In this document: positions 1-64,000 of the stretch, in pieces
Layout of the letters: each line of letters starts with the position of its first letter
Position numbering within the stretch: the first letter of the stretch is position 1
NCBI RefSeq assembly: GCF_003389455.1
Contig: NZ_QUAC01000486.1
Coordinates: 1 to 64,000, forward strand
Length of the DNA stretch: 64,000 nucleotides
Reading direction: 5' to 3'
From: Streptomyces inhibens
GTDB taxonomy: Bacteria > Actinomycetota > Actinomycetes > Streptomycetales > Streptomycetaceae
Translations under genes and position numbers: made by a program
Notes under the pieces: model-generated
What the model was told of the DNA's origin: nothing
The model's input: only the letters and a program-made list of their open reading frames with translations
The model's database searches: none

Positions 1-143
1 GCCGCCGTCAGCCCGGCCGCGCCGACCGCGGCCACGACGGTCCGCCGCGCCGTCCCGCGCCCCGCCCGCTCCGCTGCGTCCGCTTCCTCCGTCGCCGTCA
101 TCGCTTCGGTCTCCGTCCGCTCCGACGCTGCCTGTCGAGCCAT
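1..143 (-). CDS. Start of a Tat-signal exported protein, possibly Rieske-type (partial)
   Basis: Only the first 47 codons are in the window; the gene runs off the left edge. The leftward reading starts MARQAASERTETEA and continues with an acidic stretch, then GTARRTVVAAVGAAGLTA. Twin arginines followed by a hydrophobic run are the hallmark of a Tat signal peptide. A second possible ATG lies 14 codons in. In Streptomyces this kind of leader is common on Rieske [2Fe-2S] proteins and on lipoproteins or oxidases, so Rieske is a guess. The mature domain is not visible. Confidence 0.6.
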   Translation of the reverse strand, partial: MARQAASERTETEAMTATEEADAAERAGRGTARRTVVAAVGAAGLTA

Positions 144-275
144 GGTGTGCCTCCGGTTCCTGGTGCTTTCGGTGCGTGAGGTGTTCCAAGGACGTTGCAC
201 AGGGTCCATACGGAGGGACGGCCGGGCGCGTTCAATACCGGTCGCGATCGTTGCGACGAAGGGAAAACCGCGCGG

Positions 276-2438
276 TCAGCCCCGGGCGGCGCGCTCCGCC
301 AAGGCATCCAGCAGGAAGTCCCGCTGGAAGTGCAGCAGCTGCTCATTGACGGCGTCGTCGGCCGGCAGATGCGTGGCGCCGGGCAGCGGCAGCACGCTGT
401 GCGGCTTGCCCGCCGCCAGCAGCTCCGCCGAGAAGCGCAGCGTGTGCGCGGCCGCCACATTGTCGTCCGCGAGCCCATGGACGAGCAGCAGCGGGCGGCT
501 CAGCAGATGGCCGTGCCCGACCAGGGAGGAGCGCACATAGTTCTCCGGCTGCTTGTCCGGGTGGCCCAGGAACCGCTCCTTCCAGTGGGTGTCGTACAGC
601 CGCTGGTCGGTGGGCGGGGCGCCGGCGACCGCCGCGTGGAAGACATCGGGCCGATGCAGCACCGCGGCCGCCGCCAGGAAGCCGCCGAACGACCAGCCGC
701 GGATCGCCACCCGCGTCAGATCCAGATCGCCACAGCGTGCCCCGGCCGCCCGCAGCGCGTCCACCTGGTCCTCCAGCGCCGGCGTGAGCTGGTCGCCGTG
801 CACGGCCTTCTCCCAGGCAGGTCCCCGCCCCGGCGTCCCGCGCCCGTCGACGACCAGCACCGCGAAGCCCTGCTCGGCGAACCACTGCGACACACAGGAG
901 AACCACCCGCGAACCCGCCCCACCAGCTGGAGGCCGGGCCCGCCGTAGGGGTCGAGCAGCACCGGCAGCTTCCCGGTGCCCTCCTTGTGCCACGACGGCA
1001 GATACAGGGCGCCGCGCAACTCCCGTTCGCCGAGCGTGAGATGGACCGGCCGTGGGGTGACCGCCGGCTCCTCGGCGAGCGAGGTGATGACCCCGTACGG
1101 CGTGCCCGCGTCCGACGCCGTGTCCATCCCTGCGCCCGTCGCCGTGTCCATCCCTGCGCCCGTCGCCGGGTCCGGCTCCGCATCGCGCACCACACCCGCC
1201 TCATGACCCCGCGGTGTCAGGCCCGCGACCACGACCGTGCCGCCCCGTCCCACGCCCGTGTACCGTCCCGGGCCCCGGCTCAGCCGTCGGTTGCCGTGAC
1301 CGGGCCGGTGGCGCCACACATGGGTCTCCAACGGGTCCTCGCTCGCCGTGAACAGCACCCCGTCCCCCTCGACCCCGAGGACCGCGTCCAGCTGCAGCCC
1401 CTCCGGGGTGACCCGTCGGCCGCCGATGGTCAGATACCGGGTGTCGCCGTCGTCCTCGGGGAGCACCAGCGCGCCGGAGGCGGTACGGGCCGGGGTGCCG
1501 GGTACGAGCTCCACCCAGGCGGGATCGGTCCGTTCGTGCAGCACCTCGGTGGCGCCGGTCGCCGGATCGACCGCGAGGGTCCGCACTATGCGCTGGTCGC
1601 GGCTCTGCACGGCGAGGAACGGGCCGTGCGCGTCCCAGCCCGCATCGACGACGTACTCATAGGCCTCGCGGTCCCAGTTCACCGCGATGCGCTCCCCGTC
1701 CAGAGCGAGCAGGTGCAGGGAGACCTCGGCGTTGGGGGTACCAGCCGCCGGATACGGAATCGTCCGCGGCGGCTTCGCCGGGTCGGCGGGATCGCCGAGG
1801 TAACGCCGTTCCACGGGGCTGGTGTCGACCCTGGCCACCAGGAGGTGGCGGCTGTCCGGTGCCCACCAGTAGCCACGCAGCCGGTTCATGGACTCGGCCG
1901 CCACGTATTCGGCGAGCCCGTAGGAGACCTCCGGTCCCTCCGCGTGGGCGAGCCGGCGGTCGGCACCGGCCAGGTCGACGATGTGGAAGGAGCGGCGGCT
2001 CACATACACGATGTGCCGGCCGTCGGGGGAGGGGCGGGGGTCGACCACCGGGCCCGCCGCCGGGACGGGGAACGGCGCGCCACCGTCCGTACGCACCGCC
2101 CACAGGGCACCCGACAGTGCGAACGCCACCAAGCGGGCGGCGTCATCGGTCGCGTACGACACCACACCCACCGACCGCTCGCGGGCCCGCTCCCGGCGCA
2201 GCCGCTCCTCCTCAGGAACCGCCCCGGCGCCGGAGCCCACCAGAAGGCCCGGATCGGCCAACAGCCGTTCCCTGCCGTCCTCGTACTGCCAGAGCCGGCC
2301 CACGGGATCGGTGCCCGAGCCGGTACGGACGAAGAGCACACGGCGGCCGTCGGGCGAGACGGTGAAATGCCGCGGCACCCCTAGGGAGAAACGCCGGCTG
2401 CGCGCGAATTGACGGGGAAAATCAGCGGAGTTGGTCAT
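276..2438 (-). CDS. S9 family prolyl oligopeptidase / dipeptidyl-peptidase IV-like
   Basis: The 720-residue protein has the two-part build of the family. An N-terminal beta-propeller (about residues 30-450, with DPP-IV-type WAPDSRHLL repeats) is followed by an alpha/beta hydrolase domain. The nucleophile elbow reads GWSFGG, an acid follows in LADDN, and the catalytic His is in GATH near the C-terminus. The family cleaves after proline or alanine in short peptides. No signal peptide is seen, so it is probably cytoplasmic. The start at 2438 is chosen over the longer frame because GGAGG lies 8 bases upstream. It is the last chromosomal gene before the island. A 24-bp tandem repeat inside it lengthens a loop of the propeller. 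Confidence 0.93.
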   Translation of the reverse strand: MTNSADFPRQFARSRRFSLGVPRHFTVSPDGRRVLFVRTGSGTDPVGRLWQYEDGRERLLADPGLLVGSGAGAVPEEERLRRERARERSVGVVSYATDDAARLVAFALSGALWAVRTDGGAPFPVPAAGPVVDPRPSPDGRHIVYVSRRSFHIVDLAGADRRLAHAEGPEVSYGLAEYVAAESMNRLRGYWWAPDSRHLLVARVDTSPVERRYLGDPADPAKPPRTIPYPAAGTPNAEVSLHLLALDGERIAVNWDREAYEYVVDAGWDAHGPFLAVQSRDQRIVRTLAVDPATGATEVLHERTDPAWVELVPGTPARTASGALVLPEDDGDTRYLTIGGRRVTPEGLQLDAVLGVEGDGVLFTASEDPLETHVWRHRPGHGNRRLSRGPGRYTGVGRGGTVVVAGLTPRGHEAGVVRDAEPDPATGAGMDTATGAGMDTASDAGTPYGVITSLAEEPAVTPRPVHLTLGERELRGALYLPSWHKEGTGKLPVLLDPYGGPGLQLVGRVRGWFSCVSQWFAEQGFAVLVVDGRGTPGRGPAWEKAVHGDQLTPALEDQVDALRAAGARCGDLDLTRVAIRGWSFGGFLAAAAVLHRPDVFHAAVAGAPPTDQRLYDTHWKERFLGHPDKQPENYVRSSLVGHGHLLSRPLLLVHGLADDNVAAAHTLRFSAELLAAGKPHSVLPLPGATHLPADDAVNEQLLHFQRDFLLDALAERAARG
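1117..1164. repeat. 24-bp perfect tandem repeat inside the S9 peptidase gene
   Basis: Two identical 24-bp units (1117-1140 and 1141-1164) encode the residues ATGAGMDT in tandem. The repeat is in frame, so copy number can change without breaking the gene. It sits in a low-complexity loop of the propeller domain. Confidence 0.9.
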
Positions 2439-2701
2439 GGTGCTGTCCTCCAGGACGGTGTGGTCCGGGCTGCGACGGCCCGGTTGCGGTGATCCCCGCA
2501 TGCCATGCAGACATGCCGGGATTCCACGGCGGTGGCTTCAGGCCAGTGGCTTCAGGCCAGTGACTCGGGCCGGAGACTTCACGCCGCGCACTTCATCGGA
2601 AAGGCCTTGCCGCGAAGAGTTTTTGCGCAGCGCTGAGTGCCGGTACAGGACCGGACACAAAAGAAATTTCGAGCGGCGAGTGGCTGCCGTGGCCTGTGGG
2701 G
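2439..2701. other. Intergenic region between the peptidase and the HipA-like stump
   Basis: No gene is supported here. It must hold the leftward promoter of the S9 peptidase and the original rightward promoter of the HipA-like gene. It contains a 14-bp perfect tandem repeat (GTGGCTTCAGGCCA at 2532-2545 and 2546-2559). Confidence 0.6.
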
Positions 2702-2818
2702 ATGTTGACCGAAGTCATTGCGACGCGCTATGTCACGCCTTTGCGTGAGGGCGGCTCGCTCCCGGGAATCGTCGAGGCCGACGATCTCGGTACTTATATC
2801 ATGAAGTCGTCCACCTAG
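2702..2818 (+). pseudogene. 5' stump of the HipA-like kinase gene (left junction copy)
   Basis: The frame begins MLTEVIATRYVTPLREGG and matches the intact gene at 48727 for 35 codons. It then diverges after ATGAAGT and stops at a TAG after three more codons. Nearly all differences from the intact copy are synonymous (one Ile/Thr change), so both were under protein-level selection. This is most simply the original chromosomal start of the gene, cut off by island integration. Confidence 0.9.
2780..2807. repeat. Left attachment-site core (attL)
   Basis: This 28-bp block is identical to 48805-48832. Similarity to the intact HipA-like gene stops abruptly at its right edge, so the crossover should lie within it. 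A further 32-bp identical block (2741-2772) precedes it, separated by three substitutions. Confidence 0.8.
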
Positions 2819-2846
2819 CTGCCCACGCGCTCCCCAGCGCCGCCTG

Positions 2847-2869
2847 AACTCCCCAGATTCTCCCCAGGG
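2847..2869. repeat. Subterminal direct repeat, left copy
   Basis: The 23-bp sequence beginning AACTCCCCAGATTCT matches 48621-48643 with one mismatch, in the same orientation. It lies 40 bp inside the left core; its partner lies 162 bp inside the right core. Repeats at this position typically bind the N-terminal (arm) domain of tyrosine integrases; that role is inferred. Confidence 0.55.
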
Positions 2870-2965
2870 AAAGGCACATGCAGCGGGATGAGGGCACCGT
2901 CAGAAGCAAGATCATCTGAGGCGCTGCGAGCTACGTTGCGTGACTGCCGTGGGTCAGGCAGAGGA

Positions 2966-2994
2966 CCACCAGCAGATTCTTCGTCTGCTGGTGG
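2966..2994 (-). terminator. Hairpin terminator after the flavoprotein gene
   Basis: CCACCAGCAGA and TCTGCTGGTGG form a perfect 11-bp stem around a 7-base loop. It sits about 100 bp past the 3' end of the leftward SARP-cysD-cysN-flavoprotein block. No U-tract is obvious, as is common in Streptomyces. The rest of 2819-3097 holds nothing else I can name. Confidence 0.65.
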
Positions 2995-3097
2995 TACAGG
3001 AATCAGAGCGGCGCTGAGCTGCTGAAGGGGTGGGTGCCCCGGCCCTACGGGGCCGACGCCTGCCGCACGGCCGGGTCTCCCTGCCGCCGGGCAGCCG

Positions 3098-4555
3098 TCA
3101 TGCCGGTTCGCCGGAAGCGAGTTGATGCTCCGGCGGGCCGGACGGGGCGAAGGCAGATCTGTGCGGCAGGGACATGTGAAGTCCACTCTCGGAGGCGAGG
3201 AGGGTGGCGGCGAGGGCGTGGGCCTGGACGCGGATCTCGGGGACGGCGGTGGATTCGAGCAACGCGCCGCGGCGCAGCGGTCCGAGGGTCCAGAGGGCGG
3301 CCGGGGCGGTGCCATCGGCTGGGTTCAGGCGGCCGGAGGGGGTGGTGTGGAGGCCGAGGCCGGTGGGGTCGGGGGTGGCCAGGCCGGTGGTGAGGAGACC
3401 GGCGACGAGCGGGTCGTCCATGCGGCGTACATCTGCCTGGGGCCCGGTGCAGTTGACGACGGCACCGACGCTCAGCGTGCGGCCGTCGCGGAGACGGATC
3501 TGGACGGAATCCCGGGTGGGAATGGCGTCGGTGATCTCGCCCGAGGCGACCTGAATCCGGCCTGCGTCGATTTCGTCGCGCAGGGCTCGGGCGCTGGCGG
3601 GTGGGATGCGGTGGCGGTGGGTGTTCCAGAGGCTTTGGTCGTGGTGGAGGAAGTGGGCCTGGTCGGCCGGGGAGAGGTGTTGCCAGAGTTCGGTGGTGAC
3701 GGGGCGGAGGCTGTCGATTCCCACCCGCCAGTCGCCGTGGGTGCGGCGGCAGGCTGAGATGTGGCTCAGCAGAGCCCGGCGAATCCGGCGGATGTCCGCG
3801 CCCGGGTCGATGGACGGCGGGGGAGCCGCGGACAGCGGCGATTCGGCGTGGGGCTGGGGGAGCAGGCCGTGCCGGGAGATCGCCTGGACCGCGCGGCCTG
3901 TGCGGCTGAGGGTGAGGGCGATGTCGACCATGGTCAGTCCGGTGCCGACGAGGAGGACGTCGCCGTCGCACGGCAGGCGTTCGAGGGCGCCTGGGGTCCA
4001 GGGATCGGGCAGGTAGCGCGGGGAATGGCGCAGGGCGGGCGGGACCCAGACATTGCAGGGGGGAGGGTTGCCCAGGGCGAGGACGGCCGCGTCCGCGGGC
4101 AGGGCCTTGCCGGAGCCGAGGGTGAGGGTTACGCCGTGGTCGGTCCGACGTGCGCCCACGACCCGTTCGTGGACGCGGTGCAGGTGTCCGGGGCCGGGCC
4201 CGGACACCGCAGTGGCCAGCACGTCGGCGAGGTATTCGCCGTAGAGGGCTCGGGGGACGTAGTCGTCACCGGTGTGGGCGCCTGGGGCGCGTCGGGCCAG
4301 CCAGCGGACGAAGTGGTGCGGTGCGTCGGGGTAGGCGCTCATCCGGCCGGCGGGGACGTTGAGCAGGTGGTGCGCGGCGGTTGTGGCGTAGGCGACGCCG
4401 TCTCCGGTGGTGGGGGCCGGGTCGACCAGCCACACCTCCAGGTCAGCCTGGAGCGCCGCGGCTCTGCGGAGAAGCTGTGCTGCGGTGAGGGTGCCGGAGG
4501 CTCCGGCACCGACCACGGCGATGCGGCGGGGGGTCTCAGGCATCGGTGCGGTCAC
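3098..4555 (-). CDS. FAD/NAD(P)-binding oxidoreductase (COG4529-like)
   Basis: This 485-residue protein starts with a dinucleotide-binding Rossmann motif (VVGAGASGT, residues about 15-23). A second glycine-rich stretch, VLLVGTGLTM, lies near residue 200, and NCTGPQ sits late in the chain. This is the pattern of the NAD_binding_9 flavoprotein group, whose members are mostly uncharacterised. The GTG start overlaps the end of cysN by 20 bases, so the two are translationally coupled; an ATG 4 codons in is an alternative. The linkage to sulfate activation suggests a redox step in the same pathway, but the sequence does not show which one. Confidence 0.75.
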   Translation of the reverse strand: MTAPMPETPRRIAVVGAGASGTLTAAQLLRRAAALQADLEVWLVDPAPTTGDGVAYATTAAHHLLNVPAGRMSAYPDAPHHFVRWLARRAPGAHTGDDYVPRALYGEYLADVLATAVSGPGPGHLHRVHERVVGARRTDHGVTLTLGSGKALPADAAVLALGNPPPCNVWVPPALRHSPRYLPDPWTPGALERLPCDGDVLLVGTGLTMVDIALTLSRTGRAVQAISRHGLLPQPHAESPLSAAPPPSIDPGADIRRIRRALLSHISACRRTHGDWRVGIDSLRPVTTELWQHLSPADQAHFLHHDQSLWNTHRHRIPPASARALRDEIDAGRIQVASGEITDAIPTRDSVQIRLRDGRTLSVGAVVNCTGPQADVRRMDDPLVAGLLTTGLATPDPTGLGLHTTPSGRLNPADGTAPAALWTLGPLRRGALLESTAVPEIRVQAHALAATLLASESGLHMSLPHRSAFAPSGPPEHQLASGEPA

Positions 4556-5819
4556 CTCGGAACGGGAAGCACCGCCCGCCCGCCATGCCGGCGGTAAGGG
4601 TGGTGCCGTCGGCCGGGTCGATCAGGAGGAAGGACCCGGTGTGGCGGTTGTCGGTGTAGGAGTCGAGGGCCAGCGGCTCGGCGGTGCGCAGGACGACGCG
4701 GCCGATGTCGTTGACGTTCAGCCCGTCGGCGCCGGAGCGCTGTTCGAGCGTGTCGGTGTCGATCCGGTGGGAGACCTCCCTGACCAGGGCCCGGACCGTG
4801 CGGGTGGTGTGCTTGAGGAGCACCTTGTCCCCGGCGCGCAGCGGGCGCTCGTTGAGGTGGCAGACAGCGGCCTCGACATCGCGGGTGAGCGCTGGAAGCG
4901 GGTGGGCGGCGATGAGGTCGCCGCGGGAGACGTCCACATCGTCGGCGAGCAGCACGGTCACCGACTGCGGGGCCCGGGCGGTGTCGACGGGTTCGCCGAG
5001 CGCGTCGATACCGGTGATGGTGGTGGTGCGGCCGGAGGGCAGCACGGTGACGGAATCTCCGATGCGGAGGGTGCCGGAGGCCAGCTGCCCGGCGTAGCCG
5101 CGGTAGTCGGGGTGCTCGGCGCTCTGCGGGCGGATGACGTACTGGACGGGGAGGCGGGCCGGGCGCGTGGTCAGGTCGTGGCTGACGGGCACGGTTTCCA
5201 GGTGCTTGAGGAGGGTGGGGCCGTCGTACCAGTCCATGTGGGTGGCGGGTTCGACGACGTTGTCGCCGGTGAGTGCGGAGAGCGGGATCGCGGTGATATC
5301 GGGGATGCCCAAGTCGGTGGCGTAGGCGATGAATTCCTCGGCGGTGGTGGCGAAGACGGGTTCGGCGTAGCAGACGAGGTCCATTTTGTTGACGGCGAGG
5401 ACGACGTGGGGCACGCGCAGGAGGGCGGCGACGGCGGCGTGGCGGCGGGTCTGTTCGACAATGCCCTTGCGGGCGTCGACGAGGACGACGGCGAGGTCGG
5501 CGGTGGAGGCGCCGGTGACCATGTTGCGGGTGTACTGCACGTGGCCGGGGGTGTCGGCGAGGATGAACCGGCGCCGCGGGGTCGCGAAGTAGCGGTAGGC
5601 GACGTCGATGGTGATGCCCTGCTCGCGTTCGGCGCGCAGGCCGTCGGTGAGGAGGGCGAGGTCGGGTGCGGTCCGGCCGCGGCCCAGGGAGACGCGTTCG
5701 ACGGCTTCGAGCTGGTCGGCGAGCACGGATCGGGAGTCGTGCAGGAGGCGGCCGACGAGGGTGGACTTGCCGTCGTCGACGGAGCCGGCGGTGGCGAAGC
5801 GCAGCAGGGCGGTGGTCAT
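4536..5819 (-). CDS. cysN: Sulfate adenylyltransferase subunit 1 (GTPase)
   Basis: CysN couples GTP hydrolysis to the formation of adenosine 5'-phosphosulfate (APS) by CysD. The 427-residue product shows all the translational-GTPase signatures: P-loop GSVDDGKST near residue 13, DTPGH, and NKMD. EF-Tu-like beta-barrel domains follow. The length fits stand-alone CysN with no fused APS-kinase domain. The start follows cysD by 2 bases and the 3' end overlaps the flavoprotein gene. The position between a SARP regulator and a pathway containing a sulfotransferase suggests dedicated sulfate supply for the natural product. Confidence 0.95.
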   Translation of the reverse strand: MTTALLRFATAGSVDDGKSTLVGRLLHDSRSVLADQLEAVERVSLGRGRTAPDLALLTDGLRAEREQGITIDVAYRYFATPRRRFILADTPGHVQYTRNMVTGASTADLAVVLVDARKGIVEQTRRHAAVAALLRVPHVVLAVNKMDLVCYAEPVFATTAEEFIAYATDLGIPDITAIPLSALTGDNVVEPATHMDWYDGPTLLKHLETVPVSHDLTTRPARLPVQYVIRPQSAEHPDYRGYAGQLASGTLRIGDSVTVLPSGRTTTITGIDALGEPVDTARAPQSVTVLLADDVDVSRGDLIAAHPLPALTRDVEAAVCHLNERPLRAGDKVLLKHTTRTVRALVREVSHRIDTDTLEQRSGADGLNVNDIGRVVLRTAEPLALDSYTDNRHTGSFLLIDPADGTTLTAGMAGGRCFPFRGDRTDA

Positions 5820-5821
5820 GG

Positions 5822-6757
5822 CTAGAAGTACCCCTCGCGCTTGCGGTCTTCCATCGCGGCCTCGGACAGCTTGTCGTCGGCGCGGGTGGCGCCGCGCTCG
5901 GTGAGGCGGCTGGTGGCGATCTCGGCGATGACGGCCTGGATGGTGGTGGCGTCGGAGTCCACGGCGCCGGTGCAGGACATGTCGCCGACGGTGCGGTAGC
6001 GGATCATGCGGGTCTCGACCTGCTCGCCGTCCCTGGGGCCGCCCCACTCGCCGGCGGTCAGCCACATCCCGGACCGGGAGAAGACCTCGCGCTCGTGGGC
6101 GTAGTAGATCCCGGGCAGGTCGATGCCCTCACGCTCGATGTACTGCCACACATCCAGCTCGGTCCAGTTGGACAGCGGGAAGACCCGCACGTGCTCGCCG
6201 GGGGCGTGGCGGCCGTTGTAGAGCGACCACAGCTCGGGACGCTGGCGGCGTGGGTCCCAGGCACCGAACTCGTCACGCAGCGAGAACACCCGCTCCTTGG
6301 CGCGGGCCTTCTCCTCATCCCGTCGGCCGCCGCCGAAGACGGCGTCGAAACGGTTCTTCTCGATCGCGTCGAGCAGGGGGACGGTCTGCAGCGGGTTGCG
6401 GGTGCCGTCCGGGCGCTCGCGCAGCACACCGCGGTCGATGAAGTCCTGCACCGAGGCCACGTGCAGCCGGAGGCCGTGCTGGGCGACGGTGCGGTCGCGG
6501 TAGGCGATGACCTCCGGGAAGTTGTGCCCGGTGTCCACGTGCAGCAGTGCGAAGGGCACCGGTGCGGGCGTGAACGCCTTCCGGGCCAGGTGGAGCATGA
6601 CGATGGAGTCCTTGCCGCCGGAGAAGAGGATCACCGGCCGCTCGAACTCACCCGCCACCTCGCGGAAGATGTGCACCGCCTCGGACTCCAGGACGTCCAG
6701 GCAGGACAGCGCCCGGCTGGTGCCGGCCGGTGCCGTGTCTGTTGCGGCGATGGTCAC
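5822..6757 (-). CDS. cysD: Sulfate adenylyltransferase subunit 2
   Basis: CysD transfers AMP from ATP to sulfate. The 311-residue protein has the PP-loop SGGKDS near residue 45, and the family sequences HVDTGHNFPEV and FSLRDEFG. It ends KREGYF, the usual CysD C-terminus. The GTG start at 6757 is preferred because GAGGA lies at the right distance and homology begins soon after; the longer frame adds unrelated residues. It lies 77 bp after the SARP gene and could be cotranscribed with it. No cysC, cysH or sulfite reductase gene is present nearby. Confidence 0.95.
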   Translation of the reverse strand: MTIAATDTAPAGTSRALSCLDVLESEAVHIFREVAGEFERPVILFSGGKDSIVMLHLARKAFTPAPVPFALLHVDTGHNFPEVIAYRDRTVAQHGLRLHVASVQDFIDRGVLRERPDGTRNPLQTVPLLDAIEKNRFDAVFGGGRRDEEKARAKERVFSLRDEFGAWDPRRQRPELWSLYNGRHAPGEHVRVFPLSNWTELDVWQYIEREGIDLPGIYYAHEREVFSRSGMWLTAGEWGGPRDGEQVETRMIRYRTVGDMSCTGAVDSDATTIQAVIAEIATSRLTERGATRADDKLSEAAMEDRKREGYF

Positions 6758-6834
6758 GCGAGTCCTCTTTCGGTCAGCAGGGTGTGGGCGTCGGCGGCGC
6801 ACCCGGCGGTCCGGCGCCCGGCCCGGACGGGTGC

Positions 6835-9834
6835 TCACTCACCGGTGCCGGGGACCTTCTCCTCGGCGAGGAGCATCTGGACCTGCACGGCTTCACCGGT
6901 ACCGAGCCGGTGGAAGATGGCGAGGGCGTCCCGCAGGTGGGCGTGGCCGCAGTCGCGCTGCCCCAGGTCGCAGAGGGCCTGCCCGAGGACCGTCAGCGCC
7001 CTGGCCTCGCGCTGGTCCAGCCCCACCTCCTTGGCTGCGGCCAGTGCTGCTTCCGCCACGCTCACCGCCTGTGCGGGCCGCCCGGCGGCGCGGTGCAGTT
7101 GTGCCAGGGCGACCATCACGCCGGGGATCCTGTCGTGGGACCCGAGCGCGTTCAGGGCGTCCAGGCACTCCTCGTAGTCCAGGTACGCCTCACCGAGGCG
7201 GCCCAGGCCGTGCAGCGCCATGGCCCGTGCGTAGAGCATGTGGATCTGGCCGAGGAAATCACCGAGTTCACGGAACACCTGAAGGCTCCGCTCGGTCCGG
7301 TGACGGGCCTGTTCCGGTCGTCCGATCGCGATGTCGACCATGGCCGCCATGCCCTCGACGAATGCCTGGCTCGACCGGTTGTCGAGTGCGGCGGCCCGTG
7401 CCACGGCCTCGTCGCACCAGGCCGCGACCTTCTCGTCGGGACTGTGGTGCACGTTCGTCAGGGCCAGCCCCACCAGCGCGGGGGCCAGCAGCGCGTCCTG
7501 GCCGGCCCGCTGGCAGAGTGCGACCACCTGCTCCGCCTCTGCCCGTGCTTCCTGGGTGCGGAAGGTCTCCCGCAAGGCCCAGAAGAGGGTGTACCGGGCG
7601 CGCAGCTCGCAGTCGGGAAGTCCGGCCGCCCGCGCGGCCTCGGCGATTCGCCGCGCCAGCGTGCACAGCGCCGGCATCTCTTTGCCGAGGTCGACCAGCT
7701 GGATCAGCACCAGCACCAGATCGGCCAGCACCGGCATCGAGGTGCCGGCTTCCCGCAGGGCCTGCCGGGCCACCGCGAGCACGGCGGCGATCTCCGCCTG
7801 CACCCAGTCGATTCCGTCGAGTGGGTCGGTGAACACCCGCTCGGGCACCCCGGGCGACACCAGGTCGGGGAAAGGGTAGCCGGGCCTGATCACCCGGTAG
7901 AGGCCGGCCACCGTCGCCAGGTAGTGGCGCAGCAGCCGTTCGAAGGCGGCGTGTTGCGCGGCGGGCCCGTCGATTTCGTCGGCCAGCTTGCCGGCGAACA
8001 GCCGCAGCAGGTCGTGGTAGCGGTAACGGCCGGGATGCGGACAGGACAGCAGGCCCAGGTCGGTCAGCGCCTCGGCCAGCCGTTCGGCGTCATGCTCGGG
8101 CACCTGCAGCAGGGCCGCGGCGGCGGCCGAGGAGACGTCCGGGCCGTCGGGGAGGGCTAACAGCCGGAAGGCGCGCGCGGATTGCTCGTCGAGCTGTTCG
8201 TAGCTGAGCCGGAAGGACGCCTCGACGGCCAGATCGCCGGCTTCCAGCGTGGCCAGGCGGTAGCGTTCGGAGGCCAGCCGGCCGGCCAGCTGAGACAGCC
8301 GCCAGGCGGGCCGGGAGGCCAGCCGGGAGGCCGCGGTCCGTACCGCCAGGGGCAGGAACCCGCATGCCTCCGCTATCTGCCGGGCCGCGGAGGGTTCGGC
8401 TGCGACGCGCTGGTCCCCGACGATGCGGGTGAGCAGCGCCACCGCCTCGTCGTACGGCCAGGGTTCGAGCTTCACCAGCAGGGACGGCGGTATTCCGGTG
8501 AGCCAGGCCCGGCTGGTCACCAGGACCGCGCAGGACGACGAGCCGGGGAGCAGCGGACGGATCTGGGCGCTGTCGCGGGCATCGTCCAGCAGTATCAGCA
8601 CCCGGAGGTCGGCCAGGCGCGAGCGCAACAGGGCCGACCGTTCCGCGATTCCCTCCGGTATTGCCGCTTCGGCAATACCGAGGGAGCCCAGAAAACCGGC
8701 GAGGACCTGGGCGGGATCGGCCGGGGAATCACCGGCGCCCCGCAGATCGGCATAGAGCTGCCCGTCCGGGAAACGGTCGCGTACGGCCTGGGCGACATGA
8801 ACGGCGAGGGCGGACTTGCCGACCCCGCCCATACCCGACACCAGCGCCAGCGGCATGCCCGCGCCGTCGGTGGTCAGGTCGGTGCGCAAAAGCCGGGCCG
8901 TTTCCTCCCGGCCGGTGAAGTCGGTGATATCGGCGGGAAGTTGCGCCGGGCGGGTACGCGTGCGGCCCGTCTGCTTGCCCGCCTTCCTGGATACCGAGGT
9001 GAGGGGCGCCGACAGGCCCGGATCGCCCTGCAGAATGCGTTGCTGGAGGTCGCGCAGTTGGGGGCCCGGGTCGATGCCCAGTTCGTTGGCCAGCGCCTGC
9101 CGGAGATCGGCGAACACGCCCAGGGCTTCGCTCTTCCGCCCGCTGCGGTACAGCGCCAGCATCAGCAGTTCGCGCAGCGACTCCTGCAGGGGGTGTTCGC
9201 TGACCAGCGCGGTCAGTTCGCCGACGATCGCATCGTGCCGCCCCAGCTCCAGTTCCACCTCCAGGCGGACCCGTACCGCGGCCAGCCGCTGCTCGGTCAG
9301 CCGGGCCCGGTGCATCTGCGCGAGCGGGCCGGGAAGACCGGCCAGTGGGACTCCCTCCCACATGGCGCACGCGTTCCGCAAGAACGTCTCTGCGCCGGAG
9401 GTGTCACCCGCCGCACGGGCCTGTTCGGCGGCAGTGACCTGCTCCTGGAAACGGTCGGCGTCCAGGCAGCTCGACGGCAGCCGGAGCAGGTAGCCGCCCC
9501 TCGCCGACACGAGGACCTCCGGGTGCGAACGGTCGGCCTCCAGCACGCGCCGCAGCCGTGAGGCGTAGGTGCGCAGCACGCCCACCGACCTGGTCGGGGG
9601 CTCCTCGCCCCACAGGGAGTCGACCAGCTCGTCAACCGAGACCGTCCGGCCCGCCTGCAGGACGAGTGCCGCCAGCATCGCCCGTTGCTGGGCGGGGCCC
9701 AGGTCCAGTTCGGTTTCCCCGCGCCACGCACGGAACGGCCCGAGAACGCTGAACCGTATGCGCCGCGCAGCGTCGTCCGGATCGTGGGATGGGCCGGTGC
9801 CTGTTTCTCCCAGCACCTCGGAACACTGACTCAT
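6835..9834 (-). CDS. SARP/AfsR-type pathway regulator with NB-ARC and TPR domains
   Basis: The 999-residue protein has an OmpR-like winged helix (about residues 28-115, FSVLGPFRAW and SLWGEEPP), then a bacterial transcriptional-activation domain to about 260. An NB-ARC ATPase follows, with Walker A GMGGVGKSA at 334-342 and Walker B VLILLDDARD. A TPR-rich C-terminal third completes it. SARPs activate antibiotic clusters by binding direct repeats spaced 11 bp. Matching repeats occur upstream of both biosynthetic operons here (10103-10140 and 25791-25828). Codon 559 (8158-8160) is TTA, so translation should depend on the bldA tRNA. Confidence 0.93.
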   Translation of the reverse strand: MSQCSEVLGETGTGPSHDPDDAARRIRFSVLGPFRAWRGETELDLGPAQQRAMLAALVLQAGRTVSVDELVDSLWGEEPPTRSVGVLRTYASRLRRVLEADRSHPEVLVSARGGYLLRLPSSCLDADRFQEQVTAAEQARAAGDTSGAETFLRNACAMWEGVPLAGLPGPLAQMHRARLTEQRLAAVRVRLEVELELGRHDAIVGELTALVSEHPLQESLRELLMLALYRSGRKSEALGVFADLRQALANELGIDPGPQLRDLQQRILQGDPGLSAPLTSVSRKAGKQTGRTRTRPAQLPADITDFTGREETARLLRTDLTTDGAGMPLALVSGMGGVGKSALAVHVAQAVRDRFPDGQLYADLRGAGDSPADPAQVLAGFLGSLGIAEAAIPEGIAERSALLRSRLADLRVLILLDDARDSAQIRPLLPGSSSCAVLVTSRAWLTGIPPSLLVKLEPWPYDEAVALLTRIVGDQRVAAEPSAARQIAEACGFLPLAVRTAASRLASRPAWRLSQLAGRLASERYRLATLEAGDLAVEASFRLSYEQLDEQSARAFRLLALPDGPDVSSAAAAALLQVPEHDAERLAEALTDLGLLSCPHPGRYRYHDLLRLFAGKLADEIDGPAAQHAAFERLLRHYLATVAGLYRVIRPGYPFPDLVSPGVPERVFTDPLDGIDWVQAEIAAVLAVARQALREAGTSMPVLADLVLVLIQLVDLGKEMPALCTLARRIAEAARAAGLPDCELRARYTLFWALRETFRTQEARAEAEQVVALCQRAGQDALLAPALVGLALTNVHHSPDEKVAAWCDEAVARAAALDNRSSQAFVEGMAAMVDIAIGRPEQARHRTERSLQVFRELGDFLGQIHMLYARAMALHGLGRLGEAYLDYEECLDALNALGSHDRIPGVMVALAQLHRAAGRPAQAVSVAEAALAAAKEVGLDQREARALTVLGQALCDLGQRDCGHAHLRDALAIFHRLGTGEAVQVQMLLAEEKVPGTGE

Positions 9835-10102
9835 TCACACCACTCTTTTGTTGCTGTGGCTGTGGACTGCTGCCATAAGGACGCTGATGAGCACAAGTGA
9901 AGTCGGTGCCCGATCGTCTCCCGCCCCCAGAATATCCATAACTCCAATCATTTCCAGCCTTGCGAAATGTAGTTGGTGGACAGTCAGAAAGATCCACGGG
10001 CGTCCGGCCGGCGCCGCGGCGGTGGCGGTCTCCTTATCGTCGCAGGCCCGGACGGGCAGGTCGGCGATGAGTGTGCACGACCCGATCCGCGGCGCCGGCA
10101 GC

Positions 10103-10171
10103 TTGATCACCTGCTGATCAATCGTTTGTTTATCACCTGTCAACGCCCTGTGAATCATCCTCTGTTGTGAT
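10103..10171 (+). promoter_or_regulatory. Putative SARP operator/promoter region of the peptide-cyclitol operon
   Basis: Heptads TTGATCA, CTGATCA, TTTGTTT and CCTGTCA start every 11 bp from 10103. The 25 bp at 10111-10135 match the reverse complement of 25804-25828 with 3 mismatches. A second shared block (CTCTGTTGTGAT, 10160-10171) matches 25779-25790 with 1 mismatch. Spacing to the operon start is similar in both cases. The 9835-10277 gap is richer in A+T than its surroundings and also holds the leftward SARP promoter. Confidence 0.7.
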
Positions 10172-10277
10172 TCCACTGGCCGATCGGGGTAGCTGCCGCA
10201 ACCCCGGGACGGTGTCGGACCGTCGCGCCGGTCCGAGTGAAGCCCATTGCGCAGAAGGGAAAGGGAGGTGAAAAAAC

Positions 10278-10346
10278 ATGACCCGCAATCACAAGAGCGG
10301 TCTTCGTCCGACTCTGGACAAGGTGAAGGCCAACAAGGCGAAGTGA
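10278..10346 (+). CDS. 22-residue candidate RiPP precursor peptide
   Basis: A perfect GGGAGGTG ribosome site lies 8 bases before ATG. The peptide begins MTRNHKSGLR and ends DKVKANKAK. It is strongly basic (6 Lys, 2 Arg) and has no Cys or aromatic residue. It is the first gene of the operon, follows the SARP operator, and is separated from the M16 peptidase gene by a hairpin, the usual arrangement for a highly expressed precursor gene. M16 peptidases handle short peptides, as in PQQ biosynthesis. No similar precursor is known to me, so its role as substrate or scaffold is inferred. It could instead be a leader peptide controlling the operon, but it lacks a codon run typical of attenuation. Confidence 0.65.
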   Translation: MTRNHKSGLRPTLDKVKANKAK

Positions 10347-10359
10347 CGCCAGGCTGGGC

Positions 10360-10382
10360 GCCGCGGGCATTACGCCCGCGGC
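10360..10382 (+). terminator. Intercistronic hairpin after the peptide gene
   Basis: GCCGCGGGC and GCCCGCGGC form a perfect 9-bp stem around ATTAC, 13 bp past the peptide stop. Such hairpins often stop part of the transcription, or protect the short upstream mRNA, so that the precursor is made in excess over its enzymes. Confidence 0.65.
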
Positions 10383-10441
10383 CCCAGTCGCGTGGAAATG
10401 GATTCGACAAGCCCGTGTGGCCGTGAACGACAGGTGCGATT

Positions 10442-11659
10442 GTGACAGATTCACGCATGGGACTTCTGTGCGGCGACGTGCCCGTGCTCGTGCGCAATGA
10501 GCCCGGGCGCCGCACGACCGCAATCGCGATCGGGCTGGGGTTCGGGGGCCGCCATGACCGGCGGGGCACGGCCCACATGCTGGAACACCTGCTGATGGCG
10601 GCTCCTCTGGGCGACGGGCCGTCGCTGAGCGAGCGGATCGAGCGCCTGGGCGGCGAGTGCAATGCCACGACCGCTCCGGGCTCGCTCGTCCTGCACGCCA
10701 GGGTGCTCACCGAGGACGCGGCGCAGATCGCGGCGCTGATGTGTCAGGCGCTGCTCCGGCCCGCGCTGAGCCAAGCGGCGCTGGACGCCGAACGCCGGGT
10801 CGTGCTGCAGGAGTTGGCCGCCGCCACGGCGGACCCGGCCGACACGGTGCAGGAGACGTTCCTGGCGGAGCTGTTCCACGGACACCCGCTCGGCTCCGCC
10901 GTGGGCGGGACGCCGGAGGGCATCGAGAGCCTGACCGTGCAGGCCGTGCGCGACGCGCACGCGCGGGCGCTGTCCACACACCCGCTGAGCGTGTCGTGCG
11001 TCGGCGGACTCACGGCCGAGACGCTGCTGCCCGCGCTGGAGGAGGCCGGTCTGGCGGACCTACGGCGGGCGGGAACCGCGGCCGCACCACAGCCGGCGCC
11101 GGGACCGGTCAGCCCGACGGCGCCGGCCCACTGGCCCACCGAATTCTGCTGGTTGATGGTCGGCGGCCGGGCTCCGCGCGCCGACGACCCGGACAGCCCG
11201 GCGTACACCGTCCTCAGCCACCTGCTGGGCTCCAGCCCCGCATCACTGCTCTACGACCAGCTGCGCAACGAACGCGGCCTGGCGTACTCGTTCCACACGT
11301 GGTCCCGTTCCTACAAGGACAGCGGCGCGTGGCGAATGCTCGTCGGATGCGAGCCCGCCAACGCACCGGAGGTGCTCGACATCATCCGGCAGCTGCTGCG
11401 GACCGTGGCCCAGGACGGCCCCCGCGAATCCGACCTGGCCTCGGCCGTCCGGCTCGCCGGCTTCGAGGTGGTGACCACGGCCGAGGACCCGCTGGAACAC
11501 GCCACGAAACTGGTGGAATGGCAGACCCTCACCGGGCGGCCCTGGGATCCCGCCGATGAACTGGAGGCGCTGCGGCAGGTGCGCGCCGACCAGGTCGCCG
11601 CGGCAGCCGCGGAGCTGTCGGACGGGCTGGTCGCCGTCGTCCGCCCGGAGGCATCGTGA
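10442..11659 (+). CDS. M16 zinc peptidase, catalytic subunit
   Basis: The 405-residue protein has the inverse zinc motif HMLEH (His45, Glu48, His49) and a downstream Glu at about 124 in VVLQELA, giving a complete HxxEH...E site. The second half carries the family's NERGLAYSF segment, whose Arg and Tyr help bind substrate. It is one M16A-M16C unit, the size of processing-peptidase or PqqG-like subunits that work as heterodimers. The GTG start follows the peptide gene by 95 bp. Its likely partner is the motif-less M16 protein at 23436-24692. It probably trims or degrades the modified peptide encoded just upstream. Confidence 0.9.
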   Translation: MTDSRMGLLCGDVPVLVRNEPGRRTTAIAIGLGFGGRHDRRGTAHMLEHLLMAAPLGDGPSLSERIERLGGECNATTAPGSLVLHARVLTEDAAQIAALMCQALLRPALSQAALDAERRVVLQELAAATADPADTVQETFLAELFHGHPLGSAVGGTPEGIESLTVQAVRDAHARALSTHPLSVSCVGGLTAETLLPALEEAGLADLRRAGTAAAPQPAPGPVSPTAPAHWPTEFCWLMVGGRAPRADDPDSPAYTVLSHLLGSSPASLLYDQLRNERGLAYSFHTWSRSYKDSGAWRMLVGCEPANAPEVLDIIRQLLRTVAQDGPRESDLASAVRLAGFEVVTTAEDPLEHATKLVEWQTLTGRPWDPADELEALRQVRADQVAAAAAELSDGLVAVVRPEAS

Positions 11660-12504
11660 ACGCGCCGGCCGTACCGTTCTCCGCGAGCGAGCAGTACCTG
11701 GCGGAGGCCGACGAGGCCGGGTGCCTCTTCGAACTCGACGGCTCGCCCTACGTCGCAGGCATGTCCACGGATCCGGTGTCCGGTGCGCAGCAGTGCCTGG
11801 TCGCCTTCGCCGCCCCGGAACTGCTGCGCCATCCCTCACCGCTGCTGCGCACACTGGTCAGCCGCTTCCCGGACTGCCGGAGCGTGGTGGTCCGCACGGC
11901 AGGCGAGCAGGAACCGGGCCCCTTGTTCGAGCCCATGCTCACCTATCTGCGCTACGACGCTCCCGCCGCTCCGGCATCTCCGGTCGCGGGCGGCGTCAGG
12001 GTGACCCGCAGCGACAGCGGCGAACACGACGGCCGGGTCGCGTCCTGGATCTCCCGCGCCCTTCGTGACGGATCGGCCGACCTCGGCCGCGTGGTGGTCG
12101 AGCCGGCCGTCGAGCTGAGCACGCAGGAGATCATGCGGGCCCCGAGCCGCCGCTCCTACCTCGCATGGGCGGACGACATGCAGGAGCCGATCGGGCACGG
12201 CACCGTGCTGGCAGACGAGACGGACGAGGTCAGCGGCACACCGTTCGTCGAGCTCGTGGACATCCTGATCGACCACGCGGAGCACCGGGCGGCGGCCACC
12301 GAGCGGCTCGTACGTGTCATCGCCGCCGAGGCCGCCGCGCAAAGCCTCCCCCTGATCGGCAACGTGGTCCATTCACCGGGCTCGCAGACCGACCCCGGCG
12401 TGAAGGTCGTCGCCTCACTGCAGGCCCGCGGCTGGCAGCCGGTCTTCCGGTACCAGGTCGCCTCCCGGGCACGAATCAACGTTGGCGTAGGAGGACAGCG
12501 ATGA
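11656..12504 (+). CDS. GNAT-like acyltransferase (weak family match)
   Basis: The 282-residue product has no strong motif. Its C-terminal 130 residues follow the GNAT fold order: PIGHGTVLADET strand, VELVDILID strand, a helix rich in Ala/Glu (ATERLVRVIAAEAAAQS), IGNVVHSPG, and a final ARGWQPVFRYQ. GNAT enzymes move acyl groups from CoA to amines, and the peptide or an aminocyclitol would be plausible acceptors. The GTG start overlaps the peptidase stop by 4 bases, and its end overlaps the next gene by 4, so it is tightly coupled. The N-terminal half is unrecognised. Function is inferred from fold only. Confidence 0.55.
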   Translation: MNAPAVPFSASEQYLAEADEAGCLFELDGSPYVAGMSTDPVSGAQQCLVAFAAPELLRHPSPLLRTLVSRFPDCRSVVVRTAGEQEPGPLFEPMLTYLRYDAPAAPASPVAGGVRVTRSDSGEHDGRVASWISRALRDGSADLGRVVVEPAVELSTQEIMRAPSRRSYLAWADDMQEPIGHGTVLADETDEVSGTPFVELVDILIDHAEHRAAATERLVRVIAAEAAAQSLPLIGNVVHSPGSQTDPGVKVVASLQARGWQPVFRYQVASRARINVGVGGQR

Positions 12505-13619
12505 CGGCTCACGCCCCGCACGAACCCACCCTCGGTGTGCTGTACGACCTGCTCGGCGTGGAACGGGACGCGTCGCTCGCGGACGCCGTCCACGCCTCCC
12601 GCGCGCTCCGGGGCGGGTTCGCCAACATCGTGCTGTCGGCCGCCGAGACGGAAGGCATCCCGCTCGGCCCCGGGCACGCGGAGGAACTGCACCGCGCCCG
12701 CCGCAGGGCGGCCGGCTACCGGCAACTGGGCGGTGAGCTGTGTGCCATGCGCGGCGTCACCGTGCACAAGGGGCCCTCCCTGGCGCGGCACTACCCCGAG
12801 GGCTGGCTGCGCCCGTCCGGCGACCTCGACGTGGTCGCGGAGGACGAGGACACGCTCTGGCAGGTGATCGGCAGCGTGGCGCGGCGCTTCCCCGTGGAAG
12901 ATCCCATGCTGTCGCTCCTCCAGCATGGCGACGAGCGGCATCTCTACGTCTCCGTGGGGTGGCCCGCCGCCGATCCGCAGTTCACCCCCAACTTCCGGGT
13001 CGAGGTGACCACCTTCGCCTACGGCGGCGAGCCCGGCGTCGTGCCGATGCGGCCCGCCCAGCCCGCGGACCAGTGGCTGGCCGATCTCCTGGCGATCACC
13101 GAGGAGCGGTTCCAGCGGGAGTTCGACCCCAAGGACCTCCTCGACCTCACCTGCGCGCTCAACTCGCCGACGGCACCGGCACCGGGACTCGTGGCGGCCG
13201 CCGCGGAGGCGTACCTGCTCGCTCCCGAATTGCTGGAGCTGTGCGAGCTGGCGCAACGTCACGCGGCACTGGCGGGCGGCCTTCCCCGGCAGCTGGCGGA
13301 GTTGCTGTGGCCGGCCGCGCAGACCGAGTCGGCCCGCAGGGCCGACGGCCCCGGGGTGCCGCACGTGGAGGACGAACTCGGGGCCCGGCGCGCGGCGGGG
13401 CTGCCCCTCTACGGGATGCAGCTGGCCGAGCGGCTGCGCCTCGGCGACCTGAGGCAGGCCGTCGAGCACCACGTCGACGCCGACGTCCTGCTGCGCACAC
13501 CGATCGCCGACTTCCTGCTGGTGCCATCGGAGCTTGTCGACCCCGAGCGCTACGAGGCCGCTCGCGGCGAACTGGCCACGCTCGCCCCGTGGCCGGCTTC
13601 GACGGCGGACACCGACTGA
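12501..13619 (+). CDS. Nucleotidyltransferase-fold protein (NTP_transf_5-like)
   Basis: This 372-residue protein carries RPSGDLDVVAEDED near residue 110, the GDxD metal-binding signature of the nucleotidyltransferase superfamily. HKGPSLARHYPEGWL precedes it, as in the uncharacterised PF14907 group. Members of that group occur in several ribosomal peptide clusters, for example near lasso peptide genes, where they are thought to act as tailoring enzymes. Here it could transfer a nucleotidyl group to the peptide, or to a cyclitol phosphate as in other C7-cyclitol pathways. A GTAGGAGGA ribosome site precedes the ATG, which overlaps the previous stop. Confidence 0.7.
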   Translation: MTAHAPHEPTLGVLYDLLGVERDASLADAVHASRALRGGFANIVLSAAETEGIPLGPGHAEELHRARRRAAGYRQLGGELCAMRGVTVHKGPSLARHYPEGWLRPSGDLDVVAEDEDTLWQVIGSVARRFPVEDPMLSLLQHGDERHLYVSVGWPAADPQFTPNFRVEVTTFAYGGEPGVVPMRPAQPADQWLADLLAITEERFQREFDPKDLLDLTCALNSPTAPAPGLVAAAAEAYLLAPELLELCELAQRHAALAGGLPRQLAELLWPAAQTESARRADGPGVPHVEDELGARRAAGLPLYGMQLAERLRLGDLRQAVEHHVDADVLLRTPIADFLLVPSELVDPERYEAARGELATLAPWPASTADTD

Positions 13620-13633
13620 GAGGCTGGGACAGC

Positions 13634-14575
13634 ATGGCGATTGTCACCGCGCACGAGCTGACCCGGACCTTCCGGACCCGGCGGGGTCAGGAGGTCACCG
13701 CGCTCGACCGGGTCACCTTCTCCATCGCCGAAGGTGAGACCGTGGGCCTGCTCGGCCCCAACGGGGCGGGGAAGACGACACTGGCCCGGATCCTCGCGAC
13801 GCTCCTGCTGCCCACCCGGGGCACGGCCCAGGTGGCCGGATGGGACGTGGCACGTCAGGCCAAACAGGTACGGCGCGCTGTCGGACTGGTCCTCGGCGGC
13901 GAGCGGGGTCTGTACCGGCGGCTCACCGCACGGCAGAACCTGCGCTACTGGGCGGCCCTGCAAGGGCTGCGCCGGAAGGAGGCCGACCGCAGGACCGACG
14001 AGGTGATCGAGCGCCTGGGCCTGGTGGCGCGCGTCGACGACCGGGTGGAGACCTTCTCCCGCGGCATGGTGCAACGCGTCCACCTTGCCCGCGCCCTGGT
14101 CTCCGATCCCCAGGTGCTCATCATGGACGAGCCGACCAACGGGATGGACCCGCACGCCCGCGCGGGATTCCTGCGGCTGGTCCGGGAGCTGCAGGGTTCG
14201 GGCGTCACGATCCTGCTGACCACACACGACATGCTGGAAGCCCAGGAGTTGTGCGCACGGGTGGCCCTCGTCGACGGGGGACGGATCGTCCGCGCCGGAG
14301 CCACGGAGGAGCTGTTCGCCGATCTCCACGCGCCGCGCATGGTGACCGCCTCCGGCGTCCCGGAGGATCTGCGCTCCCGCCTGGCGGCGTTCCCCGGCGT
14401 GTCCGGCATCGACGGGACCGACGGCGACCTCACCCTCAGGGTCGTGGGCGAGGAGGAGGCGAACCAGGTGCTCCTGGCTCTCGCCGGTGCCGGGGTCCGG
14501 CAGCTCGCGATGGCCCCGCCGAACCTCGCGGACGTGTACCGGACGATCATCGCGGACCGGGAGTTCGCCGTCTGA
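13634..14575 (+). CDS. ABC transporter ATP-binding protein
   Basis: The 313-residue protein has Walker A GPNGAGKTT near residue 42, signature SRGMVQR (a variant of LSGGQ), Walker B VLIMDEP and a switch His in TTHD. It belongs to the ABC-2 drug/polysaccharide exporter type, with a C-terminal extension of about 80 residues as in DrrA-like proteins. It is followed with overlapping codons by two permease genes. The three form one exporter, most likely for the cluster product, and may also give self-protection. Confidence 0.93.
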   Translation: MAIVTAHELTRTFRTRRGQEVTALDRVTFSIAEGETVGLLGPNGAGKTTLARILATLLLPTRGTAQVAGWDVARQAKQVRRAVGLVLGGERGLYRRLTARQNLRYWAALQGLRRKEADRRTDEVIERLGLVARVDDRVETFSRGMVQRVHLARALVSDPQVLIMDEPTNGMDPHARAGFLRLVRELQGSGVTILLTTHDMLEAQELCARVALVDGGRIVRAGATEELFADLHAPRMVTASGVPEDLRSRLAAFPGVSGIDGTDGDLTLRVVGEEEANQVLLALAGAGVRQLAMAPPNLADVYRTIIADREFAV

Positions 14576-15330
14576 TGCTCGTGTACGCCAGAACCCACCT
14601 CACGCTGTTGTTCCGTGACCCCAACCTGCTCGCGCCGCTGGCCGTGCTGCCGCTGTACTGCGTCGTGTTCTTCACCGTGCTCCGGCACCATCACCACGAG
14701 GAACTCGCCACGCAGACCGCGATCGGCGCGTTCCTCATGAGCATGTGGGCGCACGCCGTCTTCGTCGCGGCCGAAGTGGTGGACGACGACCGCCACGAGG
14801 GGACGCTGGAGCCATCCATGCTCACGCCCGGCGCCTACACCGCCGCGCTCTCGGTCCGGGTGTTCTCCACCACCGCCCTGGCGATCCCCGTTCTCGCCGA
14901 GGCCCTGCTCATCGCCCGCTTCGCCTTCGGGTTCCCGGTCACACTCGGCTCGGTGCCGCTGAGCCTGGTGACGGTCGTCCTGACCACCGTGGGCGTCGCC
15001 GGCGCCGCGCTGCTGGTGAGCTGTCTCATGGTCCTCGTCCGGGGAGCCAGGACACTGCAGAACGCCCTCACCTACCCGGTCTACCTCCTCGGCGGCCTCA
15101 TCCTGCCGGCCAGCACGCTGCCCGAGCCGCTCCGGTGGATCGCCCGTGGCTTCTTCCTGTCATGGAGCGCCGATGTGCTGCGGGCCCTGCAGGTCGCCGG
15201 TGCACCGGCCCCGCTCGGCTCGCTGGGCGTGCTCACCGTACTGGTGGCGGCCCAAGTGCTGGTGGGATTCCTGGCGTTGCGAAGGGTCCTGACGACTGTC
15301 AGGGCGGGAGGGGTGTCGCTGTATGACTAG
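14575..15330 (+). CDS. ABC-2 type permease, first subunit
   Basis: The 251-residue protein has about six hydrophobic segments, starting with LLAPLAVLPLYCVVFFTVL and including a VVLTTVGVAGAALLVSCLMV stretch. A conserved-type YPVYLLGGLILPASTLPE loop precedes the last helices, as in ABC-2 exporters. The start ATG shares one base with the ATPase stop, and the end overlaps the next permease by 8 bases. It is expected to pair with the second permease in the membrane. Confidence 0.88.
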   Translation: MLVYARTHLTLLFRDPNLLAPLAVLPLYCVVFFTVLRHHHHEELATQTAIGAFLMSMWAHAVFVAAEVVDDDRHEGTLEPSMLTPGAYTAALSVRVFSTTALAIPVLAEALLIARFAFGFPVTLGSVPLSLVTVVLTTVGVAGAALLVSCLMVLVRGARTLQNALTYPVYLLGGLILPASTLPEPLRWIARGFFLSWSADVLRALQVAGAPAPLGSLGVLTVLVAAQVLVGFLALRRVLTTVRAGGVSLYD

Positions 15331-16135
15331 CCAGGAACGGACTTCGGCCAGGCTCTCCGCAGCGGCCCGGCAGATCGGGTACGGGGTGATCAGCAGCTAT
15401 CACGACTATCGGGCGATGTTCACCTGGCGGTCCTGGGTCGGGGGCTGGCTGCTGAGGCTCACCTGCCAGGTGCTGTTCTTCGCCACCCTGGGCAAGCTCA
15501 TGGCCGATCCGGGGGCGGAGGCGTACATCGCGCTCGGCAACGCCGCCGTCCTGGGCCCGCTCGGGACGCTCGGGGTCGTCTCGTCCAGCGTCGGTGAACG
15601 CAGGTCGGGCACCCTCCAGTACCTCCTCGTCAGCCGGGCGAACCCCCTGCTGGTCATCGCCTCCCGGGGGCTGTACTGGGTGGCGGACGGCATCATCACC
15701 TCGTGCGCCGTGCTGACGATCATGTCGGTGCTGATCCCGGGCACCGTGCACTCGGGCGCACTGCCGGGGATCCTCGCCATAGAGGTGCTGCTCGCGCTCT
15801 GCGCCTACGCGATGTCCCTGGCGCTCGCGAGCCTGAGCCTGCGCAGGCCGGGCAGCCGCATGTACCTCACCGCGAGCACCACGATCATCATCCTGGCCCT
15901 CGCCGGGGTGAACACGCCGCCGCCGGCCGGCGGACCCTGGGGCGTCATCGGTCAGCTACTGCCGGTCCGCCACGGCCTGCAGGCGATCCGGGAACTGGCG
16001 GCCGGCCGGCCGCTGCCCGTGGGACTCGTGGCGGGCGAGCTCGCCGTGGCACTCGGCTGGGCGGTCCTCGCCTACACGGGCCTGACGCTGACCCTTCGGC
16101 GCAACACGCGCTCCGGCGCGCTCTCGCTCTCATGA
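15323..16135 (+). CDS. ABC-2 type permease, second subunit
   Basis: The 270-residue protein shows several membrane segments (for example GILAIEVLLALCAYAMSLAL and TIIILALAGV). It is a distinct second half rather than a duplicate of its neighbour. Translation is coupled through the 8-base overlap with the previous gene. It ends 67 bp before the aminotransferase gene. With the two genes before it, it completes a heteromeric exporter. Confidence 0.86.
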   Translation: MTSQERTSARLSAAARQIGYGVISSYHDYRAMFTWRSWVGGWLLRLTCQVLFFATLGKLMADPGAEAYIALGNAAVLGPLGTLGVVSSSVGERRSGTLQYLLVSRANPLLVIASRGLYWVADGIITSCAVLTIMSVLIPGTVHSGALPGILAIEVLLALCAYAMSLALASLSLRRPGSRMYLTASTTIIILALAGVNTPPPAGGPWGVIGQLLPVRHGLQAIRELAAGRPLPVGLVAGELAVALGWAVLAYTGLTLTLRRNTRSGALSLS

Positions 16136-16202
16136 CGCAGCTGATCAGACGCGATCCGCCGTCAAGTCACCTGCCTGTTCACCCGAGAAAGAAAGATTCC
16201 CG

Positions 16203-17486
16203 ATGAGTGACGCGTTCGAAGAATCACCCCCGCCTCCGCCCGCCTACTACAAGCAGGGCACTGCCCGGCTGGTCGGCGGGAGTGGCCTGCGGGTCTGGGA
16301 CGCCGACGGGCGTGAGTATCTGGACTGCGCGGCAGGAACCTTCAACCTCTCCCTCGGGCACAACCACCCGGACGTGGTGGCCGCCATCAAGGGGCAGACC
16401 GACGAGCTGCTCTTCGCAAGCTCCATGTTCCAGACCGACGTCTCCAACCGGGTGATGGAACTGCTCGTCGAGCTGAGCCCGGCGAACCTCACCCGGGTCA
16501 ACCTCCGCAGCAGCGGCGGCTCGACCGCCACGGAAGGGGCGGTGAAGATCGCCCAGCTGCACACGGGGCGCCGCGACGTCATCGTGCCGTTCCGCGGACA
16601 CGTCGGGCAGACGCTCGCGGCCAGCGGGCTGAACGGCATGTCCCAGCTGCGGGCGCCGTTCCCGGCGGTCTACCCGAGGGCGGTCAACGTCCCGGACCCC
16701 TACTGTCTGCGCTGCTTCTACCGGCAGGAGCCCGACAGTTGCGGCTACCTCTGCATCGACCGCATCGACGACTTCATCAGGTACGCCGGTACGGGCAGCA
16801 CCGCGGCCATGCTGATCGAGCCGATCAGCGGCGCCGGCGGCAACATCGTCCCCCCGCCCGGATACCTGCAGCGGCTCCGGGAGTTCTGCGACGAGCGGGA
16901 CATCGTCCTCATCTTCGACGAGACCCAGACGTCGTTCGGACGCACCGGTTACCTGACGGCGGCCGAGGCGTTCGGCGTCGAGCCGCACATGATGACCGTG
17001 TCGAAGGGGCTGAGCGGGTCCGGTCTGCCGCTGGCGGCGATCATCACCGAGGAACGGCTCATCGGCATGGACCGGTCTCTGCACGGCTTCACCTCGGGCG
17101 GCCACCCGATCGCCGCCGCGGCCACCATCGCCACGCTGTCGCAGGTCCGCCGGCCGGAGTTCCTGGAGAACGTCCGCACCGTCGGCTCCGCCCTCAAGGC
17201 CGCCCTGCTCGACCTCGGCCGCACGTACCCGGAGATCGGTGACGTACGCGGCCTGGGGCTGATGCTCGGCATCGAACTGTCGGAACCGGACGGGTCGCGC
17301 TCGCCGCGCCTGGCCCGGGCGCTGCACGCGGCGCTGATGGAGCGCGGGGTCATCACCCGGGTGTCCGAGCACAGCGAGGGGAACACCATCGAACTGCGCC
17401 CGCCCCTGATCCTGACCCACGAGGACGCCAAGCTCGTGGCCGAACGCTTCGGGGAGGCACTGGAAATGATGCGGGTGCGCTCATGA
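16203..17486 (+). CDS. Class III PLP-dependent aminotransferase
   Basis: The 427-residue protein has the class III aminotransferase layout. GHNHPDVVAAI lies near residue 55, the cofactor aspartate is in LIFDETQTSFGRTG, and the internal aldimine lysine is Lys268 in TVSKGLSGSG. A Cys-rich insert (PYCLRCFYRQEPDSCGYLC, about 160-185) recalls a metal-binding loop and is unusual for the family. In C7-cyclitol pathways an aminotransferase converts a keto-cyclitol into the amine, which fits the cyclase gene that overlaps its stop codon. Amination of a peptide-derived ketone is an alternative. Confidence 0.88.
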   Translation: MSDAFEESPPPPPAYYKQGTARLVGGSGLRVWDADGREYLDCAAGTFNLSLGHNHPDVVAAIKGQTDELLFASSMFQTDVSNRVMELLVELSPANLTRVNLRSSGGSTATEGAVKIAQLHTGRRDVIVPFRGHVGQTLAASGLNGMSQLRAPFPAVYPRAVNVPDPYCLRCFYRQEPDSCGYLCIDRIDDFIRYAGTGSTAAMLIEPISGAGGNIVPPPGYLQRLREFCDERDIVLIFDETQTSFGRTGYLTAAEAFGVEPHMMTVSKGLSGSGLPLAAIITEERLIGMDRSLHGFTSGGHPIAAAATIATLSQVRRPEFLENVRTVGSALKAALLDLGRTYPEIGDVRGLGLMLGIELSEPDGSRSPRLARALHAALMERGVITRVSEHSEGNTIELRPPLILTHEDAKLVAERFGEALEMMRVRS

Positions 17487-19633
17487 CGACCAACGACACC
17501 GTGGCGGTCTTCGACGTCGGCGGCACCCACGCGCGCTCGGCGGTGCTGGACGGCGACGACCGCCTGCACGACCTCGCCGTGCGGACGGCGCCGTCCTGGG
17601 CCAGCTGCCCGGGGGAGGGGGCGGCCGCGCTGCACCGGCGTCTCGTGGACCTCATCGTCGCCGATGCGCGCCGGCTGGCCCGCCGCCATGCGGTGAGCGC
17701 GGTCGGCGTCTCGCTGGGCGTGGCGATCGACGCGCGCACCGGCATGACGGTGGGATCCGGCCCCCTCTGGGGCGACGGGGCCGGGCACAGGTTCGACACC
17801 GTCGGGGCGCTGCGGGAAGCAGCGCCCGAGTTCCGGTGGACGGTCGCCAACGACGTCACGGCGACCGCGGTGGCGCTGGCGGCGCAGCCGCACGCGCAGA
17901 ACCTGCGGCGGCTGGCCGCGGTCGTCGTCGGCAGCGGCATCGGGCTGCGGACCATCGAGGTCGGCACCGGCAGGGTCCCCACGAACGCGGACACCGGCCT
18001 GCAGGGGGAGATCGGGCACCTGCCGGCCGAATTCCGCATCGGCACACGGGAGATCGTGCTGCCCTGCGACTGCGGTGCGACCGGGCACCTCAGCTCGTAC
18101 GCATCGGGCCGCGGCATCGACCGGATCCTCCGGCTGCTCGCCGCCGAAGGCACGCCCTGGCTGGCCGCCGACGCCTCGCTCACCAGCCAGTTCGCCCAGG
18201 CGGTGGCCGGCGGTGAGCAAGGGGCGCGCGCCGTGCTCGAAGCCGTGACACGGCCGCTCGCGCACGCGCTGCTGTCGGTTCTCAGCACCGACGCCGAGAT
18301 CGACCGAGTGGTCCTCACCGGCGGCGTGGCCGCTGGCCTAGGCGGTGACTACCTGGAGTGCCTGACCGCCCGGATGGACGCGGCGGGACTCTACGGACGG
18401 CCGGGCTCACTGGCCGACAGGATCCAGGTCGCCCCACCCGGAGCCGAGCCCGCACTGCGAGGAGCTGGGAGGCTCGCCCGCTCCGGCGCCGTCGGGGCGC
18501 GCAGCTGGACCGTGCCGGGCGACAACCCGAAGTCCTACAGCGTCGTCATGGCCCCGGACATGCTCGCCTCCGGTCGGAGTCGGCTGCGGGAAGCGGCGGG
18601 CCTGGGCACGCACGGCGCCGCACGCCGGCTCGTCGTGGCCGACAAACGGGTGTGGGAGCTCTACGGGGACGCGCTGACGGACGCGCTGACGGCCGGAGCG
18701 GGGAACGTCGCCCTCGAAACGCTGGTGCTCGACGTGGACGAGTCGAGCAAGAGCCTGGCGGCGGTGTCCGACCTGGTCGACGCCTTCGACCGGTTCGGTC
18801 TGCTGCGCCGGTCGGAACCGGTCATCGCGGTGGGCGGCGGCGTGCTGCTCGACCTCGTGAGCTTCACCGCCAGCGTCTACCGGCGGGGCGCTCCGTACGT
18901 CAAGGTCCCCACCACCCTGCTGGGCATGATCGACGCGGGCATCGGGGTCAAGACGGCGATCAACTACGGCGGGAACAAGAGCCGGCTGGGCACCTACTCC
19001 CGTCCGAGCCGGGTCGTCATCGACCCGGGGTTCCTGCGCACGCTGGACCCCCGCGAGTACCGCTGCGGCCTCGGCGAATCGGTCAAGATAGCGCTCGTGG
19101 CCGACGCGGCGCTCTTTGAGCTCCTCGACACGCACAGCCGCGCTCTGGCGGCGGGCACGCCGGACCCGCAGGTGGAGTCCGAGGTCATCGAGCGCAGCAT
19201 CGCGGCCATGCTCGGCGAACTCGTCGGAAACCTCTGCGAGGACCGGCTGGAGCGGCTCGCCGACATCGGGCACTCGTTCTCCGGCGCCCTGGAGATGCGC
19301 CTTCGGCCCGCGCTCCTGCACGGTGAGGCCGTCGCCATCGACCTCGCCGTCACCGTCATGCTCTCGCGGAACCGGGGCCTCCTGCCGCCGGCCGTCGCCG
19401 ACCGCATCATCCGCGTCCTGGCCGACCTGGGCCTGCCGATGACCCACCGGGAGATGACCCTCGACCTGCTGGTCGAGGCATTGGCCAACACCAGCCTGCA
19501 CCGCGACGGCCGCCAACGCCTGCCCCTGCTGCAGGACATCGGCCGCGCCGTGTTCGTCGACGACGTGACCGAGGCGGAACTGGGCGAGGCCCTGGCGGCC
19601 CTGCAGGCCCGGCAGTGGCAGGTGGTGTCGTGA
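17483..19633 (+). CDS. Fusion of ROK sugar kinase and 2-epi-5-epi-valiolone-synthase-type sugar phosphate cyclase
   Basis: Residues 1-340 form a ROK kinase: phosphate-binding FDVGGTHAR at 9-17 and PCDCGATGH near 193, which matches the ROK zinc motif CxCGxxG but lacks its third Cys. Residues 345-716 are a dehydroquinate-synthase-fold cyclase: GGGVLLDLVS near 450, then YRRGAPYVKVPTTLLGMIDA, NYGGNKSRLGTY near 495, and a C-terminal RDGRQRLPLL...VFVDDVT. These are features of the EEVS branch (acarbose AcbC-like), which closes sedoheptulose 7-phosphate to a C7 cyclitol, rather than of AroB. Separate ROK-type cyclitol kinases are known in acarbose and validamycin pathways. Here cyclase and kinase are one polypeptide. 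The fusion is read directly, with no stop or frame change. Confidence 0.88.
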   Translation: MTTNDTVAVFDVGGTHARSAVLDGDDRLHDLAVRTAPSWASCPGEGAAALHRRLVDLIVADARRLARRHAVSAVGVSLGVAIDARTGMTVGSGPLWGDGAGHRFDTVGALREAAPEFRWTVANDVTATAVALAAQPHAQNLRRLAAVVVGSGIGLRTIEVGTGRVPTNADTGLQGEIGHLPAEFRIGTREIVLPCDCGATGHLSSYASGRGIDRILRLLAAEGTPWLAADASLTSQFAQAVAGGEQGARAVLEAVTRPLAHALLSVLSTDAEIDRVVLTGGVAAGLGGDYLECLTARMDAAGLYGRPGSLADRIQVAPPGAEPALRGAGRLARSGAVGARSWTVPGDNPKSYSVVMAPDMLASGRSRLREAAGLGTHGAARRLVVADKRVWELYGDALTDALTAGAGNVALETLVLDVDESSKSLAAVSDLVDAFDRFGLLRRSEPVIAVGGGVLLDLVSFTASVYRRGAPYVKVPTTLLGMIDAGIGVKTAINYGGNKSRLGTYSRPSRVVIDPGFLRTLDPREYRCGLGESVKIALVADAALFELLDTHSRALAAGTPDPQVESEVIERSIAAMLGELVGNLCEDRLERLADIGHSFSGALEMRLRPALLHGEAVAIDLAVTVMLSRNRGLLPPAVADRIIRVLADLGLPMTHREMTLDLLVEALANTSLHRDGRQRLPLLQDIGRAVFVDDVTEAELGEALAALQARQWQVVS

Positions 19634-20706
19634 CCGGGTGGCAACTGGTCCGCTCCGGGCACCGGGTCCGGATCGAACCGATGGAAAGGCCACCCGGCGA
19701 CCGGCCGTACGTGTCGATGCTTGCCGTGGGACTCTGCGGCACCGACGTCCAGATCGGCGCCGGTCACCGGGGGGACGTGGCCGGGGTGCTCGGCCACGAA
19801 GGCATCGGGATCCTGCACGGCGTTCCCGGCGGCGACCGGATGGTCGTGTTCAACCCCGTCGACGTGCGCAACCAGGATTCGGTACTCGGCCACAGCTTCG
19901 ACGGCCTGCTCCGCAGCTGGGTCCCCCTGGGACCGGAGCTGCCGCCCGGCGCGCTGCAGGAGGTCCGGCCGCTGGACCCGACGGCCGTGCTCACGCTGTG
20001 CGAGCCGCTCGGCACCGTCCTCTACTCGTGGGAGCTGATCGGGCGTTCGGCCCCGGCCGGCCCCCTGTCCGTCGGCATCTGGGGCGCCGGCCCGATCGGG
20101 CTGCTCCATGCGCGGAGGGCGACTGACCAGGGACACGACGTCGAACTGGTCGAGGCGCGGCCGGAACGCCTGGCCTGGGTGGAGAACCACGCCCGCCTCG
20201 CGCCCGTCCGCCTCTCCGTGACCGGCCACCGCGCGCCGCGGCCACTCGACGTGGCGGTCGTCTGCGCCCCACGGCCGTCGATGGCGAGCGCCGTCCGGGA
20301 GGCGGCGGACACACTGCGGTCCGGCGGGACGATGGTGCTCGTCACGGCGCTCGACGCGGCGGCAGCGGCTCCCACCTTCACCGACGCCACGGTCGGCCGG
20401 GTGCGCCGGCACAACGTCTGCGGCGGGATCGATCCTGAACTGGGCCTGCTCAAAGCGGTCTCGCACGAGGGCAAACCGCTGGTGCTCACCGGCCACCGGG
20501 GCACCTCGTCGGCCCAGCTGCGCGCGGCGGAATCGGTCCTCCGCGCGGATCCCGGCGGGTACGGCGGCCTCATCACCCACGAGCTGGGCCCCGAGGACGC
20601 GGTGGACGTGATCAACCGCCGGCTCGACGGGCAGTTCCGGGCCGCCGACGGCTCCGAGATCGTCAAGGTCGTCGTCCGCTTCCCCGACGGCGGCCGCCAT
20701 GGGTGA
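19630..20706 (+). CDS. Medium-chain (zinc-type) dehydrogenase, first copy
   Basis: This 358-residue MDR protein carries GLCGTDVQIG and GHEGIG, the catalytic-zinc ligand segment (Cys and His-Glu). Its NAD(P)-binding motif is GIWGAGPIGLLHA near residue 155. The structural-zinc Cys cluster is missing. GTG overlaps the cyclase stop (GTGA). In aminocyclitol pathways such enzymes oxidise a ring hydroxyl to the ketone that is then transaminated. Together with the adjacent second MDR gene it may set up two oxidations, or one oxidation and one reduction, on the cyclitol. Confidence 0.85.
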   Translation: MTGWQLVRSGHRVRIEPMERPPGDRPYVSMLAVGLCGTDVQIGAGHRGDVAGVLGHEGIGILHGVPGGDRMVVFNPVDVRNQDSVLGHSFDGLLRSWVPLGPELPPGALQEVRPLDPTAVLTLCEPLGTVLYSWELIGRSAPAGPLSVGIWGAGPIGLLHARRATDQGHDVELVEARPERLAWVENHARLAPVRLSVTGHRAPRPLDVAVVCAPRPSMASAVREAADTLRSGGTMVLVTALDAAAAAPTFTDATVGRVRRHNVCGGIDPELGLLKAVSHEGKPLVLTGHRGTSSAQLRAAESVLRADPGGYGGLITHELGPEDAVDVINRRLDGQFRAADGSEIVKVVVRFPDGGRHG

Positions 20707-21718
20707 ACGCCGGAGCAGGAGCCTGGAGCTGGTGCCCGGCGGGGTCCGGCTCACCACCCGCCCGTGGCCGCGCCCGGCGTCCCCGTCATGGGTGCTGGTC
20801 CGCCCGCACACCGTGGGCCTGTGCAGCTCGGACCTCAAGGAGGTCCGCCGCAGCCGCGACGTGCGGGCCGACTTCGGCCACGAAATGGTCGCCCTGGTGC
20901 ACAGCAGCAGCTCGGACGACTTCCCGCCCGGCCTGCGGGTGTGCCTGGACCCCCACGTCCCGGTGACCCGGACAACCGCGTTCGGAGAGACGGCACTTCT
21001 GACCGGACCGCCCGAGCAGCTGCGCGCCGCCCTGCCGGCCGTGCCCGACGGCACGCCGGACGACCGGGCGGTCTTCACCGAGCCCCTCGCGTGCACCGTC
21101 CACTGCGCGGCCAACGTCCTCCCCGGTTCCGATGTCGCGATCATCGGGGCAGGAACCGCGGGAGTCCTTCTGGCAGTGCTGCTGAGGCTCAACGGATGCC
21201 GGGTCACCCTGATCAACAGGAGTCCCGAGCGGCTGGCCGCCCTCTCCCCGACGGCGCTGCTGCGGGACGTGCCGAAGATCCCCCGCCGTGAGGTGGGAAC
21301 GCGCACCTTCGGCACCGTGGTCGTGACCACGGCGTCGCTTGACAGCAGCACCTTCGACAGCGCCTGGAACCTGCTGCCGGCGCATGGCGGACGTCTCGTC
21401 CTGTTCGGCGGCATCAGGCCGGACTGGCAGGTGCCGGGCACGCGGCTGCTGCTGGACGGCATCCGCCGCGGCGAGCAGACGCTGGAGCTGGATCGGGGCG
21501 GGCGCCGCGCCCTGGTGGTGGGGACGCACGGCGCCACCGGCGCCGACTTCACCACGGCCGGCGCGGTGCTGGCGGCGCCGCTTCCCTGGACCACCAGCCA
21601 TGTCGAGGAGCTCATCGTCGGCCGGGTGACTCTGCCCGTCCTGGCCGAGCTGCTCAACGACGCGGCCAGGACGGGCGTGGACCCGGCCGGGAAGCACGTG
21701 GTGGACATCCGCCGGTAG
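20699..21718 (+). CDS. Medium-chain (zinc-type) dehydrogenase, second copy
   Basis: The 339-residue product is a divergent MDR relative of its neighbour. It retains GLCSSDLKEV and FGHEMV for zinc binding, and AIIGAGTAGVLLAVLL for the nucleotide. Its ATG overlaps the preceding gene by 8 bases. It is the last gene of the rightward operon, 38 bp from the end of the converging operon. Low similarity between the two dehydrogenases argues for different substrates or positions on the ring. Confidence 0.83.
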   Translation: MGERRSRSLELVPGGVRLTTRPWPRPASPSWVLVRPHTVGLCSSDLKEVRRSRDVRADFGHEMVALVHSSSSDDFPPGLRVCLDPHVPVTRTTAFGETALLTGPPEQLRAALPAVPDGTPDDRAVFTEPLACTVHCAANVLPGSDVAIIGAGTAGVLLAVLLRLNGCRVTLINRSPERLAALSPTALLRDVPKIPRREVGTRTFGTVVVTTASLDSSTFDSAWNLLPAHGGRLVLFGGIRPDWQVPGTRLLLDGIRRGEQTLELDRGGRRALVVGTHGATGADFTTAGAVLAAPLPWTTSHVEELIVGRVTLPVLAELLNDAARTGVDPAGKHVVDIRR

Positions 21719-21756
21719 CGGCCTGCCGCCCTGCCGGGCCCGCCCTCACGACCGCT

Positions 21757-22443
21757 CTACCGGGCCGCTTCGCACAGGCTCGTGTAGGCATCCAGGGCGG
21801 GTCCGAGGGCGGCCTGGTCGGCCCCGCTCAGCTCGGTGCGCCACCGGCCCGCCCCCTTGATCGACTGATCGCCTGGGTGCTTGGTGTGGAACGGGCCGAG
21901 CTGACGGGACTGGATCGACTCACAGACCTCGCGGTCGGACGTCCAGCCGAGCCAGGCGGCCAGGGCGGCGATCCCGGCCGGCCGGTCGGTCCAGAACTGC
22001 TCGTAGCGGATGAGGTGCACGCGCTCGGCGCCCGCGGCGGCACGTGCGCTGAGGATGGTGCGGGCGTAGGTGACGTACGCCTGCGCGAAGCCGGCCGCGC
22101 CGGTCTCCGAAACGCCCAGGCGGGAGAATTCGAGCATCCGGGTGGGCATTCCGGCGTTCACCTTCTCCAGGATCGAGCACAGCACGTCACGGGGGTCACG
22201 GACCATCACGGCGGCACGGGCCTGCGGGTAGGCGTCCAGCGCGGCGGGCAGCACTTCGGTCATCCGCGGGCACTTCAGGATGTCCCACCGTGCCAGCTCC
22301 TCCGCGGGGGCCGTGACGTCGACCAGACGGCCCGTCATGGCCCAGTCGGGATCCTCCAGCAAGGTCCGCCGGCACGACTCGGAGAGCATGTGCGCCACAG
22401 CGCTCGTGCCGGAACGGTGTATACCGCAGATGAGCAATTGCAT
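21757..22443 (-). CDS. PAPS-dependent sulfotransferase
   Basis: The 228-residue protein starts with the 5'-phosphosulfate loop ICGIHRSGTSAVA and contains MVRDPRDVLCSI, the 3'-phosphate-binding Arg/Ser segment of sulfotransferases. A late HTKHPGDQSIKGAG stretch resembles the loop that closes over the nucleotide. It should move sulfate from PAPS to a hydroxyl or amine of the product. GAGGTGG precedes the ATG. CysD and CysN in the same cluster supply APS, but no APS kinase is present locally. It is the last gene of the leftward operon. Confidence 0.87.
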   Translation of the reverse strand: MQLLICGIHRSGTSAVAHMLSESCRRTLLEDPDWAMTGRLVDVTAPAEELARWDILKCPRMTEVLPAALDAYPQARAAVMVRDPRDVLCSILEKVNAGMPTRMLEFSRLGVSETGAAGFAQAYVTYARTILSARAAAGAERVHLIRYEQFWTDRPAGIAALAAWLGWTSDREVCESIQSRQLGPFHTKHPGDQSIKGAGRWRTELSGADQAALGPALDAYTSLCEAAR

Positions 22444-22534
22444 GGAGCCACCTCGGAGTTGTGTCGTACAGGTCGTACAGCAGATGGGTTCCGGGCGGCC
22501 GGCCCGGTACGGCGAAGACCTCGCGCACCCGCTC

Positions 22535-23443
22535 CTACTCCCGCGGGTCCGGCCGGCGGTCGGTTCCGGTGCCATGGCCGGACTGCCCGCTGTCGCCGGG
22601 CCCGCGGGCGATCAGGCCGAAGGCGCGAACCGTCCGGCACGTGTCGTGCGCGGCCTTCGCCGACGCCATCGGAAGAACGAATCCCTCGCCGTCGTACAGC
22701 GCCGCGAATCCGGCCCGCACGGCGAATTCCGGCTCACCGACGCCCGCCGTCTCGGCCAGGAAGCACGCCATGTCGTCGAACGCCACCGCCCAGTGGCGCT
22801 TGGCGTAGATGCAGACGCGATGGCTCGCGGCCGGCAGCGGCGGACTCCAGTGGGTCGGCCGGCGGCCGCGCTGTTCTGGGACGGACGCCCACCACCTGTC
22901 GAGCGCCGCCTCGACGGTCTCCATGCTCCAGCCGTGCCAGGTCGCGGTGGTGGGACGGAAGCGCGCGTCCGGGTCGTACCGGCCGTCGAGGAGGGCCGCG
23001 AGCTCCCGGCGGGCCTCCTCGGCCGAGTCCGGGCTGTGGACGAGGTTGGCGTAGTAGACGGCGCCGTGCCGGCGGCGGATCGCCGATTTGAGGGCCAGCA
23101 GCCGGGCGGTGGCCCCGGGCCCGTCGACCAGGACCAGCCGGCTCGGCCCCGCGGACAGGTAGCGCCGCATGAGGCCCGCGGTCAGCGGCCTGCGGCCGGG
23201 GTCGATGCCGGACCACACGGCCGCGATCTGGGCCTCCGTCAGGCGCAGGGGGTGCTGCTCCAGCACCCGCAGGCCCGCCCGGGCGATGTCCGCCACGCAG
23301 TCCTGCAGGAGGCGCCGTTCGAGAGTGTCCGGCTTGAACAGCAGGAAACCGCGTTCCGTCGGTCCGGCGCCGTCGTGACGACGGGTGTCCGGCGTGACCA
23401 GCAGGGTTGCCCCGTCGTCACGGCCCGGGGCGCGCTCACTCAT
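22535..23443 (-). CDS. Nucleoside-diphosphate-kinase-like protein
   Basis: The 302-residue product contains an NDK-like domain from about residue 30 to 155. It begins GFLLFKPDTLERRLL and ends with NLVHSPDSAEEARREL, which keeps the His that NDK phosphorylates (NxxHGSDS in true NDKs). Ordinary NDK is about 140 residues; the C-terminal 150 residues here are unrecognised. The ATG overlaps the M16 stop (ATGAGTGA). A role in recharging nucleotides or phosphorylating a pathway intermediate is possible, and a house-keeping role is unlikely given the context. No matching cluster enzyme is known to me. Confidence 0.7.
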   Translation of the reverse strand: MSERAPGRDDGATLLVTPDTRRHDGAGPTERGFLLFKPDTLERRLLQDCVADIARAGLRVLEQHPLRLTEAQIAAVWSGIDPGRRPLTAGLMRRYLSAGPSRLVLVDGPGATARLLALKSAIRRRHGAVYYANLVHSPDSAEEARRELAALLDGRYDPDARFRPTTATWHGWSMETVEAALDRWWASVPEQRGRRPTHWSPPLPAASHRVCIYAKRHWAVAFDDMACFLAETAGVGEPEFAVRAGFAALYDGEGFVLPMASAKAAHDTCRTVRAFGLIARGPGDSGQSGHGTGTDRRPDPRE

Positions 23444-24692
23444 CGCGGGCCCGCCCGTCCGGGCGCACGACGACACGGAGGCCCTCCGCCACCGCCGCGG
23501 CGGCGCCGGCGACGTCCGCCGCCGTGACGCGGGCGAGCCGCGCCCGCTCCGCCTCCGGGGACCAGACGGCACCCGTGACGCAGTGGTGGCTCGCCACGAC
23601 GGCCGCGTAGCCGTTCTCCGCCGTCCGGAGCAGCTCCGTCCGCGCCTGGCGGACCGCGGCGTCCAAGTCCGCCGGCGCGGGACCGTGCTGCGCCAGCCGG
23701 GCGAGTTCCGCGCGGAGCGTCCGGACCACCGCAGGGCCGTCGGCGCCGTCGGTACCGGCCAGGAAGCACCAGACACCCGCATCGCTGTACGCGCGGGCCC
23801 ACGCCCGGAACACGGGCGCGAGGCCGTGCTCGGCGCGAAGGCGCCGGTGCATCTGGGACGCCGGGCCCGCGCCGAGCACATGGCCGAGGAGGACGAACGC
23901 GTCACGCCGCGGGTCCGTGGCGGTCGGGGCCGGCGCGCCGGCGAGGAGCTGGCAGGGCCCGTCCAGCCAGGCGGGATCCGGCGGGACGGGACGACCGGCG
24001 GGGGCGTGGGGGGAACGCCGCGGCCGGACGCCGCCCGCCCTGGCCATCGCCAGGGGGGACATCCGGCTGCGCAGCGCCGCCTCCCTCACGTTGCCGTCGC
24101 ACGCCAGGGCCAGCGGAACCGTCGCCAGCGCCCGCTGATGCACCTGCAACAGCGGGCCGAGGGCGATCCGCCCGGCACCGCCCGGCGTGCCGTCCACCGC
24201 CGCGCCCAGCGGATGGCCGGGGAAGACGGCGGCGAGGAACGCCGCCTGCAGGGCATCGGCCAGGGGGGCGGCGGGGTCCGCCTCGGCCGCCGCCGGCTCC
24301 CGGGTGACGTTCCGCTGCTCCCGGCCGAGCGCCGCGTCCGACAGCGCCGGCCGGGTCAGCGCGTCGAGCATCCAGCCGGCGACCACGGGAGCGTCATCGG
24401 CCGGCACCCGGGCGTGGACCGTCAGCGACTCCGCTCCGGTCACGGCTCCCCACGTCCCGCCGAACTGCTCGACGCGCTCGCCCAGCGAGGGGCCGCCCTC
24501 CAGCGGCACCGACATGATGAGGCGCCCCAGCAGGTGTGCGGCGCCACTCATGCCCGCAGGGTCGTCGCGGCTGCCGAAGCCGAGCGAGAGCGCGATGCCG
24601 GCGGTGTGCCCGCCGTCCGTCGGGGTCAGCAGCAGCGGCAGGCCGCCGTCGAGCTGCGCGACGCGCGTTGTTGAGGTCTGGCCGGTTATGAC
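23436..24692 (-). CDS. M16-family subunit without zinc motif (non-catalytic partner)
   Basis: The protein aligns along its length with the M16 peptidase at 10442: SLGFGSRDD for GLGFGGRHD, and AHLLGRLIM for AHMLEHLLM. The zinc motif HxxEH has become HLLGR, losing the Glu and second His. The C-terminal ERGLAYSF is HGLAPVF. Inactive M16 subunits pair with active ones in mitochondrial processing peptidase and in bacterial two-gene systems. No ATG, GTG or TTG occurs in frame between the upstream stop (24808) and the start of homology, so the start is unclear. 24692 is a rough limit and is not a recognised start codon. Confidence 0.75.
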   Translation of the reverse strand, partial: VITGQTSTTRVAQLDGGLPLLLTPTDGGHTAGIALSLGFGSRDDPAGMSGAAHLLGRLIMSVPLEGGPSLGERVEQFGGTWGAVTGAESLTVHARVPADDAPVVAGWMLDALTRPALSDAALGREQRNVTREPAAAEADPAAPLADALQAAFLAAVFPGHPLGAAVDGTPGGAGRIALGPLLQVHQRALATVPLALACDGNVREAALRSRMSPLAMARAGGVRPRRSPHAPAGRPVPPDPAWLDGPCQLLAGAPAPTATDPRRDAFVLLGHVLGAGPASQMHRRLRAEHGLAPVFRAWARAYSDAGVWCFLAGTDGADGPAVVRTLRAELARLAQHGPAPADLDAAVRQARTELLRTAENGYAAVVASHHCVTGAVWSPEAERARLARVTAADVAGAAAAVAEGLRVVVRPDGRARDE

Positions 24693-24807
24693 GTCACCTG
24701 CACAGGTCGTCCGGTCGCTGGTCCCGCTGCGTCCCGGTGGCGCAGCACTGCGTCGGGCAAGGGAACCCTCCGGGATGTGAGATACGGGTACGGGACGGAG
24801 AACGGTG

Positions 24808-25677
24808 TCAGGACTCTTCCAGGGCCGACACCAGCGGGGGCGCCAGGCCAGGGGAGGCGATTGCGTCCAGGAGGCCGGAGGACGCGACGTGGTCGGCGCG
24901 CCTCTCGTAGACGACCTCGCACTCCTGCGGCGAGTCCTCGTACCCGTCGGGCGGTGCGTAGCTGGGCACGGCCGCCAGTTCTGGTATCGGCATGGCCTGC
25001 GCCAGCCGCTCCCGGGCATCGGCGAGACGGCCGTCGTCCCGGACGCCGTTCAGCACGTACCCGATCATCAGCCGGCGGTAGGGCTCGCCCAGCACACCCG
25101 GCAGGCCCGCCAGGGCCGCCAGGTGCCCCTCCTGATTGACGTTGCCGACGAGCACCACCGGCAGTCCCGCCCGCAGGGGCACGACGTCGTTGGCCAGATC
25201 CGCCCGGGACGGCTGGTTCCCGGCACCGCCGGACCCCTCGATGACGACGAAGGAACCGCGATCGGCCAGAACGGCCAGGGCGTGCCCCACGGCGTCCAGA
25301 CACCTCAGGCGCAGGTCACGGGGGAACGTGCGCAGGTCCAGACTGTCCTGGCCGAAGACCGGCACCTCGCCGAGCGGCTCTCCGCACACGTACAGCTGAC
25401 CGCGGCCGTTCCCGTCCGTCACGGCCACCACGGGGTTGTTCCACCACCGCACCGGGACTCCGGCCGCACCACAGTTGTGGAAGACACCGTGCTCGTACAC
25501 CTTGAGCGGAGGGCCCGGCCGGTCCGTTGTCTTCACGACGCTGGTGGCCTTGAACGGGTCGACCGCGATGTTCCGGCGACGAAGCGCGCGGGTGATCCCG
25601 ACCGCCACCGCCGTCTTGCCGGTACCGGAACCAGGAGCGATGAGCGTGACGCCACGTGGCAACGGCGTATCCGTCAT
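24808..25677 (-). CDS. CobQ/BioD-type ATPase domain protein
   Basis: The 289-residue product has the P-loop APGSGTGKTAVAVG near residue 14, VDPFKATSVVKT (compare KaQN of cobyric acid synthase), and IEGSGGAGNQPSRADLAND followed by VVLVGNVNQEGHLAAL. These follow the N-terminal ATP-dependent domain of CobQ/CobB. The glutamine amidotransferase domain is absent. Such domains activate a carboxylate with ATP for amide or ring formation, as BioD does. The gene is first in the leftward operon, behind the second SARP-like operator. The ATG at 25677 is preferred over an upstream one because GAGGGA lies in front of it. Confidence 0.75.
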   Translation of the reverse strand: MTDTPLPRGVTLIAPGSGTGKTAVAVGITRALRRRNIAVDPFKATSVVKTTDRPGPPLKVYEHGVFHNCGAAGVPVRWWNNPVVAVTDGNGRGQLYVCGEPLGEVPVFGQDSLDLRTFPRDLRLRCLDAVGHALAVLADRGSFVVIEGSGGAGNQPSRADLANDVVPLRAGLPVVLVGNVNQEGHLAALAGLPGVLGEPYRRLMIGYVLNGVRDDGRLADARERLAQAMPIPELAAVPSYAPPDGYEDSPQECEVVYERRADHVASSGLLDAIASPGLAPPLVSALEES

Positions 25678-25778
25678 GCTGTCGCTTCCCTCGTTCCCGG
25701 GCCCCGGACCGCGGCTGCTCGGCTCACGCCCGTCTCCTTGTCGCACCGTCACGCCGGATGTCCCGAGCGTTCGTTGTC

Positions 25779-25828
25779 ATCACAGCAGAGCAGGATCAAC
25801 GACTGATCAACAGACGATTGATCGGCAG
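25779..25828 (-). promoter_or_regulatory. Putative SARP operator of the leftward operon
   Basis: Read leftward, CCGATCA, TCTGTTG and GTCGTTG start every 11 bp. The 25 bp at 25804-25828 match the operator at 10111 with 3 mismatches, and ATCACAGCAGAG (25779-25790) is the complement of the second shared block. The gap between the two blocks is 13 bp here and 24 bp at the other site, a difference of 11 bp or about one helical turn. It lies about 100-150 bp before the CobQ-like gene. Confidence 0.7.
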
Positions 25829-26352
25829 ATGACCCACACGTCCGCCCGAGGGTCGGCCACCCGTGCCCTGCCGCGCCGGACCACCCGTCCGCCCCACGGG
25901 CCGGCCATTCGCGAAATCCTCGCGTCCGCTGATCTCTCGGCGGAAGGTGACGTTCCCTGTCCGAGCCGGGAGGGTTGTTCCAGAAGAACTGGGCCACGTG
26001 CACGAGCGTGCCGACATTGAGTAGGGCCACCGCCAGGATCGCAAGCTTGAAGGCGTGTGCGACGGCTGACCATGGGGCGACGGCGCCTGAACCACGTTGG
26101 TCTGTCCGTGCATTTTGGGATTCTCCGGTTCAAGAACGGTGCTGTTTACGCGCAGTCGATACGGTTTGAAGCTGCGAAAGAATGCGGCTCTCATCGCGCG
26201 CTGAGGTTGACGTCGATGAGATGGGCCGGTATCGCTACTGGGCCGTGTCTCTTCGATCATCGGTTGCCTTCCCGAGTCCTCAAACCCCGCACCGCGTCGG
26301 CCAGTTGGAAACCGGGTGCGAACTCCTGGCCCGGTGGTGTGTGATCGGGGGT
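25829..26352. other. Intergenic region at the right edge of the biosynthetic cluster
   Basis: No gene is supported in these 520 bp. Short frames are present on both strands but lack ribosome sites and protein-like composition. The region separates the leftward operon promoter from the next rightward gene and is the likely edge of the cluster. Confidence 0.5.
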
Positions 26353-27219
26353 ATGGCGATTGTGTTGGGCAAGCCGGGAGTCGACGGGCTGAGCAAGGCT
26401 GTGGGCGTGCTGCGGGATTGGCAGTACGACGGGGCGCCGATGCAACTGCATCCGGGGGACCTGGGCTGGTTCTGGCGGTTCGGTGCGGAAGAGACTGCCG
26501 CGGCGGTCAGGACGTGGAGCCGGGACGGACAGATTCTCGCCGTCGGGCTGCTGGACGGTCCCGGGCTGTTGCGGCTGACGATCGCGCCAGTCGCTCAGCG
26601 GGACGAGGAGCTGGCGCAGCAGTTGATTGAGGACGTGACCGAGCCGGAGCGCGGCGTACTGCCCGAGGGGAAGGTGAACATCGATGCGCCGATGGGTGCA
26701 CTGGTCCAAGGTCTGCTGTTCGAGGACGGCTGGAACGCCGCCGAGCCGTGGACACCGCTGCGCCGTGACCTCACGGAGCCGGTGAAGGACCCAGGCGTGC
26801 GGATCGAGGTGGTCGGGCCGGAGCAGGCGCACGTGTTTGCCGCCGTACAACGGGCAGCGTTCGACGGGTCGAGGTTCACGGGCGAGCGCTGGCACGCGAT
26901 GGCGGCCGGATTGCCGTACGCCGACGCCCGGTGTCTGGTCGCGTACGACGACCAGGGCAACGCGGTGGCGGCGGTGACGGTGTGGTCGGCCGGTCCGGGT
27001 AGGCCCGGGTTGCTCGAACCGATGGGCGTGCACCGGGAACATCGCCGTCACGGCTACGGCGAGGCGATCGCCGTCGCCGCGGCGGCCGCACTCCAGGAGC
27101 TGGGCTCGTCGAGCGCGATCGTCAGCACCCCGAGCTCCAATGTCGGCGCCGTCGCCACCTACAAGTCAGCCGGCTTCCAGCAACGCCCCGAGGTCCGGGA
27201 CCAATACCGGGACGCCTAG
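26353..27219 (+). CDS. GNAT family N-acetyltransferase
   Basis: The 288-residue protein carries a clear GNAT core in its second half: CLVAYDDQGNAVAAVTVWSAG, then LLEPMGVHREHRRHGYGEAIAV, the acetyl-CoA loop (RxxGxG-type, here RRHGYG). It ends with NVGAVATYKSAGF. The N-terminal half looks like a second degenerate GNAT domain. The start at 26353 is chosen from the GGGGG just upstream and the start of the domain; the frame is open further upstream. Its TAG stop is part of the CTAG target duplicated by the adjacent IS, so the IS landed exactly at the gene end without changing the protein. Substrate unknown. Confidence 0.8.
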   Translation: MAIVLGKPGVDGLSKAVGVLRDWQYDGAPMQLHPGDLGWFWRFGAEETAAAVRTWSRDGQILAVGLLDGPGLLRLTIAPVAQRDEELAQQLIEDVTEPERGVLPEGKVNIDAPMGALVQGLLFEDGWNAAEPWTPLRRDLTEPVKDPGVRIEVVGPEQAHVFAAVQRAAFDGSRFTGERWHAMAAGLPYADARCLVAYDDQGNAVAAVTVWSAGPGRPGLLEPMGVHREHRRHGYGEAIAVAAAAALQELGSSSAIVSTPSSNVGAVATYKSAGFQQRPEVRDQYRDA

Positions 27220-28314
27220 GGCGCGTATCGAGTCGTGATCAATTGCGGGATTCGCCGTCGCGGCGGGGCCTGGACCGGTAGATCTTCTTGCGTGACGCGA
27301 ATGCAACTGGCCGACGAGGAGTGGGAGTTCATCGAGCCGTACCTGCCGATCGGCGAGTACGGCCCATACCCTGAGCGGCTGCGACAGCAGTTCGCGGGCG
27401 CGATCTGGCGGTTCAAGACTGGCGGACAGTGGCGGGAGATGCCACAGGAATTCGGCGCCTGGTCGACCGTCCACAACCGCTTCCGGCAGTGGCGTGACGC
27501 CGGCGTCTTCGAGGCCCTGCTGGAGGGCCTGATCGCGGAAGCCGCGAAGCAGGGTGAGGTGGACTTGTCCCTGGTAAGCATCGACTCCACCACCGCGCGC
27601 GCTCACCACGACGCTGCCGGGATGCACCTGGGCCAGGACGTCATCACCGCCCTGGAGAAGGCTGCCGCTGAAGAGGAGAAGGCCAGAGCAAAAGGGGCGG
27701 CCTCGAAGAACAAAACGGGCGGGACGCAGAAGCTGATTCCGAGCGAGAGGAGCGGCGACGCATCCGGCGTCGACGAAAACTGCGGCTGAAGGCCGCTCTC
27801 CTCGGACGCTCCAGGGGCGGGCAGACCAGCAAGGTCCATCTTGCCGCCGACCGCAATTGCCGCCCGCTGGCGTTCGTCCTGACTGCGGGCCAGGCCGAGG
27901 ACAGCCCGCAGTTCATCCCCGTGCTGGGGAAGATACGGGTCCGCGGCCCCGTCGGCCGCCCCCGCACCCGGCCGGACGCAGTCGCCGCCGATAAGGCCTA
28001 CTCATCCCGTGGCAACCGGGCCCACCTGCACGGACGCGGTATCAAGGCTGTGATCCCGGAAAAGAAGGACCAGGCAGCCAACCGGAAGAAGAAGGGCTCC
28101 GGGGGCGGCCGGCCCGTCAGCCACGACGCCGACGTCTACAAGGAGCGGAACACCGTCGAGCGCCTGATCAACAAGCTGAAGGCCTGGCGAGGCATCGCCA
28201 CCCGATACGACAAGACCCCAGACAGCTACCTCGCCGGCCTCCACCTTCGCGCCTCAATGATCTGGATCAAAGACCTCACCCAGACCACCCATTGATCACG
28301 ACTCGATACGCGTC
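27220..28314 (+). mobile_element. Complete IS5/IS427-like insertion sequence with CTAG target duplication
   Basis: The 1095-bp element has terminal inverted repeats of more than 20 bp (left GGCGCGTATCGAGTCGTGAT, right end its complement with one mismatch). It is flanked by CTAG at 27216-27219 and 28315-28318. Its two transposase frames are in -1 relation. Confidence 0.92.
27301..28295 (+). CDS. IS427-group transposase, two overlapping frames
   Basis: Frame A (27301-27789) begins MQLADEEWEFIEPYLP and holds the first catalytic Asp in SIDSTTARAHHDAAG. Frame B continues to 28295 with VHLAADRNCRPLAFVLTAGQ and ends with the DDE-type ERNTVERLINKLKAWRGIATRYD. The shift is -1 near GACGAAAACTG (27770-27780), where a GAAAAC run would allow slippage. 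Two-frame transposases made by -1 frameshifting are normal in this IS group, so the element may be functional. A plain frameshift mutation is the alternative. Confidence 0.85.
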
Positions 28315-28318
28315 CTAG

Positions 28319-28521
28319 CAGTGCCCGGCCCTCAACGAGGCTCCACGGCCGGCCGTTACAGACCGCGTCCGCACCCTCGCGCCACAGAACAGTCATCAGT
28401 TCCCCGAAGGCGCGCGGGCTCAACCCGGCGAACGGGGCTATCCAGCACGACTCCGCCGCCGTGATCACACCACCACGGCAAGATCATCTCACCCGTGACC
28501 AACAGTTACGGGACACCCCTT
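28319..28521 (-). pseudogene. 5' remnant of an IS5-type transposase
   Basis: Read leftward, the segment starts with the IS end GTGTCCCGTAACTGTTGGTC, then encodes ESCWIAPFAGLSPRAFGEL and GRPWSLVEGRALL. This is the N-terminus of a common Streptomyces IS5-family transposase, cut off at the IS427-like element. A related remnant in opposite orientation is at 47650-47835. Confidence 0.8.
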
Positions 28522-28649
28522 AGCTTTCAACGGCTCGGGATGATTGGCATGCGTGATGCTGCCGGCGAGCCGGTGTTGCCTGGTCGATCAGGTACGACCT
28601 GTGCGTCCCGGCCCTGCTCAAGGTCGTTCGGTGCTTGTCCGGGGCAGCC

Positions 28650-29165
28650 TTACGCCTCCGCGGGGGTGGCCGGTCGTATCGCGTAGCGGTGGCGCATGGC
28701 GTCGCTGGCTGCGGGGCCTGCGGTGAAGACGTAGGTGGCGCTGTCGTCGAGTCGGCGGCCGGTCTTGGCGTCGACGACGACGGGCTCGACTTCCTCGCCG
28801 CTTTGCGCGTCGATGAGGATCATGCTGCGTTCGGCCGGTGTGAGGCGGGAGTTGCCCCACGCGGCCAGGGCGACGATCACCGGTCGCAGGGAGTGCCCGA
28901 GTTCGGTGAGGACGTACTCGTGGCGTACGGGGTTGGTCTGGTAGGGCCGGCGCTCCAGGAGTCCGTCCGCGATGAGGGTTTTCAGCCGAGTGGTGAGCAT
29001 GCTGGAGGAGATGCCCAGGCTCTCCTGGAACTGGTCGAAGCGTGTGTAGCCGTCAAAGGCGTCGTGGAGGATCAGCAGTGTCCACCACTCGCCGACGTGT
29101 TCCACCGTCGTGGACAGCGGGCACTCCCGGTCCTCCAGCCTGATCCGGCTTGCCACGGCGACCAT
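28650..29165 (-). CDS. HxlR-family winged-helix regulator
   Basis: The 171-residue protein has the HxlR core between residues 15 and 105: CPLSTTVEHVGEWWTLLILHDA, then SLGISSSMLTTRLKTLIADG as recognition region, and LTELGHSLRPVIVALAAWG. The first Cys of the core is present, as in redox- or aldehyde-sensing members. It is transcribed divergently from an SDR gene with a 99-bp gap that holds a long inverted repeat (29174-29216). It probably represses the SDR/SnoaL pair and itself. A C-terminal tail of about 60 residues is unrecognised. Confidence 0.88.
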   Translation of the reverse strand: MVAVASRIRLEDRECPLSTTVEHVGEWWTLLILHDAFDGYTRFDQFQESLGISSSMLTTRLKTLIADGLLERRPYQTNPVRHEYVLTELGHSLRPVIVALAAWGNSRLTPAERSMILIDAQSGEEVEPVVVDAKTGRRLDDSATYVFTAGPAASDAMRHRYAIRPATPAEA

Positions 29166-29173
29166 CCCCTCAG

Positions 29174-29216
29174 TTACTGCTAAAGTCGAAGTTAGTAGCT
29201 TCTATTTTAGCAGTAA
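29174..29216. promoter_or_regulatory. HxlR operator: 11-bp inverted repeat
   Basis: TTACTGCTAAA (29174-29184) and TTTAGCAGTAA (29206-29216) are perfect inverted copies. A smaller palindrome GAAGTTAGTAGCTTC lies between them. The site is centred in the divergent promoter region of the HxlR and SDR genes and is markedly A+T-rich for this genome. Confidence 0.8.
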
Positions 29217-29264
29217 AGACGGGGGCGGTGCCTTCTGCGCCCGCACCCGGGAACGGAGCACACC

Positions 29265-30050
29265 GTGACCACATCCCTCAGCGAATCCCTCGAAGGCCGA
29301 CGCGCTCTGGTCACCGGCGGCACCAAGGGCACCGGAGCCGCCATCGCCCGACGCCTCGCCCAGGCCGGCGCAATCGTCCTGGTCACCGCCCGCAGCCGCC
29401 CCGACGACGTCGAGGAGAAGGCGTTCATCACCGCCGACCTGTCCACCGCCCAGGGCGCAGCCCACGTAGCCGCCGAGGCGGACGCCCGCGTGGGAGGCGT
29501 CGACATCCTGGTCAACACCCTCGGCGGGTCCGAGTCGCCGGCTGGAGGCTTCGCAGCGCTCGGCGAGGACGACTGGGCCAGGGAGCTGAACACGAACCTG
29601 CTGGCCGCCGTCCGCCTGGACCGCGCACTCCTGCCGCACATGATCGCCACGGGCAAGGGCGTGATCGTGCACGTCACCTCGATCCAGCGCCGCATGCCGC
29701 TGTGGAACGGAACCCTGGCCTACGCCGCCGCCAAAGCCGCCCTGACCACCTACAGCAAGGGCCTGGCCAACGAGGTCGCCCCCCACGGCGTCCGCGTCAA
29801 CACCGTCTCACCCGGCTTCGTGCAGACCTCGGCCGCCGACAACCTCGTCGCCCGGATCGCCCACGACGCAGACATTACCCAGCAAGCGGCGCTGGGCCGG
29901 CTCATGGACTCCCTGGGCGGCATCCCGCTCGGCCGCCCCAACCGGCCCGAGGAAGTCGCCGAACTCGTCGCCTTCCTCGTCTCCGACCGCGCCTCGGCCA
30001 TCGTCGGCGCCGAACACGTCATCGACGGCGGCACCACCCCCACCGTCTGA
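29265..30050 (+). CDS. SDR family oxidoreductase
   Basis: The 261-residue protein is a classical short-chain dehydrogenase: cofactor loop TGGTKGTG near residue 18, active-site YAAAK preceded by Ser in VTSIQRR, and PG near 185. [19 protein letters not shown] suggests NADP preference by its basic residue after the second strand, though this is not decisive. The C-terminal [20 protein letters not shown] is typical. It starts 99 bp from the divergent HxlR gene and is followed after 24 bp by a SnoaL-like gene. The module looks like a small detoxification or reduction unit. Confidence 0.88.
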
Positions 30051-30074
30051 ACCCGCCACCACCCAAGGAGCGTC

Positions 30075-30434
30075 ATGCACGACAACCAGCCCCGAACCAG
30101 CACCCCGAACACCCTGCCCGAGGTGATCACCCGCTACCTGACAGCGCACCGCGCCCACGACACCGCCACCGCAATCACGGCGTTCACCCGCGAAGCCACA
30201 GTGATCGACGACGGCAACACCTACCAGGGCACCGAGGCGATCGGGGAATGGCTCGACCGATCCGCCACCGAATTCACCTACACCATCCACCTCACCGGCA
30301 CCCAGCAGACCGACGCAACCCGCTACATCGCCACCCACCACCTCGAAGGCAACTTCCCCGGCGGCACCATCGATCTGCGCTACCAGTTCACACTCCGCGA
30401 CGACCTCATCGAACGCCTCGTCATCGAACCCTGA
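30075..30434 (+). CDS. SnoaL/NTF2-like small protein
   Basis: The 119-residue product shows the NTF2-like order: an N-terminal helix (VITRYLTAHRAHDTATAI), FTREATVIDDGNTYQGTEAIGEWL, and a C-terminal beta run ending LRDDLIERLVIEP. Ring-opening cyclases and isomerases share this fold. An AAGGAG ribosome site precedes the ATG. It shares the HxlR-controlled transcript with the SDR gene. The 30435-30617 stretch after it holds no recognised gene. Confidence 0.82.
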   Translation: MHDNQPRTSTPNTLPEVITRYLTAHRAHDTATAITAFTREATVIDDGNTYQGTEAIGEWLDRSATEFTYTIHLTGTQQTDATRYIATHHLEGNFPGGTIDLRYQFTLRDDLIERLVIEP

Positions 30435-30701
30435 GCCCCCTCCCACACCACACGTTGACGCCTCACGCGAGAAACCCCGCTCACCCCGGACCACCGTTCC
30501 AGGCCGTCGCGCCCAGCCACTCAACCACCGGGCCAGCCCTCCAGTTTGGGATCAGCACGTACACGCCTGAGGAATCAAGGTGAGCAACTCCGAGGTCATC
30601 CTCAGCACAGGGTGAGGAGATTCAAGGCTCTGTCCGCAGTTCCGTGAATCCCCAGGTCAGCGAGGGGAACGAGGGGTCGTTTCGGCAGAGTGTTTCCTGC
30701 C

Positions 30702-32298
30702 ATGGCGAGCAAGACGTTCGAGGCTGTGCTGTTTCCCGGGATCGATGTGCGAGTGGAGCGCGTCAGAGACTCCTCCGACGTCCTGGTGGCGGAGGCGGTG
30801 TCCACCGCTTGGCCGGGCCCCGGTGCCCGGACTGTCGGAAACAGGCGAGGCGCATACACAGCACGTACCAACGAAGCGTGGAAGAAAGGCCGTTGGGCTC
30901 GCGCCGGGTCATGGTCCGGCTAAGGGTCCGCCAATACTTCTGCGACCGGAAGAGCTGTTCCCGCAAGACGTTCGTCGAGCAGGTGCCGGGCCTGTCCGAA
31001 CGGCACCGCCGCTCCAGCACCGGGCTGACAGGCTGGCTGCGGTCAATCGCGATCGAGCTCGGCGGACGTCCAGCCGCGCGGCTGTGCCGCCGCCTGAGAC
31101 TGGCCGCGGGCAAGACCCAGCTGCTCAGGCTGTTGACGGCGCCGACGGTGTCGGACCGTGCGCCGCGGGTGCTGGGGGTGGATGAGTTCGCCTTCCGCAA
31201 GGGCTGCACCTACGGCACCGTGCTGGTCGACGTCGAGGCCGGCCGGGTCGTGGACGTGCTGCCCGATCGCACCTCCGAAACGTTCGCGGCCTGGCTCAAG
31301 GGCCATCCCGGAGCCGAGATCATCTGTCGGGACCGGGCCACCGCCTACACCAAGGCGGTCAAGGAAGCCGCCCCGGACGCCCTGGAACTCGCTGATCGCT
31401 GGCACCTGTTGCAGAACCTGTCCGCCGCGGTGGAGAAGACCTGTCACCAGCACCGCGACTGCCTGCGCAAACGTGCCGAGGAGGAGACGGTGACCGAGGT
31501 GCCGGAGCCGCCCCCGATGCTGTTACCGCCCGCGGAACTGCCCCGCGCCCAGATCATCGAACGCACCCGCCACCGCTACGAAGACATCACCGCCTGCTGG
31601 AGAAACACTGGACCGTCAGCGCCATTGCCCGCCGTTTGAACCTTGACCGCAAGACCGTGCGCCGCTTCCGCGACACCGACCTCGACGAGCTGCTGGCCTC
31701 CACCCGCGACCGCTGCCCCAACGGCATCCTGGAGCCGTTCAAGGCGTATCTCAATGGCCGCTTCGCCGAAGCCCAAGGCCAGGTCAGCGGCACCCGACTG
31801 TTCCTGGAGATCCAGGCCCGCGGCTACCGCGGCAGCCGCCAGGTCGTCCGCAAACACCTCGCCGCCCTCCGCGCGGGCACCGCCGAACCGGTTCGGGCCG
31901 ACATCCCGAGCCCTCGCAAGATCACCTCGTGGATCATGTGGCCCCGTGAGACTCTCACCGAGAGCCAGGACGAGCGGTTGCTTCAGGTCCGGCTTGCCTG
32001 TCCGGACATCACCCGGGCCTGCGATCTCGCTCGGGCGTTCGCCGATCTGGTCCGTCACCAACGCGGATACCTGTTGCAGGAGTGGATCCGGCAGGCCGAG
32101 CAGGATACTCCGAAGCCTATGAAGGGCTTCGCCGGCTTCCTCCGCCAAGACCTCGACGCCGCTACCGCTGGGCTGGCCCTGCCCTGGAGTTCCGGGGTCG
32201 TCGAAGGACACGTAAACCGGATTAAAACGCTCAAGCGAGCCATGTCCGGCCGAGCCTCGTTCGAACTCCTCCGGACCCGGATCCTCACCCAGCCATGA
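30702..32298 (+). pseudogene. ISL3-family transposase, frameshifted
   Basis: The reading starts MASKTFEAVLFPGIDVRVE in one frame, moves after about 30 codons to another (CPDCRKQARRIHSTYQRS, a zinc-binding region, then VLGVDEFAFRKGCTYGTVLVD with the first catalytic Asp), and shifts again near 31610. The last part, EGHVNRIKTLKRAMSGRASFELL, is the conserved ISL3 C-terminus. At least two frameshifts separate the parts, so the element cannot move by itself unless a related transposase is supplied. Confidence 0.88.
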
Positions 32299-32411
32299 GC
32301 TTTGACCTGTCGCAGCGAAGGTTGAGCCTTCTCACCGAAGATTGAGCACCGAGTCGCGCGAGACCGAACGGATGGGGGTCGGGTGGGCTTCTGAGGCTCG
32401 TCGCTCCGTGT

Positions 32412-33314
32412 CTACATGAAATCGCCTCTCAGAACACGATCGAGCGCCGCCTGGCCTGCGGGTCCCCATGTCGGCTTGCCGCCAGGAAGACCCCGATCTC
32501 CGTTCTGGCCCATAAGCATGAGGAACAAGCTTTTCAGAGCAGCCAGCCCGCGGGCGCGCCGGATCGTCGCCTCGTCCGCATGCGCGTACACGTCGAAGAA
32601 CCGTGGGGCGGCGCCTGCGGGAAGGACCACCCATGCGGCCGCGAGGTCCCACGCCGGATCGCCGGCGAACATGTCACCGAAGTCGATCACGCCCGACAGT
32701 GTGCCGTCCGAGACGACGACGTTCGCGGGATGAAGGTCACCGTGCACCCATACCGGCGGGCCCTCCCACTCGGGGGCCGCAACGGCATCATCCCAGACGG
32801 CCCGGACCTCGTCGGCAATGCCGCCGGGGGCAACGGCTTGAAAGAAGTGGTCGAAGCCGTCCGTGCACTTCTTGGGGTGAGCGCCGCGGTCCGAACTGGT
32901 CGGCGCCTCGGCGGGTGCCTCCACATGGAGCGCCCTGAGGAAGCCCGCCAGCGTGTCGGCGGCATGGTCGCCGCGGCTGATCGAGGTGTGGTCCAGTGGC
33001 TCGCCAGGAACCCACGTCATGATGGTCCAGGGCCTCGGGAAGCGTGCGGACGGTTCACCGGTCCGCACAGGGCTCGGGACCGGGAGCGGCAGGCGCGGGG
33101 CCAGGACGGGCAGCCATCGGCACTCCTTGCGTTGGAGATCCGGGGCACGTTCTGTACGCGGCGTGCGCACGGCCAACTTGTCACCAAGGCGCCACTGTTG
33201 GTTGTCCCATCCGCCCGCTACCTCACGGATGGCCAGCCCTGCAAGATCCGGATGCTGCTCCTGCAGCAGGTCGTGGACCAGGTCTGCGGTGATCTCGATC
33301 TCGGAGTCGGTCAT
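32412..33314 (-). CDS. APH-family phosphotransferase (transposon passenger)
   Basis: The 300-residue protein has the aminoglycoside/macrolide phosphotransferase fold. Catalytic loop VHGDLHPANVVV lies near residue 195, followed by the metal-binding GVIDFGDMFAGDP. WTIMTWVPGEPLDH near 110 is the hinge segment. The start MTDSEIEI at 33314 is chosen since the longer frame runs into the repeat that frames the cassette. It is intact while the transposase beside it is broken. It could inactivate an antibiotic by phosphorylation, but the fold also serves other small molecules, so a resistance phenotype is unproven. Confidence 0.87.
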   Translation of the reverse strand: MTDSEIEITADLVHDLLQEQHPDLAGLAIREVAGGWDNQQWRLGDKLAVRTPRTERAPDLQRKECRWLPVLAPRLPLPVPSPVRTGEPSARFPRPWTIMTWVPGEPLDHTSISRGDHAADTLAGFLRALHVEAPAEAPTSSDRGAHPKKCTDGFDHFFQAVAPGGIADEVRAVWDDAVAAPEWEGPPVWVHGDLHPANVVVSDGTLSGVIDFGDMFAGDPAWDLAAAWVVLPAGAAPRFFDVYAHADEATIRRARGLAALKSLFLMLMGQNGDRGLPGGKPTWGPAGQAALDRVLRGDFM

Positions 33315-33455
33315 ACGAAGCCACAGTACTGGGGCAGGCGAAGCGGCTCTCGCTCTCCGGGAGACCGTCTCCCCAGACAGCCAGACCCCAAAAGCCACTC
33401 AACCTTCGCTGCGAGAGGTCAAGCCTCACGGAACTGCGGACAGAGCCAGATTCAA

Positions 33456-34183
33456 ACATCCCCATCAACCCGTCCCTCGGCTACGCCGAGAACTTCTTCC
33501 ACATGTGCTTCGGCGACGTTCCTGCCCCCGAGGTGGTGCGCTGCTTCGAGGCCTCGCTGATCCCCTACGCCGAACACAACGCCTCGACGTTCACCGCCCG
33601 GGTGGTCGCCTCCACTCTCTCCGACCTCTACAGCGGGGTGACGGCGGCGATCGGCGCGCTGAAGGGACCTCTGCACGGTGGTGCCAACGAAGCCGTGATG
33701 CACATGCTCCAGGAGATCGGCGACCCCGGCCGGGCCGGACATTGGCTGGACGAGGCCCTCGCCGCCAAGTGCAAGACCGTGGGCTTCGGCCACTGTGTCT
33801 ACAAGCATGGGGACTTCCGCGTGGCGATCATGCAGGAGGCCACGGACCGGCTCGTCGCGCAGGCCGCCGACCCCGAGGCCAAGCGGCTCGCCGCCCTGCA
33901 TACGGCGTTGCGCGAGGCGATGGCCTCCCGCAAGGGCATCGAACCGAACCTCGACCACCCGGCGGGCTTCGCGTACCACCTCATGGGCTTCGACACTCCC
34001 TCCCTCACCCCGCTCTTCGTGATGAGCCGCATCACCGGCTGGACCGCCCACATCACCGAGCAGCTCGACCACAACGCGCTCATCCGGCCCCTGGCCTCGT
34101 ACACGGGTGCAACAGCGGGAGCTCCCGACAGGGTCCTAGGCAGCCGTCCAACGGCCACCCCAGTTGATGTGGACACTTCGTGA
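33456..34183 (+). pseudogene. Citrate/2-methylcitrate synthase, N-terminus lost
   Basis: The frame encodes the second half of a citrate synthase-fold enzyme: EHNASTFTARVVASTLSDLY, LKGPLHGGANEAV with an active-site His, [11 protein letters not shown] (usually GFGHRVYK), and [11 protein letters not shown]. The first half, about 190 residues, is missing at the ISL3 junction and not seen on its other side. Homology ends near 34110 (IRPLASYTG), and the last 24 codons look unrelated. Both ends are therefore lost. Confidence 0.85.
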
Positions 34184-34200
34184 AGCGCGATCATGGGGGC

Positions 34201-34701
34201 ATGAGGAACGGAGAGGCGAACGGCCCGGTGGCGTGTCCCGGATGCCAGACGCGGGAGAACGTGCCAGTGGGCGAGGCACGTACAGACAGAGGGGAACGGC
34301 GCGAGGACCTGACGATCAAGCTCGCGTCGGCACCGAAGGACACCGGTAACGGCTGCATACACGTCGTCGAGGGCATCGTGCTCGCCTTGGTGGCCGGCCT
34401 CGCCGGGAAGTATTTTGCCGACGAACGGGACCTGCCGTGGCTCACGGCCGTTGGCGTCGTCGTCGCGGTGCTCATCGTGGTGGCCACGATCGCCATCGTC
34501 CGTGGCGAGACCCGGGACGCACGGCGGGCTCAGGACGGAGCGGCCCGTGCGGCCGCACTCACCGCCGAGGCGCGCTTCTGCTACACCTGCCAGGGCGTGT
34601 TTTACCCGTCCGGGTACCCATCGCCGGGGATCGTGACGCCGGAGCAGTTCCGCCAGCATGTGCGGACGGCAGCCGGCCATGACCCATCGGACAGGCCCTA
34701 G
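34201..34701 (+). CDS. Small membrane protein with zinc-ribbon-like ends
   Basis: The 166-residue protein is not assigned to a known family. It begins [20 protein letters not shown], giving one CxxC pair. It has two close membrane segments ([18 protein letters not shown] and [21 protein letters not shown]) and a second CxxC in [13 protein letters not shown]. The two CxxC pairs could form one zinc site with the membrane hairpin between them. A GTG 7 codons upstream is an alternative start. It is flanked by mobile-element debris and looks intact. Confidence 0.65.
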
Positions 34702-34725
34702 AAGACTAGTTCGGGGTGGGTGGGC

Positions 34726-34990
34726 ATGAACTCCGGTCGGCGGCGGGAGAGATGGGCGTGGTTCGTTCGCTCGTCTCGCTCGTGGAGGTGGCTGGTGCCA
34801 TCGGTGGCTGGTTTGCTGGAGGCTCGGGAGGAGTGGGTCCGGGAAGAGATCGTGCGGTTGCGGGAGGAGGCCGAGCGGGTGCAGGCCGCGCTCGGCGACG
34901 CGGAACGCGCGCTTCAGCGGCTGGCAGACGCCCGTGCAACGGTGGTCGAGGTACTGGCCGAGCCGCCTTTTGCAGTCGCGGAGTCGGCGC
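34726..34990 (+). pseudogene. Coiled-coil protein fragment, cut by an IS remnant
   Basis: After about 30 residues the frame gives [20 protein letters not shown], a strongly charged heptad-like coil ending in [12 protein letters not shown]. The same layout, followed by a winged helix, occurs in the leftward protein at 43756-44180. Beyond 34990 the frame only reads the opposite strand of an IS5-type transposase, so the gene is truncated. Confidence 0.55.
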
Positions 34991-35049
34991 CGGGCGCGGT
35001 GACAGGGTCGCCGGTGCCGTGGCGGGCCGAGGGCACGGCGGCGTCCGGC

Positions 35050-35950
35050 CAGGCGGCCGCTCATGAGCATGGTCATCGACCACAGCACCATGGCCTCGTG
35101 CATGGCGGGCAGCGTCTCGTAGTCGCGCACCAGGCCGCGCGAGCACATCAGCCAGCTCAGCGTTCTTTCCACCACCCACCTGCGCGGAAGCACCACGAAC
35201 CCCGTCGTGTCGTCGGTGCGTTTGACGATCTGAAGGGTGAGCCGGAGTTTCTCGGCCGCCCAGTCGCCAGGCGCCCGGTATAGCCGCCGTCCGCCCGCAC
35301 CAGGCGGATGGAGAAGCACGTCTTGCGCAGCCGCTCCAGCAGCTGGGCGGCGGCGTCGCGGTCCTGCACGCTTGCCGCGGTCACGAGCACGGCCAGGACC
35401 AGGCCGAGGCAGTCCACCACGACGTGCCGCTTGCGGCCGCCCGCCTTCTTCCCGCCGTCCCACCCGGATGGCGGGCGGGGGATGTTCGCCGCCGCCCGCA
35501 CCGATTGCGAGTCCACGATCGCGGCCGTCGGTCCGGTGAGCGGCCTTCCTTCTCCTGGACCTTGCCACGCAGCCGGTTGTGGAGCTCGGCGAGCAGACCC
35601 GTCACCTGCCTGCGGCGGGCGAAAGCATGCACGCGCCGATACGGCGGGAAGTCCGCGGGCAGGTTGGCCCACTTGACTCCGTTGTCCACGACATGGCGGA
35701 CCGCGTCGAGCATGACACGGTGGCAGTACCCCTCCGGCCAGCCACCCCGCCCCTCCAGCCATGCCGGCAGCGGCAACACCGCCCGGACGACCTGCCACTC
35801 CGCTTCCGTGATGTCGGAGCCGTAGCACGGGATCCGGTCCGGGTGGTCCGCGGCGTTGCCGAATCTGTGCGCGAGACAACCGCACAGCGACACGCGGGAG
35901 TTGGACGCGGTGGGCAGGCTCACGCAAGACTTCAGCAACAGGGCCTCCTT
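35050..35950 (-). pseudogene. IS5-family transposase remnant, multiply frameshifted
   Basis: Read leftward, CYGSDITEAEWQVVRAVLPLPAW opens the gene. After a shift, [21 protein letters not shown] and [20 protein letters not shown] hold the first catalytic Asp. A last shift gives [25 protein letters not shown] with the catalytic Glu. At least two frame changes break it. I could not place inverted repeats with confidence, so the outer limits are approximate. Confidence 0.85.
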
Positions 35951-36415
35951 GGCGCTCGATTGGCTTCGCAACCCCGAGCTACCAAGGGGCCCTCCTCGCA
36001 TGCCCCGGCCCCGCACGATCACCCGATCCAGAACCCTGTTGCATCAGACAACTGCGCTGACCGGTAGGTGGAAGGCTTCTCAGAGGACGGCACCGGCTTT
36101 GACCACGTGCCGGAGGACGGTCGAACTCCTATTGAGGCAACCACGCGAGCTTGCCACCACGACCAACGCCCTGGAGGCTGATCGTCGAAAAGCTCAGCGT
36201 CGCCCGCCCTGCGCGGCCTGCGCGCCTGCTTGCTCAAAGCGGCCGCCGGACGGCGGGGGCCGGGCGGATCCGCATGACAGCCTGCTCGACCCCTCTTGCC
36301 GCATATGCGCAGGACGCCAGTGTCTGAGCACTGAAGTGGTTTCCCAATGGAGAAGTCAAGCCGCTGAGCCTGTGCTGAGCTCCAGTGAACCGCGTCCGGG
36401 CAGGGCTGGCGTTGA

Positions 36416-36904
36416 TCAGCGGGTCGGGAAGGAAGCGAGAGCAAGATCCCACTGGTCAGCTGCGTGAAGGAGGGCAGCCTTATCCTGCCGCACCTCCACG
36501 ACGTACTGGTAAATGTCCCCTCCGCCATCACCCTGCCGCCATGGGGGTGCCGCTTCCAAGGACAGGTGAACGCGAATTGCCGCTCCACCCTCACTGTGGT
36601 CGGCGAGGCTAAAGGCCAGGACCGGCTCGACGAACCATGTGTCCGGAGACAACTCGCCTTCGGCGTCAGGTCTGTTCACAGCCACCTTCCCCGATGCCAC
36701 CGCTCGCAGCCAGTCGGCCACCTCGCGCGCCTCATCGGTCAGCAGACACGGATCTGTAAAGGACCAGCTGCCCTCGGGAGTTGTCACTGTGCCGCCGATG
36801 ACTAGCCAGTTGTCGTCGTAACGGTCGCCCTGGGCTGCGGGGAATTGATAGCGCAGCGGGTGGAGTTCGACACTGCCTGCGTGATCGCTCAATAGCACTG
36901 CCAA
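36416..36904 (-). CDS. WapI-like hypothetical protein
   Basis: The 162-residue protein reads [20 protein letters not shown], then [17 protein letters not shown] followed by [30 protein letters not shown] and [12 protein letters not shown]. This order of Trp/Pro landmarks fits the WapI family, first named for an immunity protein of a contact-dependent toxin but widespread in Streptomyces as stand-alone genes. No toxin gene is adjacent. The 36010-36415 stretch beside it holds no recognised gene. Confidence 0.65.
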
Positions 36905-36949
36905 AGGATGTCACGGGCCTTCCCGGCTCCGCCCAGCGCGGGCCAACGG

Positions 36950-37561
36950 TCACGGCGACGCCGTGACCGGCGGTGGTATGACCTCGTATAGGCGCCGGTC
37001 ACGGATCAGGGCCCAAAGGACGTTGACGCGGCGGCGGGCGAGGGCGAGGACAGCTTGGACGTGTCGCTTGCCTTCGCTCCGCTTGGGTTCGTAGAAGATT
37101 CGCGAATTGGGGTCGTAGCGGATGTTCATCAGGGCGGATATGTAGAAGACGCGCTGGAGACCGCGGTGGTAATGCCGGGGCCGGTGGAGGTTGCCGCTCA
37201 TTTCCTGAGTCGTACGGTGCCGGCGCTAGTCCGGCAAAAGCAGCAAGCCGGTCCGGGGTCGCGAAGAAGGCGATGCCGCTGCCGACCCCTGCGAGGAACT
37301 CTGCACCGAGGAGCGGTCCGATGCCCGGCATGCTCGTGATGACCTCTGCACGGTCGTGGGCTCGGAAGCGGTCCTCGATGAGCCGGTCGATCGCCGCGAC
37401 CTTCTCGTTCAGCACCCGTACGTCCTCGGCAAGGGTCCGCACCAGCTGTGCGATGACCGCTTCGCCGGGTACTGCGGTGTGCTGCTGCTTGGCGGCACCG
37501 ACCGCCGTCGCCGCGAGTTCCTCGGGGCTGCGGACGCCACGGGCTCGGAGCCAGCGCGTCA
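36950..37561 (-). pseudogene. IS110-family transposase, 3' remnant
   Basis: The leftward reading gives LAEDVRVLNEKVAAIDRLIE, then ITSMPGIGPLLGAEFLAGVG, the helix-hairpin-helix of the IS110 C-terminal domain, and FAGLAPAPYDSGNERQ. A frameshift follows, after which RGLQRVFYISALMNIRYDP continues to the end. The N-terminal catalytic domain is missing; the fragment begins where the LysR gene ends. Confidence 0.85.
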
Positions 37562-38473
37562 CTTTGTCGTCGGGGCTTGGCTGCTGATGGCCGCTGCGGC
37601 GTGTTGCAGCTCGGTGAGGACCGTCTGGACGGCTGTGCGCGCGGTACGTTCGGGGCGGTGGAGTGCGTCGATGTGGCGCCTTGCGTGGACGCCGGCCAGC
37701 GGTCTGAGGGTCACCTCAGGGTGCGGGCGGGCGGTCCAGCGTGGCATCAGGGCGATTCCGGCGCCGGCCGCCACGACGTCGGCGACCACGGAGAATTCGT
37801 TGATGCGGTGGGCGAGGTGAAGTCGGCGGCCGGCCGCGGCGGCGATGGCCTCGATGGTGGCCATGAGCGGGAAGCCGTCGTGGACGGTGATCCAGGGCTC
37901 GTCGGCCACGTCGCGGGGGGTCAGCTGTGTCTTGGCGGTCAGGGGGTGGCCGGAGGGCAGCGCGACGTCGAGGGGTTCGTGCAGTAGGGCGGTGGCGGAC
38001 ACGGTCCGCGGCCATGGCGCGGCATGGTCGAGCCGATGAGCGAGGACGATGTCGTACTCGCGGGTCAGGGGCGGGAAGTCGCCCTGGGCGACGTCCTCGT
38101 CGGCGAACGCGAGCTGAGGGGAGCCGGGTGCGGCCAGGGCCTGTAGCAGGCGGGGCAGGAAGGCTGCGGCGGCGCTGTGGAAGGCCGCCACTGACACCAG
38201 GGCGTCGGTTTGGCCGAGGAACTCCTCAACGCTGTGGTGGGCTCGGGCCAGGGCGGTCTCGACCTCGATCGCGGCGTCGGCCAGAGCCCGTCCGGCGGGG
38301 GTGAGCACGAGTCGCCGGCCCTCGCGCTCGGTGAGCGGGACCGGGACCGAGCGCTGCAGCAGCCGCAGCTGCTGAGAGATCGCCGAGGGGGTAACCATCA
38401 GCGCCTCGGCCGCGGCCGTGACGCTGCCCAGCTCGCCCAGCTCACGCAGGACCCGTAGTTGTCTCTCATCCAC
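37559..38473 (-). CDS. LysR-family transcriptional regulator
   Basis: The 304-residue protein starts with the LysR helix-turn-helix (RQLRVLRELGELGSVTAAAEAL, then SAISQQLRLLQRSV). An effector-binding domain follows (about 90-295, with LPSGHPLTAKTQL). A GTG start at 38473 is used. It is divergent from a DMT transporter gene with an 81-bp gap holding a palindrome, so it likely controls that exporter. Its 3' end abuts the IS110 remnant, which may have trimmed the neighbouring DNA but left this frame whole. Confidence 0.9.
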   Translation of the reverse strand: MDERQLRVLRELGELGSVTAAAEALMVTPSAISQQLRLLQRSVPVPLTEREGRRLVLTPAGRALADAAIEVETALARAHHSVEEFLGQTDALVSVAAFHSAAAAFLPRLLQALAAPGSPQLAFADEDVAQGDFPPLTREYDIVLAHRLDHAAPWPRTVSATALLHEPLDVALPSGHPLTAKTQLTPRDVADEPWITVHDGFPLMATIEAIAAAAGRRLHLAHRINEFSVVADVVAAGAGIALMPRWTARPHPEVTLRPLAGVHARRHIDALHRPERTARTAVQTVLTELQHAAAAISSQAPTTK

Positions 38474-38480
38474 GCCAATA

Positions 38481-38497
38481 CTTTAGTGCTACTAAAG
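38481..38497. promoter_or_regulatory. LysR operator between regulator and transporter
   Basis: CTTTAGTGCTACTAAAG is a 6-bp perfect inverted repeat with a 5-bp centre. It contains a T-N11-A pattern, the LysR box, and lies between the divergent starts. Confidence 0.72.
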
Positions 38498-38554
38498 ATC
38501 TGGTTGAGAAAGTGGCCCTTGGCTTCATTGTTCCGGTCGGAGACCGTAGAACGC

Positions 38555-39499
38555 ATGCCCGACACACGCCGCACCGATCTGGTGCTCCTGATGGTCGCTT
38601 TGGTCTGGGGTTCCAGCTATCTGACGGCGAAGACAGCTGCGGACGCCGCCCCGATCCTGGTGGTGCTCTTCATGCGCTACCTGCTGTCGGCAGTGGCGAG
38701 CATCGTCCTCGTCCTGGCCACCGCGCGCCGACGGCGGGGCCGCTGGACGCCGGAGGAGGTCCGCATCGGATCGGTTCTGGGCCTGACCCAGACGGCGGTC
38801 CTGGTGCTGGAGATGTATGGCGTGGCGCAGACCAGCGCTGCAAACGCGGGGCTGCTCATCAGCCTGACCCTGGTGATCACCCCGCTGCTGGACCGCTCGG
38901 GCGGCCGCAGCAGGGTGCCGCCGCGGTTCTTCCTCGCTGCCGGCGTGTGCGTAGTAGCCATCGGCCTGCTCACTTCGGGACACGGTCTGCACGCTCCCGG
39001 GATAGGCGACGGCCTGATGCTGGCCGCTGCTGTGGTCCGGGCCGGCCACGTGGCCTTGGTCGGACGGCTCACCGCGGGTCGTGCACTTCGGCCGCTGCAG
39101 CTGACGACTGTGCAGACCGTCGTCGGGACGATGCTGTGCCTCGCACCGTCCGCCGCGGGCGGTCTGCCGATTCTGGCTCACGCCACCGCTGGCACTTGGT
39201 CCCAGTTGGTTTATCTCGCCCTGTTCTGCAGCGTGTTCGCCTTCCTTGCCCAGACCTGGGCCATCCAGCGCACCTCCGCGAGCAGAGCCAGTCTCGTCCT
39301 GGGTACCGAACCCGTCTGGGCGGTCGCCGTCGGAATCGTCCTCGGAGGCGAGCGGCTGACCGCACTCGCGGCGCTCGGCGCGGGGCTGATGGTCGCTGGG
39401 ACGTATTGGGGCCAGGCCATCGAACGTGCCCACCGTCACTCCATGACAGAGTCGAAAGAGAGCAGCACATGCCCGACCACGGTACCTACCAGCGCCTGA
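38555..39499 (+). CDS. EamA/DMT-family transporter
   Basis: The 314-residue membrane protein has about ten hydrophobic segments in two EamA repeats. The first starts LVLLMVALVWGSSYLTAKTA; the second includes LVYLALFCSVFAFLAQTWAI and VWAVAVGIVLGGERL. The family exports amino acids, metabolites or drugs. The start at 38555 is taken from GGAG upstream and the beginning of the first helix. It is under a divergent LysR regulator. Its 3' end overlaps the start of a broken YbaK-type gene, suggesting a former two-gene operon. Confidence 0.9.
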   Translation: MPDTRRTDLVLLMVALVWGSSYLTAKTAADAAPILVVLFMRYLLSAVASIVLVLATARRRRGRWTPEEVRIGSVLGLTQTAVLVLEMYGVAQTSAANAGLLISLTLVITPLLDRSGGRSRVPPRFFLAAGVCVVAIGLLTSGHGLHAPGIGDGLMLAAAVVRAGHVALVGRLTAGRALRPLQLTTVQTVVGTMLCLAPSAAGGLPILAHATAGTWSQLVYLALFCSVFAFLAQTWAIQRTSASRASLVLGTEPVWAVAVGIVLGGERLTALAALGAGLMVAGTYWGQAIERAHRHSMTESKESSTCPTTVPTSA

Positions 39500-39963
39500 T
39501 GTCCCTGCTTGATCGCACCGCGATTGCGTAGCGGCTCATCGGCCACGAGCCCGAGGGCGTCACCGAGGCCGTCAGCGCGCTACGTGGACATCCCGTCTCC
39601 CAGGCGGCCAAGTGCCTGATTCTCAGGGCCAAGCTCGACCGCCGCACCACCCGTCACGTACTCGCCGTCGTGCCGGGGGACCGGCGCGTCGGCCTCGACG
39701 CTGTCCGCGCATTGTTCGCAGCCCGCTACGTCGGCGTCAGCGATGCCGCCAGTGCTGAACGTCTGGCCATGCCGTCCCCGGCACGGTTCTGCCGTTCAGC
39801 TTTGACCCTCAGCTTGATCTCGTCGCCGACCCGGAGGTCATCGCCCAGCCTGAGCTCTACTTCAAGCCGCACGTCTCGACCAGTCGCTGGACATCTCGGC
39901 GAAGGATTACCAGCAGCTCGCCGAACCGCGCATCGCACCTTTCGCCGCCCCCCGCTCGGCCTG
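39469..39963 (+). pseudogene. YbaK/prolyl-tRNA-deacylase-type protein, broken
   Basis: The frame begins MPDHGTYQRLMSLLDRTAIA and meets TAG at 39529. It continues as RLIGHEPEGVTEAVSALRGH and AAKCLILRAKLDRRTTRHVL, typical of the YbaK/EbsC editing domain. Two frameshifts follow before the recognisable ending SLDISAKDYQQLAEPRIAPF. One stop and two shifts make it a clear pseudogene. From 39964 to 40408 I see only short non-coding frames. Confidence 0.75.
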
Positions 39964-40408
39964 ATCCGCGATACATGCCGCCAGGCAGTCACCTTCGCGG
40001 GCTTGTTCGGCGCCTTGGCCGGTGTGTCCGGCGACTTGCGACTCTGTTCGTCTGCCTGGCCCGGAGATGGTGGGCACCGCTCTGACTGGTCTCAGCGGCC
40101 GGGCCCACTCAAGTGCCCGCCGGACCTGGCCCTCCCCTCATGAGGGGAAGAAACATGACGGACGAAGACGTAACCGCGCCCGCTTGGAGCGTGACCGTCG
40201 GGCGCAGGATTGGAAGTCCGTGGAGGTCGACACCTGCGCGTATCGGTGTCACCGGTTCTACTGTCCTGGATCATCGGCGCGGCAGGCACCATCGTCTCCA
40301 ATCCGCTGTGGAGGAGTTTTGTGGGCTGAGGTGTTTGCAACCTCGCATGATCCAACTCGCCCTGCGATACCCACGCCATGCCGCGGGAGGCTGCCGTGGC
40401 GAGTTCGA

Positions 40409-40760
40409 TCACCGCTCAGTGCCTGGCGTCCAAGAGCGGTGCAGCTGGTATCTCGGGCTGCGCTTCGGGCAGCCCGAGATAGTCACGCACCGCGGCGTTG
40501 TCCCCAGTGGCGTCCGCGAGGCGTGCGGCGCTGTCGAAGGCGCGGGCCTGGATTCGCTCGATCTCCGCTTGGGCGTCGTCGATTGGGTACCGACGTCCAT
40601 GAGCATCCGGACTCCGGTTTCGGCGGACAGCACACCGGCGGTCACGCCCTTGACCACCTCGGCGAGGACGGCGGCGTGGTCGGTGGGGGTGTGCGGTCTC
40701 CATGCCTGCCGGGACCGGGCCGGTTGGGTTTCGGTGCGAGGGGCCGGACAGGGCAAGTTC
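40409..40760 (-). pseudogene. Phage portal protein C-terminal remnant
   Basis: In two frames the leftward strand reads LAEVVKGVTAGVLSAETGVR and then IDDAQAEIERIQARAFDSAA, followed by LADATGDNAAVRDYL. This is the C-terminal tail of SPP1-type portal proteins from actinophages. The rest of the gene is absent and a frameshift joins the two parts. Confidence 0.6.
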
Positions 40761-40812
40761 GGGCGGAGGTTCCTGAACCCCCGGCGGGTCCGGGCGGGGG
40801 TGAGCCGACCGC

Positions 40813-40917
40813 ACCGCCGACTACGGCGCCTTCCAGGACGCGGCCCGCGGCCGGAGCGACCTCGTGAGGATCGAGCGGCGCTGGGAGGACATCCTGCGGA
40901 TCATGGACTGTCCGTCA
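40813..40917 (+). pseudogene. Tn3-family transposase fragment
   Basis: A short open stretch reads RTADYGAFQDAARGRSDLV then RIERRWEDILRIM, which resembles the region of Tn3-type transposases around the RWDDLLRV motif. Only about 35 codons remain, with no ends recognised. From here to 41058 nothing else is seen. Confidence 0.5.
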
Positions 40918-41058
40918 GTGCATCCGTATTCGTGTCGATCCTGTGCATCTTTGCAGTCGAGGGCATGGAATCCGGACGAGGCTGCCCATCTCGCCGTGTA
41001 GCGCCTGTCTATGCCGTGATAGCACGGAGTAATCCGATTCGAGGGAGGCTACGACCGC

Positions 41059-41718
41059 ATGGGTATCTTCAGCCGTCGCCAGAGCGCGACTATCGAGCAG
41101 ACGCAGGCTGTTGGCCCCCGTACGCCTTTCCCGGCGGCCGACGCCACCGGAGTCGCGCTCGACCCCGCACTTCGTGCGCTGACCGGGCAATGGACCATCG
41201 ACCGCCCGCACAGTCGCATCGGCTTCTCCGTGCGGCACGCGATGGTCACGACGGTGCGGGGTGCTTTCGCCGATTACGACAGCACGCTGTATTTCGACGG
41301 AGCTCGGCCCTCCCAATCCCGGGCCGAACTCGTCATTCGGGTCGCCAGCGTCGACACGGGCGTAGAACAGCGGGACGCACACCTCATCGGCACCGACTTC
41401 TTCGACGCGCGCCGCTACCCGGAGATGGTGTTCCGCAGCACCTCCACGATCCACGAGGGCGCAGAGAGCTTCCGTATGACAGGGGATCTGACTATCCGCG
41501 GCATCACCCGGCCGGTCGAGCTACAACTCGACTACCTCGGCTCGGTCTTGGACCCGTTCGGCTATGAGCGGGCCGGCTTTGACGCCACCACCACCATCGA
41601 CCGCACCGATTGGGGCTTGGTCTACAACCAACGCCTGGAAGCGGGCGGCGCCATGGTGAGCGAGAAAGTTCGGCTGCAGTTCGATATCTCCGCGATCCGG
41701 TCCATACCCCTGGCGTAG
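41059..41718 (+). CDS. YceI-family lipid-binding protein
   Basis: The 219-residue protein has the YceI lipocalin-like barrel: GQWTIDRPHSRIGFSVRHAM, VDTGVEQRDAHLIGTDFFDA, YPEMVFRST, and LTIRGITRPVELQLDYLG. Family members bind isoprenoids such as polyprenyl quinones. The N-terminal 45 residues lack a signal peptide, which is usual for actinobacterial cytoplasmic members. A GGGAGG ribosome site precedes the ATG. It stands alone among element remnants and looks complete. Confidence 0.92.
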   Translation: MGIFSRRQSATIEQTQAVGPRTPFPAADATGVALDPALRALTGQWTIDRPHSRIGFSVRHAMVTTVRGAFADYDSTLYFDGARPSQSRAELVIRVASVDTGVEQRDAHLIGTDFFDARRYPEMVFRSTSTIHEGAESFRMTGDLTIRGITRPVELQLDYLGSVLDPFGYERAGFDATTTIDRTDWGLVYNQRLEAGGAMVSEKVRLQFDISAIRSIPLA

Positions 41719-42260
41719 TTGCCCCGGAAGGTCCCCTGCGTTCCGTACGACGAGGCGAGCTGCGAGCCGTCACACGGAACTGGTCTGACACGCAACCCGC
41801 TCACGGCACGCTGTCGTGAGAGGGCGCTATATAGCTTGATGGGTGCTTTTCGCCACTTGGAAGGGGAGTGCTCGGCTGGTCAGCCGGCCGAACTCACCGA
41901 GACCGGGGCTGGCCTGTTCACCCAGCCGCGCCCGTAACCCGGCACCGAACCTCAGTCAGCGGGCTCGGCCCAACACCAACCCCCGTAACAGGAATCAATT
42001 CGCATAAGCTCTCCAAGGGCACCACCCGCCTCGCGATCAAGCGCCGAATTATTCGCGTACGCGTGTGCGGCACTCGGTGCTAGTTTTCGATCACGGCAAT
42101 CTTCAGCAACTTTCTCTGACGGGGTTCGTCGACAGATGCGGCGCGCCGTTGGCCCAGTGGCCCGGCGCCGGTTGCGTCTGCGCATCGTCACGTCGCTTGT
42201 CCGCCGCATGCGGACGAGCCGCTGTGTCCTGAACTCCAAGCCGAGAAATGAGCTACAGCT
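41719..42260. other. Intergenic region before the esterase pseudogene
   Basis: These 540 bp hold no gene that I can support. Short frames are present, but none has a good ribosome site or protein-like composition. No repeat or IS end was recognised. Confidence 0.5.
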
Positions 42261-43565
42261 GTGCCTGTCAAGCCTTCAGCCCGGACCGTGCTCGCCGATT
42301 GGTTTCGCGAACACTCCACCCCCCTGACCACCCTTGATCCGCAGCAGCCCCTCGACGACCTCGAAGGGCTCCGGGAGATCATCGGCGATGCCCGCGTTGT
42401 CGCGATCGGCGAGGGCGCCCACTTCGTCGAAGAGTTCTCCCGCGCACGCCAGCGGGTGCTGCGCTTTCTCGCCGAACGCTGCGGATTCACCGTCTTTGCC
42501 ATGGAGTTCGGCTTCAGCGAAGCCTTCCCGCTCGACCGGTGGCTGCAAGGCGAGGGGGACGACGGCGACCTGACGTCAGTGAGCCGGGCCGCCGCCGAGT
42601 GAGGCGCCGCGGACCTCATGCACTGGCTCCGCCACCACAACCGCACCAGGAAGCACCCGTTGCGTTTCGCCGGCATCGACGTCCCCGAGGCCGGCGGGGC
42701 GCTACGGCCTGCCCTGGAGCCGGTGGCCGACTACTTGCGCGAGGTCGACCCCGACGCGCTCCGCCTCGGCGATACGGTCCTGGAGGTGAGCGACCGGTTC
42801 TTCAAGGGCTGCGGCTCCGGCGCTGCGGCAGGGCCTGCTTGGGCCGGCCTTCCGGCCGCCGAGCAGAACGAACTGACTGCCGTACTGGCGCGGCTGTTGC
42901 TGCGGCTGCGCGCCGCCGAACCGCTCTACGTCTCCCGCAGCAGCCAGAGCCGCTTCGACATCGCCCGGCGCCGAGTGGAAGCGGCTTGCCACACCGACTA
43001 CATGTTCCAGGCGATGAACGCCCTGCTGTCCGGCCGGGGCCTGACAGCGGACCTGTCGGTACGCGAGGTCTACATGGCCGAATCCGTACGCTGGCACCTG
43101 AGCCACACCGAACCGGGGACCCGGATCGTCCTCGCGGCACACAACAACCACATCCACAAGACAGCGTTTTCTTTGGAGTACGCCGGCGGACTCACCACGC
43201 TCCCGATGGGCCAGCACCTGCAGCGGATGCTCGGCCAGGACTACCGCACCGTGGCCCTCGTCCACACCGCGGACCATGTGCCGGAAATGTACCCCGACCA
43301 GAGCGCCGCGGTGGGGTTCACCCTCACCGAAGCCCACCTTGAGCCTGCCGAGCCCGGCGGCGTCGAGGCCGCCCTCACCGACGCCGGACTCGCCGACCGG
43401 ATCACCTTGACCGACCTGCGCCACACACCGCGCGACGCCCAGGGAGCACCATTACTCAACGGGATCCGGTTCCAGAGCTCCCATCTGAGCACCCCGGTCC
43501 CTGAGGCGTTCGATGCCGTAATCGCAGTCCCGACGGTCACCCGGGACCGCACAGTGCGCTTCTGA
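42261..43565 (+). pseudogene. Erythromycin-esterase-type hydrolase with an in-frame TGA
   Basis: A GTG start is followed by the family's IIGDARVVAIGEGAHFVEEF and VFAMEFGFSEAFPLDRWL. TGA interrupts at 42600-42602, and the same frame resumes with LMHWLRHHNRTRKHPLRFAG then IDVPEAGG, RIVLAAHNNHIHKTAF and a normal C-terminus. There is no frameshift, so one substitution (for example GGA to TGA) could explain the break. EreA-type enzymes open macrolide lactone rings; many Streptomyces relatives have other roles. Codon 398 is TTA. An internal start at 42618 would omit the catalytic N-terminal part. Confidence 0.82.
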
Positions 43566-43582
43566 CCGGCCTGGACCCGAGG

Positions 43583-43612
43583 AGGCGGGGCCTCCGGACC
43601 AAGGCCCCGCCT
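43583..43612 (+). terminator. Hairpin terminator after the esterase gene
   Basis: AGGCGGGGCC and GGCCCCGCCT form a perfect 10-bp stem with a 10-base loop, 18 bp after the stop codon. Confidence 0.7.
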
Positions 43613-43755
43613 GCCTACGACGCAAAGCGGCGGGCTCGGTGGTGCCCATACCGAACGCGGGATACGCAACTCGCGATGAAGCCAACCGGGCTCACCAAGT
43701 CTTCACTGAAAACTTCAACTTCCTTATTACAGGGCGTTCCATGGACCCCGGTTTT

Positions 43756-44180
43756 TCAGCTCGGGTTAGCCTCTGGCGTGCCCGGTGTGTGCTTGGTGAG
43801 GGTGAATAGGCCGGGCTCGGGCTCGGTGAGGATGCCGCGGCGGACCAAGCGTTCCAGCTTGGCGCGCGTACTCTCGATGTGCCGTGGCTCCAGCCCGGTG
43901 TCCAGTGCCTGGCAGACGTCCTTGACGAGGAGTCCGCTCGCGGCTTCCTCGAACAGGGCGAGGATCCCGCGGTATCCGGACGGCAGCCGCTCTGGGGTGG
44001 GGGTGCCGTCCTCGGCAGCCGGCTCCAGCACGGTCGCGTGGGTGATCTCCAGCTGCTCCAGGGTGCATTCGGCGGCGTCGAGTTGGCCGCTGAGCTCGAT
44101 GATCTGCTCACGCAGCCGCTCGGCGGTCTCGCGGATCGGCCGCTGCCGAGCCTCGATTCGAGGACCACATCCGGGTGGCC
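43756..44180 (-). CDS. Coiled-coil plus winged-helix hypothetical protein
   Basis: The leftward frame reads RQRPIRETAERLREQIIELS, a charged coil, then HATVLEPAAED. A compact domain follows: YRGILALFEEAASGLLVKDV, then HIESTRAKLERLVRRGILTE and PGLFTL, matching a winged helix. The start is unclear. In the frame of the coil no ATG occurs until 44031, and a CSNCGAAT frame upstream is offset, so a frameshift or loss of the N-terminus is likely. A truncated relative lies at 34726. Such proteins are frequent near Streptomyces mobile DNA; the function is unknown. Confidence 0.5.
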
Positions 44181-44202
44181 GCGCCGCAGTTGGAGCAGAT
44201 TG

Positions 44203-44979
44203 TCATCCGGAACTGAACGTCACTACCAGCACGTCGCGCAGGCCGGGCAGGTGAGGATCGGCCTGGGCCAGCGGGGTGACTTCGTGCCGGACACGCTCGT
44301 CGTTGACGAGCACCAGATCCAGCGGATCCCCCAGTGTCACCTCGGCCTGGCGCTGATCGTCCAGGTCGTAAAGGATCGTCGTCCCGCCGCTGACGTTCTC
44401 CCGCCGCACCAGGACCATCATCACGAATCTGACCCCGTCACGGTGCCGGCCCTCCGGGGTCGGTGAGGCGCTCGCGGTGCCCTCCGCCGTGATGCGGAAC
44501 TGGTGGACCTCGACATGCCAGTCGTCGTCGGGGGACAGATGGCCGAACACCTCGGCTCCCAGCTCCAACAGGCCGTTCATCGTCTGGCTGTACAAGATCT
44601 CGTCACGGACCGGAGCGAAGAAACGGGGGAATCCGCCGTTCAACCAGTTGTGCTGGAGATGCTGATAGTGGGCCTGGGGTGGATTGACATTGAACGTGTA
44701 ACTGGAGGCGCATGCGCGCAGTGTTGAGAATCGGCGGCGCCGGTAGCGGCCACCATCGTTCATGAAGCCGTCGAGCGGCATTCGGGACCAGCTCTGCTGG
44801 AACGCGTCCCAGTCCGAGAGCGAGCGGGGATTCCGGGACAACAGCAGCGACTGAGCCCATTCTCCGGGCAGGATGCACGCGTTGTCCCGGTCGAGCTTCC
44901 GACACAGCTCACCGACGGCGGCAGCGGGTGGCGTGGGGATCGCCGTGCACGGGCTAAACGGATCGCGCCGAATGGCCAT
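44203..44979 (-). CDS. 2-oxoglutarate/Fe(II) dioxygenase family protein (PF10014-like)
   Basis: The 258-residue product has FFAPVRDEILYSQTMNGLLE, then VEVHQFRITAEGTASASPTP, and the iron ligands: HxD in GRHRDGVRFVMMVL and a distal His in VNDERVRHEVTPL. The closing LRDVLVVTFSSG is typical. The group includes hydroxylases of free aliphatic amino acids such as isoleucine, so a similar activity is plausible but not shown. The start MAIRRDPFS is supported by AGGTG 8 bases upstream; the frame upstream is unlikely to be coding. It stands divergent from the NACHT gene, separated by 156 bp. Confidence 0.82.
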   Translation of the reverse strand: MAIRRDPFSPCTAIPTPPAAAVGELCRKLDRDNACILPGEWAQSLLLSRNPRSLSDWDAFQQSWSRMPLDGFMNDGGRYRRRRFSTLRACASSYTFNVNPPQAHYQHLQHNWLNGGFPRFFAPVRDEILYSQTMNGLLELGAEVFGHLSPDDDWHVEVHQFRITAEGTASASPTPEGRHRDGVRFVMMVLVRRENVSGGTTILYDLDDQRQAEVTLGDPLDLVLVNDERVRHEVTPLAQADPHLPGLRDVLVVTFSSG

Positions 44980-45135
44980 GGCGTCACACCTTTGGGGAAT
45001 TGACGCTCTGTAAGTGCGAGAGATACAAGTGTAGAAGTTGGCGCGGCGGCATCGGAAGTCGCTCATGCCTATCCGCTCCCCGACACCGTACCTTCTGGGG
45101 GATGTTCGACATGCCGGACACCAGGTAGGCCTGTC

Positions 45136-47226
45136 GTGGCCGCGCGCAGGACGAGGGTTGTAGCTGCGATTGCGCTGGCTTGCGCCAGTGCCAGCTCGGG
45201 GGTTGCCACCGAGCTCGTGCCCGATCAACTGCCGGACTGGCTGGTGAAGAACTCCGCGCTCGCCTGGGCCGCCTTCAGCATCACGGCACTGCTGTGTCTC
45301 GGGGTCGCGGCATGGCAGGCATGGATCGAGCCGCAGGAGGATCCCGCACCCGTTGCTCCGGTTCAGCAGCAGCACCGGAGACTGATGCTCCAGCGCCAGC
45401 GGGACTTTTGGATCGACGGGGTCCTGAACCAGTCACTGGAGGTGGTGACGAGGCTCGAGCTGGGGCTGGAGACCCGCTCGGACGCCGTCGAGCGCCCGTG
45501 GAACGTAGTGGTGTATGACGATCCGGACCGGCCGCGTGCACTTCCGCCGGGAACATCCGCCATCGATGTTTTCGACCAGTCCGGAGGCTCCCTGCTGATC
45601 CTTGGCATGCCCGGGTCCGGCAAGACGACGTTATTGCTTGAGACAGCCGCGGAGCTGCTTCAGCGGGCGCAGTCCGACTGCGAACAGCCGATGCCCGTCG
45701 TCTTCAACCTCTCCTCGTGGGGGAAGTCCGAAAGCCCGCTCGACCAATGGCTCGAGGACGAGCTGCATCGCCGGTACACCGTTCCGCGAAAACTGGCCCG
45801 GCAGTGGCTCCACGACGAGATGATCCTGCCCCTTCTGGACGGTCTCGACGAGGTCAGAGTCGACCGCCGCGATGGCTGCGTCAGGGCGATCAATGACTTC
45901 CTTGGCGCGAACGGCCCACTGCAAATCGTCGTCTGCTCGCGGGTCGCGGACTACGACGCCATCGGCTCGCGGCTCCGCCTGAACAGGGCTGTCCTGATTC
46001 GGGACCTGACGCAAAGCCAGGTGCTCACCCACCTTGCCGGCGCCGGAGCTCAGCTCGCTGGGCTACACACGGCTATTGAGCATGACGATCAGCTGCTGTC
46101 ACTGCTGTCCTCTCCGCTGCTGCTGAATGTGGCCTCCCTGGTCTATCGGGGCTTGTCCGCAGAGGAACTGGAGGCCGATGGCCGGGTTGCGGACCGACGT
46201 TCACACCTGATCGACAGCTATATCCAGCACACGCTGCGCCGCAGGCCGACCGGCCGTACCTACGATGACGAACGCGTCGTTCGCTGGCTCGGTGAACTCG
46301 CGTATCAGATGAGCCAGGACGACCAGACTGTGTTCCACGTGGAGTGGATGCAGCCTGTGTGGTTGTCGAGCCCGCTGCTGAGGATCATGACGGCGTGTTT
46401 CTCCCCTCTTCTCCTCGGGGTGGCGATGGCTCTGGCGACCGGGTACGCAATCGACCACGCCAACACCCTCGGTGCCAGGCTCTTCGGCTTGGGGAACGAC
46501 GTCTATGTGGCGGGCATGTCGACGGGCTGGCTCACAGGTGCAGCGATCGGGGGGCTGGTCTGCGTCTTTGCGTTCGACAGAGCGATCCGTCCAGCCGAGA
46601 TCATCTCTTGGTCGTTGCACTCCCTGCGGCAGAACGCCGGCCGGCAACTGCGCTCGGCCCTGCCCTGGGGCGTTGCGCTCTCAGCCATCGTTGGGACCAT
46701 CATGCACGTGTGGGGCCTGACCACCACCGTGGTCTTTGCGGCCTTCTTCATGGTCTTGCCGATCACCTTCTACGTGGTGGTCGGTGGGGTGTCGCCGCAG
46801 CTTCGAGAGGCCCGCATCAGTCCGAACGAAGGAATGCGCCGCTCTCTGATGAACGCTGTCGCCGTCGGTCTGCCCGGAGGAACGGCCATCGGCGTCCTGG
46901 CAGGAGTGGCGTTCGGGGCACGGATGACGTTGCTGTTCGGCTTGATCGATGGGCTGACGTGCGGCATTTCCGTGTTCGTTCTGACGGCGTTGCACACCGG
47001 AGGACGTGCGTGGCTGCACCACTACACCCTGCGGGCGATGCTGGCGCTACAGAGCCGCATCCCGCTGAGGTGGGTGCGGTTCCTGCAGTACGCGAGCGAC
47101 CGTATCCTGCTCCGCCGGGTCGGCGGCGGCTACATGTTCGTTCACGGCCTGTTCCTCGACCACTTCGCGGCTCTGCACGCCCGTGCCGTGAATGGCTCGG
47201 CACCTGCCGGGCCGTCGGCCCGGTGA
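45136..47226 (+). CDS. Membrane-anchored NACHT-family NTPase
   Basis: The 696-residue protein starts with a basic segment and a membrane helix (LAWAAFSITALLCLGVAAW). A NACHT domain follows: Walker A GMPGSGKTT near residue 157, LPLLDGLDEV as Walker B, and the VCSRVADY sensor region. The C-terminal part (about 410-640) has six or more membrane segments, for example LSAIVGTIMHVWGL, instead of repeats. STAND NTPases act as ligand-triggered switches; bacterial NACHT proteins include antiphage defence genes. Codon 166, inside the P-loop region, is TTA. Defence is a hypothesis based on family and on its place in a mobile island. Confidence 0.83.
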   Translation: MAARRTRVVAAIALACASASSGVATELVPDQLPDWLVKNSALAWAAFSITALLCLGVAAWQAWIEPQEDPAPVAPVQQQHRRLMLQRQRDFWIDGVLNQSLEVVTRLELGLETRSDAVERPWNVVVYDDPDRPRALPPGTSAIDVFDQSGGSLLILGMPGSGKTTLLLETAAELLQRAQSDCEQPMPVVFNLSSWGKSESPLDQWLEDELHRRYTVPRKLARQWLHDEMILPLLDGLDEVRVDRRDGCVRAINDFLGANGPLQIVVCSRVADYDAIGSRLRLNRAVLIRDLTQSQVLTHLAGAGAQLAGLHTAIEHDDQLLSLLSSPLLLNVASLVYRGLSAEELEADGRVADRRSHLIDSYIQHTLRRRPTGRTYDDERVVRWLGELAYQMSQDDQTVFHVEWMQPVWLSSPLLRIMTACFSPLLLGVAMALATGYAIDHANTLGARLFGLGNDVYVAGMSTGWLTGAAIGGLVCVFAFDRAIRPAEIISWSLHSLRQNAGRQLRSALPWGVALSAIVGTIMHVWGLTTTVVFAAFFMVLPITFYVVVGGVSPQLREARISPNEGMRRSLMNAVAVGLPGGTAIGVLAGVAFGARMTLLFGLIDGLTCGISVFVLTALHTGGRAWLHHYTLRAMLALQSRIPLRWVRFLQYASDRILLRRVGGGYMFVHGLFLDHFAALHARAVNGSAPAGPSAR

Positions 47227-47322
47227 ACGTGCCGACACGTCACCCCATACGCCTCACCCGAGACTCCACCCAAAACTGACGCGGCATCTGATCAACATTG
47301 CGGCACCATCGCGCGCTACCGG

Positions 47323-47541
47323 TTACTCCCGCAGGGCGGCGAAACGCCGATTGAGGAGGTCGACGCACTCTCTGAGACCGGGTTGCGGCAGACAGGCGTG
47401 CTCACGCATCACCACGATGGCCTGCACGTTGTGCCCGAAGGAAACAAGGCGGTCCACTTCTGATGGCGCCTCGGTCGGGAGCCGGCCCCACAGAGAATCG
47501 TCCATCCACGCATGGAACCTGCCGAGCAGCCTGAACCTCAT
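47323..47541 (-). CDS. Small hypothetical protein (72 aa)
   Basis: The frame begins MRFRLLGRFHAWMDDSLWGR and ends VDLLNRRFAALRE. It has a plausible mix of residues and a GGGGA ribosome-site-like sequence 10 bases upstream. I do not recognise a family. It faces the NACHT gene and lies next to an IS remnant, so it could also be a fragment. Confidence 0.4.
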   Translation of the reverse strand: MRFRLLGRFHAWMDDSLWGRLPTEAPSEVDRLVSFGHNVQAIVVMREHACLPQPGLRECVDLLNRRFAALRE

Positions 47542-47649
47542 GGCAGCGTCCCCGTCCGGCGCAGCCGCTCGCCCTCAGCGCCCAGCCGTCGCAGGCAAGA
47601 AACCGCCCCAACCAAACACCATCACCGGGACAAGACGCTCTTTAAGGGC

Positions 47650-47835
47650 TGTCCCGTAACTGCTGGTCGCGGGTTGGATGGTCTTGCTGTGGCTGGTGTG
47701 ATCACGGCGTCGGAGCCGTCCTGGATAGCCCCGTTCACCGGCTGAGCCCGCGGCAGTTCGGCAGGCTGATCACCGCCTTGCGCCGCGAGGGCGCGGACCC
47801 GGTCCGCCGGGGCCGGCCGTGGAGTCTGCCCTTGT
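47650..47835 (+). pseudogene. 5' remnant of an IS5-type transposase, second copy
   Basis: It begins with the IS end GCTGTCCCGTAACTGCTGGT and encodes TASEPSWIAPFTG, then after a 2-base loss LSPRQFGRLITALRREGADP and RRGRPWSLPL. It is a relative of the 28319-28521 remnant in opposite orientation. It is joined directly to the truncated integrase, and probably removed that gene's 5' end. Confidence 0.8.
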
Positions 47836-47839
47836 CCAC

Positions 47840-48619
47840 CGTCTCCTCGGTCGATTACCGGCGCGGCATCCTGCATGCGAAGTCCGTGAGGTGGCCCAAG
47901 GCGCCGCGGGAGCGCCGAGAGGCGTGGTCGTTGGAGACGGCGCTCCAAGTCCGAGACGTGATCAGTCCACGAAACCGGGTGGCTGTCGTGCTCGGTCTGG
48001 GCTGCGGGCTTCGTCAGGGTGAAGTGTTCGGATTGAGAGTCCGGAGGGCATCGACTATGCGAGAGGCGTGCTGCACGTCCGTCGTCAAGTCCGGGCGATC
48101 AACGGGAAATTGTCCTTTGCCCTTCCGAAAGGGGCGAAGACGCGTACCGCCGACATGCCCTCCTCGGTGGCCGAGGAGCTGAAGCGCCATGTCGGCATGT
48201 TCTCGCCGGTGGAGGTGGAGCTTCCGTGGGAGAAACCGGGGCCGGACAGGTCGCGGAGGAAGTTCTCCTTTCTGCTTACCGCGCGGTTCGGTAACGCCGT
48301 GGCCGTGAACACATGGAACACCTACACCTGGAAACCGGCGCTGGCCGAGGCCGGCATCATCCCTCCGCGGCCAAGGGGGCGAAGAAGTGGCGGTGGGAGG
48401 CGGCGCCCAAAGGACGGATTCCACGCGCTGCGGCACACCTACGCCTCGATCATGCTGGAGGCGGGGGAGTCCGTGGTGGCTGTGGCGCGGTGGCTCGGGC
48501 ACTCCTCGCCGGCTGTCACGCTCGGTTACTATGCTCACTTCATGCCGGAGGCCGGAAGCAAGGGGCGCACCGCCATTGACGGACTGCTTGAGCGGATGGG
48601 GGATCCACCGTGCCGGTAG
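47840..48619 (+). pseudogene. Tyrosine integrase of the island, truncated and frameshifted
   Basis: The catalytic domain is present in two frames. The first gives SLETALQVRDVISPRNRVAV and LGLGCGLRQGEVFGL with the first catalytic Arg. A -1 type shift near 48045 leads to GIDYARGVLHVRRQVRAING. The HxxR box is FHALRHTYAS, the next His is in RWLGHSSPAV, and the nucleophile Tyr is in TLGYYAHFMPEAG. The N-terminal arm-binding and core-binding parts are replaced by an IS5 remnant. It lies 107 bp from the HipA-like gene at the right junction, the usual place for an island integrase. Confidence 0.88.
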
Positions 48620-48620
48620 A

Positions 48621-48643
48621 AACTCCCCAGATTCTCTCCAGGG
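48621..48643. repeat. Subterminal direct repeat, right copy
   Basis: This 23-bp copy pairs with 2847-2869 (one mismatch, same orientation). It begins 2 bp after the integrase stop codon. Confidence 0.55.
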
Positions 48644-48726
48644 CTGATCGCGGCGGAATTCCCAGCTTGTGCGCGTCTCGATTTAATCGTTGTTTGTAAG
48701 GCCACTGGGTTAGATAGCCTGGGAAA

Positions 48727-49551
48727 ATGCTGACTGAAGTCACCGCGACCCGCTATGTCACGCCCTTGCGTGAGGGCGGCTCGCTCCCGGGAATCGTGGA
48801 AGCGGACGATCTCGGTACTTATATCATGAAGTTCACCGGCGCCGGACAGGGCCGCAAGACCCTCGTCGCCGAGATCATCTGCGGACTGCTGGGGCGTCGG
48901 CTCGGGCTGCGGGTGCCGGAGCTGGTGCAGATGCAGCTCGACCCCGTCATCGGGCTGAGCGAGCCCGACCAGGAGGTCCAGGAGTTGCTGAAGTCCAGCG
49001 GCGGGCTGAATCTCGGGATGGATTACCTCCCCGGATCGCTGGGCTTCGACCCGCTCGCCTTCGAGGTGGGTGCCCGTGAGGCGGGCCGTGTGGTGTGGTT
49101 CGACGCGCTGATCAACAACGTCGACCGGTCCTGGCGCAACCCCAATCTGCTGGTCTGGCACGGCGAACTGTGGCTGATCGACCATGGCGCAGCGATGATC
49201 TGGCACCACAACTGGCCGAGTGCGGAGAAGGCCTCGGTCAGGCCGTACAACGCCTCCGACCATGTGCTCGCCACCTTCGGGCCGGATCTCGCGGCGGCGG
49301 CCGAGGAGTTCGCGCCGCTGATCACGGAGGAGCTGCTGACCGAGATCGCGGCCGAGGTCCCGGATGAATGGCTGGCCGACGAGCCCGGCTTCGACTCGCC
49401 GGACACGCTGCGCCAGGCGTATGTGAACACGCTGCTGGCCCGCGCCCGGACGATCAGTGACCAGATCACCATCGGTGAGCCCACCAAGGACAAGCCTTCG
49501 CAGGCACCGCAGTGGCTGGCGGGCAAGCCGCCGCGGAGGGCAGTGAAGTGA
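48727..49551 (+). CDS. HipA-like kinase-fold protein, restored at the right junction
   Basis: The 274-residue product belongs to the HipA-related kinase-fold group (PF20613-like). TYIMKFTGAGQG supplies the nucleotide-binding Lys, FDALINNVDRSWRNPN the catalytic Asp/Asn, and LWLIDHGAAM the metal-binding Asp. No HipB-type antitoxin lies beside it; instead a DUF3037 gene overlaps its stop, a constant partner of this group. The first 26 codons come from the island side of the junction, so its promoter (48644-48726) is also island-derived. Confidence 0.88.
   Translation: MLTEVTATRYVTPLREGGSLPGIVEADDLGTYIMKFTGAGQGRKTLVAEIICGLLGRRLGLRVPELVQMQLDPVIGLSEPDQEVQELLKSSGGLNLGMDYLPGSLGFDPLAFEVGAREAGRVVWFDALINNVDRSWRNPNLLVWHGELWLIDHGAAMIWHHNWPSAEKASVRPYNASDHVLATFGPDLAAAAEEFAPLITEELLTEIAAEVPDEWLADEPGFDSPDTLRQAYVNTLLARARTISDQITIGEPTKDKPSQAPQWLAGKPPRRAVK
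48805..48832. repeat. Right attachment-site core (attR)
   Basis: Identical to 2780-2807. It lies inside codons 27-36 of the HipA-like gene, and integration here keeps the frame. Confidence 0.8.
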
Positions 49552-49943
49552 CCGGTCTGCACAACGGGCGCGATGTCTTCGAGTACGCCCTGCTGAAGGT
49601 CGTGCCCCGGGTCGAGCGCGGCGAGATGATCAATGCCGGTGTGGTCGTGTACTGCCACGCCCGCCGCTTCGTCGAGGCCAGGACGTATCTGGACGAGGCC
49701 CGGCTGCTGGCCCTGGACCCGACGGTCGACGTGGCCGGCGTACGGGCCGCGCTCGGCGCCGTGGAGGGCATCTGCGAGGGCGGCGAACGGGCCGGACAGG
49801 CCGCGGGGGACGACGCGGGGCGCCGGTTCCGCTGGCTGATCGCGCCGCGCAGCACCATCGTCCAGCCGGGACCGGTACACACCGGTCTGACCGCCGATCC
49901 CGCCGCGGAGGCGGAGCGGTTGCTGGAACTGCTGGTGCGCTGA
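49548..49943 (+). CDS. DUF3037 family protein
   Basis: The 131-residue protein reads VFEYALLKVVPRVERGEMIN then AGVVVYCHARRF, and later FRWLIAPRSTIVQPGPVHTG, the signature of DUF3037. The GTG start overlaps the HipA-like stop (GTGA), so the pair is co-translated. The constant pairing suggests a partner or substrate of the kinase-fold protein. Biochemical function is unknown. Confidence 0.88.
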   Translation: MTGLHNGRDVFEYALLKVVPRVERGEMINAGVVVYCHARRFVEARTYLDEARLLALDPTVDVAGVRAALGAVEGICEGGERAGQAAGDDAGRRFRWLIAPRSTIVQPGPVHTGLTADPAAEAERLLELLVR

Positions 49944-49962
49944 GGCCGGGACCCGACCGGCC

Positions 49963-50010
49963 GAAGGGGCGCCCGTCCTGGCCGTCGGCCGTGGACGGGC
50001 GCCCCTTCGT
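49963..50010 (+). terminator. Strong hairpin terminator after the HipA-like/DUF3037 pair
   Basis: CGAAGGGGCGCCCGTCC and GGACGGGCGCCCCTTCG form a perfect 17-bp stem with a 14-base loop, 20 bp after the DUF3037 stop. Confidence 0.88.
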
Positions 50011-50077
50011 GCGATGCGATCGCGCCAGTTCCGGCGCGCACCGCAGGTGAGGTCGGCGACCGCGCGGTGGTGGGGCG

Positions 50078-50106
50078 TTGACAGCGGGTTGCCGGGCTTC
50101 TAGCGT
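50078..50106 (+). promoter_or_regulatory. Housekeeping-type promoter before the SDR gene pair
   Basis: TTGACA and TAGCGT are separated by exactly 17 bp, about 90 bp before the first SDR start. This is a close match to the Streptomyces HrdB consensus. Confidence 0.7.
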
Positions 50107-50196
50107 CAGCCCTGCTCAGGCTACTAAGCGGTTGCTCACCCACGGGATCGGTGCGGCGGACCGCTTGTCGAGGTTTCGAGGGTGAGGAGAACCCGC

Positions 50197-50958
50197 ATGT
50201 CCACCACCGAGCAGCGCGTCGCCATTGTGACGGGCGCGGCCCGCGGTATCGGCGCGGCCACCGCCGTACGCCTGGCCGCCGAGGGCCGCGCCGTCGCCGT
50301 ACTCGACCTCGACGAGGCGGCGTGCAAGGACACCGTCGAGAAGATCACCGCGGCCGGCGGCACGGCCATCGCGGTCGGCTGTGACGTCTCGGACGCGGAG
50401 CAGGTGGAGGCGGCGGTCACCCGGATCGCCTCCGAGCTCGGCGCGCCGACCGTCCTCGTCAACAACGCCGGTGTGCTCCGCGACAACCTGCTGTTCAAGA
50501 TGAGCGAAAGTGACTGGGACACGGTCATGAACGTGCATCTGCGGGGTGCGTTCCTGATGTCCCGCGCCTGCCAGAAGCACATGGTGGACGCCAAGTTCGG
50601 CCGGATCGTCAACCTCTCCTCCAGCTCGGCGCTCGGCAACCGCGGCCAGGTCAACTACTCGGCCGCCAAGGCCGGTCTGCAGGGCTTCACCAAGACCCTC
50701 GCCATCGAGCTCGGCAAGTTCGGCGTCACCGCCAACGCCGTCGCCCCCGGCTTCATCGTCACCGACATGACCGCCGCCACCGCCGAGCGCGTGGGCATGG
50801 GCTTCGAGGAGTTCCAGGCCGCGGCCGCCACCCAGATCCCGGTGCAGCGCGTCGGCCGCCCCGAGGACATCGCCAACGCCATCGCCTTCTTCACCGGCGA
50901 GGCGGCCGGCTTCGTCTCCGGCCAGGTCATGTACGTCGCCGGCGGCCCGCTCAACTGA
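50197..50958 (+). CDS. SDR family 3-oxoacyl-ACP reductase-like protein
   Basis: The 253-residue enzyme is FabG-like: cofactor loop TGAARGIG near residue 12, NNAGVL, Ser in NLSSSSALG, active-site YSAAK, and VAPGFIVTDM. It should reduce a 3-oxoacyl thioester or related ketone with NAD(P)H. GAGGAG precedes the ATG at 50197, which is preferred over one 5 codons upstream. A strong promoter lies at 50078. It is followed after 29 bp by a second SDR gene of a different subgroup, so the two are probably cotranscribed. Confidence 0.92.
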   Translation: MSTTEQRVAIVTGAARGIGAATAVRLAAEGRAVAVLDLDEAACKDTVEKITAAGGTAIAVGCDVSDAEQVEAAVTRIASELGAPTVLVNNAGVLRDNLLFKMSESDWDTVMNVHLRGAFLMSRACQKHMVDAKFGRIVNLSSSSALGNRGQVNYSAAKAGLQGFTKTLAIELGKFGVTANAVAPGFIVTDMTAATAERVGMGFEEFQAAAATQIPVQRVGRPEDIANAIAFFTGEAAGFVSGQVMYVAGGPLN

Positions 50959-50987
50959 CCGCCCCACCGACTCCAGGAGTACCAGAC

Positions 50988-51758
50988 ATGACCGAGCAGG
51001 ACAGCGGGCTCCCCGAGCTCACCGGCAAGGTGGCGCTGGTCACCGGCGCCAGCCGCGGCATCGGCTACGGCATCGCCGAGGCCCTGGTCGCCCGCGGCGA
51101 CCGGGTCGTCATCACCGGCCGCAACGAGGAAGCCCTCAAGGAGGCCGCCGAGAAGCTGGGCGCGGACCGGGTGATCGGCGTCGCCGGCAAGGCGCACGAC
51201 GAGGCCCACCAGGCCGTCGCCGTCGAGCGGGCGATGGAGGCCTTCGGCCGGGTCGACTACCTCGTCAACAACGCCGGTACGAACCCGGTGTTCGGCCCCA
51301 TCGCCGACCTCGACCTGGGCGTCGCGCGCAAGGTGTTCGAGACCAACGTCGTCTCGGCGCTCGGCTTCGCGCAGCGCACCTGGCACGCATGGCAGAAGGA
51401 CAACGGCGGCGCGATCGTCAACATCGCCTCGATCGCCGGCCTCGCACCCTCGCCCTTCATCGGTGCGTACGGGATGAGCAAGGCCGCGATGGTGAACCTG
51501 ACGCTGCAGCTCGCCCACGAGTTCGCCCCGGTGGTACGGGTCAACTCCATCGCGCCCGCGGTGATCAAGACCAAGTTCGCGGCAGCGCTGTACGAGAACC
51601 GCGAGGAGGAGGCGGCGGCCGCCTACCCGATGGCGCGGCTCGGCGTCCCGGAGGACATCGGCGGGGCCGCGGCCTTCCTGCTGTCCGACGCCTCGGGCTG
51701 GATCACCGGCCAGACGCTGGTCGTCGACGGCGGTCTGTTCCTCAACGCCGGGGTCTGA
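50988..51758 (+). CDS. SDR family oxidoreductase
   Basis: The 256-residue protein carries TGASRGIGYGIAEAL, NNAGTNP, IVNIASIAGLAPS and YGMSKAAM, then SIAPAVIKTKFA and a C-terminal TGQTLVVDGGLFL. It is a classical SDR but distinct from the gene before it. The ATG is preceded by AGGAG. It is often found paired with a FabG-like gene in Streptomyces, where fatty acid or ketone metabolism is assumed; the exact substrate cannot be read from sequence. Confidence 0.91.
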   Translation: MTEQDSGLPELTGKVALVTGASRGIGYGIAEALVARGDRVVITGRNEEALKEAAEKLGADRVIGVAGKAHDEAHQAVAVERAMEAFGRVDYLVNNAGTNPVFGPIADLDLGVARKVFETNVVSALGFAQRTWHAWQKDNGGAIVNIASIAGLAPSPFIGAYGMSKAAMVNLTLQLAHEFAPVVRVNSIAPAVIKTKFAAALYENREEEAAAAYPMARLGVPEDIGGAAAFLLSDASGWITGQTLVVDGGLFLNAGV

Positions 51759-51898
51759 ACGCCGGGGTCCGACGGCCGGGCGGGGCCCTGAGGGCCTTGC
51801 CTTGGTGTGCGCTCCAAGAGGCAGAGTCCGTGGTGCCGGTCCCCAGGGGGCCGGCACCACCCGCGTCGGCGGACTGCCAGAAGAGAGGGAGACACGCC

Positions 51899-52864
51899 AT
51901 GCACTACCGCATACTCGGCGGCGGTCAGGGGCCCCGGATCAGCGCCGTGTGCCTGGGGGCGCTGCCGTTCGGCACCACGGTTGACGAACGGACCTCGTTC
52001 GCCATCCTGGACCGCTTCGCCGAGGCCGGCGGCACCTTCCTCGACACCGCGAACACCTACGCCTGCTGGGTGCCCGGCGCCACCGGCGACGAGAGCGAGC
52101 TGCTGCTCGGCCGCTGGCTGCGCAGCCGGGGCGCGGCCGGCCGCACGGTCCTGGCCACCAAGGTCGGCGCCCGGCCCGACCCGGCCCGCGGCCCCGAATG
52201 GCCCGCCAATGCCGAGGGCCTGGGCGCGCCGACCGTACGCGCCGCCCTCCAGGGCAGCCTGCGCCGCCTGGGCACCGACCGGGTGGACCTCTACTACGCA
52301 CATATCGAGGACCGCGGCATCCCCCTGGAGGAGACCGTCGAGGCGCTGGCCGGACTCGTCCAGGACGGCGTGGTGGGCACGCTCGGGGCCGGTAACCACC
52401 GGACCTGGCGGCTCGCCGAGGCCCGGCACACCGCCGCCGGGCGCGGGCTGCCCGGCTTCCGCGCCGTACAGCAGCGGCACACCTATCTGCGGCCGCGCCG
52501 GGGCCTGCCGCCCGACCTCCAGGTGGAGACCGACGAGGAGCTCCTCGACTACGCGGCGGCGCACCCCGATCTGACGCCGGTCGGCTACGGGACACTGATG
52601 GGGGGCGCCTACTCGCGTGCGGACCGGCCGCTGCCGGAGCGCTACGACCATCCCGGCTCGGTGGCGCGGCTGCGGGTGCTGGCGGAGGTCGCGGCGGAGT
52701 GCGGGGCCACCGTGAACCAGGTGGTGCTGGCCTGGCTGATGGGCGGCCCGGTACCGGTCGTGCCTGTGCTCGGCGTGAGCTCGGTGGGGCAGCTGGACGA
52801 GAGTCTGGCGGCGCTGGATCTGCGGCTGGATCCCGTCCAGCGTGCCCGGCTCGACACCGCCTGA
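51899..52864 (+). CDS. Aldo/keto reductase
   Basis: The 321-residue protein shows the AKR barrel: LGALPFGTTVDE, FLDTANTYACW with the catalytic Asp and Tyr, ATKVGARPD with Lys, and RVDLYYAHIEDR with His. A loop VPVLGVSSVGQLDES near the end binds the NADPH phosphate region. AGAGAGGGAG lies before the ATG. It lies 140 bp from the preceding SDR gene and may have its own promoter. Substrates of this group are usually aldehydes or sugars. Confidence 0.92.
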   Translation: MHYRILGGGQGPRISAVCLGALPFGTTVDERTSFAILDRFAEAGGTFLDTANTYACWVPGATGDESELLLGRWLRSRGAAGRTVLATKVGARPDPARGPEWPANAEGLGAPTVRAALQGSLRRLGTDRVDLYYAHIEDRGIPLEETVEALAGLVQDGVVGTLGAGNHRTWRLAEARHTAAGRGLPGFRAVQQRHTYLRPRRGLPPDLQVETDEELLDYAAAHPDLTPVGYGTLMGGAYSRADRPLPERYDHPGSVARLRVLAEVAAECGATVNQVVLAWLMGGPVPVVPVLGVSSVGQLDESLAALDLRLDPVQRARLDTA

Positions 52865-52975
52865 GCGGGGCGGTGGCGCGCTCCGGGCCCGGGAAATCGG
52901 CCCGCGGACGGCGTTGTCAGTGGTCGCCGGTAGGTTTTGTGACGGAGAACGCAACACACACCGGAGGTTGTTGAC

Positions 52976-53656
52976 GTGGTGACCGACATGCTGCCCGAGT
53001 CCTGGCGCGGGGTACTCGGCGACGAGTTGGAGAAGCCCTACTTCAAGGAGCTGACCGACTTCGTCGAGCAGGAGCGGGCCGACGGCCCGGTCTACCCGCC
53101 CCGCGAGCAGGTCTTCGCGGCGCTGGAGGCGACGCCCTACGACCAGGTGAAGGTGCTCATCCTCGGCCAGGACCCGTATCACGGCGCGGGGCAGGGCCAC
53201 GGCCTGTGCTTCTCCGTGCAGCCCGGGGTGAAGACGCCGCCGTCGCTGCGGAACATCTACAAGGAGATGAAGGAGGAGCTGGGCCACCCGGTCCCGGACA
53301 ACGGCTATCTCATGCCCTGGGCCCAGCAGGGTGTTCTGCTGCTGAACGCGGTCCTCACGGTCCGCGAGGCCGAGGCCAATTCGCACAAGGGCAAGGGGTG
53401 GGAGAAGGTGACCGACGCGGTGATCCGCGCGGTGGCCTCCCGGCCCGACCCGGCCGTCTTTGTGCTGTGGGGGAATTACGCCAAGAAGAAGCTGCCGCTG
53501 ATCGACGAGGAGCGGCATGCCGTGGTGCAGGGCGCGCACCCCTCACCGCTGTCGGCGAAGAAGTTCTTCGGCTCCCGGCCCTTCACCCAGATCAACGCGG
53601 CGATCGCCGCTCAGGGCCATGCCCCGATCGACTGGCGCATCCCTGACCTGGGCTGA
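52976..53656 (+). CDS. ung: Uracil-DNA glycosylase
   Basis: Ung removes uracil from DNA as the first step of base-excision repair. The 226-residue protein has the water-activating loop LGQDPYHGAGQ near residue 63, FSVQPGVKTPPSLRNIYKE, NAVLTVREAEANSHKGKGWE and the minor-groove loop GAHPSPLSAKKFFG with its catalytic His. Length and motifs fit family 1. GTG at 52976 or the next GTG serves as start, with GGAGG upstream. It is a housekeeping gene, which confirms this part is chromosome. Confidence 0.97.
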   Translation: MVTDMLPESWRGVLGDELEKPYFKELTDFVEQERADGPVYPPREQVFAALEATPYDQVKVLILGQDPYHGAGQGHGLCFSVQPGVKTPPSLRNIYKEMKEELGHPVPDNGYLMPWAQQGVLLLNAVLTVREAEANSHKGKGWEKVTDAVIRAVASRPDPAVFVLWGNYAKKKLPLIDEERHAVVQGAHPSPLSAKKFFGSRPFTQINAAIAAQGHAPIDWRIPDLG

Positions 53657-53784
53657 GCCGGAGGGTCCGGCCGGCGGATCGGGCCCGGGTCCGCGGCGCG
53701 ATCCGCGGGACGGGCCCGGCCGACCGGCGCGTCGCGCACACCGAGCGAAGGTCCCCTGCGGCGGTTAGCGTCGAGGGAACAGCA

Positions 53785-54360
53785 GTGACGGTGGTGAGCG
53801 AATACGGGGAGTGCGCGGTGGTGGAGAAGCGGCGGAAGGCAACGCCCGAGGACGGTGTGCTGACCCGGATCGGCCAAGCGATCATGTTGCATCGCGCCGG
53901 TGACCGGGAAGAGGCCCGCAACCGTCTCTCGGCGCTGTGGCACGAGATCGGGCCACAGGGAGACGCCTTCCACCGCTGCACCCTCGCCCACTACATGGCC
54001 GACACCCAGGACGACCCCAGGGACGAACTCGACTGGGACCTCAGAGCCCTGGAGGCGGCCGAGGGCTTTGTCACCGAGCGGCCCGAGGGCCCCGGAACCG
54101 CCCCCGCGGAGTCGGCCGTCGCCGACGGCCCCGGCCCCCGCCACCCCCTCGTCGCGCTGCGGGCGTTCTTCCCCTCACTGCATCTCAACATCGCGGCCGA
54201 CTACGCCGCTCTCGACCGTCCGGCCGATGCGCGCGCCCAGCTGCGGCGGGCCCGGGCGTCGGTCAACGCGCTCGCCGACGGCGAGTACCGCCAAGGGCTC
54301 AGGGATGCGATCGACCGTCTGCAGCTGCGGATCGACGGCGCCGCGGGACATGCGTCGTAG
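53785..54360 (+). CDS. Hypothetical protein, probably TPR-like
   Basis: The 191-residue protein is all-helical by composition, with two helix-rich blocks: TRIGQAIMLHRAGDREEARN near residue 27 and PSLHLNIAADYAALDRPADA later. Both resemble tetratricopeptide halves. A Pro/Gly-rich linker separates them. It has no enzyme motif. The GTG start is approximate. It lies alone between ung and a TetR gene. Function unknown. Confidence 0.7.
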   Translation: MTVVSEYGECAVVEKRRKATPEDGVLTRIGQAIMLHRAGDREEARNRLSALWHEIGPQGDAFHRCTLAHYMADTQDDPRDELDWDLRALEAAEGFVTERPEGPGTAPAESAVADGPGPRHPLVALRAFFPSLHLNIAADYAALDRPADARAQLRRARASVNALADGEYRQGLRDAIDRLQLRIDGAAGHAS

Positions 54361-54404
54361 CACGGTCGCGGCACACCTCGGGGACAGGCCGCTGAGCGGC
54401 GGTC

Positions 54405-55049
54405 TCACCGCCGCAGCATCCCGGTGAGGAGCTCCGCGCAGGAGGCGCGCAGCGCGGCGCGGCCGGGGACGGCCGCATGGAACTGTCCCGCGGTGCAGGA
54501 GAAGAGCACGCCGTCGCACCAGGCGACCATGCTGAGCGCATGCCGCTCGGGCTCGGCGGAGCCGGCCGCCGCCAGCATCGCCACCATCGGCTCCCGGAAG
54601 GCCCGGCCGGCCCGGTCGTAGACCGCCCGCAGCTCGGGCCTGCGGGTGGCCTCCAGGGCCAGTTCGTAACGGGCGATGAGCAGCTGCCGGTGCCGGGAGA
54701 GATAGCGGTGCAACGCCAGGGACAGCGCATCGGCGACCGCCCCCACAGCCTCATCGGCCGCGGACCCCGCCCCCTCCGTGAGGGCCGCCGGGGCCGCCGG
54801 CATCTCGCCCGGTGACAGCACCGCCGCCTCCCGCTCGGCCAGCCGGCGTACCGCCGTCTCCAGCAGCGCCGCCCGGGTGCGCGCGAGATTCGACGTGGAG
54901 CCCTGGGGCAACCCGGCCGCCTCGTCGACGGCCCGGTGGGTCAGGCCGCGCATACCGCGCTCGGCGAGCAGCTTCAGCGCCGCATCGGCGATCAGCTCAT
55001 GGCGAGGAGCGGGGGCGGGCGCCGGGGTGCGGCCATTGCGGACGGTCAT
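54405..55049 (-). CDS. TetR-family repressor
   Basis: The 214-residue protein has a TetR helix-turn-helix at residues 17-62 (RHELIADAALKLLAERGMRG then LTHRAVDEAAGLPQGSTSN). The C-terminal ligand domain is typical. It is divergent from a flavin monooxygenase gene; two tandem palindromes in the 116-bp gap should be its operators. The start MTVRNGRT (55049) is preferred, since the longer frame would run into the operators. Inducer unknown, presumably a substrate of the monooxygenase. Confidence 0.91.
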   Translation of the reverse strand: MTVRNGRTPAPAPAPRHELIADAALKLLAERGMRGLTHRAVDEAAGLPQGSTSNLARTRAALLETAVRRLAEREAAVLSPGEMPAAPAALTEGAGSAADEAVGAVADALSLALHRYLSRHRQLLIARYELALEATRRPELRAVYDRAGRAFREPMVAMLAAAGSAEPERHALSMVAWCDGVLFSCTAGQFHAAVPGRAALRASCAELLTGMLRR

Positions 55050-55070
55050 GGCAGGTGAGCCTATCGCGCC

Positions 55071-55117
55071 GACTACAGGTGTAGTCTCAGATCTCCAGGG
55101 CAACTACACCTGTAGTT
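55071..55117. promoter_or_regulatory. Two tandem TetR operators
   Basis: GACTACAGGTGTAGTC (55071-55086) and AACTACACCTGTAGTT (55102-55117) share the arms ACTACA and TGTAGT around 2 bp. Their centres are 31 bp apart, about three helical turns, which allows two dimers on the same face. Confidence 0.85.
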
Positions 55118-55165
55118 GCCCGCGGCCGCGCCTGTGGTCGCATCCTGGGGAAGGTGGGAGGCGTC

Positions 55166-56464
55166 ATGCGGCAGCGCACCGCGATCGTGATCGGCGGCGG
55201 GATCGGCGGACTCACCGCCGCGGTGGCACTGGACCGCCGCGGCTGGTCGGTCACCGTCCTGGAGCGCGCATCCGGGCTGGAGCCGGGCTCCGCATCCGGT
55301 TACCCGGCAAAAGGCGGAGGCGGAGCGCAGCCGAGCGGCGCGGGCATCGGCCTCGCGCCCAACGCCCAGCGCGCCCTGGACACCCTCGACGTGGGCGACG
55401 CCGTACGCGCCATGGCCGCCTGGCAGGCCACCGGCGAGATCCGCCTCCCCGGCGGCCGCCGACTGGCCCGTACGGACAACGCCGCCGCCGTCCGGCGCTT
55501 CGGCGGCCCGGTCGTGGTCGCGCACCGCGCTGAGCTGGTCGCCCTGCTCGCCGCCCGGCTGCCCGAAGGCGCGGTACGCACCCGGGCCGCGGCCTCGCTC
55601 GTCGACGCGGGCGACCCGCGCGCGGCCGGCCGCCCGGCCCGCGTACGGATCGAAGGGGCCGCCGACGGCCGTGAAGAGGAGTTGACCGCCGACCTCGTGG
55701 TCGCCGCCGACGGCATCCACTCCGCCGTCCGCCGCACGCTCTTCCCCGGCCACCCCGAACCCCGCTACGCCGGCTTCACCGCCTGGCGTCTCGTCGTCCC
55801 GGCCCCCGCCCGCCCCTACGTCGCACACGAGACCTGGGGCCCCGGTGGCCTGTGGGGCACCGTGCCGCTGCACGACGGGCGGGTGTACGCCTACGCCACC
55901 GCGGCCGTACCGCCCGGCGGGCGGGCCGCCGACGACGAGCGGTCCGAACTGCTGCGCCGCTTCGGCACCTGGCACCACCCCGTCCCCGCCCTCCTCGCCG
56001 CCGCCGACCCCGCCGCCGTGCTCCGCAACGACGTCCACACCGCGGCCGCCGCGCCGCCCGCCTTCCACCGCGGCCGGGTCGCCCTGCTCGGCGACGCCGT
56101 CCACCCCATGACCCCCAACCTCGGACAGGGCGGCTGCCAGGCCGTCGAGGACGCCGTCGTGCTGGCGGACATCGCCGCGCCGGATGCCCATCTCGCCGCC
56201 GCGCTCACCGCGTACACCCGGCAGCGGCTGCCGCGCACCATGGACGTCGTACGCCGGGCCGAGCGGATCGGCCGGCTCACCACCTGGCGCTCCCGGCCGG
56301 CCTGTGCGCTGCGCGCCGTTCTGATGGCCACCACCGCCTGTCTCGCACCGGATCTCGCGCTACGAGCGCTGGACGGTATCGCCGACTGGCGGCCGCCGGG
56401 CGCCACGTATGCTGCCCGGGCGCGGGGCACCGGGGCCGCGGCGCTACCCAAGGAGCATGAGTGA
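55166..56464 (+). CDS. FAD-dependent monooxygenase
   Basis: The 432-residue enzyme is a class A flavin hydroxylase. The N-terminal GxGxxG is VIGGGIGGLTAAVAL; the DG motif is VVAADGIHSAVRR near residue 190, and the GD motif is VALLGDAVHPMTPNLGQGG near 310. Substrates are usually aromatic. GGGAGG supports the ATG at 55166. It is probably repressed by the divergent TetR protein. The stop overlaps the GTG of the next gene, an oxidoreductase of the Gfo/Idh group. Confidence 0.92.
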   Translation: MRQRTAIVIGGGIGGLTAAVALDRRGWSVTVLERASGLEPGSASGYPAKGGGGAQPSGAGIGLAPNAQRALDTLDVGDAVRAMAAWQATGEIRLPGGRRLARTDNAAAVRRFGGPVVVAHRAELVALLAARLPEGAVRTRAAASLVDAGDPRAAGRPARVRIEGAADGREEELTADLVVAADGIHSAVRRTLFPGHPEPRYAGFTAWRLVVPAPARPYVAHETWGPGGLWGTVPLHDGRVYAYATAAVPPGGRAADDERSELLRRFGTWHHPVPALLAAADPAAVLRNDVHTAAAAPPAFHRGRVALLGDAVHPMTPNLGQGGCQAVEDAVVLADIAAPDAHLAAALTAYTRQRLPRTMDVVRRAERIGRLTTWRSRPACALRAVLMATTACLAPDLALRALDGIADWRPPGATYAARARGTGAAALPKEHE

Positions 56465-57369
56465 AGGTCGGCTGCATCGGACTCGGCGACATCGCCCAGA
56501 AGGCGTACCTCCCCGTACTGGGCGCGCAACCGGGGCTCGAACTGCATCTGCACACCCGCACCCCGGCCACCCTCCAACGGGTCGGCGCCGCCCACCGGCT
56601 GACCGGGGAACAGCTCCACACGGACCTGGGCTCGCTGCTCGCCACGGGCCTGGACGCGGCCTTTGTGCACGCGGCGACCTCGGCCCACCCCGAGATCGTG
56701 ACCCGGCTGATCGAGGCCGGCGTACCGACCTATGTCGACAAGCCGATCTCCTACGAACTCGCCGAGACCCAGCGCATCGTCGCCCTCGCCGAGGACCGGG
56801 GAGTGGGCCTCACCGTCGGTTTCAACCGCCGCTTCGCGCCCGGTTACGCCCAGTGCCGCGAGCACGCCCGGGATCTGATCCTGATGCAGAAGAACCGCGT
56901 CGGGCTGCCCGAGGACCCGCGCACGCTGGTGCTGGACGACTTCATCCATGTCGTCGACACCCTGCGGTTCCTCGTGCCCGGCGAGGTCGACCACATCGAT
57001 GTGCGTGCCCGGATCCGCGACGGGCTGATGGAGCATGTGGTGCTGCAACTGTCCGGCGACGGCTTCACCGCGATCGGCACCATGAACCGCCTCAGCGGCT
57101 CCACCGAGGAGATCCTGGACGTCTCCGGGCAGGACACCAAGCGTCAGGTCGTCAATCTCGCCGAGATCATCGACCACAAGGGGCAGCCGAGCGTCCGGCG
57201 CCGCGGCGACTGGGTGCCGGTCGCCCGCCAGCGCGGCATCGAGCAGATCGTCCTGGCGTTCCTGGACGACGTACGCGCCGGGCGGCAGCCGTCCGCCCAG
57301 GACGCGCTGCGCACCCATGAACTGTGCGAACGCGTGATCATCGACGCGCTCGCGCAGGCCGCCTACTGA
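56461..57369 (+). CDS. Gfo/Idh/MocA-family oxidoreductase
   Basis: The 302-residue protein has the dinucleotide motif GCIGLGDIAQKAYLPVL at its start and TYVDKPISYELAET near residue 95, the family's EKP motif in DKP form. VGFNRRFAPGY and DFIHVVDTLRFL follow. Relatives oxidise sugars, inositols or related alcohols with NAD(P). The GTG overlaps the monooxygenase stop. Its 3' end overlaps the convergent lnt gene by 32 bp, an unusual antisense overlap of coding ends. Confidence 0.9.
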   Translation: MKVGCIGLGDIAQKAYLPVLGAQPGLELHLHTRTPATLQRVGAAHRLTGEQLHTDLGSLLATGLDAAFVHAATSAHPEIVTRLIEAGVPTYVDKPISYELAETQRIVALAEDRGVGLTVGFNRRFAPGYAQCREHARDLILMQKNRVGLPEDPRTLVLDDFIHVVDTLRFLVPGEVDHIDVRARIRDGLMEHVVLQLSGDGFTAIGTMNRLSGSTEEILDVSGQDTKRQVVNLAEIIDHKGQPSVRRRGDWVPVARQRGIEQIVLAFLDDVRAGRQPSAQDALRTHELCERVIIDALAQAAY

Positions 57370-58951
57370 GCGCCCGCAGGCCCGTGTACCCGCCGGCGAG
57401 CACCAGCGCGCCCACCGCCCCGTACAACGCCCAGTCACCGAACCGGGTGTACGGGCTGGTGCCCGTGGCCAACGGCAGGTCGTAGACGGCCGCCGCGCTG
57501 CGGTCGGTGCCGAGCTGCTCGCCGATCCGTTCGCCCCGGGGGCCGTACACCGCGCTGACGCCGGTCAGCGTGGCGTGCACCATCGGCCGCCAGGTCTCCG
57601 CGGCGCGCAGCGCGCCCAGCGAGGCGTGCTGCCAGGGCGCCCAGCTGTCCTGGAACGTCGAGGTCGAGGACTGGGCGACCAGTACCTGCGCACCGTCGCG
57701 CGCCAGATGGCGGCTCATGTCGGGGAAGGCGGTCTCGAAGCACACCAGCGGCCCGATGCGCAGTCCGCCGGCGCCGGCGACCGGCAGCACCACCTGGGCG
57801 GGGCCGCGCCTGCGGTCGGTGGTGGCCGCCTTGCCCACCCGGGTCGCCCAGCCCAGCACGGACCGGAACGGTATGTACTCGCCGAACGGCACCAGTCGCA
57901 TCTTGGAGTAGCGCTCCCCGGTCGGTCCGTCCGGCCCGATCAGTACCGCGCTCTTGTAGATGCCCGGCCGGCCGTTCTGCTTCGCATCGGCGTTGACCAG
58001 CAGCTCGGTGCCCGTCCGGCGGGACAGCGCGGCCAGCCGGGCGGCGAGCGCCGGATGGTCCGCCGGATCCTGGTAGAGGCTGCTCTCGCCCCAGACGACC
58101 AGGCGCACTCCGCGGCCGGCCAGCGACCGGGTGAGCGTTTCGCTGCGCGCGAGCCGCTCGGTCGGGGTGCCGGTGACGCCGGGCTGGACGACCGCGATCC
58201 GCACCGTGCCCGCCGGGCGGGGGACCGGTGCCCAGAACCAGGCCGCGGTGCCCGCCAGCGCGCACACCAGCAGCCCCGCGACGGCGGGCAGCCGGGCCGC
58301 CGGGAGGGCGATCAGCTCGGCCAGCGCGGTGTTCACCGCCACGATCAGCAGGCTCAGCAGCCACACCCCGCCGATCGACGCCAGCCGCAGCGCGGGCGGC
58401 ACCTGCCACTGGCTGGCGCCGAGCAGCCCCCAGGGCCCGCCCAAGTACTCCCAGGAGCGGACCAGTTCGACCATCAGCCAGCCGGCGGGCACCAGTACCA
58501 GCGCGGCGGCATACCGCCCGCCCGTCGCCCGCCAACCCCCTTCGCCGGAAGCTCCCCCTGACTTCGTCCAGGGGGACCCCCATCGCGCCGGCCCTCTCGA
58601 TCCGGGCGGTTGGTCGCCCAGCAGCGCACGCACCAGCACCCCCCAGGGCGCCCACAGCGCACCGAGCAGCAGGGCCAGTACGAGGATGAAGACATGCAGG
58701 CTCGGCAGCAGCCAGTGGTGGACGGCCAGTATGAAACCGGCGCCGCCCAGCCAGCCGTCCAGCGCCGCCCGCCGGTGCGTCGGCGCCGAGCGCACCAGCA
58801 GCAGCCAGGGCACCAGGGCGACATACGCCAGCCACCACCACGACGGCGCGGGGAAGATAAGGACCGGCAGCGCACCGGCGAGCGCCGCGGCCGCGCCGCG
58901 TGACCAGGGGGAGCCGAGCCACCGCGCCCGATGGCCGAGCGGTCTGTCCAT
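57338..58951 (-). CDS. lnt: Apolipoprotein N-acyltransferase
   Basis: Lnt adds the third acyl chain to lipoproteins at the outer face of the membrane. The 537-residue protein has about six N-terminal membrane helices (for example FILVLALLLGALWAPWGVLV) and a carbon-nitrogen hydrolase domain from about 250. The triad is visible: Glu in VVWGESSLY, Lys in SKMRLVPFGEYIPF, Cys in VCFETAFPD. The start at 58951 is taken from GAGGGAG upstream. A low-complexity insert after the fifth helix is longer than in most homologues. Streptomyces often have two lnt copies; which one this is cannot be told. Confidence 0.92.
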   Translation of the reverse strand: MDRPLGHRARWLGSPWSRGAAAALAGALPVLIFPAPSWWWLAYVALVPWLLLVRSAPTHRRAALDGWLGGAGFILAVHHWLLPSLHVFILVLALLLGALWAPWGVLVRALLGDQPPGSRGPARWGSPWTKSGGASGEGGWRATGGRYAAALVLVPAGWLMVELVRSWEYLGGPWGLLGASQWQVPPALRLASIGGVWLLSLLIVAVNTALAELIALPAARLPAVAGLLVCALAGTAAWFWAPVPRPAGTVRIAVVQPGVTGTPTERLARSETLTRSLAGRGVRLVVWGESSLYQDPADHPALAARLAALSRRTGTELLVNADAKQNGRPGIYKSAVLIGPDGPTGERYSKMRLVPFGEYIPFRSVLGWATRVGKAATTDRRRGPAQVVLPVAGAGGLRIGPLVCFETAFPDMSRHLARDGAQVLVAQSSTSTFQDSWAPWQHASLGALRAAETWRPMVHATLTGVSAVYGPRGERIGEQLGTDRSAAAVYDLPLATGTSPYTRFGDWALYGAVGALVLAGGYTGLRALSRRPARARR

Positions 58952-59061
58952 ACGGTCTCCCTCGTGCCGGTTTCCGCCGGTCGGACGGTCAGTGTGCGCG
59001 CGTGGGCCGATCAGGGAAAGGGGGCCTCGGTGGGTAGGCCGATCGGTGGCACGACGGTCGG

Positions 59062-59562
59062 TCAGGCGCCGGCGGGCAGCACCTGCCGCCACTTCTCGTG
59101 GACGACGACCCCGGTGAGCCGCCAGCCGTCGGCGGTACGGCGGGCGGTGAAGTGGTAGCGGCCGGCGCAGGTGTAGTTGGGGGCGGTGGGGCCGCCTTCC
59201 CCCTCCGTCGCGGGGCCGACGAGCCGCATCGGGTTGAGGTAGTCCGCCTGGACGGTGGCCGTGTCGCCCGGTGCGTCGTCCTGCCGGGCGAGGGTGATCC
59301 GCCGGTTGACGATCAGATGCTGCCGTATGGCGAAGTGCTGGAGCATCTCGGCGAGCCAGGCCGCGATCTCCTCGGTGCCGCCCTCGATGCCGCCGGCGGA
59401 GCGGTAGTCGGCCCGGCCGTCCGGGGTGAACAGAGCCAGATAGCCCGGCCAGTCGCCGTCGTCCAGGGCGATGGCATAGCCGGTGATCAGATCGTCGATG
59501 GCGAGGCGGTCCATGACGGTCGAGTGTTCCGCGCGCTGCGTCATCTCCTCAGTTTTCGGCAT
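59062..59562 (-). CDS. SnoaL-like NTF2-family protein
   Basis: The product (about 166 residues) has the NTF2-like pattern LAIDDLITGYAIALDDGDWP then GYLALFTPDGRADY, GTEEIAAWLAEML, and a beta-rich end YHFTARRTADGWRLTGVVV. Relatives are ring-hydroxylating dioxygenase beta-type or SnoaL cyclases. Three starts are possible (59562, 59544, 59514). The first abuts a terminator hairpin, and GAGGAG touches the second ATG directly, so the true start is uncertain. It is the next leftward gene after the ABC transporter but is insulated by the terminator. Confidence 0.8.
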   Translation of the reverse strand: MPKTEEMTQRAEHSTVMDRLAIDDLITGYAIALDDGDWPGYLALFTPDGRADYRSAGGIEGGTEEIAAWLAEMLQHFAIRQHLIVNRRITLARQDDAPGDTATVQADYLNPMRLVGPATEGEGGPTAPNYTCAGRYHFTARRTADGWRLTGVVVHEKWRQVLPAGA

Positions 59563-59598
59563 CCGGAAGGCCCCCGCCAAGGGGCGGGGGCCTTCCGG
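59563..59598 (-). terminator. Strong hairpin terminator after the ABC half-transporter
   Basis: CCGGAAGGCCCCCGCC and GGCGGGGGCCTTCCGG form a perfect 16-bp stem with loop AAGG, starting 8 bp after the transporter stop. Confidence 0.9.
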
Positions 59599-59605
59599 CG
59601 TGATC

Positions 59606-61582
<1,977 letters not shown>

Positions 61583-61642
61583 GGTGGCCTCCAGATGTCG
61601 GGTCGTCACGGGATCGCCGTGAGTGACCGGCGACATATAAGG

Positions 61643-61673
61643 AACCTAGGACCTCAACCAATATTGAGGTCAA
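61643..61673 (-). promoter_or_regulatory. MerR/SoxR-type promoter of the ABC transporter
   Basis: Read leftward, TTGACC (-35) and TAGGTT (-10) are 19 bp apart, too long for normal use but typical of MerR-family activation. The inverted repeat GACCTCAA / TTGAGGTC (61650-61671) lies in the spacer. The half-sites CCTCAA-N6-TTGAGG equal the SoxR box pattern. No merR-type gene is in the window. Confidence 0.75.
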
Positions 61674-61735
61674 GCGATTCCTCCGCGATCACCCTCCCGG
61701 CCCGCGCCGAGCGCCCTGGAGGGGGCGCTCCCAGA

Positions 61736-62302
61736 TCATCGGCCCGGCGGCCGTGGGCCGCTCGGCGGGTTGTTCGAGGCGTTTGCGTCGGGTGTCTGCT
61801 GTGCGGCGCGGGAGGCGATCAATGGGCCGATCACCTCGGTGCCGGGCCCGGTCCGTCCTCCGGGGCCGGGCAGCTGGGTGGTGTTGTCCGCGGTGAGCCG
61901 CTCGCCGCAGTGCGCGCAGGCGGCCACCATCGTGGTGTCCCGGTCGCAGGTCAGATGGTGGATACGGGCCGGGGGGCCGGTCTCGCCCGCGTACCAGCGG
62001 TCGCCCCAGTTCATCAGCGCCAGCAGCACGGGGTAGAGCTCCCGGCCCTTTTCGGTCGCGATGTAGCGCTCGCGCGGCGGTCGCTCCTGGTAGCGCTCGC
62101 GGGCCAGTACGCCCTCCTCGACCAGCCGCGACAGCCGGGCGGTGAGGACCTTGCGGGAGATGCCGAGGTCGCGGGCGAGCTCGTCGAACCGGCCGATCCC
62201 GGTCAGTACGTCACGCATGATCAGCGCCGTCCATGCGTCGCTGAACAGATCGGTGGCACGGGCGATGGAGCAGGCCACGTCGGCGAGGGGAGTGCGGGTC
62301 AC
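61736..62302 (-). CDS. HxlR-family winged-helix regulator
   Basis: The 188-residue protein carries the HxlR core at residues 10-105: ACSIARATDLFSDAWTALIM, GISRKVLTARLSRLVEEGVL, and ATEKGRELYPVLLALMNWGD. The C-terminal region has an extra CAHCGERL, a possible zinc knuckle, as seen in some actinobacterial members. It is divergent from a methyltransferase gene over 108 bp holding two palindromes. Autoregulation and control of the methyltransferase are likely. Confidence 0.9.
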   Translation of the reverse strand: MTRTPLADVACSIARATDLFSDAWTALIMRDVLTGIGRFDELARDLGISRKVLTARLSRLVEEGVLARERYQERPPRERYIATEKGRELYPVLLALMNWGDRWYAGETGPPARIHHLTCDRDTTMVAACAHCGERLTADNTTQLPGPGGRTGPGTEVIGPLIASRAAQQTPDANASNNPPSGPRPPGR

Positions 62303-62318
62303 CTGTCCAGGCTACCCA

Positions 62319-62362
62319 AGTTCCCTGAAGGAACTGAGGCTGATAAGTTCCCTTAAGGAACT
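62319..62362. promoter_or_regulatory. Two tandem HxlR operators
   Basis: AGTTCCCTGAAGGAACT (62319-62335) and AGTTCCCTTAAGGAACT (62346-62362) are two 17-bp palindromes that differ at one central base. Centres are 27 bp apart. They lie between the HxlR and methyltransferase starts. Confidence 0.88.
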
Positions 62363-62410
62363 CGATGCGAAGCCCGAGGGGCGACGGGCCGACGAGCTTG
62401 GGAGAACGCC

Positions 62411-63184
62411 ATGGGCAGCGCTCCGCTGATCGCGCTGGACTCACCCGCCCCGGAGGCGGTCGACGGGCGGCAGATCCGTGCGGCCGCCTTCCAGGGCGTA
62501 CGTCTGGAGTACACCTGTGGGGTTCTCGCCCGCCTCGGCCGTGCGCCCTCCGGGCGCGCGCTCGTCGTGGGCAGCGGCCGCGGACTGCTGGCGCACGGCC
62601 TGGCGGGGCTCGGCTTCGAGGTCACCGCCGTCGACCCGTCCGGGTCCGCGACCGCGCTGGCCCGTGCGGCCGCCGCCCGCGACGGCCTCACCGTCGAGCA
62701 CCGCACCGCCCCCGCGGAGCGGCTCGACGTCCCCGATGCCGCCTTCGACCTCGTCTACCTCGCGGACACCCTGGAGATCACCGCGGACCCCGACCGCGTG
62801 ATCGAACAGGCCGCCCGCGCCCTCACGCCCGACGGCGTGCTCGTCTACGACACGGTCAACCGCACCCCGGTCTCCCGGCTGGTCTACCTCGTGGCGTTCC
62901 AGCGCCTGCCGATGACCCGCGTCGTACCGGCCGGCCGCTATGCCGCGCGCCGGCTCCGCCCCCCGGCCGACGTCGCCGCGCTCCTGGCCCGCCACGGCCT
63001 CGCCGACGGCGGTATCTGCGACTTCAAGCCGCGCAGTGTCCGCAGCCTCGTCGCGGGAGTCCTGGCGCGCCGGCGCGGCCGGATCACCGACGACGAGATC
63101 GAGGCCGTGGTCGGTTTTGCCCTGGCCCCGAAGAGCAAACCCTTGGTCACTTATCTCGGCCACGCACGCAAGGGGCGAATTTGA
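62411..63184 (+). CDS. Class I SAM-dependent methyltransferase (UbiG-like)
   Basis: The 257-residue protein has SAM motif I in LVVGSGRGLLAHGLAGLG near residue 55, an acidic end of strand 2 in VTAVDPSGSA, and motif post-I/II in FDLVYLADTLE. VIEQAARALTPDGVLVYDTV then NRTP resembles UbiG-type O-methyltransferases. It is probably under control of the divergent HxlR regulator. The 240 bp after its stop hold no recognised gene. Confidence 0.88.
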   Translation: MGSAPLIALDSPAPEAVDGRQIRAAAFQGVRLEYTCGVLARLGRAPSGRALVVGSGRGLLAHGLAGLGFEVTAVDPSGSATALARAAAARDGLTVEHRTAPAERLDVPDAAFDLVYLADTLEITADPDRVIEQAARALTPDGVLVYDTVNRTPVSRLVYLVAFQRLPMTRVVPAGRYAARRLRPPADVAALLARHGLADGGICDFKPRSVRSLVAGVLARRRGRITDDEIEAVVGFALAPKSKPLVTYLGHARKGRI

Positions 63185-63425
63185 GACAACCTTCAGCGGT
63201 GTCGTGCGCCGGGACTTGAGCCGGCGGACGACGGGTAAGCCGTAGGCAACTACGGACAACTGCAGAAACACAGAGGCGCAGGCGACACGCAACAGCACCA
63301 CCGACGACCCGGAAACGGGCCGGCCTGCCCGGAACGCGCCGGGCGCCCCCCACAACCTTCCGAATGTCTCCGCCGCAGACGCGTGGCCAACTTCCGCGCC
63401 TCGGCACGAAAGTTGGGTCGGGCCG

Positions 63426-63839
63426 ATGGACGAAGCACAGTACTACCCCGGACTCGTGGGCCCCAGCCGGGTGGCAGGCGGCACGACCGTGCTCGAACTC
63501 AGCGGCGATCTGGACATTCTCGCCGTGTCGGTGCTGTCGGGCCGGCTGGACGACCTCACCGGTGCCCAGGGCGCCGATCTCCTGCTCGACCTGCGCGCGG
63601 TGACCTTCATCGACTGCGCCGGACTGTCCCTGCTCAGCCGCGCCCGCTACCGGACCCGGCAGCGCGGCGGCCGGCTGCGGCTGGCCGGCGTGATCGCCGG
63701 CGGGAGCGTCGCGCGGCTGCTCCGGATGACCGGACTGACCGGCGACTTCGAGATCGTGTCCGACGACGGCACGGCCGGAGCCGGAGACGCGGCCACCGAA
63801 GCCGCCGGAGCGCCCGGCGCCGGCAGCGCCGTGGCCTGA
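63426..63839 (+). CDS. STAS-domain anti-sigma-factor antagonist
   Basis: The 137-residue protein has the STAS core TVLELSGDLDILAVSVLSGR then LLLDLRAVTFIDCAGLSLLS. In SpoIIAA-type proteins the residue after the conserved Asp is the Ser phosphorylated by the partner kinase. Here it is Cys (DCAG), so that switch may be lost or different. A 25-residue Ala/Gly tail follows the domain. No kinase gene is adjacent. Confidence 0.88.
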   Translation: MDEAQYYPGLVGPSRVAGGTTVLELSGDLDILAVSVLSGRLDDLTGAQGADLLLDLRAVTFIDCAGLSLLSRARYRTRQRGGRLRLAGVIAGGSVARLLRMTGLTGDFEIVSDDGTAGAGDAATEAAGAPGAGSAVA

Positions 63840-63857
63840 CCGGCCCGCCCGCAGGGC

Positions 63858-64000
63858 TCAGGCCGGCAGGACCGCCTCGATGGCGGTGACCAGCTCCTCG
63901 GCCTCCGGCTCGGTGCGCGGCCGGAAGCGGCCCGCGACCTCGCCCCGGGCGTCGATCAGGAACTTCTCGAAGTTCCACTGCACATCGCCCGCCGCGCCTT
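63858..64000 (-). CDS. Glutathione peroxidase, C-terminal end (partial)
   Basis: The leftward frame ends AAGDVQWNFEKFLIDARGEV then AGRFRPRTEPEAEELV and a TGA stop. WNFEKFLID is the conserved C-terminal motif of the glutathione/thiol peroxidase family, containing the catalytic Trp and Asn. The start lies beyond the window. It converges on the STAS gene with an 18-bp gap. Confidence 0.9.
   Translation of the reverse strand, partial: GAAGDVQWNFEKFLIDARGEVAGRFRPRTEPEAEELVTAIEAVLPA

Follow-up and report, generated by a model that had tools for sequence, protein, structure and literature searches.

The window analysed here is a 64,000-nt stretch of Streptomyces inhibens DNA (GCF_003389455.1, contig NZ_QUAC01000486.1, positions 1-64,000 of the forward strand). 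A sequence-only reading had listed the genes at 10278-25828, and every member of that list proved to be present in a gene-by-gene check of open reading frames (ORFs), Pfam matches and AlphaFold2 models. First in order is a 22-residue peptide, MTRNHKSGLRPTLDKVKANKAK (10278..10346, + strand), the proposed precursor or scaffold, whose ORF is preceded by a strong ribosome-binding site (SD), AGGGAGGTG. With its 17 other distinct relatives in Streptomyces it forms a family of 18 distinct peptides, 19-23 residues long, which all share the motif H-x3-[LM]-R-P-x-L-D-K, where H, R, P, L, D and K do not vary; a family of this size places the window ORF far beyond chance. The window peptide reads RPT where all the others read RPR. 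None of the 18 contains Cys, Trp, Tyr or Phe, no Ser, Thr or Cys is conserved, no Pfam or NCBIfam entry matches the family, and the plasmid gene tables searched, which are incomplete, list no gene at the peptide position. Directly 3′ of the stop codon lies an inverted repeat, a GC-rich hairpin resembling a terminator or stabiliser (10357..10385, +), and the 70 nt that follow the stop codon fold at −40.1 kcal/mol (z = −3.8). A strong hairpin occupies the same site in all 22 distinct downstream stretches that were folded (z = −2.8 to −7.9), its position kept and its sequence differing from one stretch to the next.

The peptide gene is followed by M16 metallopeptidase A (10442..11659, +; Pfam M16 1.4e-16, M16_C 1e-24), which has an intact zinc motif, HMLEH, and is 42-57% identical to the peptide-adjoining M16 of other clusters. 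The next protein (11656..12504, +) has no Pfam match; its AlphaFold2 model (pLDDT 88.8) shows a tandem GNAT fold, for which Foldseek returned tandem GNATs, the aminoacyl-tRNA-dependent Sba18 and FemX. Its neighbour, an NTP_transf_5-like protein (12501..13619, +), has a weak Pfam match below the cut-off (2.4e-5), invariant K90-G91, R104 and D108-x-D110, and a model (pLDDT 89.2) that weakly shows a nucleotidyltransferase (NTase) fold, the nearest structures being the putative NTase JHP933 and DNA polymerase mu at marginal E values of about 1e-3 to 2e-2. In one other cluster (L070), the GNAT and NTase proteins are fused in a single ORF. An exporter of three genes comes next: an ABC ATPase (13634..14575, +; ABC_tran 7.7e-33), ABC-2 permease 1 (14575..15330, +; ABC2_membrane 6.4e-14) and ABC-2 permease 2 (15323..16135, +), whose ABC2_membrane match is weak and whose position is conserved across other clusters. 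The locus had been called SARP-controlled, and a large SARP regulator with BTAD (4.8e-45), NB-ARC and TPR domains does exist; it lies outside the 10278-25828 range, however, on the complement of 6835-9834, and is read divergently from the peptide gene. The core consists of the peptide, the M16 peptidase, the tandem-GNAT-fold and NTase-fold proteins and the exporter, and a SARP is a usual addition to it: most other peptide clusters have a homologue, and in three (L065, L069 and L072) it is absent from the stretch read.

The remaining genes encode a set of small-molecule enzymes. A class-III PLP aminotransferase (16203..17486, +; Aminotran_3 4.3e-80) is 48-50% identical to one that comes after the exporter/NDK genes in three other peptide clusters, none with a 2-epi-5-epi-valiolone synthase (EEVS), and we therefore count it as part of the peptide system. 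It is followed by a ROK kinase fused to an EEVS-like cyclase (17483..19633, +; ROK 9.2e-17, DHQ_synthase 5.5e-32). The cyclase had been called EEVS-type, and its sequence agrees: the best PDB match is ValA (4p53; E = 1.5e-92, 313 bits), against 196 bits for the next sugar-phosphate cyclase, of DDGS type (5tpr), and 141 bits for dehydroquinate synthase. Two MDR-like dehydrogenases (19615..20706, +, weak ADH_N; 20699..21718, +, ADH_N 2.7e-6) are 38% and 37% identical to their counterparts after a ROK-EEVS gene on pSCL4 of Streptomyces clavuligerus. By family, then, an EEVS-type cyclase adjoins a kinase, dehydrogenases and an aminotransferase, as in C7N aminocyclitol pathways. Because the ROK-EEVS-MDR-MDR series stands on pSCL4 without the peptide core, we regard it as a movable module.

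On the minus strand lie a sulfotransferase (21757..22443; Sulfotransfer_3 3.6e-16) in which the PAPS-type motifs HRSGTS and RDPRD can be read, an NDK-like protein (22535..23443; NDK 1.5e-9) that keeps a catalytic-type His (NLVHSPDS), M16 subunit B (23436..24686; Peptidase_M16 1.2e-11, M16_C 6.8e-14) and a CobQ/BioD-like P-loop enzyme (24808..25677; AAA_26 2.4e-10, CobQ N-terminal half). The NDK-like gene recurs in peptide loci of the Mg1 and BK340 types and in L068 and L069; the CobQ/BioD-like protein lacks the glutaminase domain and has a 42% identical homologue in L070. Subunit B is about 42% identical to subunit A and is probably inactive, since its zinc motif is lost (HLLGR); among the clusters compared, a second M16 in the peptide locus is peculiar to the window. 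Behind the SARP gene are a CysD-like sulfate adenylyltransferase subunit (5822..6838, −; PAPS_reduct 4.6e-45) and a CysN-like GTPase subunit (4536..6065, −; GTP_EFTU 1.9e-40), the latter one of three CysN copies in the genome. An APS kinase would come from elsewhere in the genome, because the window holds no gene for one; two lie outside it. As predicted from their sequences, the enzymes of the window would make a sulfated amino-sugar-like ring.

The suggestion that overlapping genes tie the locus into a unit was correct for the + strand, where the start/stop overlaps are real and the genes from M16A to the second dehydrogenase overlap or abut. It fails for a single operon: the locus consists of two convergent blocks, M16A to the second dehydrogenase on the + strand and CobQ to sulfotransferase on the − strand, and the peptide gene has its own 3′ hairpin, so the locus is not one operon.

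We searched for related clusters in both directions, led by M16 and GNAT and led by the peptide, and the two agreed that the peptide gene is conserved, the point on which the sequence-only reading had made its proposal depend. A GNAT-led profile scan of genome contigs returned eight loci, all with the peptide and the M16-GNAT-ABC core, and in an M16-led search all eight Streptomyces plasmid matches at an identity of at least 41% also have the peptide. In the peptide-led search of 393 Streptomyces genomes, matches to the peptide DNA pattern were about equal in number to those of the reversed control, so that counts of the pattern by themselves are no evidence. What set the real peptide genes apart from chance was their start codon and SD, their length, the hairpin and an M16 gene next to them; two pattern matches that failed on these points (L044 and L056) were set aside as chance. 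All 16 real peptide genes adjoin an M16 gene, and 14 of the 16 have GNAT, NTase and exporter genes beside them; the exceptions are L067, where the NTase and exporter are missing from the stretch read, and L073, a truncated locus. H and R-P-x-L-D-K are invariant also among the distinct peptides that were found without the peptide pattern. The family occurs in about 4% of the sampled Streptomyces species and in none of the 338 genomes sampled from other actinomycetes (0/338), and was thus found in Streptomyces only.

Peptide gene and M16 were rightly said to belong together. The claim that cyclitol formation and sulfation define the pathway type did not hold. Among the peptide clusters compared, EEVS, sulfotransferase and CysDN occur in the window alone, so that gene order is what links them to the peptide, and the other clusters carry different enzymes on the same constant core: kinases, aminoacyl-tRNA synthetase (aaRS) paralogues (HisRS-like in Mg1, class-II D/K/N type in L069, MetRS-like in BK340), nucleotide-kinase or dCTP-deaminase-like enzymes in many clusters, an AdoHcyase-like enzyme in the HUAS cluster, JmjC and radical SAM proteins. 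The combination of peptide and cyclitol genes is real in the window, but what is new as a pathway type is the peptide core; the C7-cyclitol set, together with the sulfotransferase and CysDN, is one of many enzyme sets that can be exchanged on it.

On balance we favour, by our own estimate as somewhat probable, a reading in which the locus belongs to an undescribed Streptomyces family of RiPP type whose core acts on the peptide and whose exchangeable enzymes supply a small molecule. The peptide is most likely a RiPP-type scaffold or conjugate that carries variable small molecules. Two general features of RiPPs are present: a short encoded precursor, as a 19-23-residue ORF with an SD in every related cluster, and genes predicted to encode a processing protease (M16) and an exporter (ABC-2). 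We infer each chemical step, the residue of attachment and the fate of the peptide, whether kept in the product or cut away. A message of its own, ending in the hairpin, would encode the very short conserved peptide; the NTase-fold protein may couple a phosphate-bearing small molecule to it and the tandem GNAT-fold protein may acylate or aminoacylate it, the donors and acceptors here being guesses. The M16 peptidase, in the window a pair with A predicted to be active and B inactive, would trim the peptide, the exporter would send the product out and the SARP would control the cluster. As for the exchangeable set, in the window the EEVS domain would cyclise sedoheptulose 7-phosphate to 2-epi-5-epi-valiolone, the ROK domain would phosphorylate this, the dehydrogenases and aminotransferase would oxidise and aminate the cyclitol, and the sulfotransferase would sulfate it with APS from the local supply. 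In favour of this reading are the linkage of peptide and core in both search directions, the hairpin at a constant site, the GNAT-NTase fusion in L070, the constancy of the core under changing enzyme sets, the movable ROK-EEVS module, and the precedents of PsmN and the M16 heterodimers described below. Against it are the lack of a conserved Ser, Thr or Cys for attachment, the weak NTase fold match, the confinement of EEVS, sulfotransferase and CysDN to one cluster, the RPT of the window peptide and the absence of an APS kinase gene from the window.

Several known systems resemble parts of this arrangement. Biosynthesis of C7N aminocyclitols (acarbose, validamycin) shares the EEVS-type cyclase, kinase, dehydrogenases and aminotransferase, whereas the window cyclase is fused to ROK and sits on a ribosomal-peptide core with a sulfotransferase, no pseudoglycosyltransferase being seen. 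The analogy to PQQ held for adjacency, a peptide gene of about 20 residues near an M16 peptidase, but the Glu and Tyr needed for PQQ are missing: the Glu-x3-Tyr core of PqqA is absent, none of the 18 distinct peptides has a Tyr, and the radical SAM PqqE and PqqC were not found in Pfam scans of the cluster genes. In pearlins and other scaffold-peptide pathways (3-thiaglutamate, ammosamide; PMC9303977, PMC12424672), a small molecule is likewise built on a ribosomal peptide and possibly cut away later. They differ in precursor length (50 residues for TglA (PMC9016710) vs. 19-23 here) and protease (TldD/E vs. M16), and Pfam scans of the cluster genes found no LanB-like peptide aminoacyl-tRNA ligase. 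Class III lanthipeptides are matured by M16 heterodimers (PMC8960859), and PttP1/PttP2 are, as here, paired M16 subunits of which one has the zinc motif; the peptides of our family have no Cys and no conserved Ser/Thr, and no synthetase matched in the Pfam scans. PsmN, an NTP_transf_5-type protein annotated as a nucleotidyltransferase, attaches hexoses to a lasso peptide that bears a phosphate (PMC9266682). Such phosphorylated or glycosylated lasso peptides (pseudomycoidin) offer a parallel to the role on a ribosomal peptide that we propose for the NTase-type protein, but the clusters here lack a lasso cyclase and lasso precursor features. Assignment to the PQQ, pearlin, lanthipeptide or microcin C classes was rejected, in each case for want of a defining feature.

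The sequence-only reading had put the combination of peptide and cyclitol genes forward as one without a characterised precedent, and the full text of open-access papers, a body from which subscription journals are mostly missing, contained no description of the cluster family; a text search of the literature for the peptide motif also found nothing. Genome mining based on known classes may miss these clusters because the hallmark enzymes of the RiPP classes checked are absent from them. As a whole, the locus suggests a natural product of a new ribosomal-peptide kind. More tentatively, at somewhat short of an even chance, the mini-peptide with its M16/tandem-GNAT/NTase core would be a new RiPP class, a platform for differing warheads (aminocyclitols, amino sugars, nucleotide-like groups), some aimed at aminoacyl-tRNA synthetases. 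If true, natural products would here be assembled by a new logic, in which small-molecule sets are exchanged on one shared peptide platform, and this would open a route to new compounds, with the spare synthetases and AdoHcyase as possible built-in clues to targets.

A special form of the favoured reading, which we hold to be a real if doubtful possibility, makes the products Trojan-horse compounds: a nucleotide- or sugar-like warhead on a peptide, directed against an aminoacyl-tRNA synthetase or similar target, with the spare target as self-resistance. The aaRS paralogues, the AdoHcyase-like enzyme and the many nucleotide-kinase or dCTP-deaminase-like enzymes fit this, and spare synthetases have served as resistance or biosynthetic enzymes before (AcmD, SbzA; PMC12945691). 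Microcin C-type peptide-nucleotides share the tiny peptide, the nucleotide-type enzymes and, in some clusters, the aaRS theme. However, microcin C has a 7-residue peptide where our family has a conserved internal His and RPxLDK, and no MccB/ThiF-like adenylyltransferase matched in Pfam scans of the cluster genes; the window cluster has no synthetase, and those elsewhere may instead feed aminoacyl-tRNA to the GNAT-fold protein.

It is unlikely that two independent neighbouring pathways, for a core peptide product and a free sulfated C7 aminocyclitol, merely share the locus and its regulator. The solitary ROK-EEVS-MDR-MDR-aminotransferase series of S. clavuligerus and the restriction of EEVS to the window would agree with this, but the aminotransferase ahead of EEVS has its relatives in three other peptide clusters, the genes from M16A to the second dehydrogenase overlap or lie end to end, and the M16B and NDK-like genes share the minus-strand block with the sulfotransferase.

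Quite improbable is a signalling role, in which M16 would process the peptide, the ABC transporter would secrete it and the TPR domain of the SARP would sense it, beside enzymes that make an unrelated small molecule. A short basic peptide with a peptidase and an exporter is a plausible layout for a signal, and a SARP lies near the peptide in most clusters; this reading gives no role to the nearly universal GNAT and NTase proteins or their fusion, however, three clusters lack the SARP in the stretch read, and RPxLDK is invariant though the SARPs have diverged, where signals usually diverge. Finally, a leader ORF attenuating a downstream gene, suggested by the hairpin and by the distance of about 100 bp to M16A, is scarcely credible and was rejected, because M16 and the peptide gene are kilobases apart and on opposite strands in L024/L057 and L032, and the peptide sequence itself is conserved.

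A search of plasmids with M16A, the M16 peptidase of the window with an intact zinc motif, recovered eight Streptomyces records carrying relatives at 41-56% identity. They include two cluster types, Mg1/goshikiensis and HUAS 15-9, that share the gene row M16-GNAT-NTase-ABC-permease-permease and that each contain a short ORF resembling the window's. When the Mg1 peptide was used as a tblastn query, it matched the identical eight plasmids, none of which (0/8) has an annotated gene at the peptide site. A genome-wide scan with an alignment of the GNAT-like protein, which carries no information on the peptide, led to eight loci, and all eight contained both the core and the peptide. In the reverse direction, we searched 393 Streptomyces genomes for DNA encoding H-x3-[LM]-R-P-x-L-D-K and obtained 18 matches, a count similar to that of a reversed control pattern, so that discrimination rests on genomic context and not on the count. 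Sixteen of these are real ORFs (19-23 codons, with ATG and a ribosome-binding site), and an M16 gene of the window type adjoins the peptide in 16/16. The peptide is thus conserved in related clusters, the point that the sequence-only reading had proposed to check. Among 375 genomes spread over the class, matches came from 3 of 37 Streptomyces genomes and from 0 of 338 outside that genus. Large linear plasmids carry several of the clusters.

Across the 18 distinct peptides of the family, the motif residues His, Arg, Pro, Leu, Asp and Lys never vary, which holds equally for the peptides found without the motif, and Cys, Trp, Tyr and Phe are absent. The position before His is Asn or Lys in most peptides, and only the window peptide has Thr instead of Arg after Pro. 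All 22 distinct stretches folded have a strong hairpin within 70 nt 3' of the stop codon (z −2.8 to −7.9), with stem sequences that differ between loci, as expected for a separate, abundant peptide message.

The window genome is GC-rich (9.48 Mb), and its 22-codon peptide gene (start 10278, + strand) heads a + strand row of M16A, the GNAT-like and NTase-like proteins, an ABC ATPase, two ABC-2 permeases, a class-III aminotransferase, a ROK-EEVS fusion and two MDR-like dehydrogenases. On the − strand, genes for a CobQ/BioD-like protein, M16B (the second M16, its zinc motif lost), an NDK-like protein and a sulfotransferase run inward from 25677, and SARP, CysD, CysN, FAD/NAD(P)-binding and S9 peptidase genes diverge behind the peptide. 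All genes listed from sequence alone were borne out, and the start/stop overlaps are real (M16A/GNAT, GNAT/NTase, ATPase/permease 1, permease 1/2, aminotransferase/EEVS, EEVS/MDR1 and MDR1/MDR2), but the claim of one unit is too strong, because there are two convergent blocks and the peptide gene has its own 3' hairpin. Where M16B homology begins (24680-24700, −), AGGTGA is followed by an in-frame ATA with no ATG, GTG or TTG, possibly a rare start or a sequence error. The FAD/NAD(P)-binding protein (3098-4555, −), which overlaps CysN, and the S9 (DPP IV-like) peptidase (276-2501, −) lie behind SARP-CysD-CysN and could be cluster members.

The M16, GNAT, NTase and three transporter genes occur in nearly all clusters; L067 has M16 and GNAT alone in the stretch read, and a single ORF in L070 joins GNAT and NTase. 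A naturally truncated cluster (L073) ends inside M16, followed by unrelated genes, with the peptide intact. The GNAT-like model (pLDDT 88.8) matches tandem GNAT proteins, including FemX and the aminoacyl-tRNA-dependent Sba18, a resemblance by which its donor may be an acyl-CoA or an aminoacyl-tRNA. The NTase-like model (pLDDT 89.2) is nearest to the putative H. pylori NTase JHP933 and polymerase mu, with marginal E-values, and keeps K-G, R and D-x-D. PsmN, an annotated nucleotidyltransferase that puts hexoses on a phosphorylated lasso peptide, is a precedent for such a protein acting on a ribosomal peptide (PMC9266682).

The remaining enzymes vary from cluster to cluster: HisRS-like genes, AMP-ligase, aminotransferases and amino-sugar enzymes (Mg1 type); AdoHcyase-like, cupin, aminotransferase, guanylate-kinase-like and a 729-residue protein with one stretch judged NDK-like by eye (HUAS type); NDK, aminotransferase, kinase-HAD fusion and MetRS-like (BK340 type); SDR, thymidylate-kinase-like, P-loop and HAD (melanogenes type); and adenylate-kinase-like, histidine phosphatase, PPDK-like and ARMT1-like (flavofungini type). 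P450 and dCTP-deaminase-like genes follow the core in L068, which has two of the latter, and L077; radical SAM genes occur in L070 and L067, and a class-II synthetase in L069. Aminoacyl-tRNA synthetase paralogues of differing specificity (MetRS-like, HisRS-like, class-II D/K/N type) are found in L031/L078, L023 and L069. JmjC genes of the ribosomal-oxygenase type, enzymes capable of hydroxylating His or Arg, lie near the peptide in L026, L034, L064 and L067; both residues are invariant in the peptide.

Among the peptide clusters found, the EEVS set was seen in the window alone. Its cyclase domain matches ValA (EEVS) far above DDGS-type or dehydroquinate synthases and is, by sequence, of the EEVS type. 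EEVS, kinase, dehydrogenase and aminotransferase steps are known for acarbose and validamycin, and we infer the cyclitol chemistry of the window from these enzyme families. The published EEVS fingerprint comprises 14 residues (PMC4426668).

The best reading of the locus is a RiPP-type platform, in which a conserved mini-peptide is served by conserved modifying, trimming and export enzymes and would be loaded with a variable small molecule. One main alternative is that two independent pathways share one locus. S. clavuligerus pSCL4 (L041, 11971-17409) carries a stand-alone ROK-EEVS-MDR-MDR-aminotransferase set without the peptide, apparently an unassigned aminocyclitol pathway. The window aminotransferase shares 48-50% identity with its BK340-group counterpart; it therefore seems that the EEVS genes were added to a set that already belonged with the peptide core. 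The other main alternative is that the peptide is a secreted signal. A Trojan-horse variant of the platform is a further possibility, hinted at by the spare synthetases that some clusters carry (AcmD and SbzA are comparable cases; PMC12945691). Judged against the open-access literature, a ribosomal precursor peptide is already known as a broad idea; what appears new, and matches no RiPP class tested here, is the family of peptides, their M16/tandem-GNAT/NTase core and the enzyme sets mixed and matched on it. The RiPP-type platform is therefore a putative new category, whose standing depends on the peptide really being modified.

The sulfotransferase has PAPS-type motifs. The genome holds three CysN copies, including that of the window, and APS kinase genes adjoin only the other two; PAPS for the window would therefore need that enzyme in trans. 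Directly outside the right edge of the cluster lie broken, transposase-like reading frames (27235-28295).
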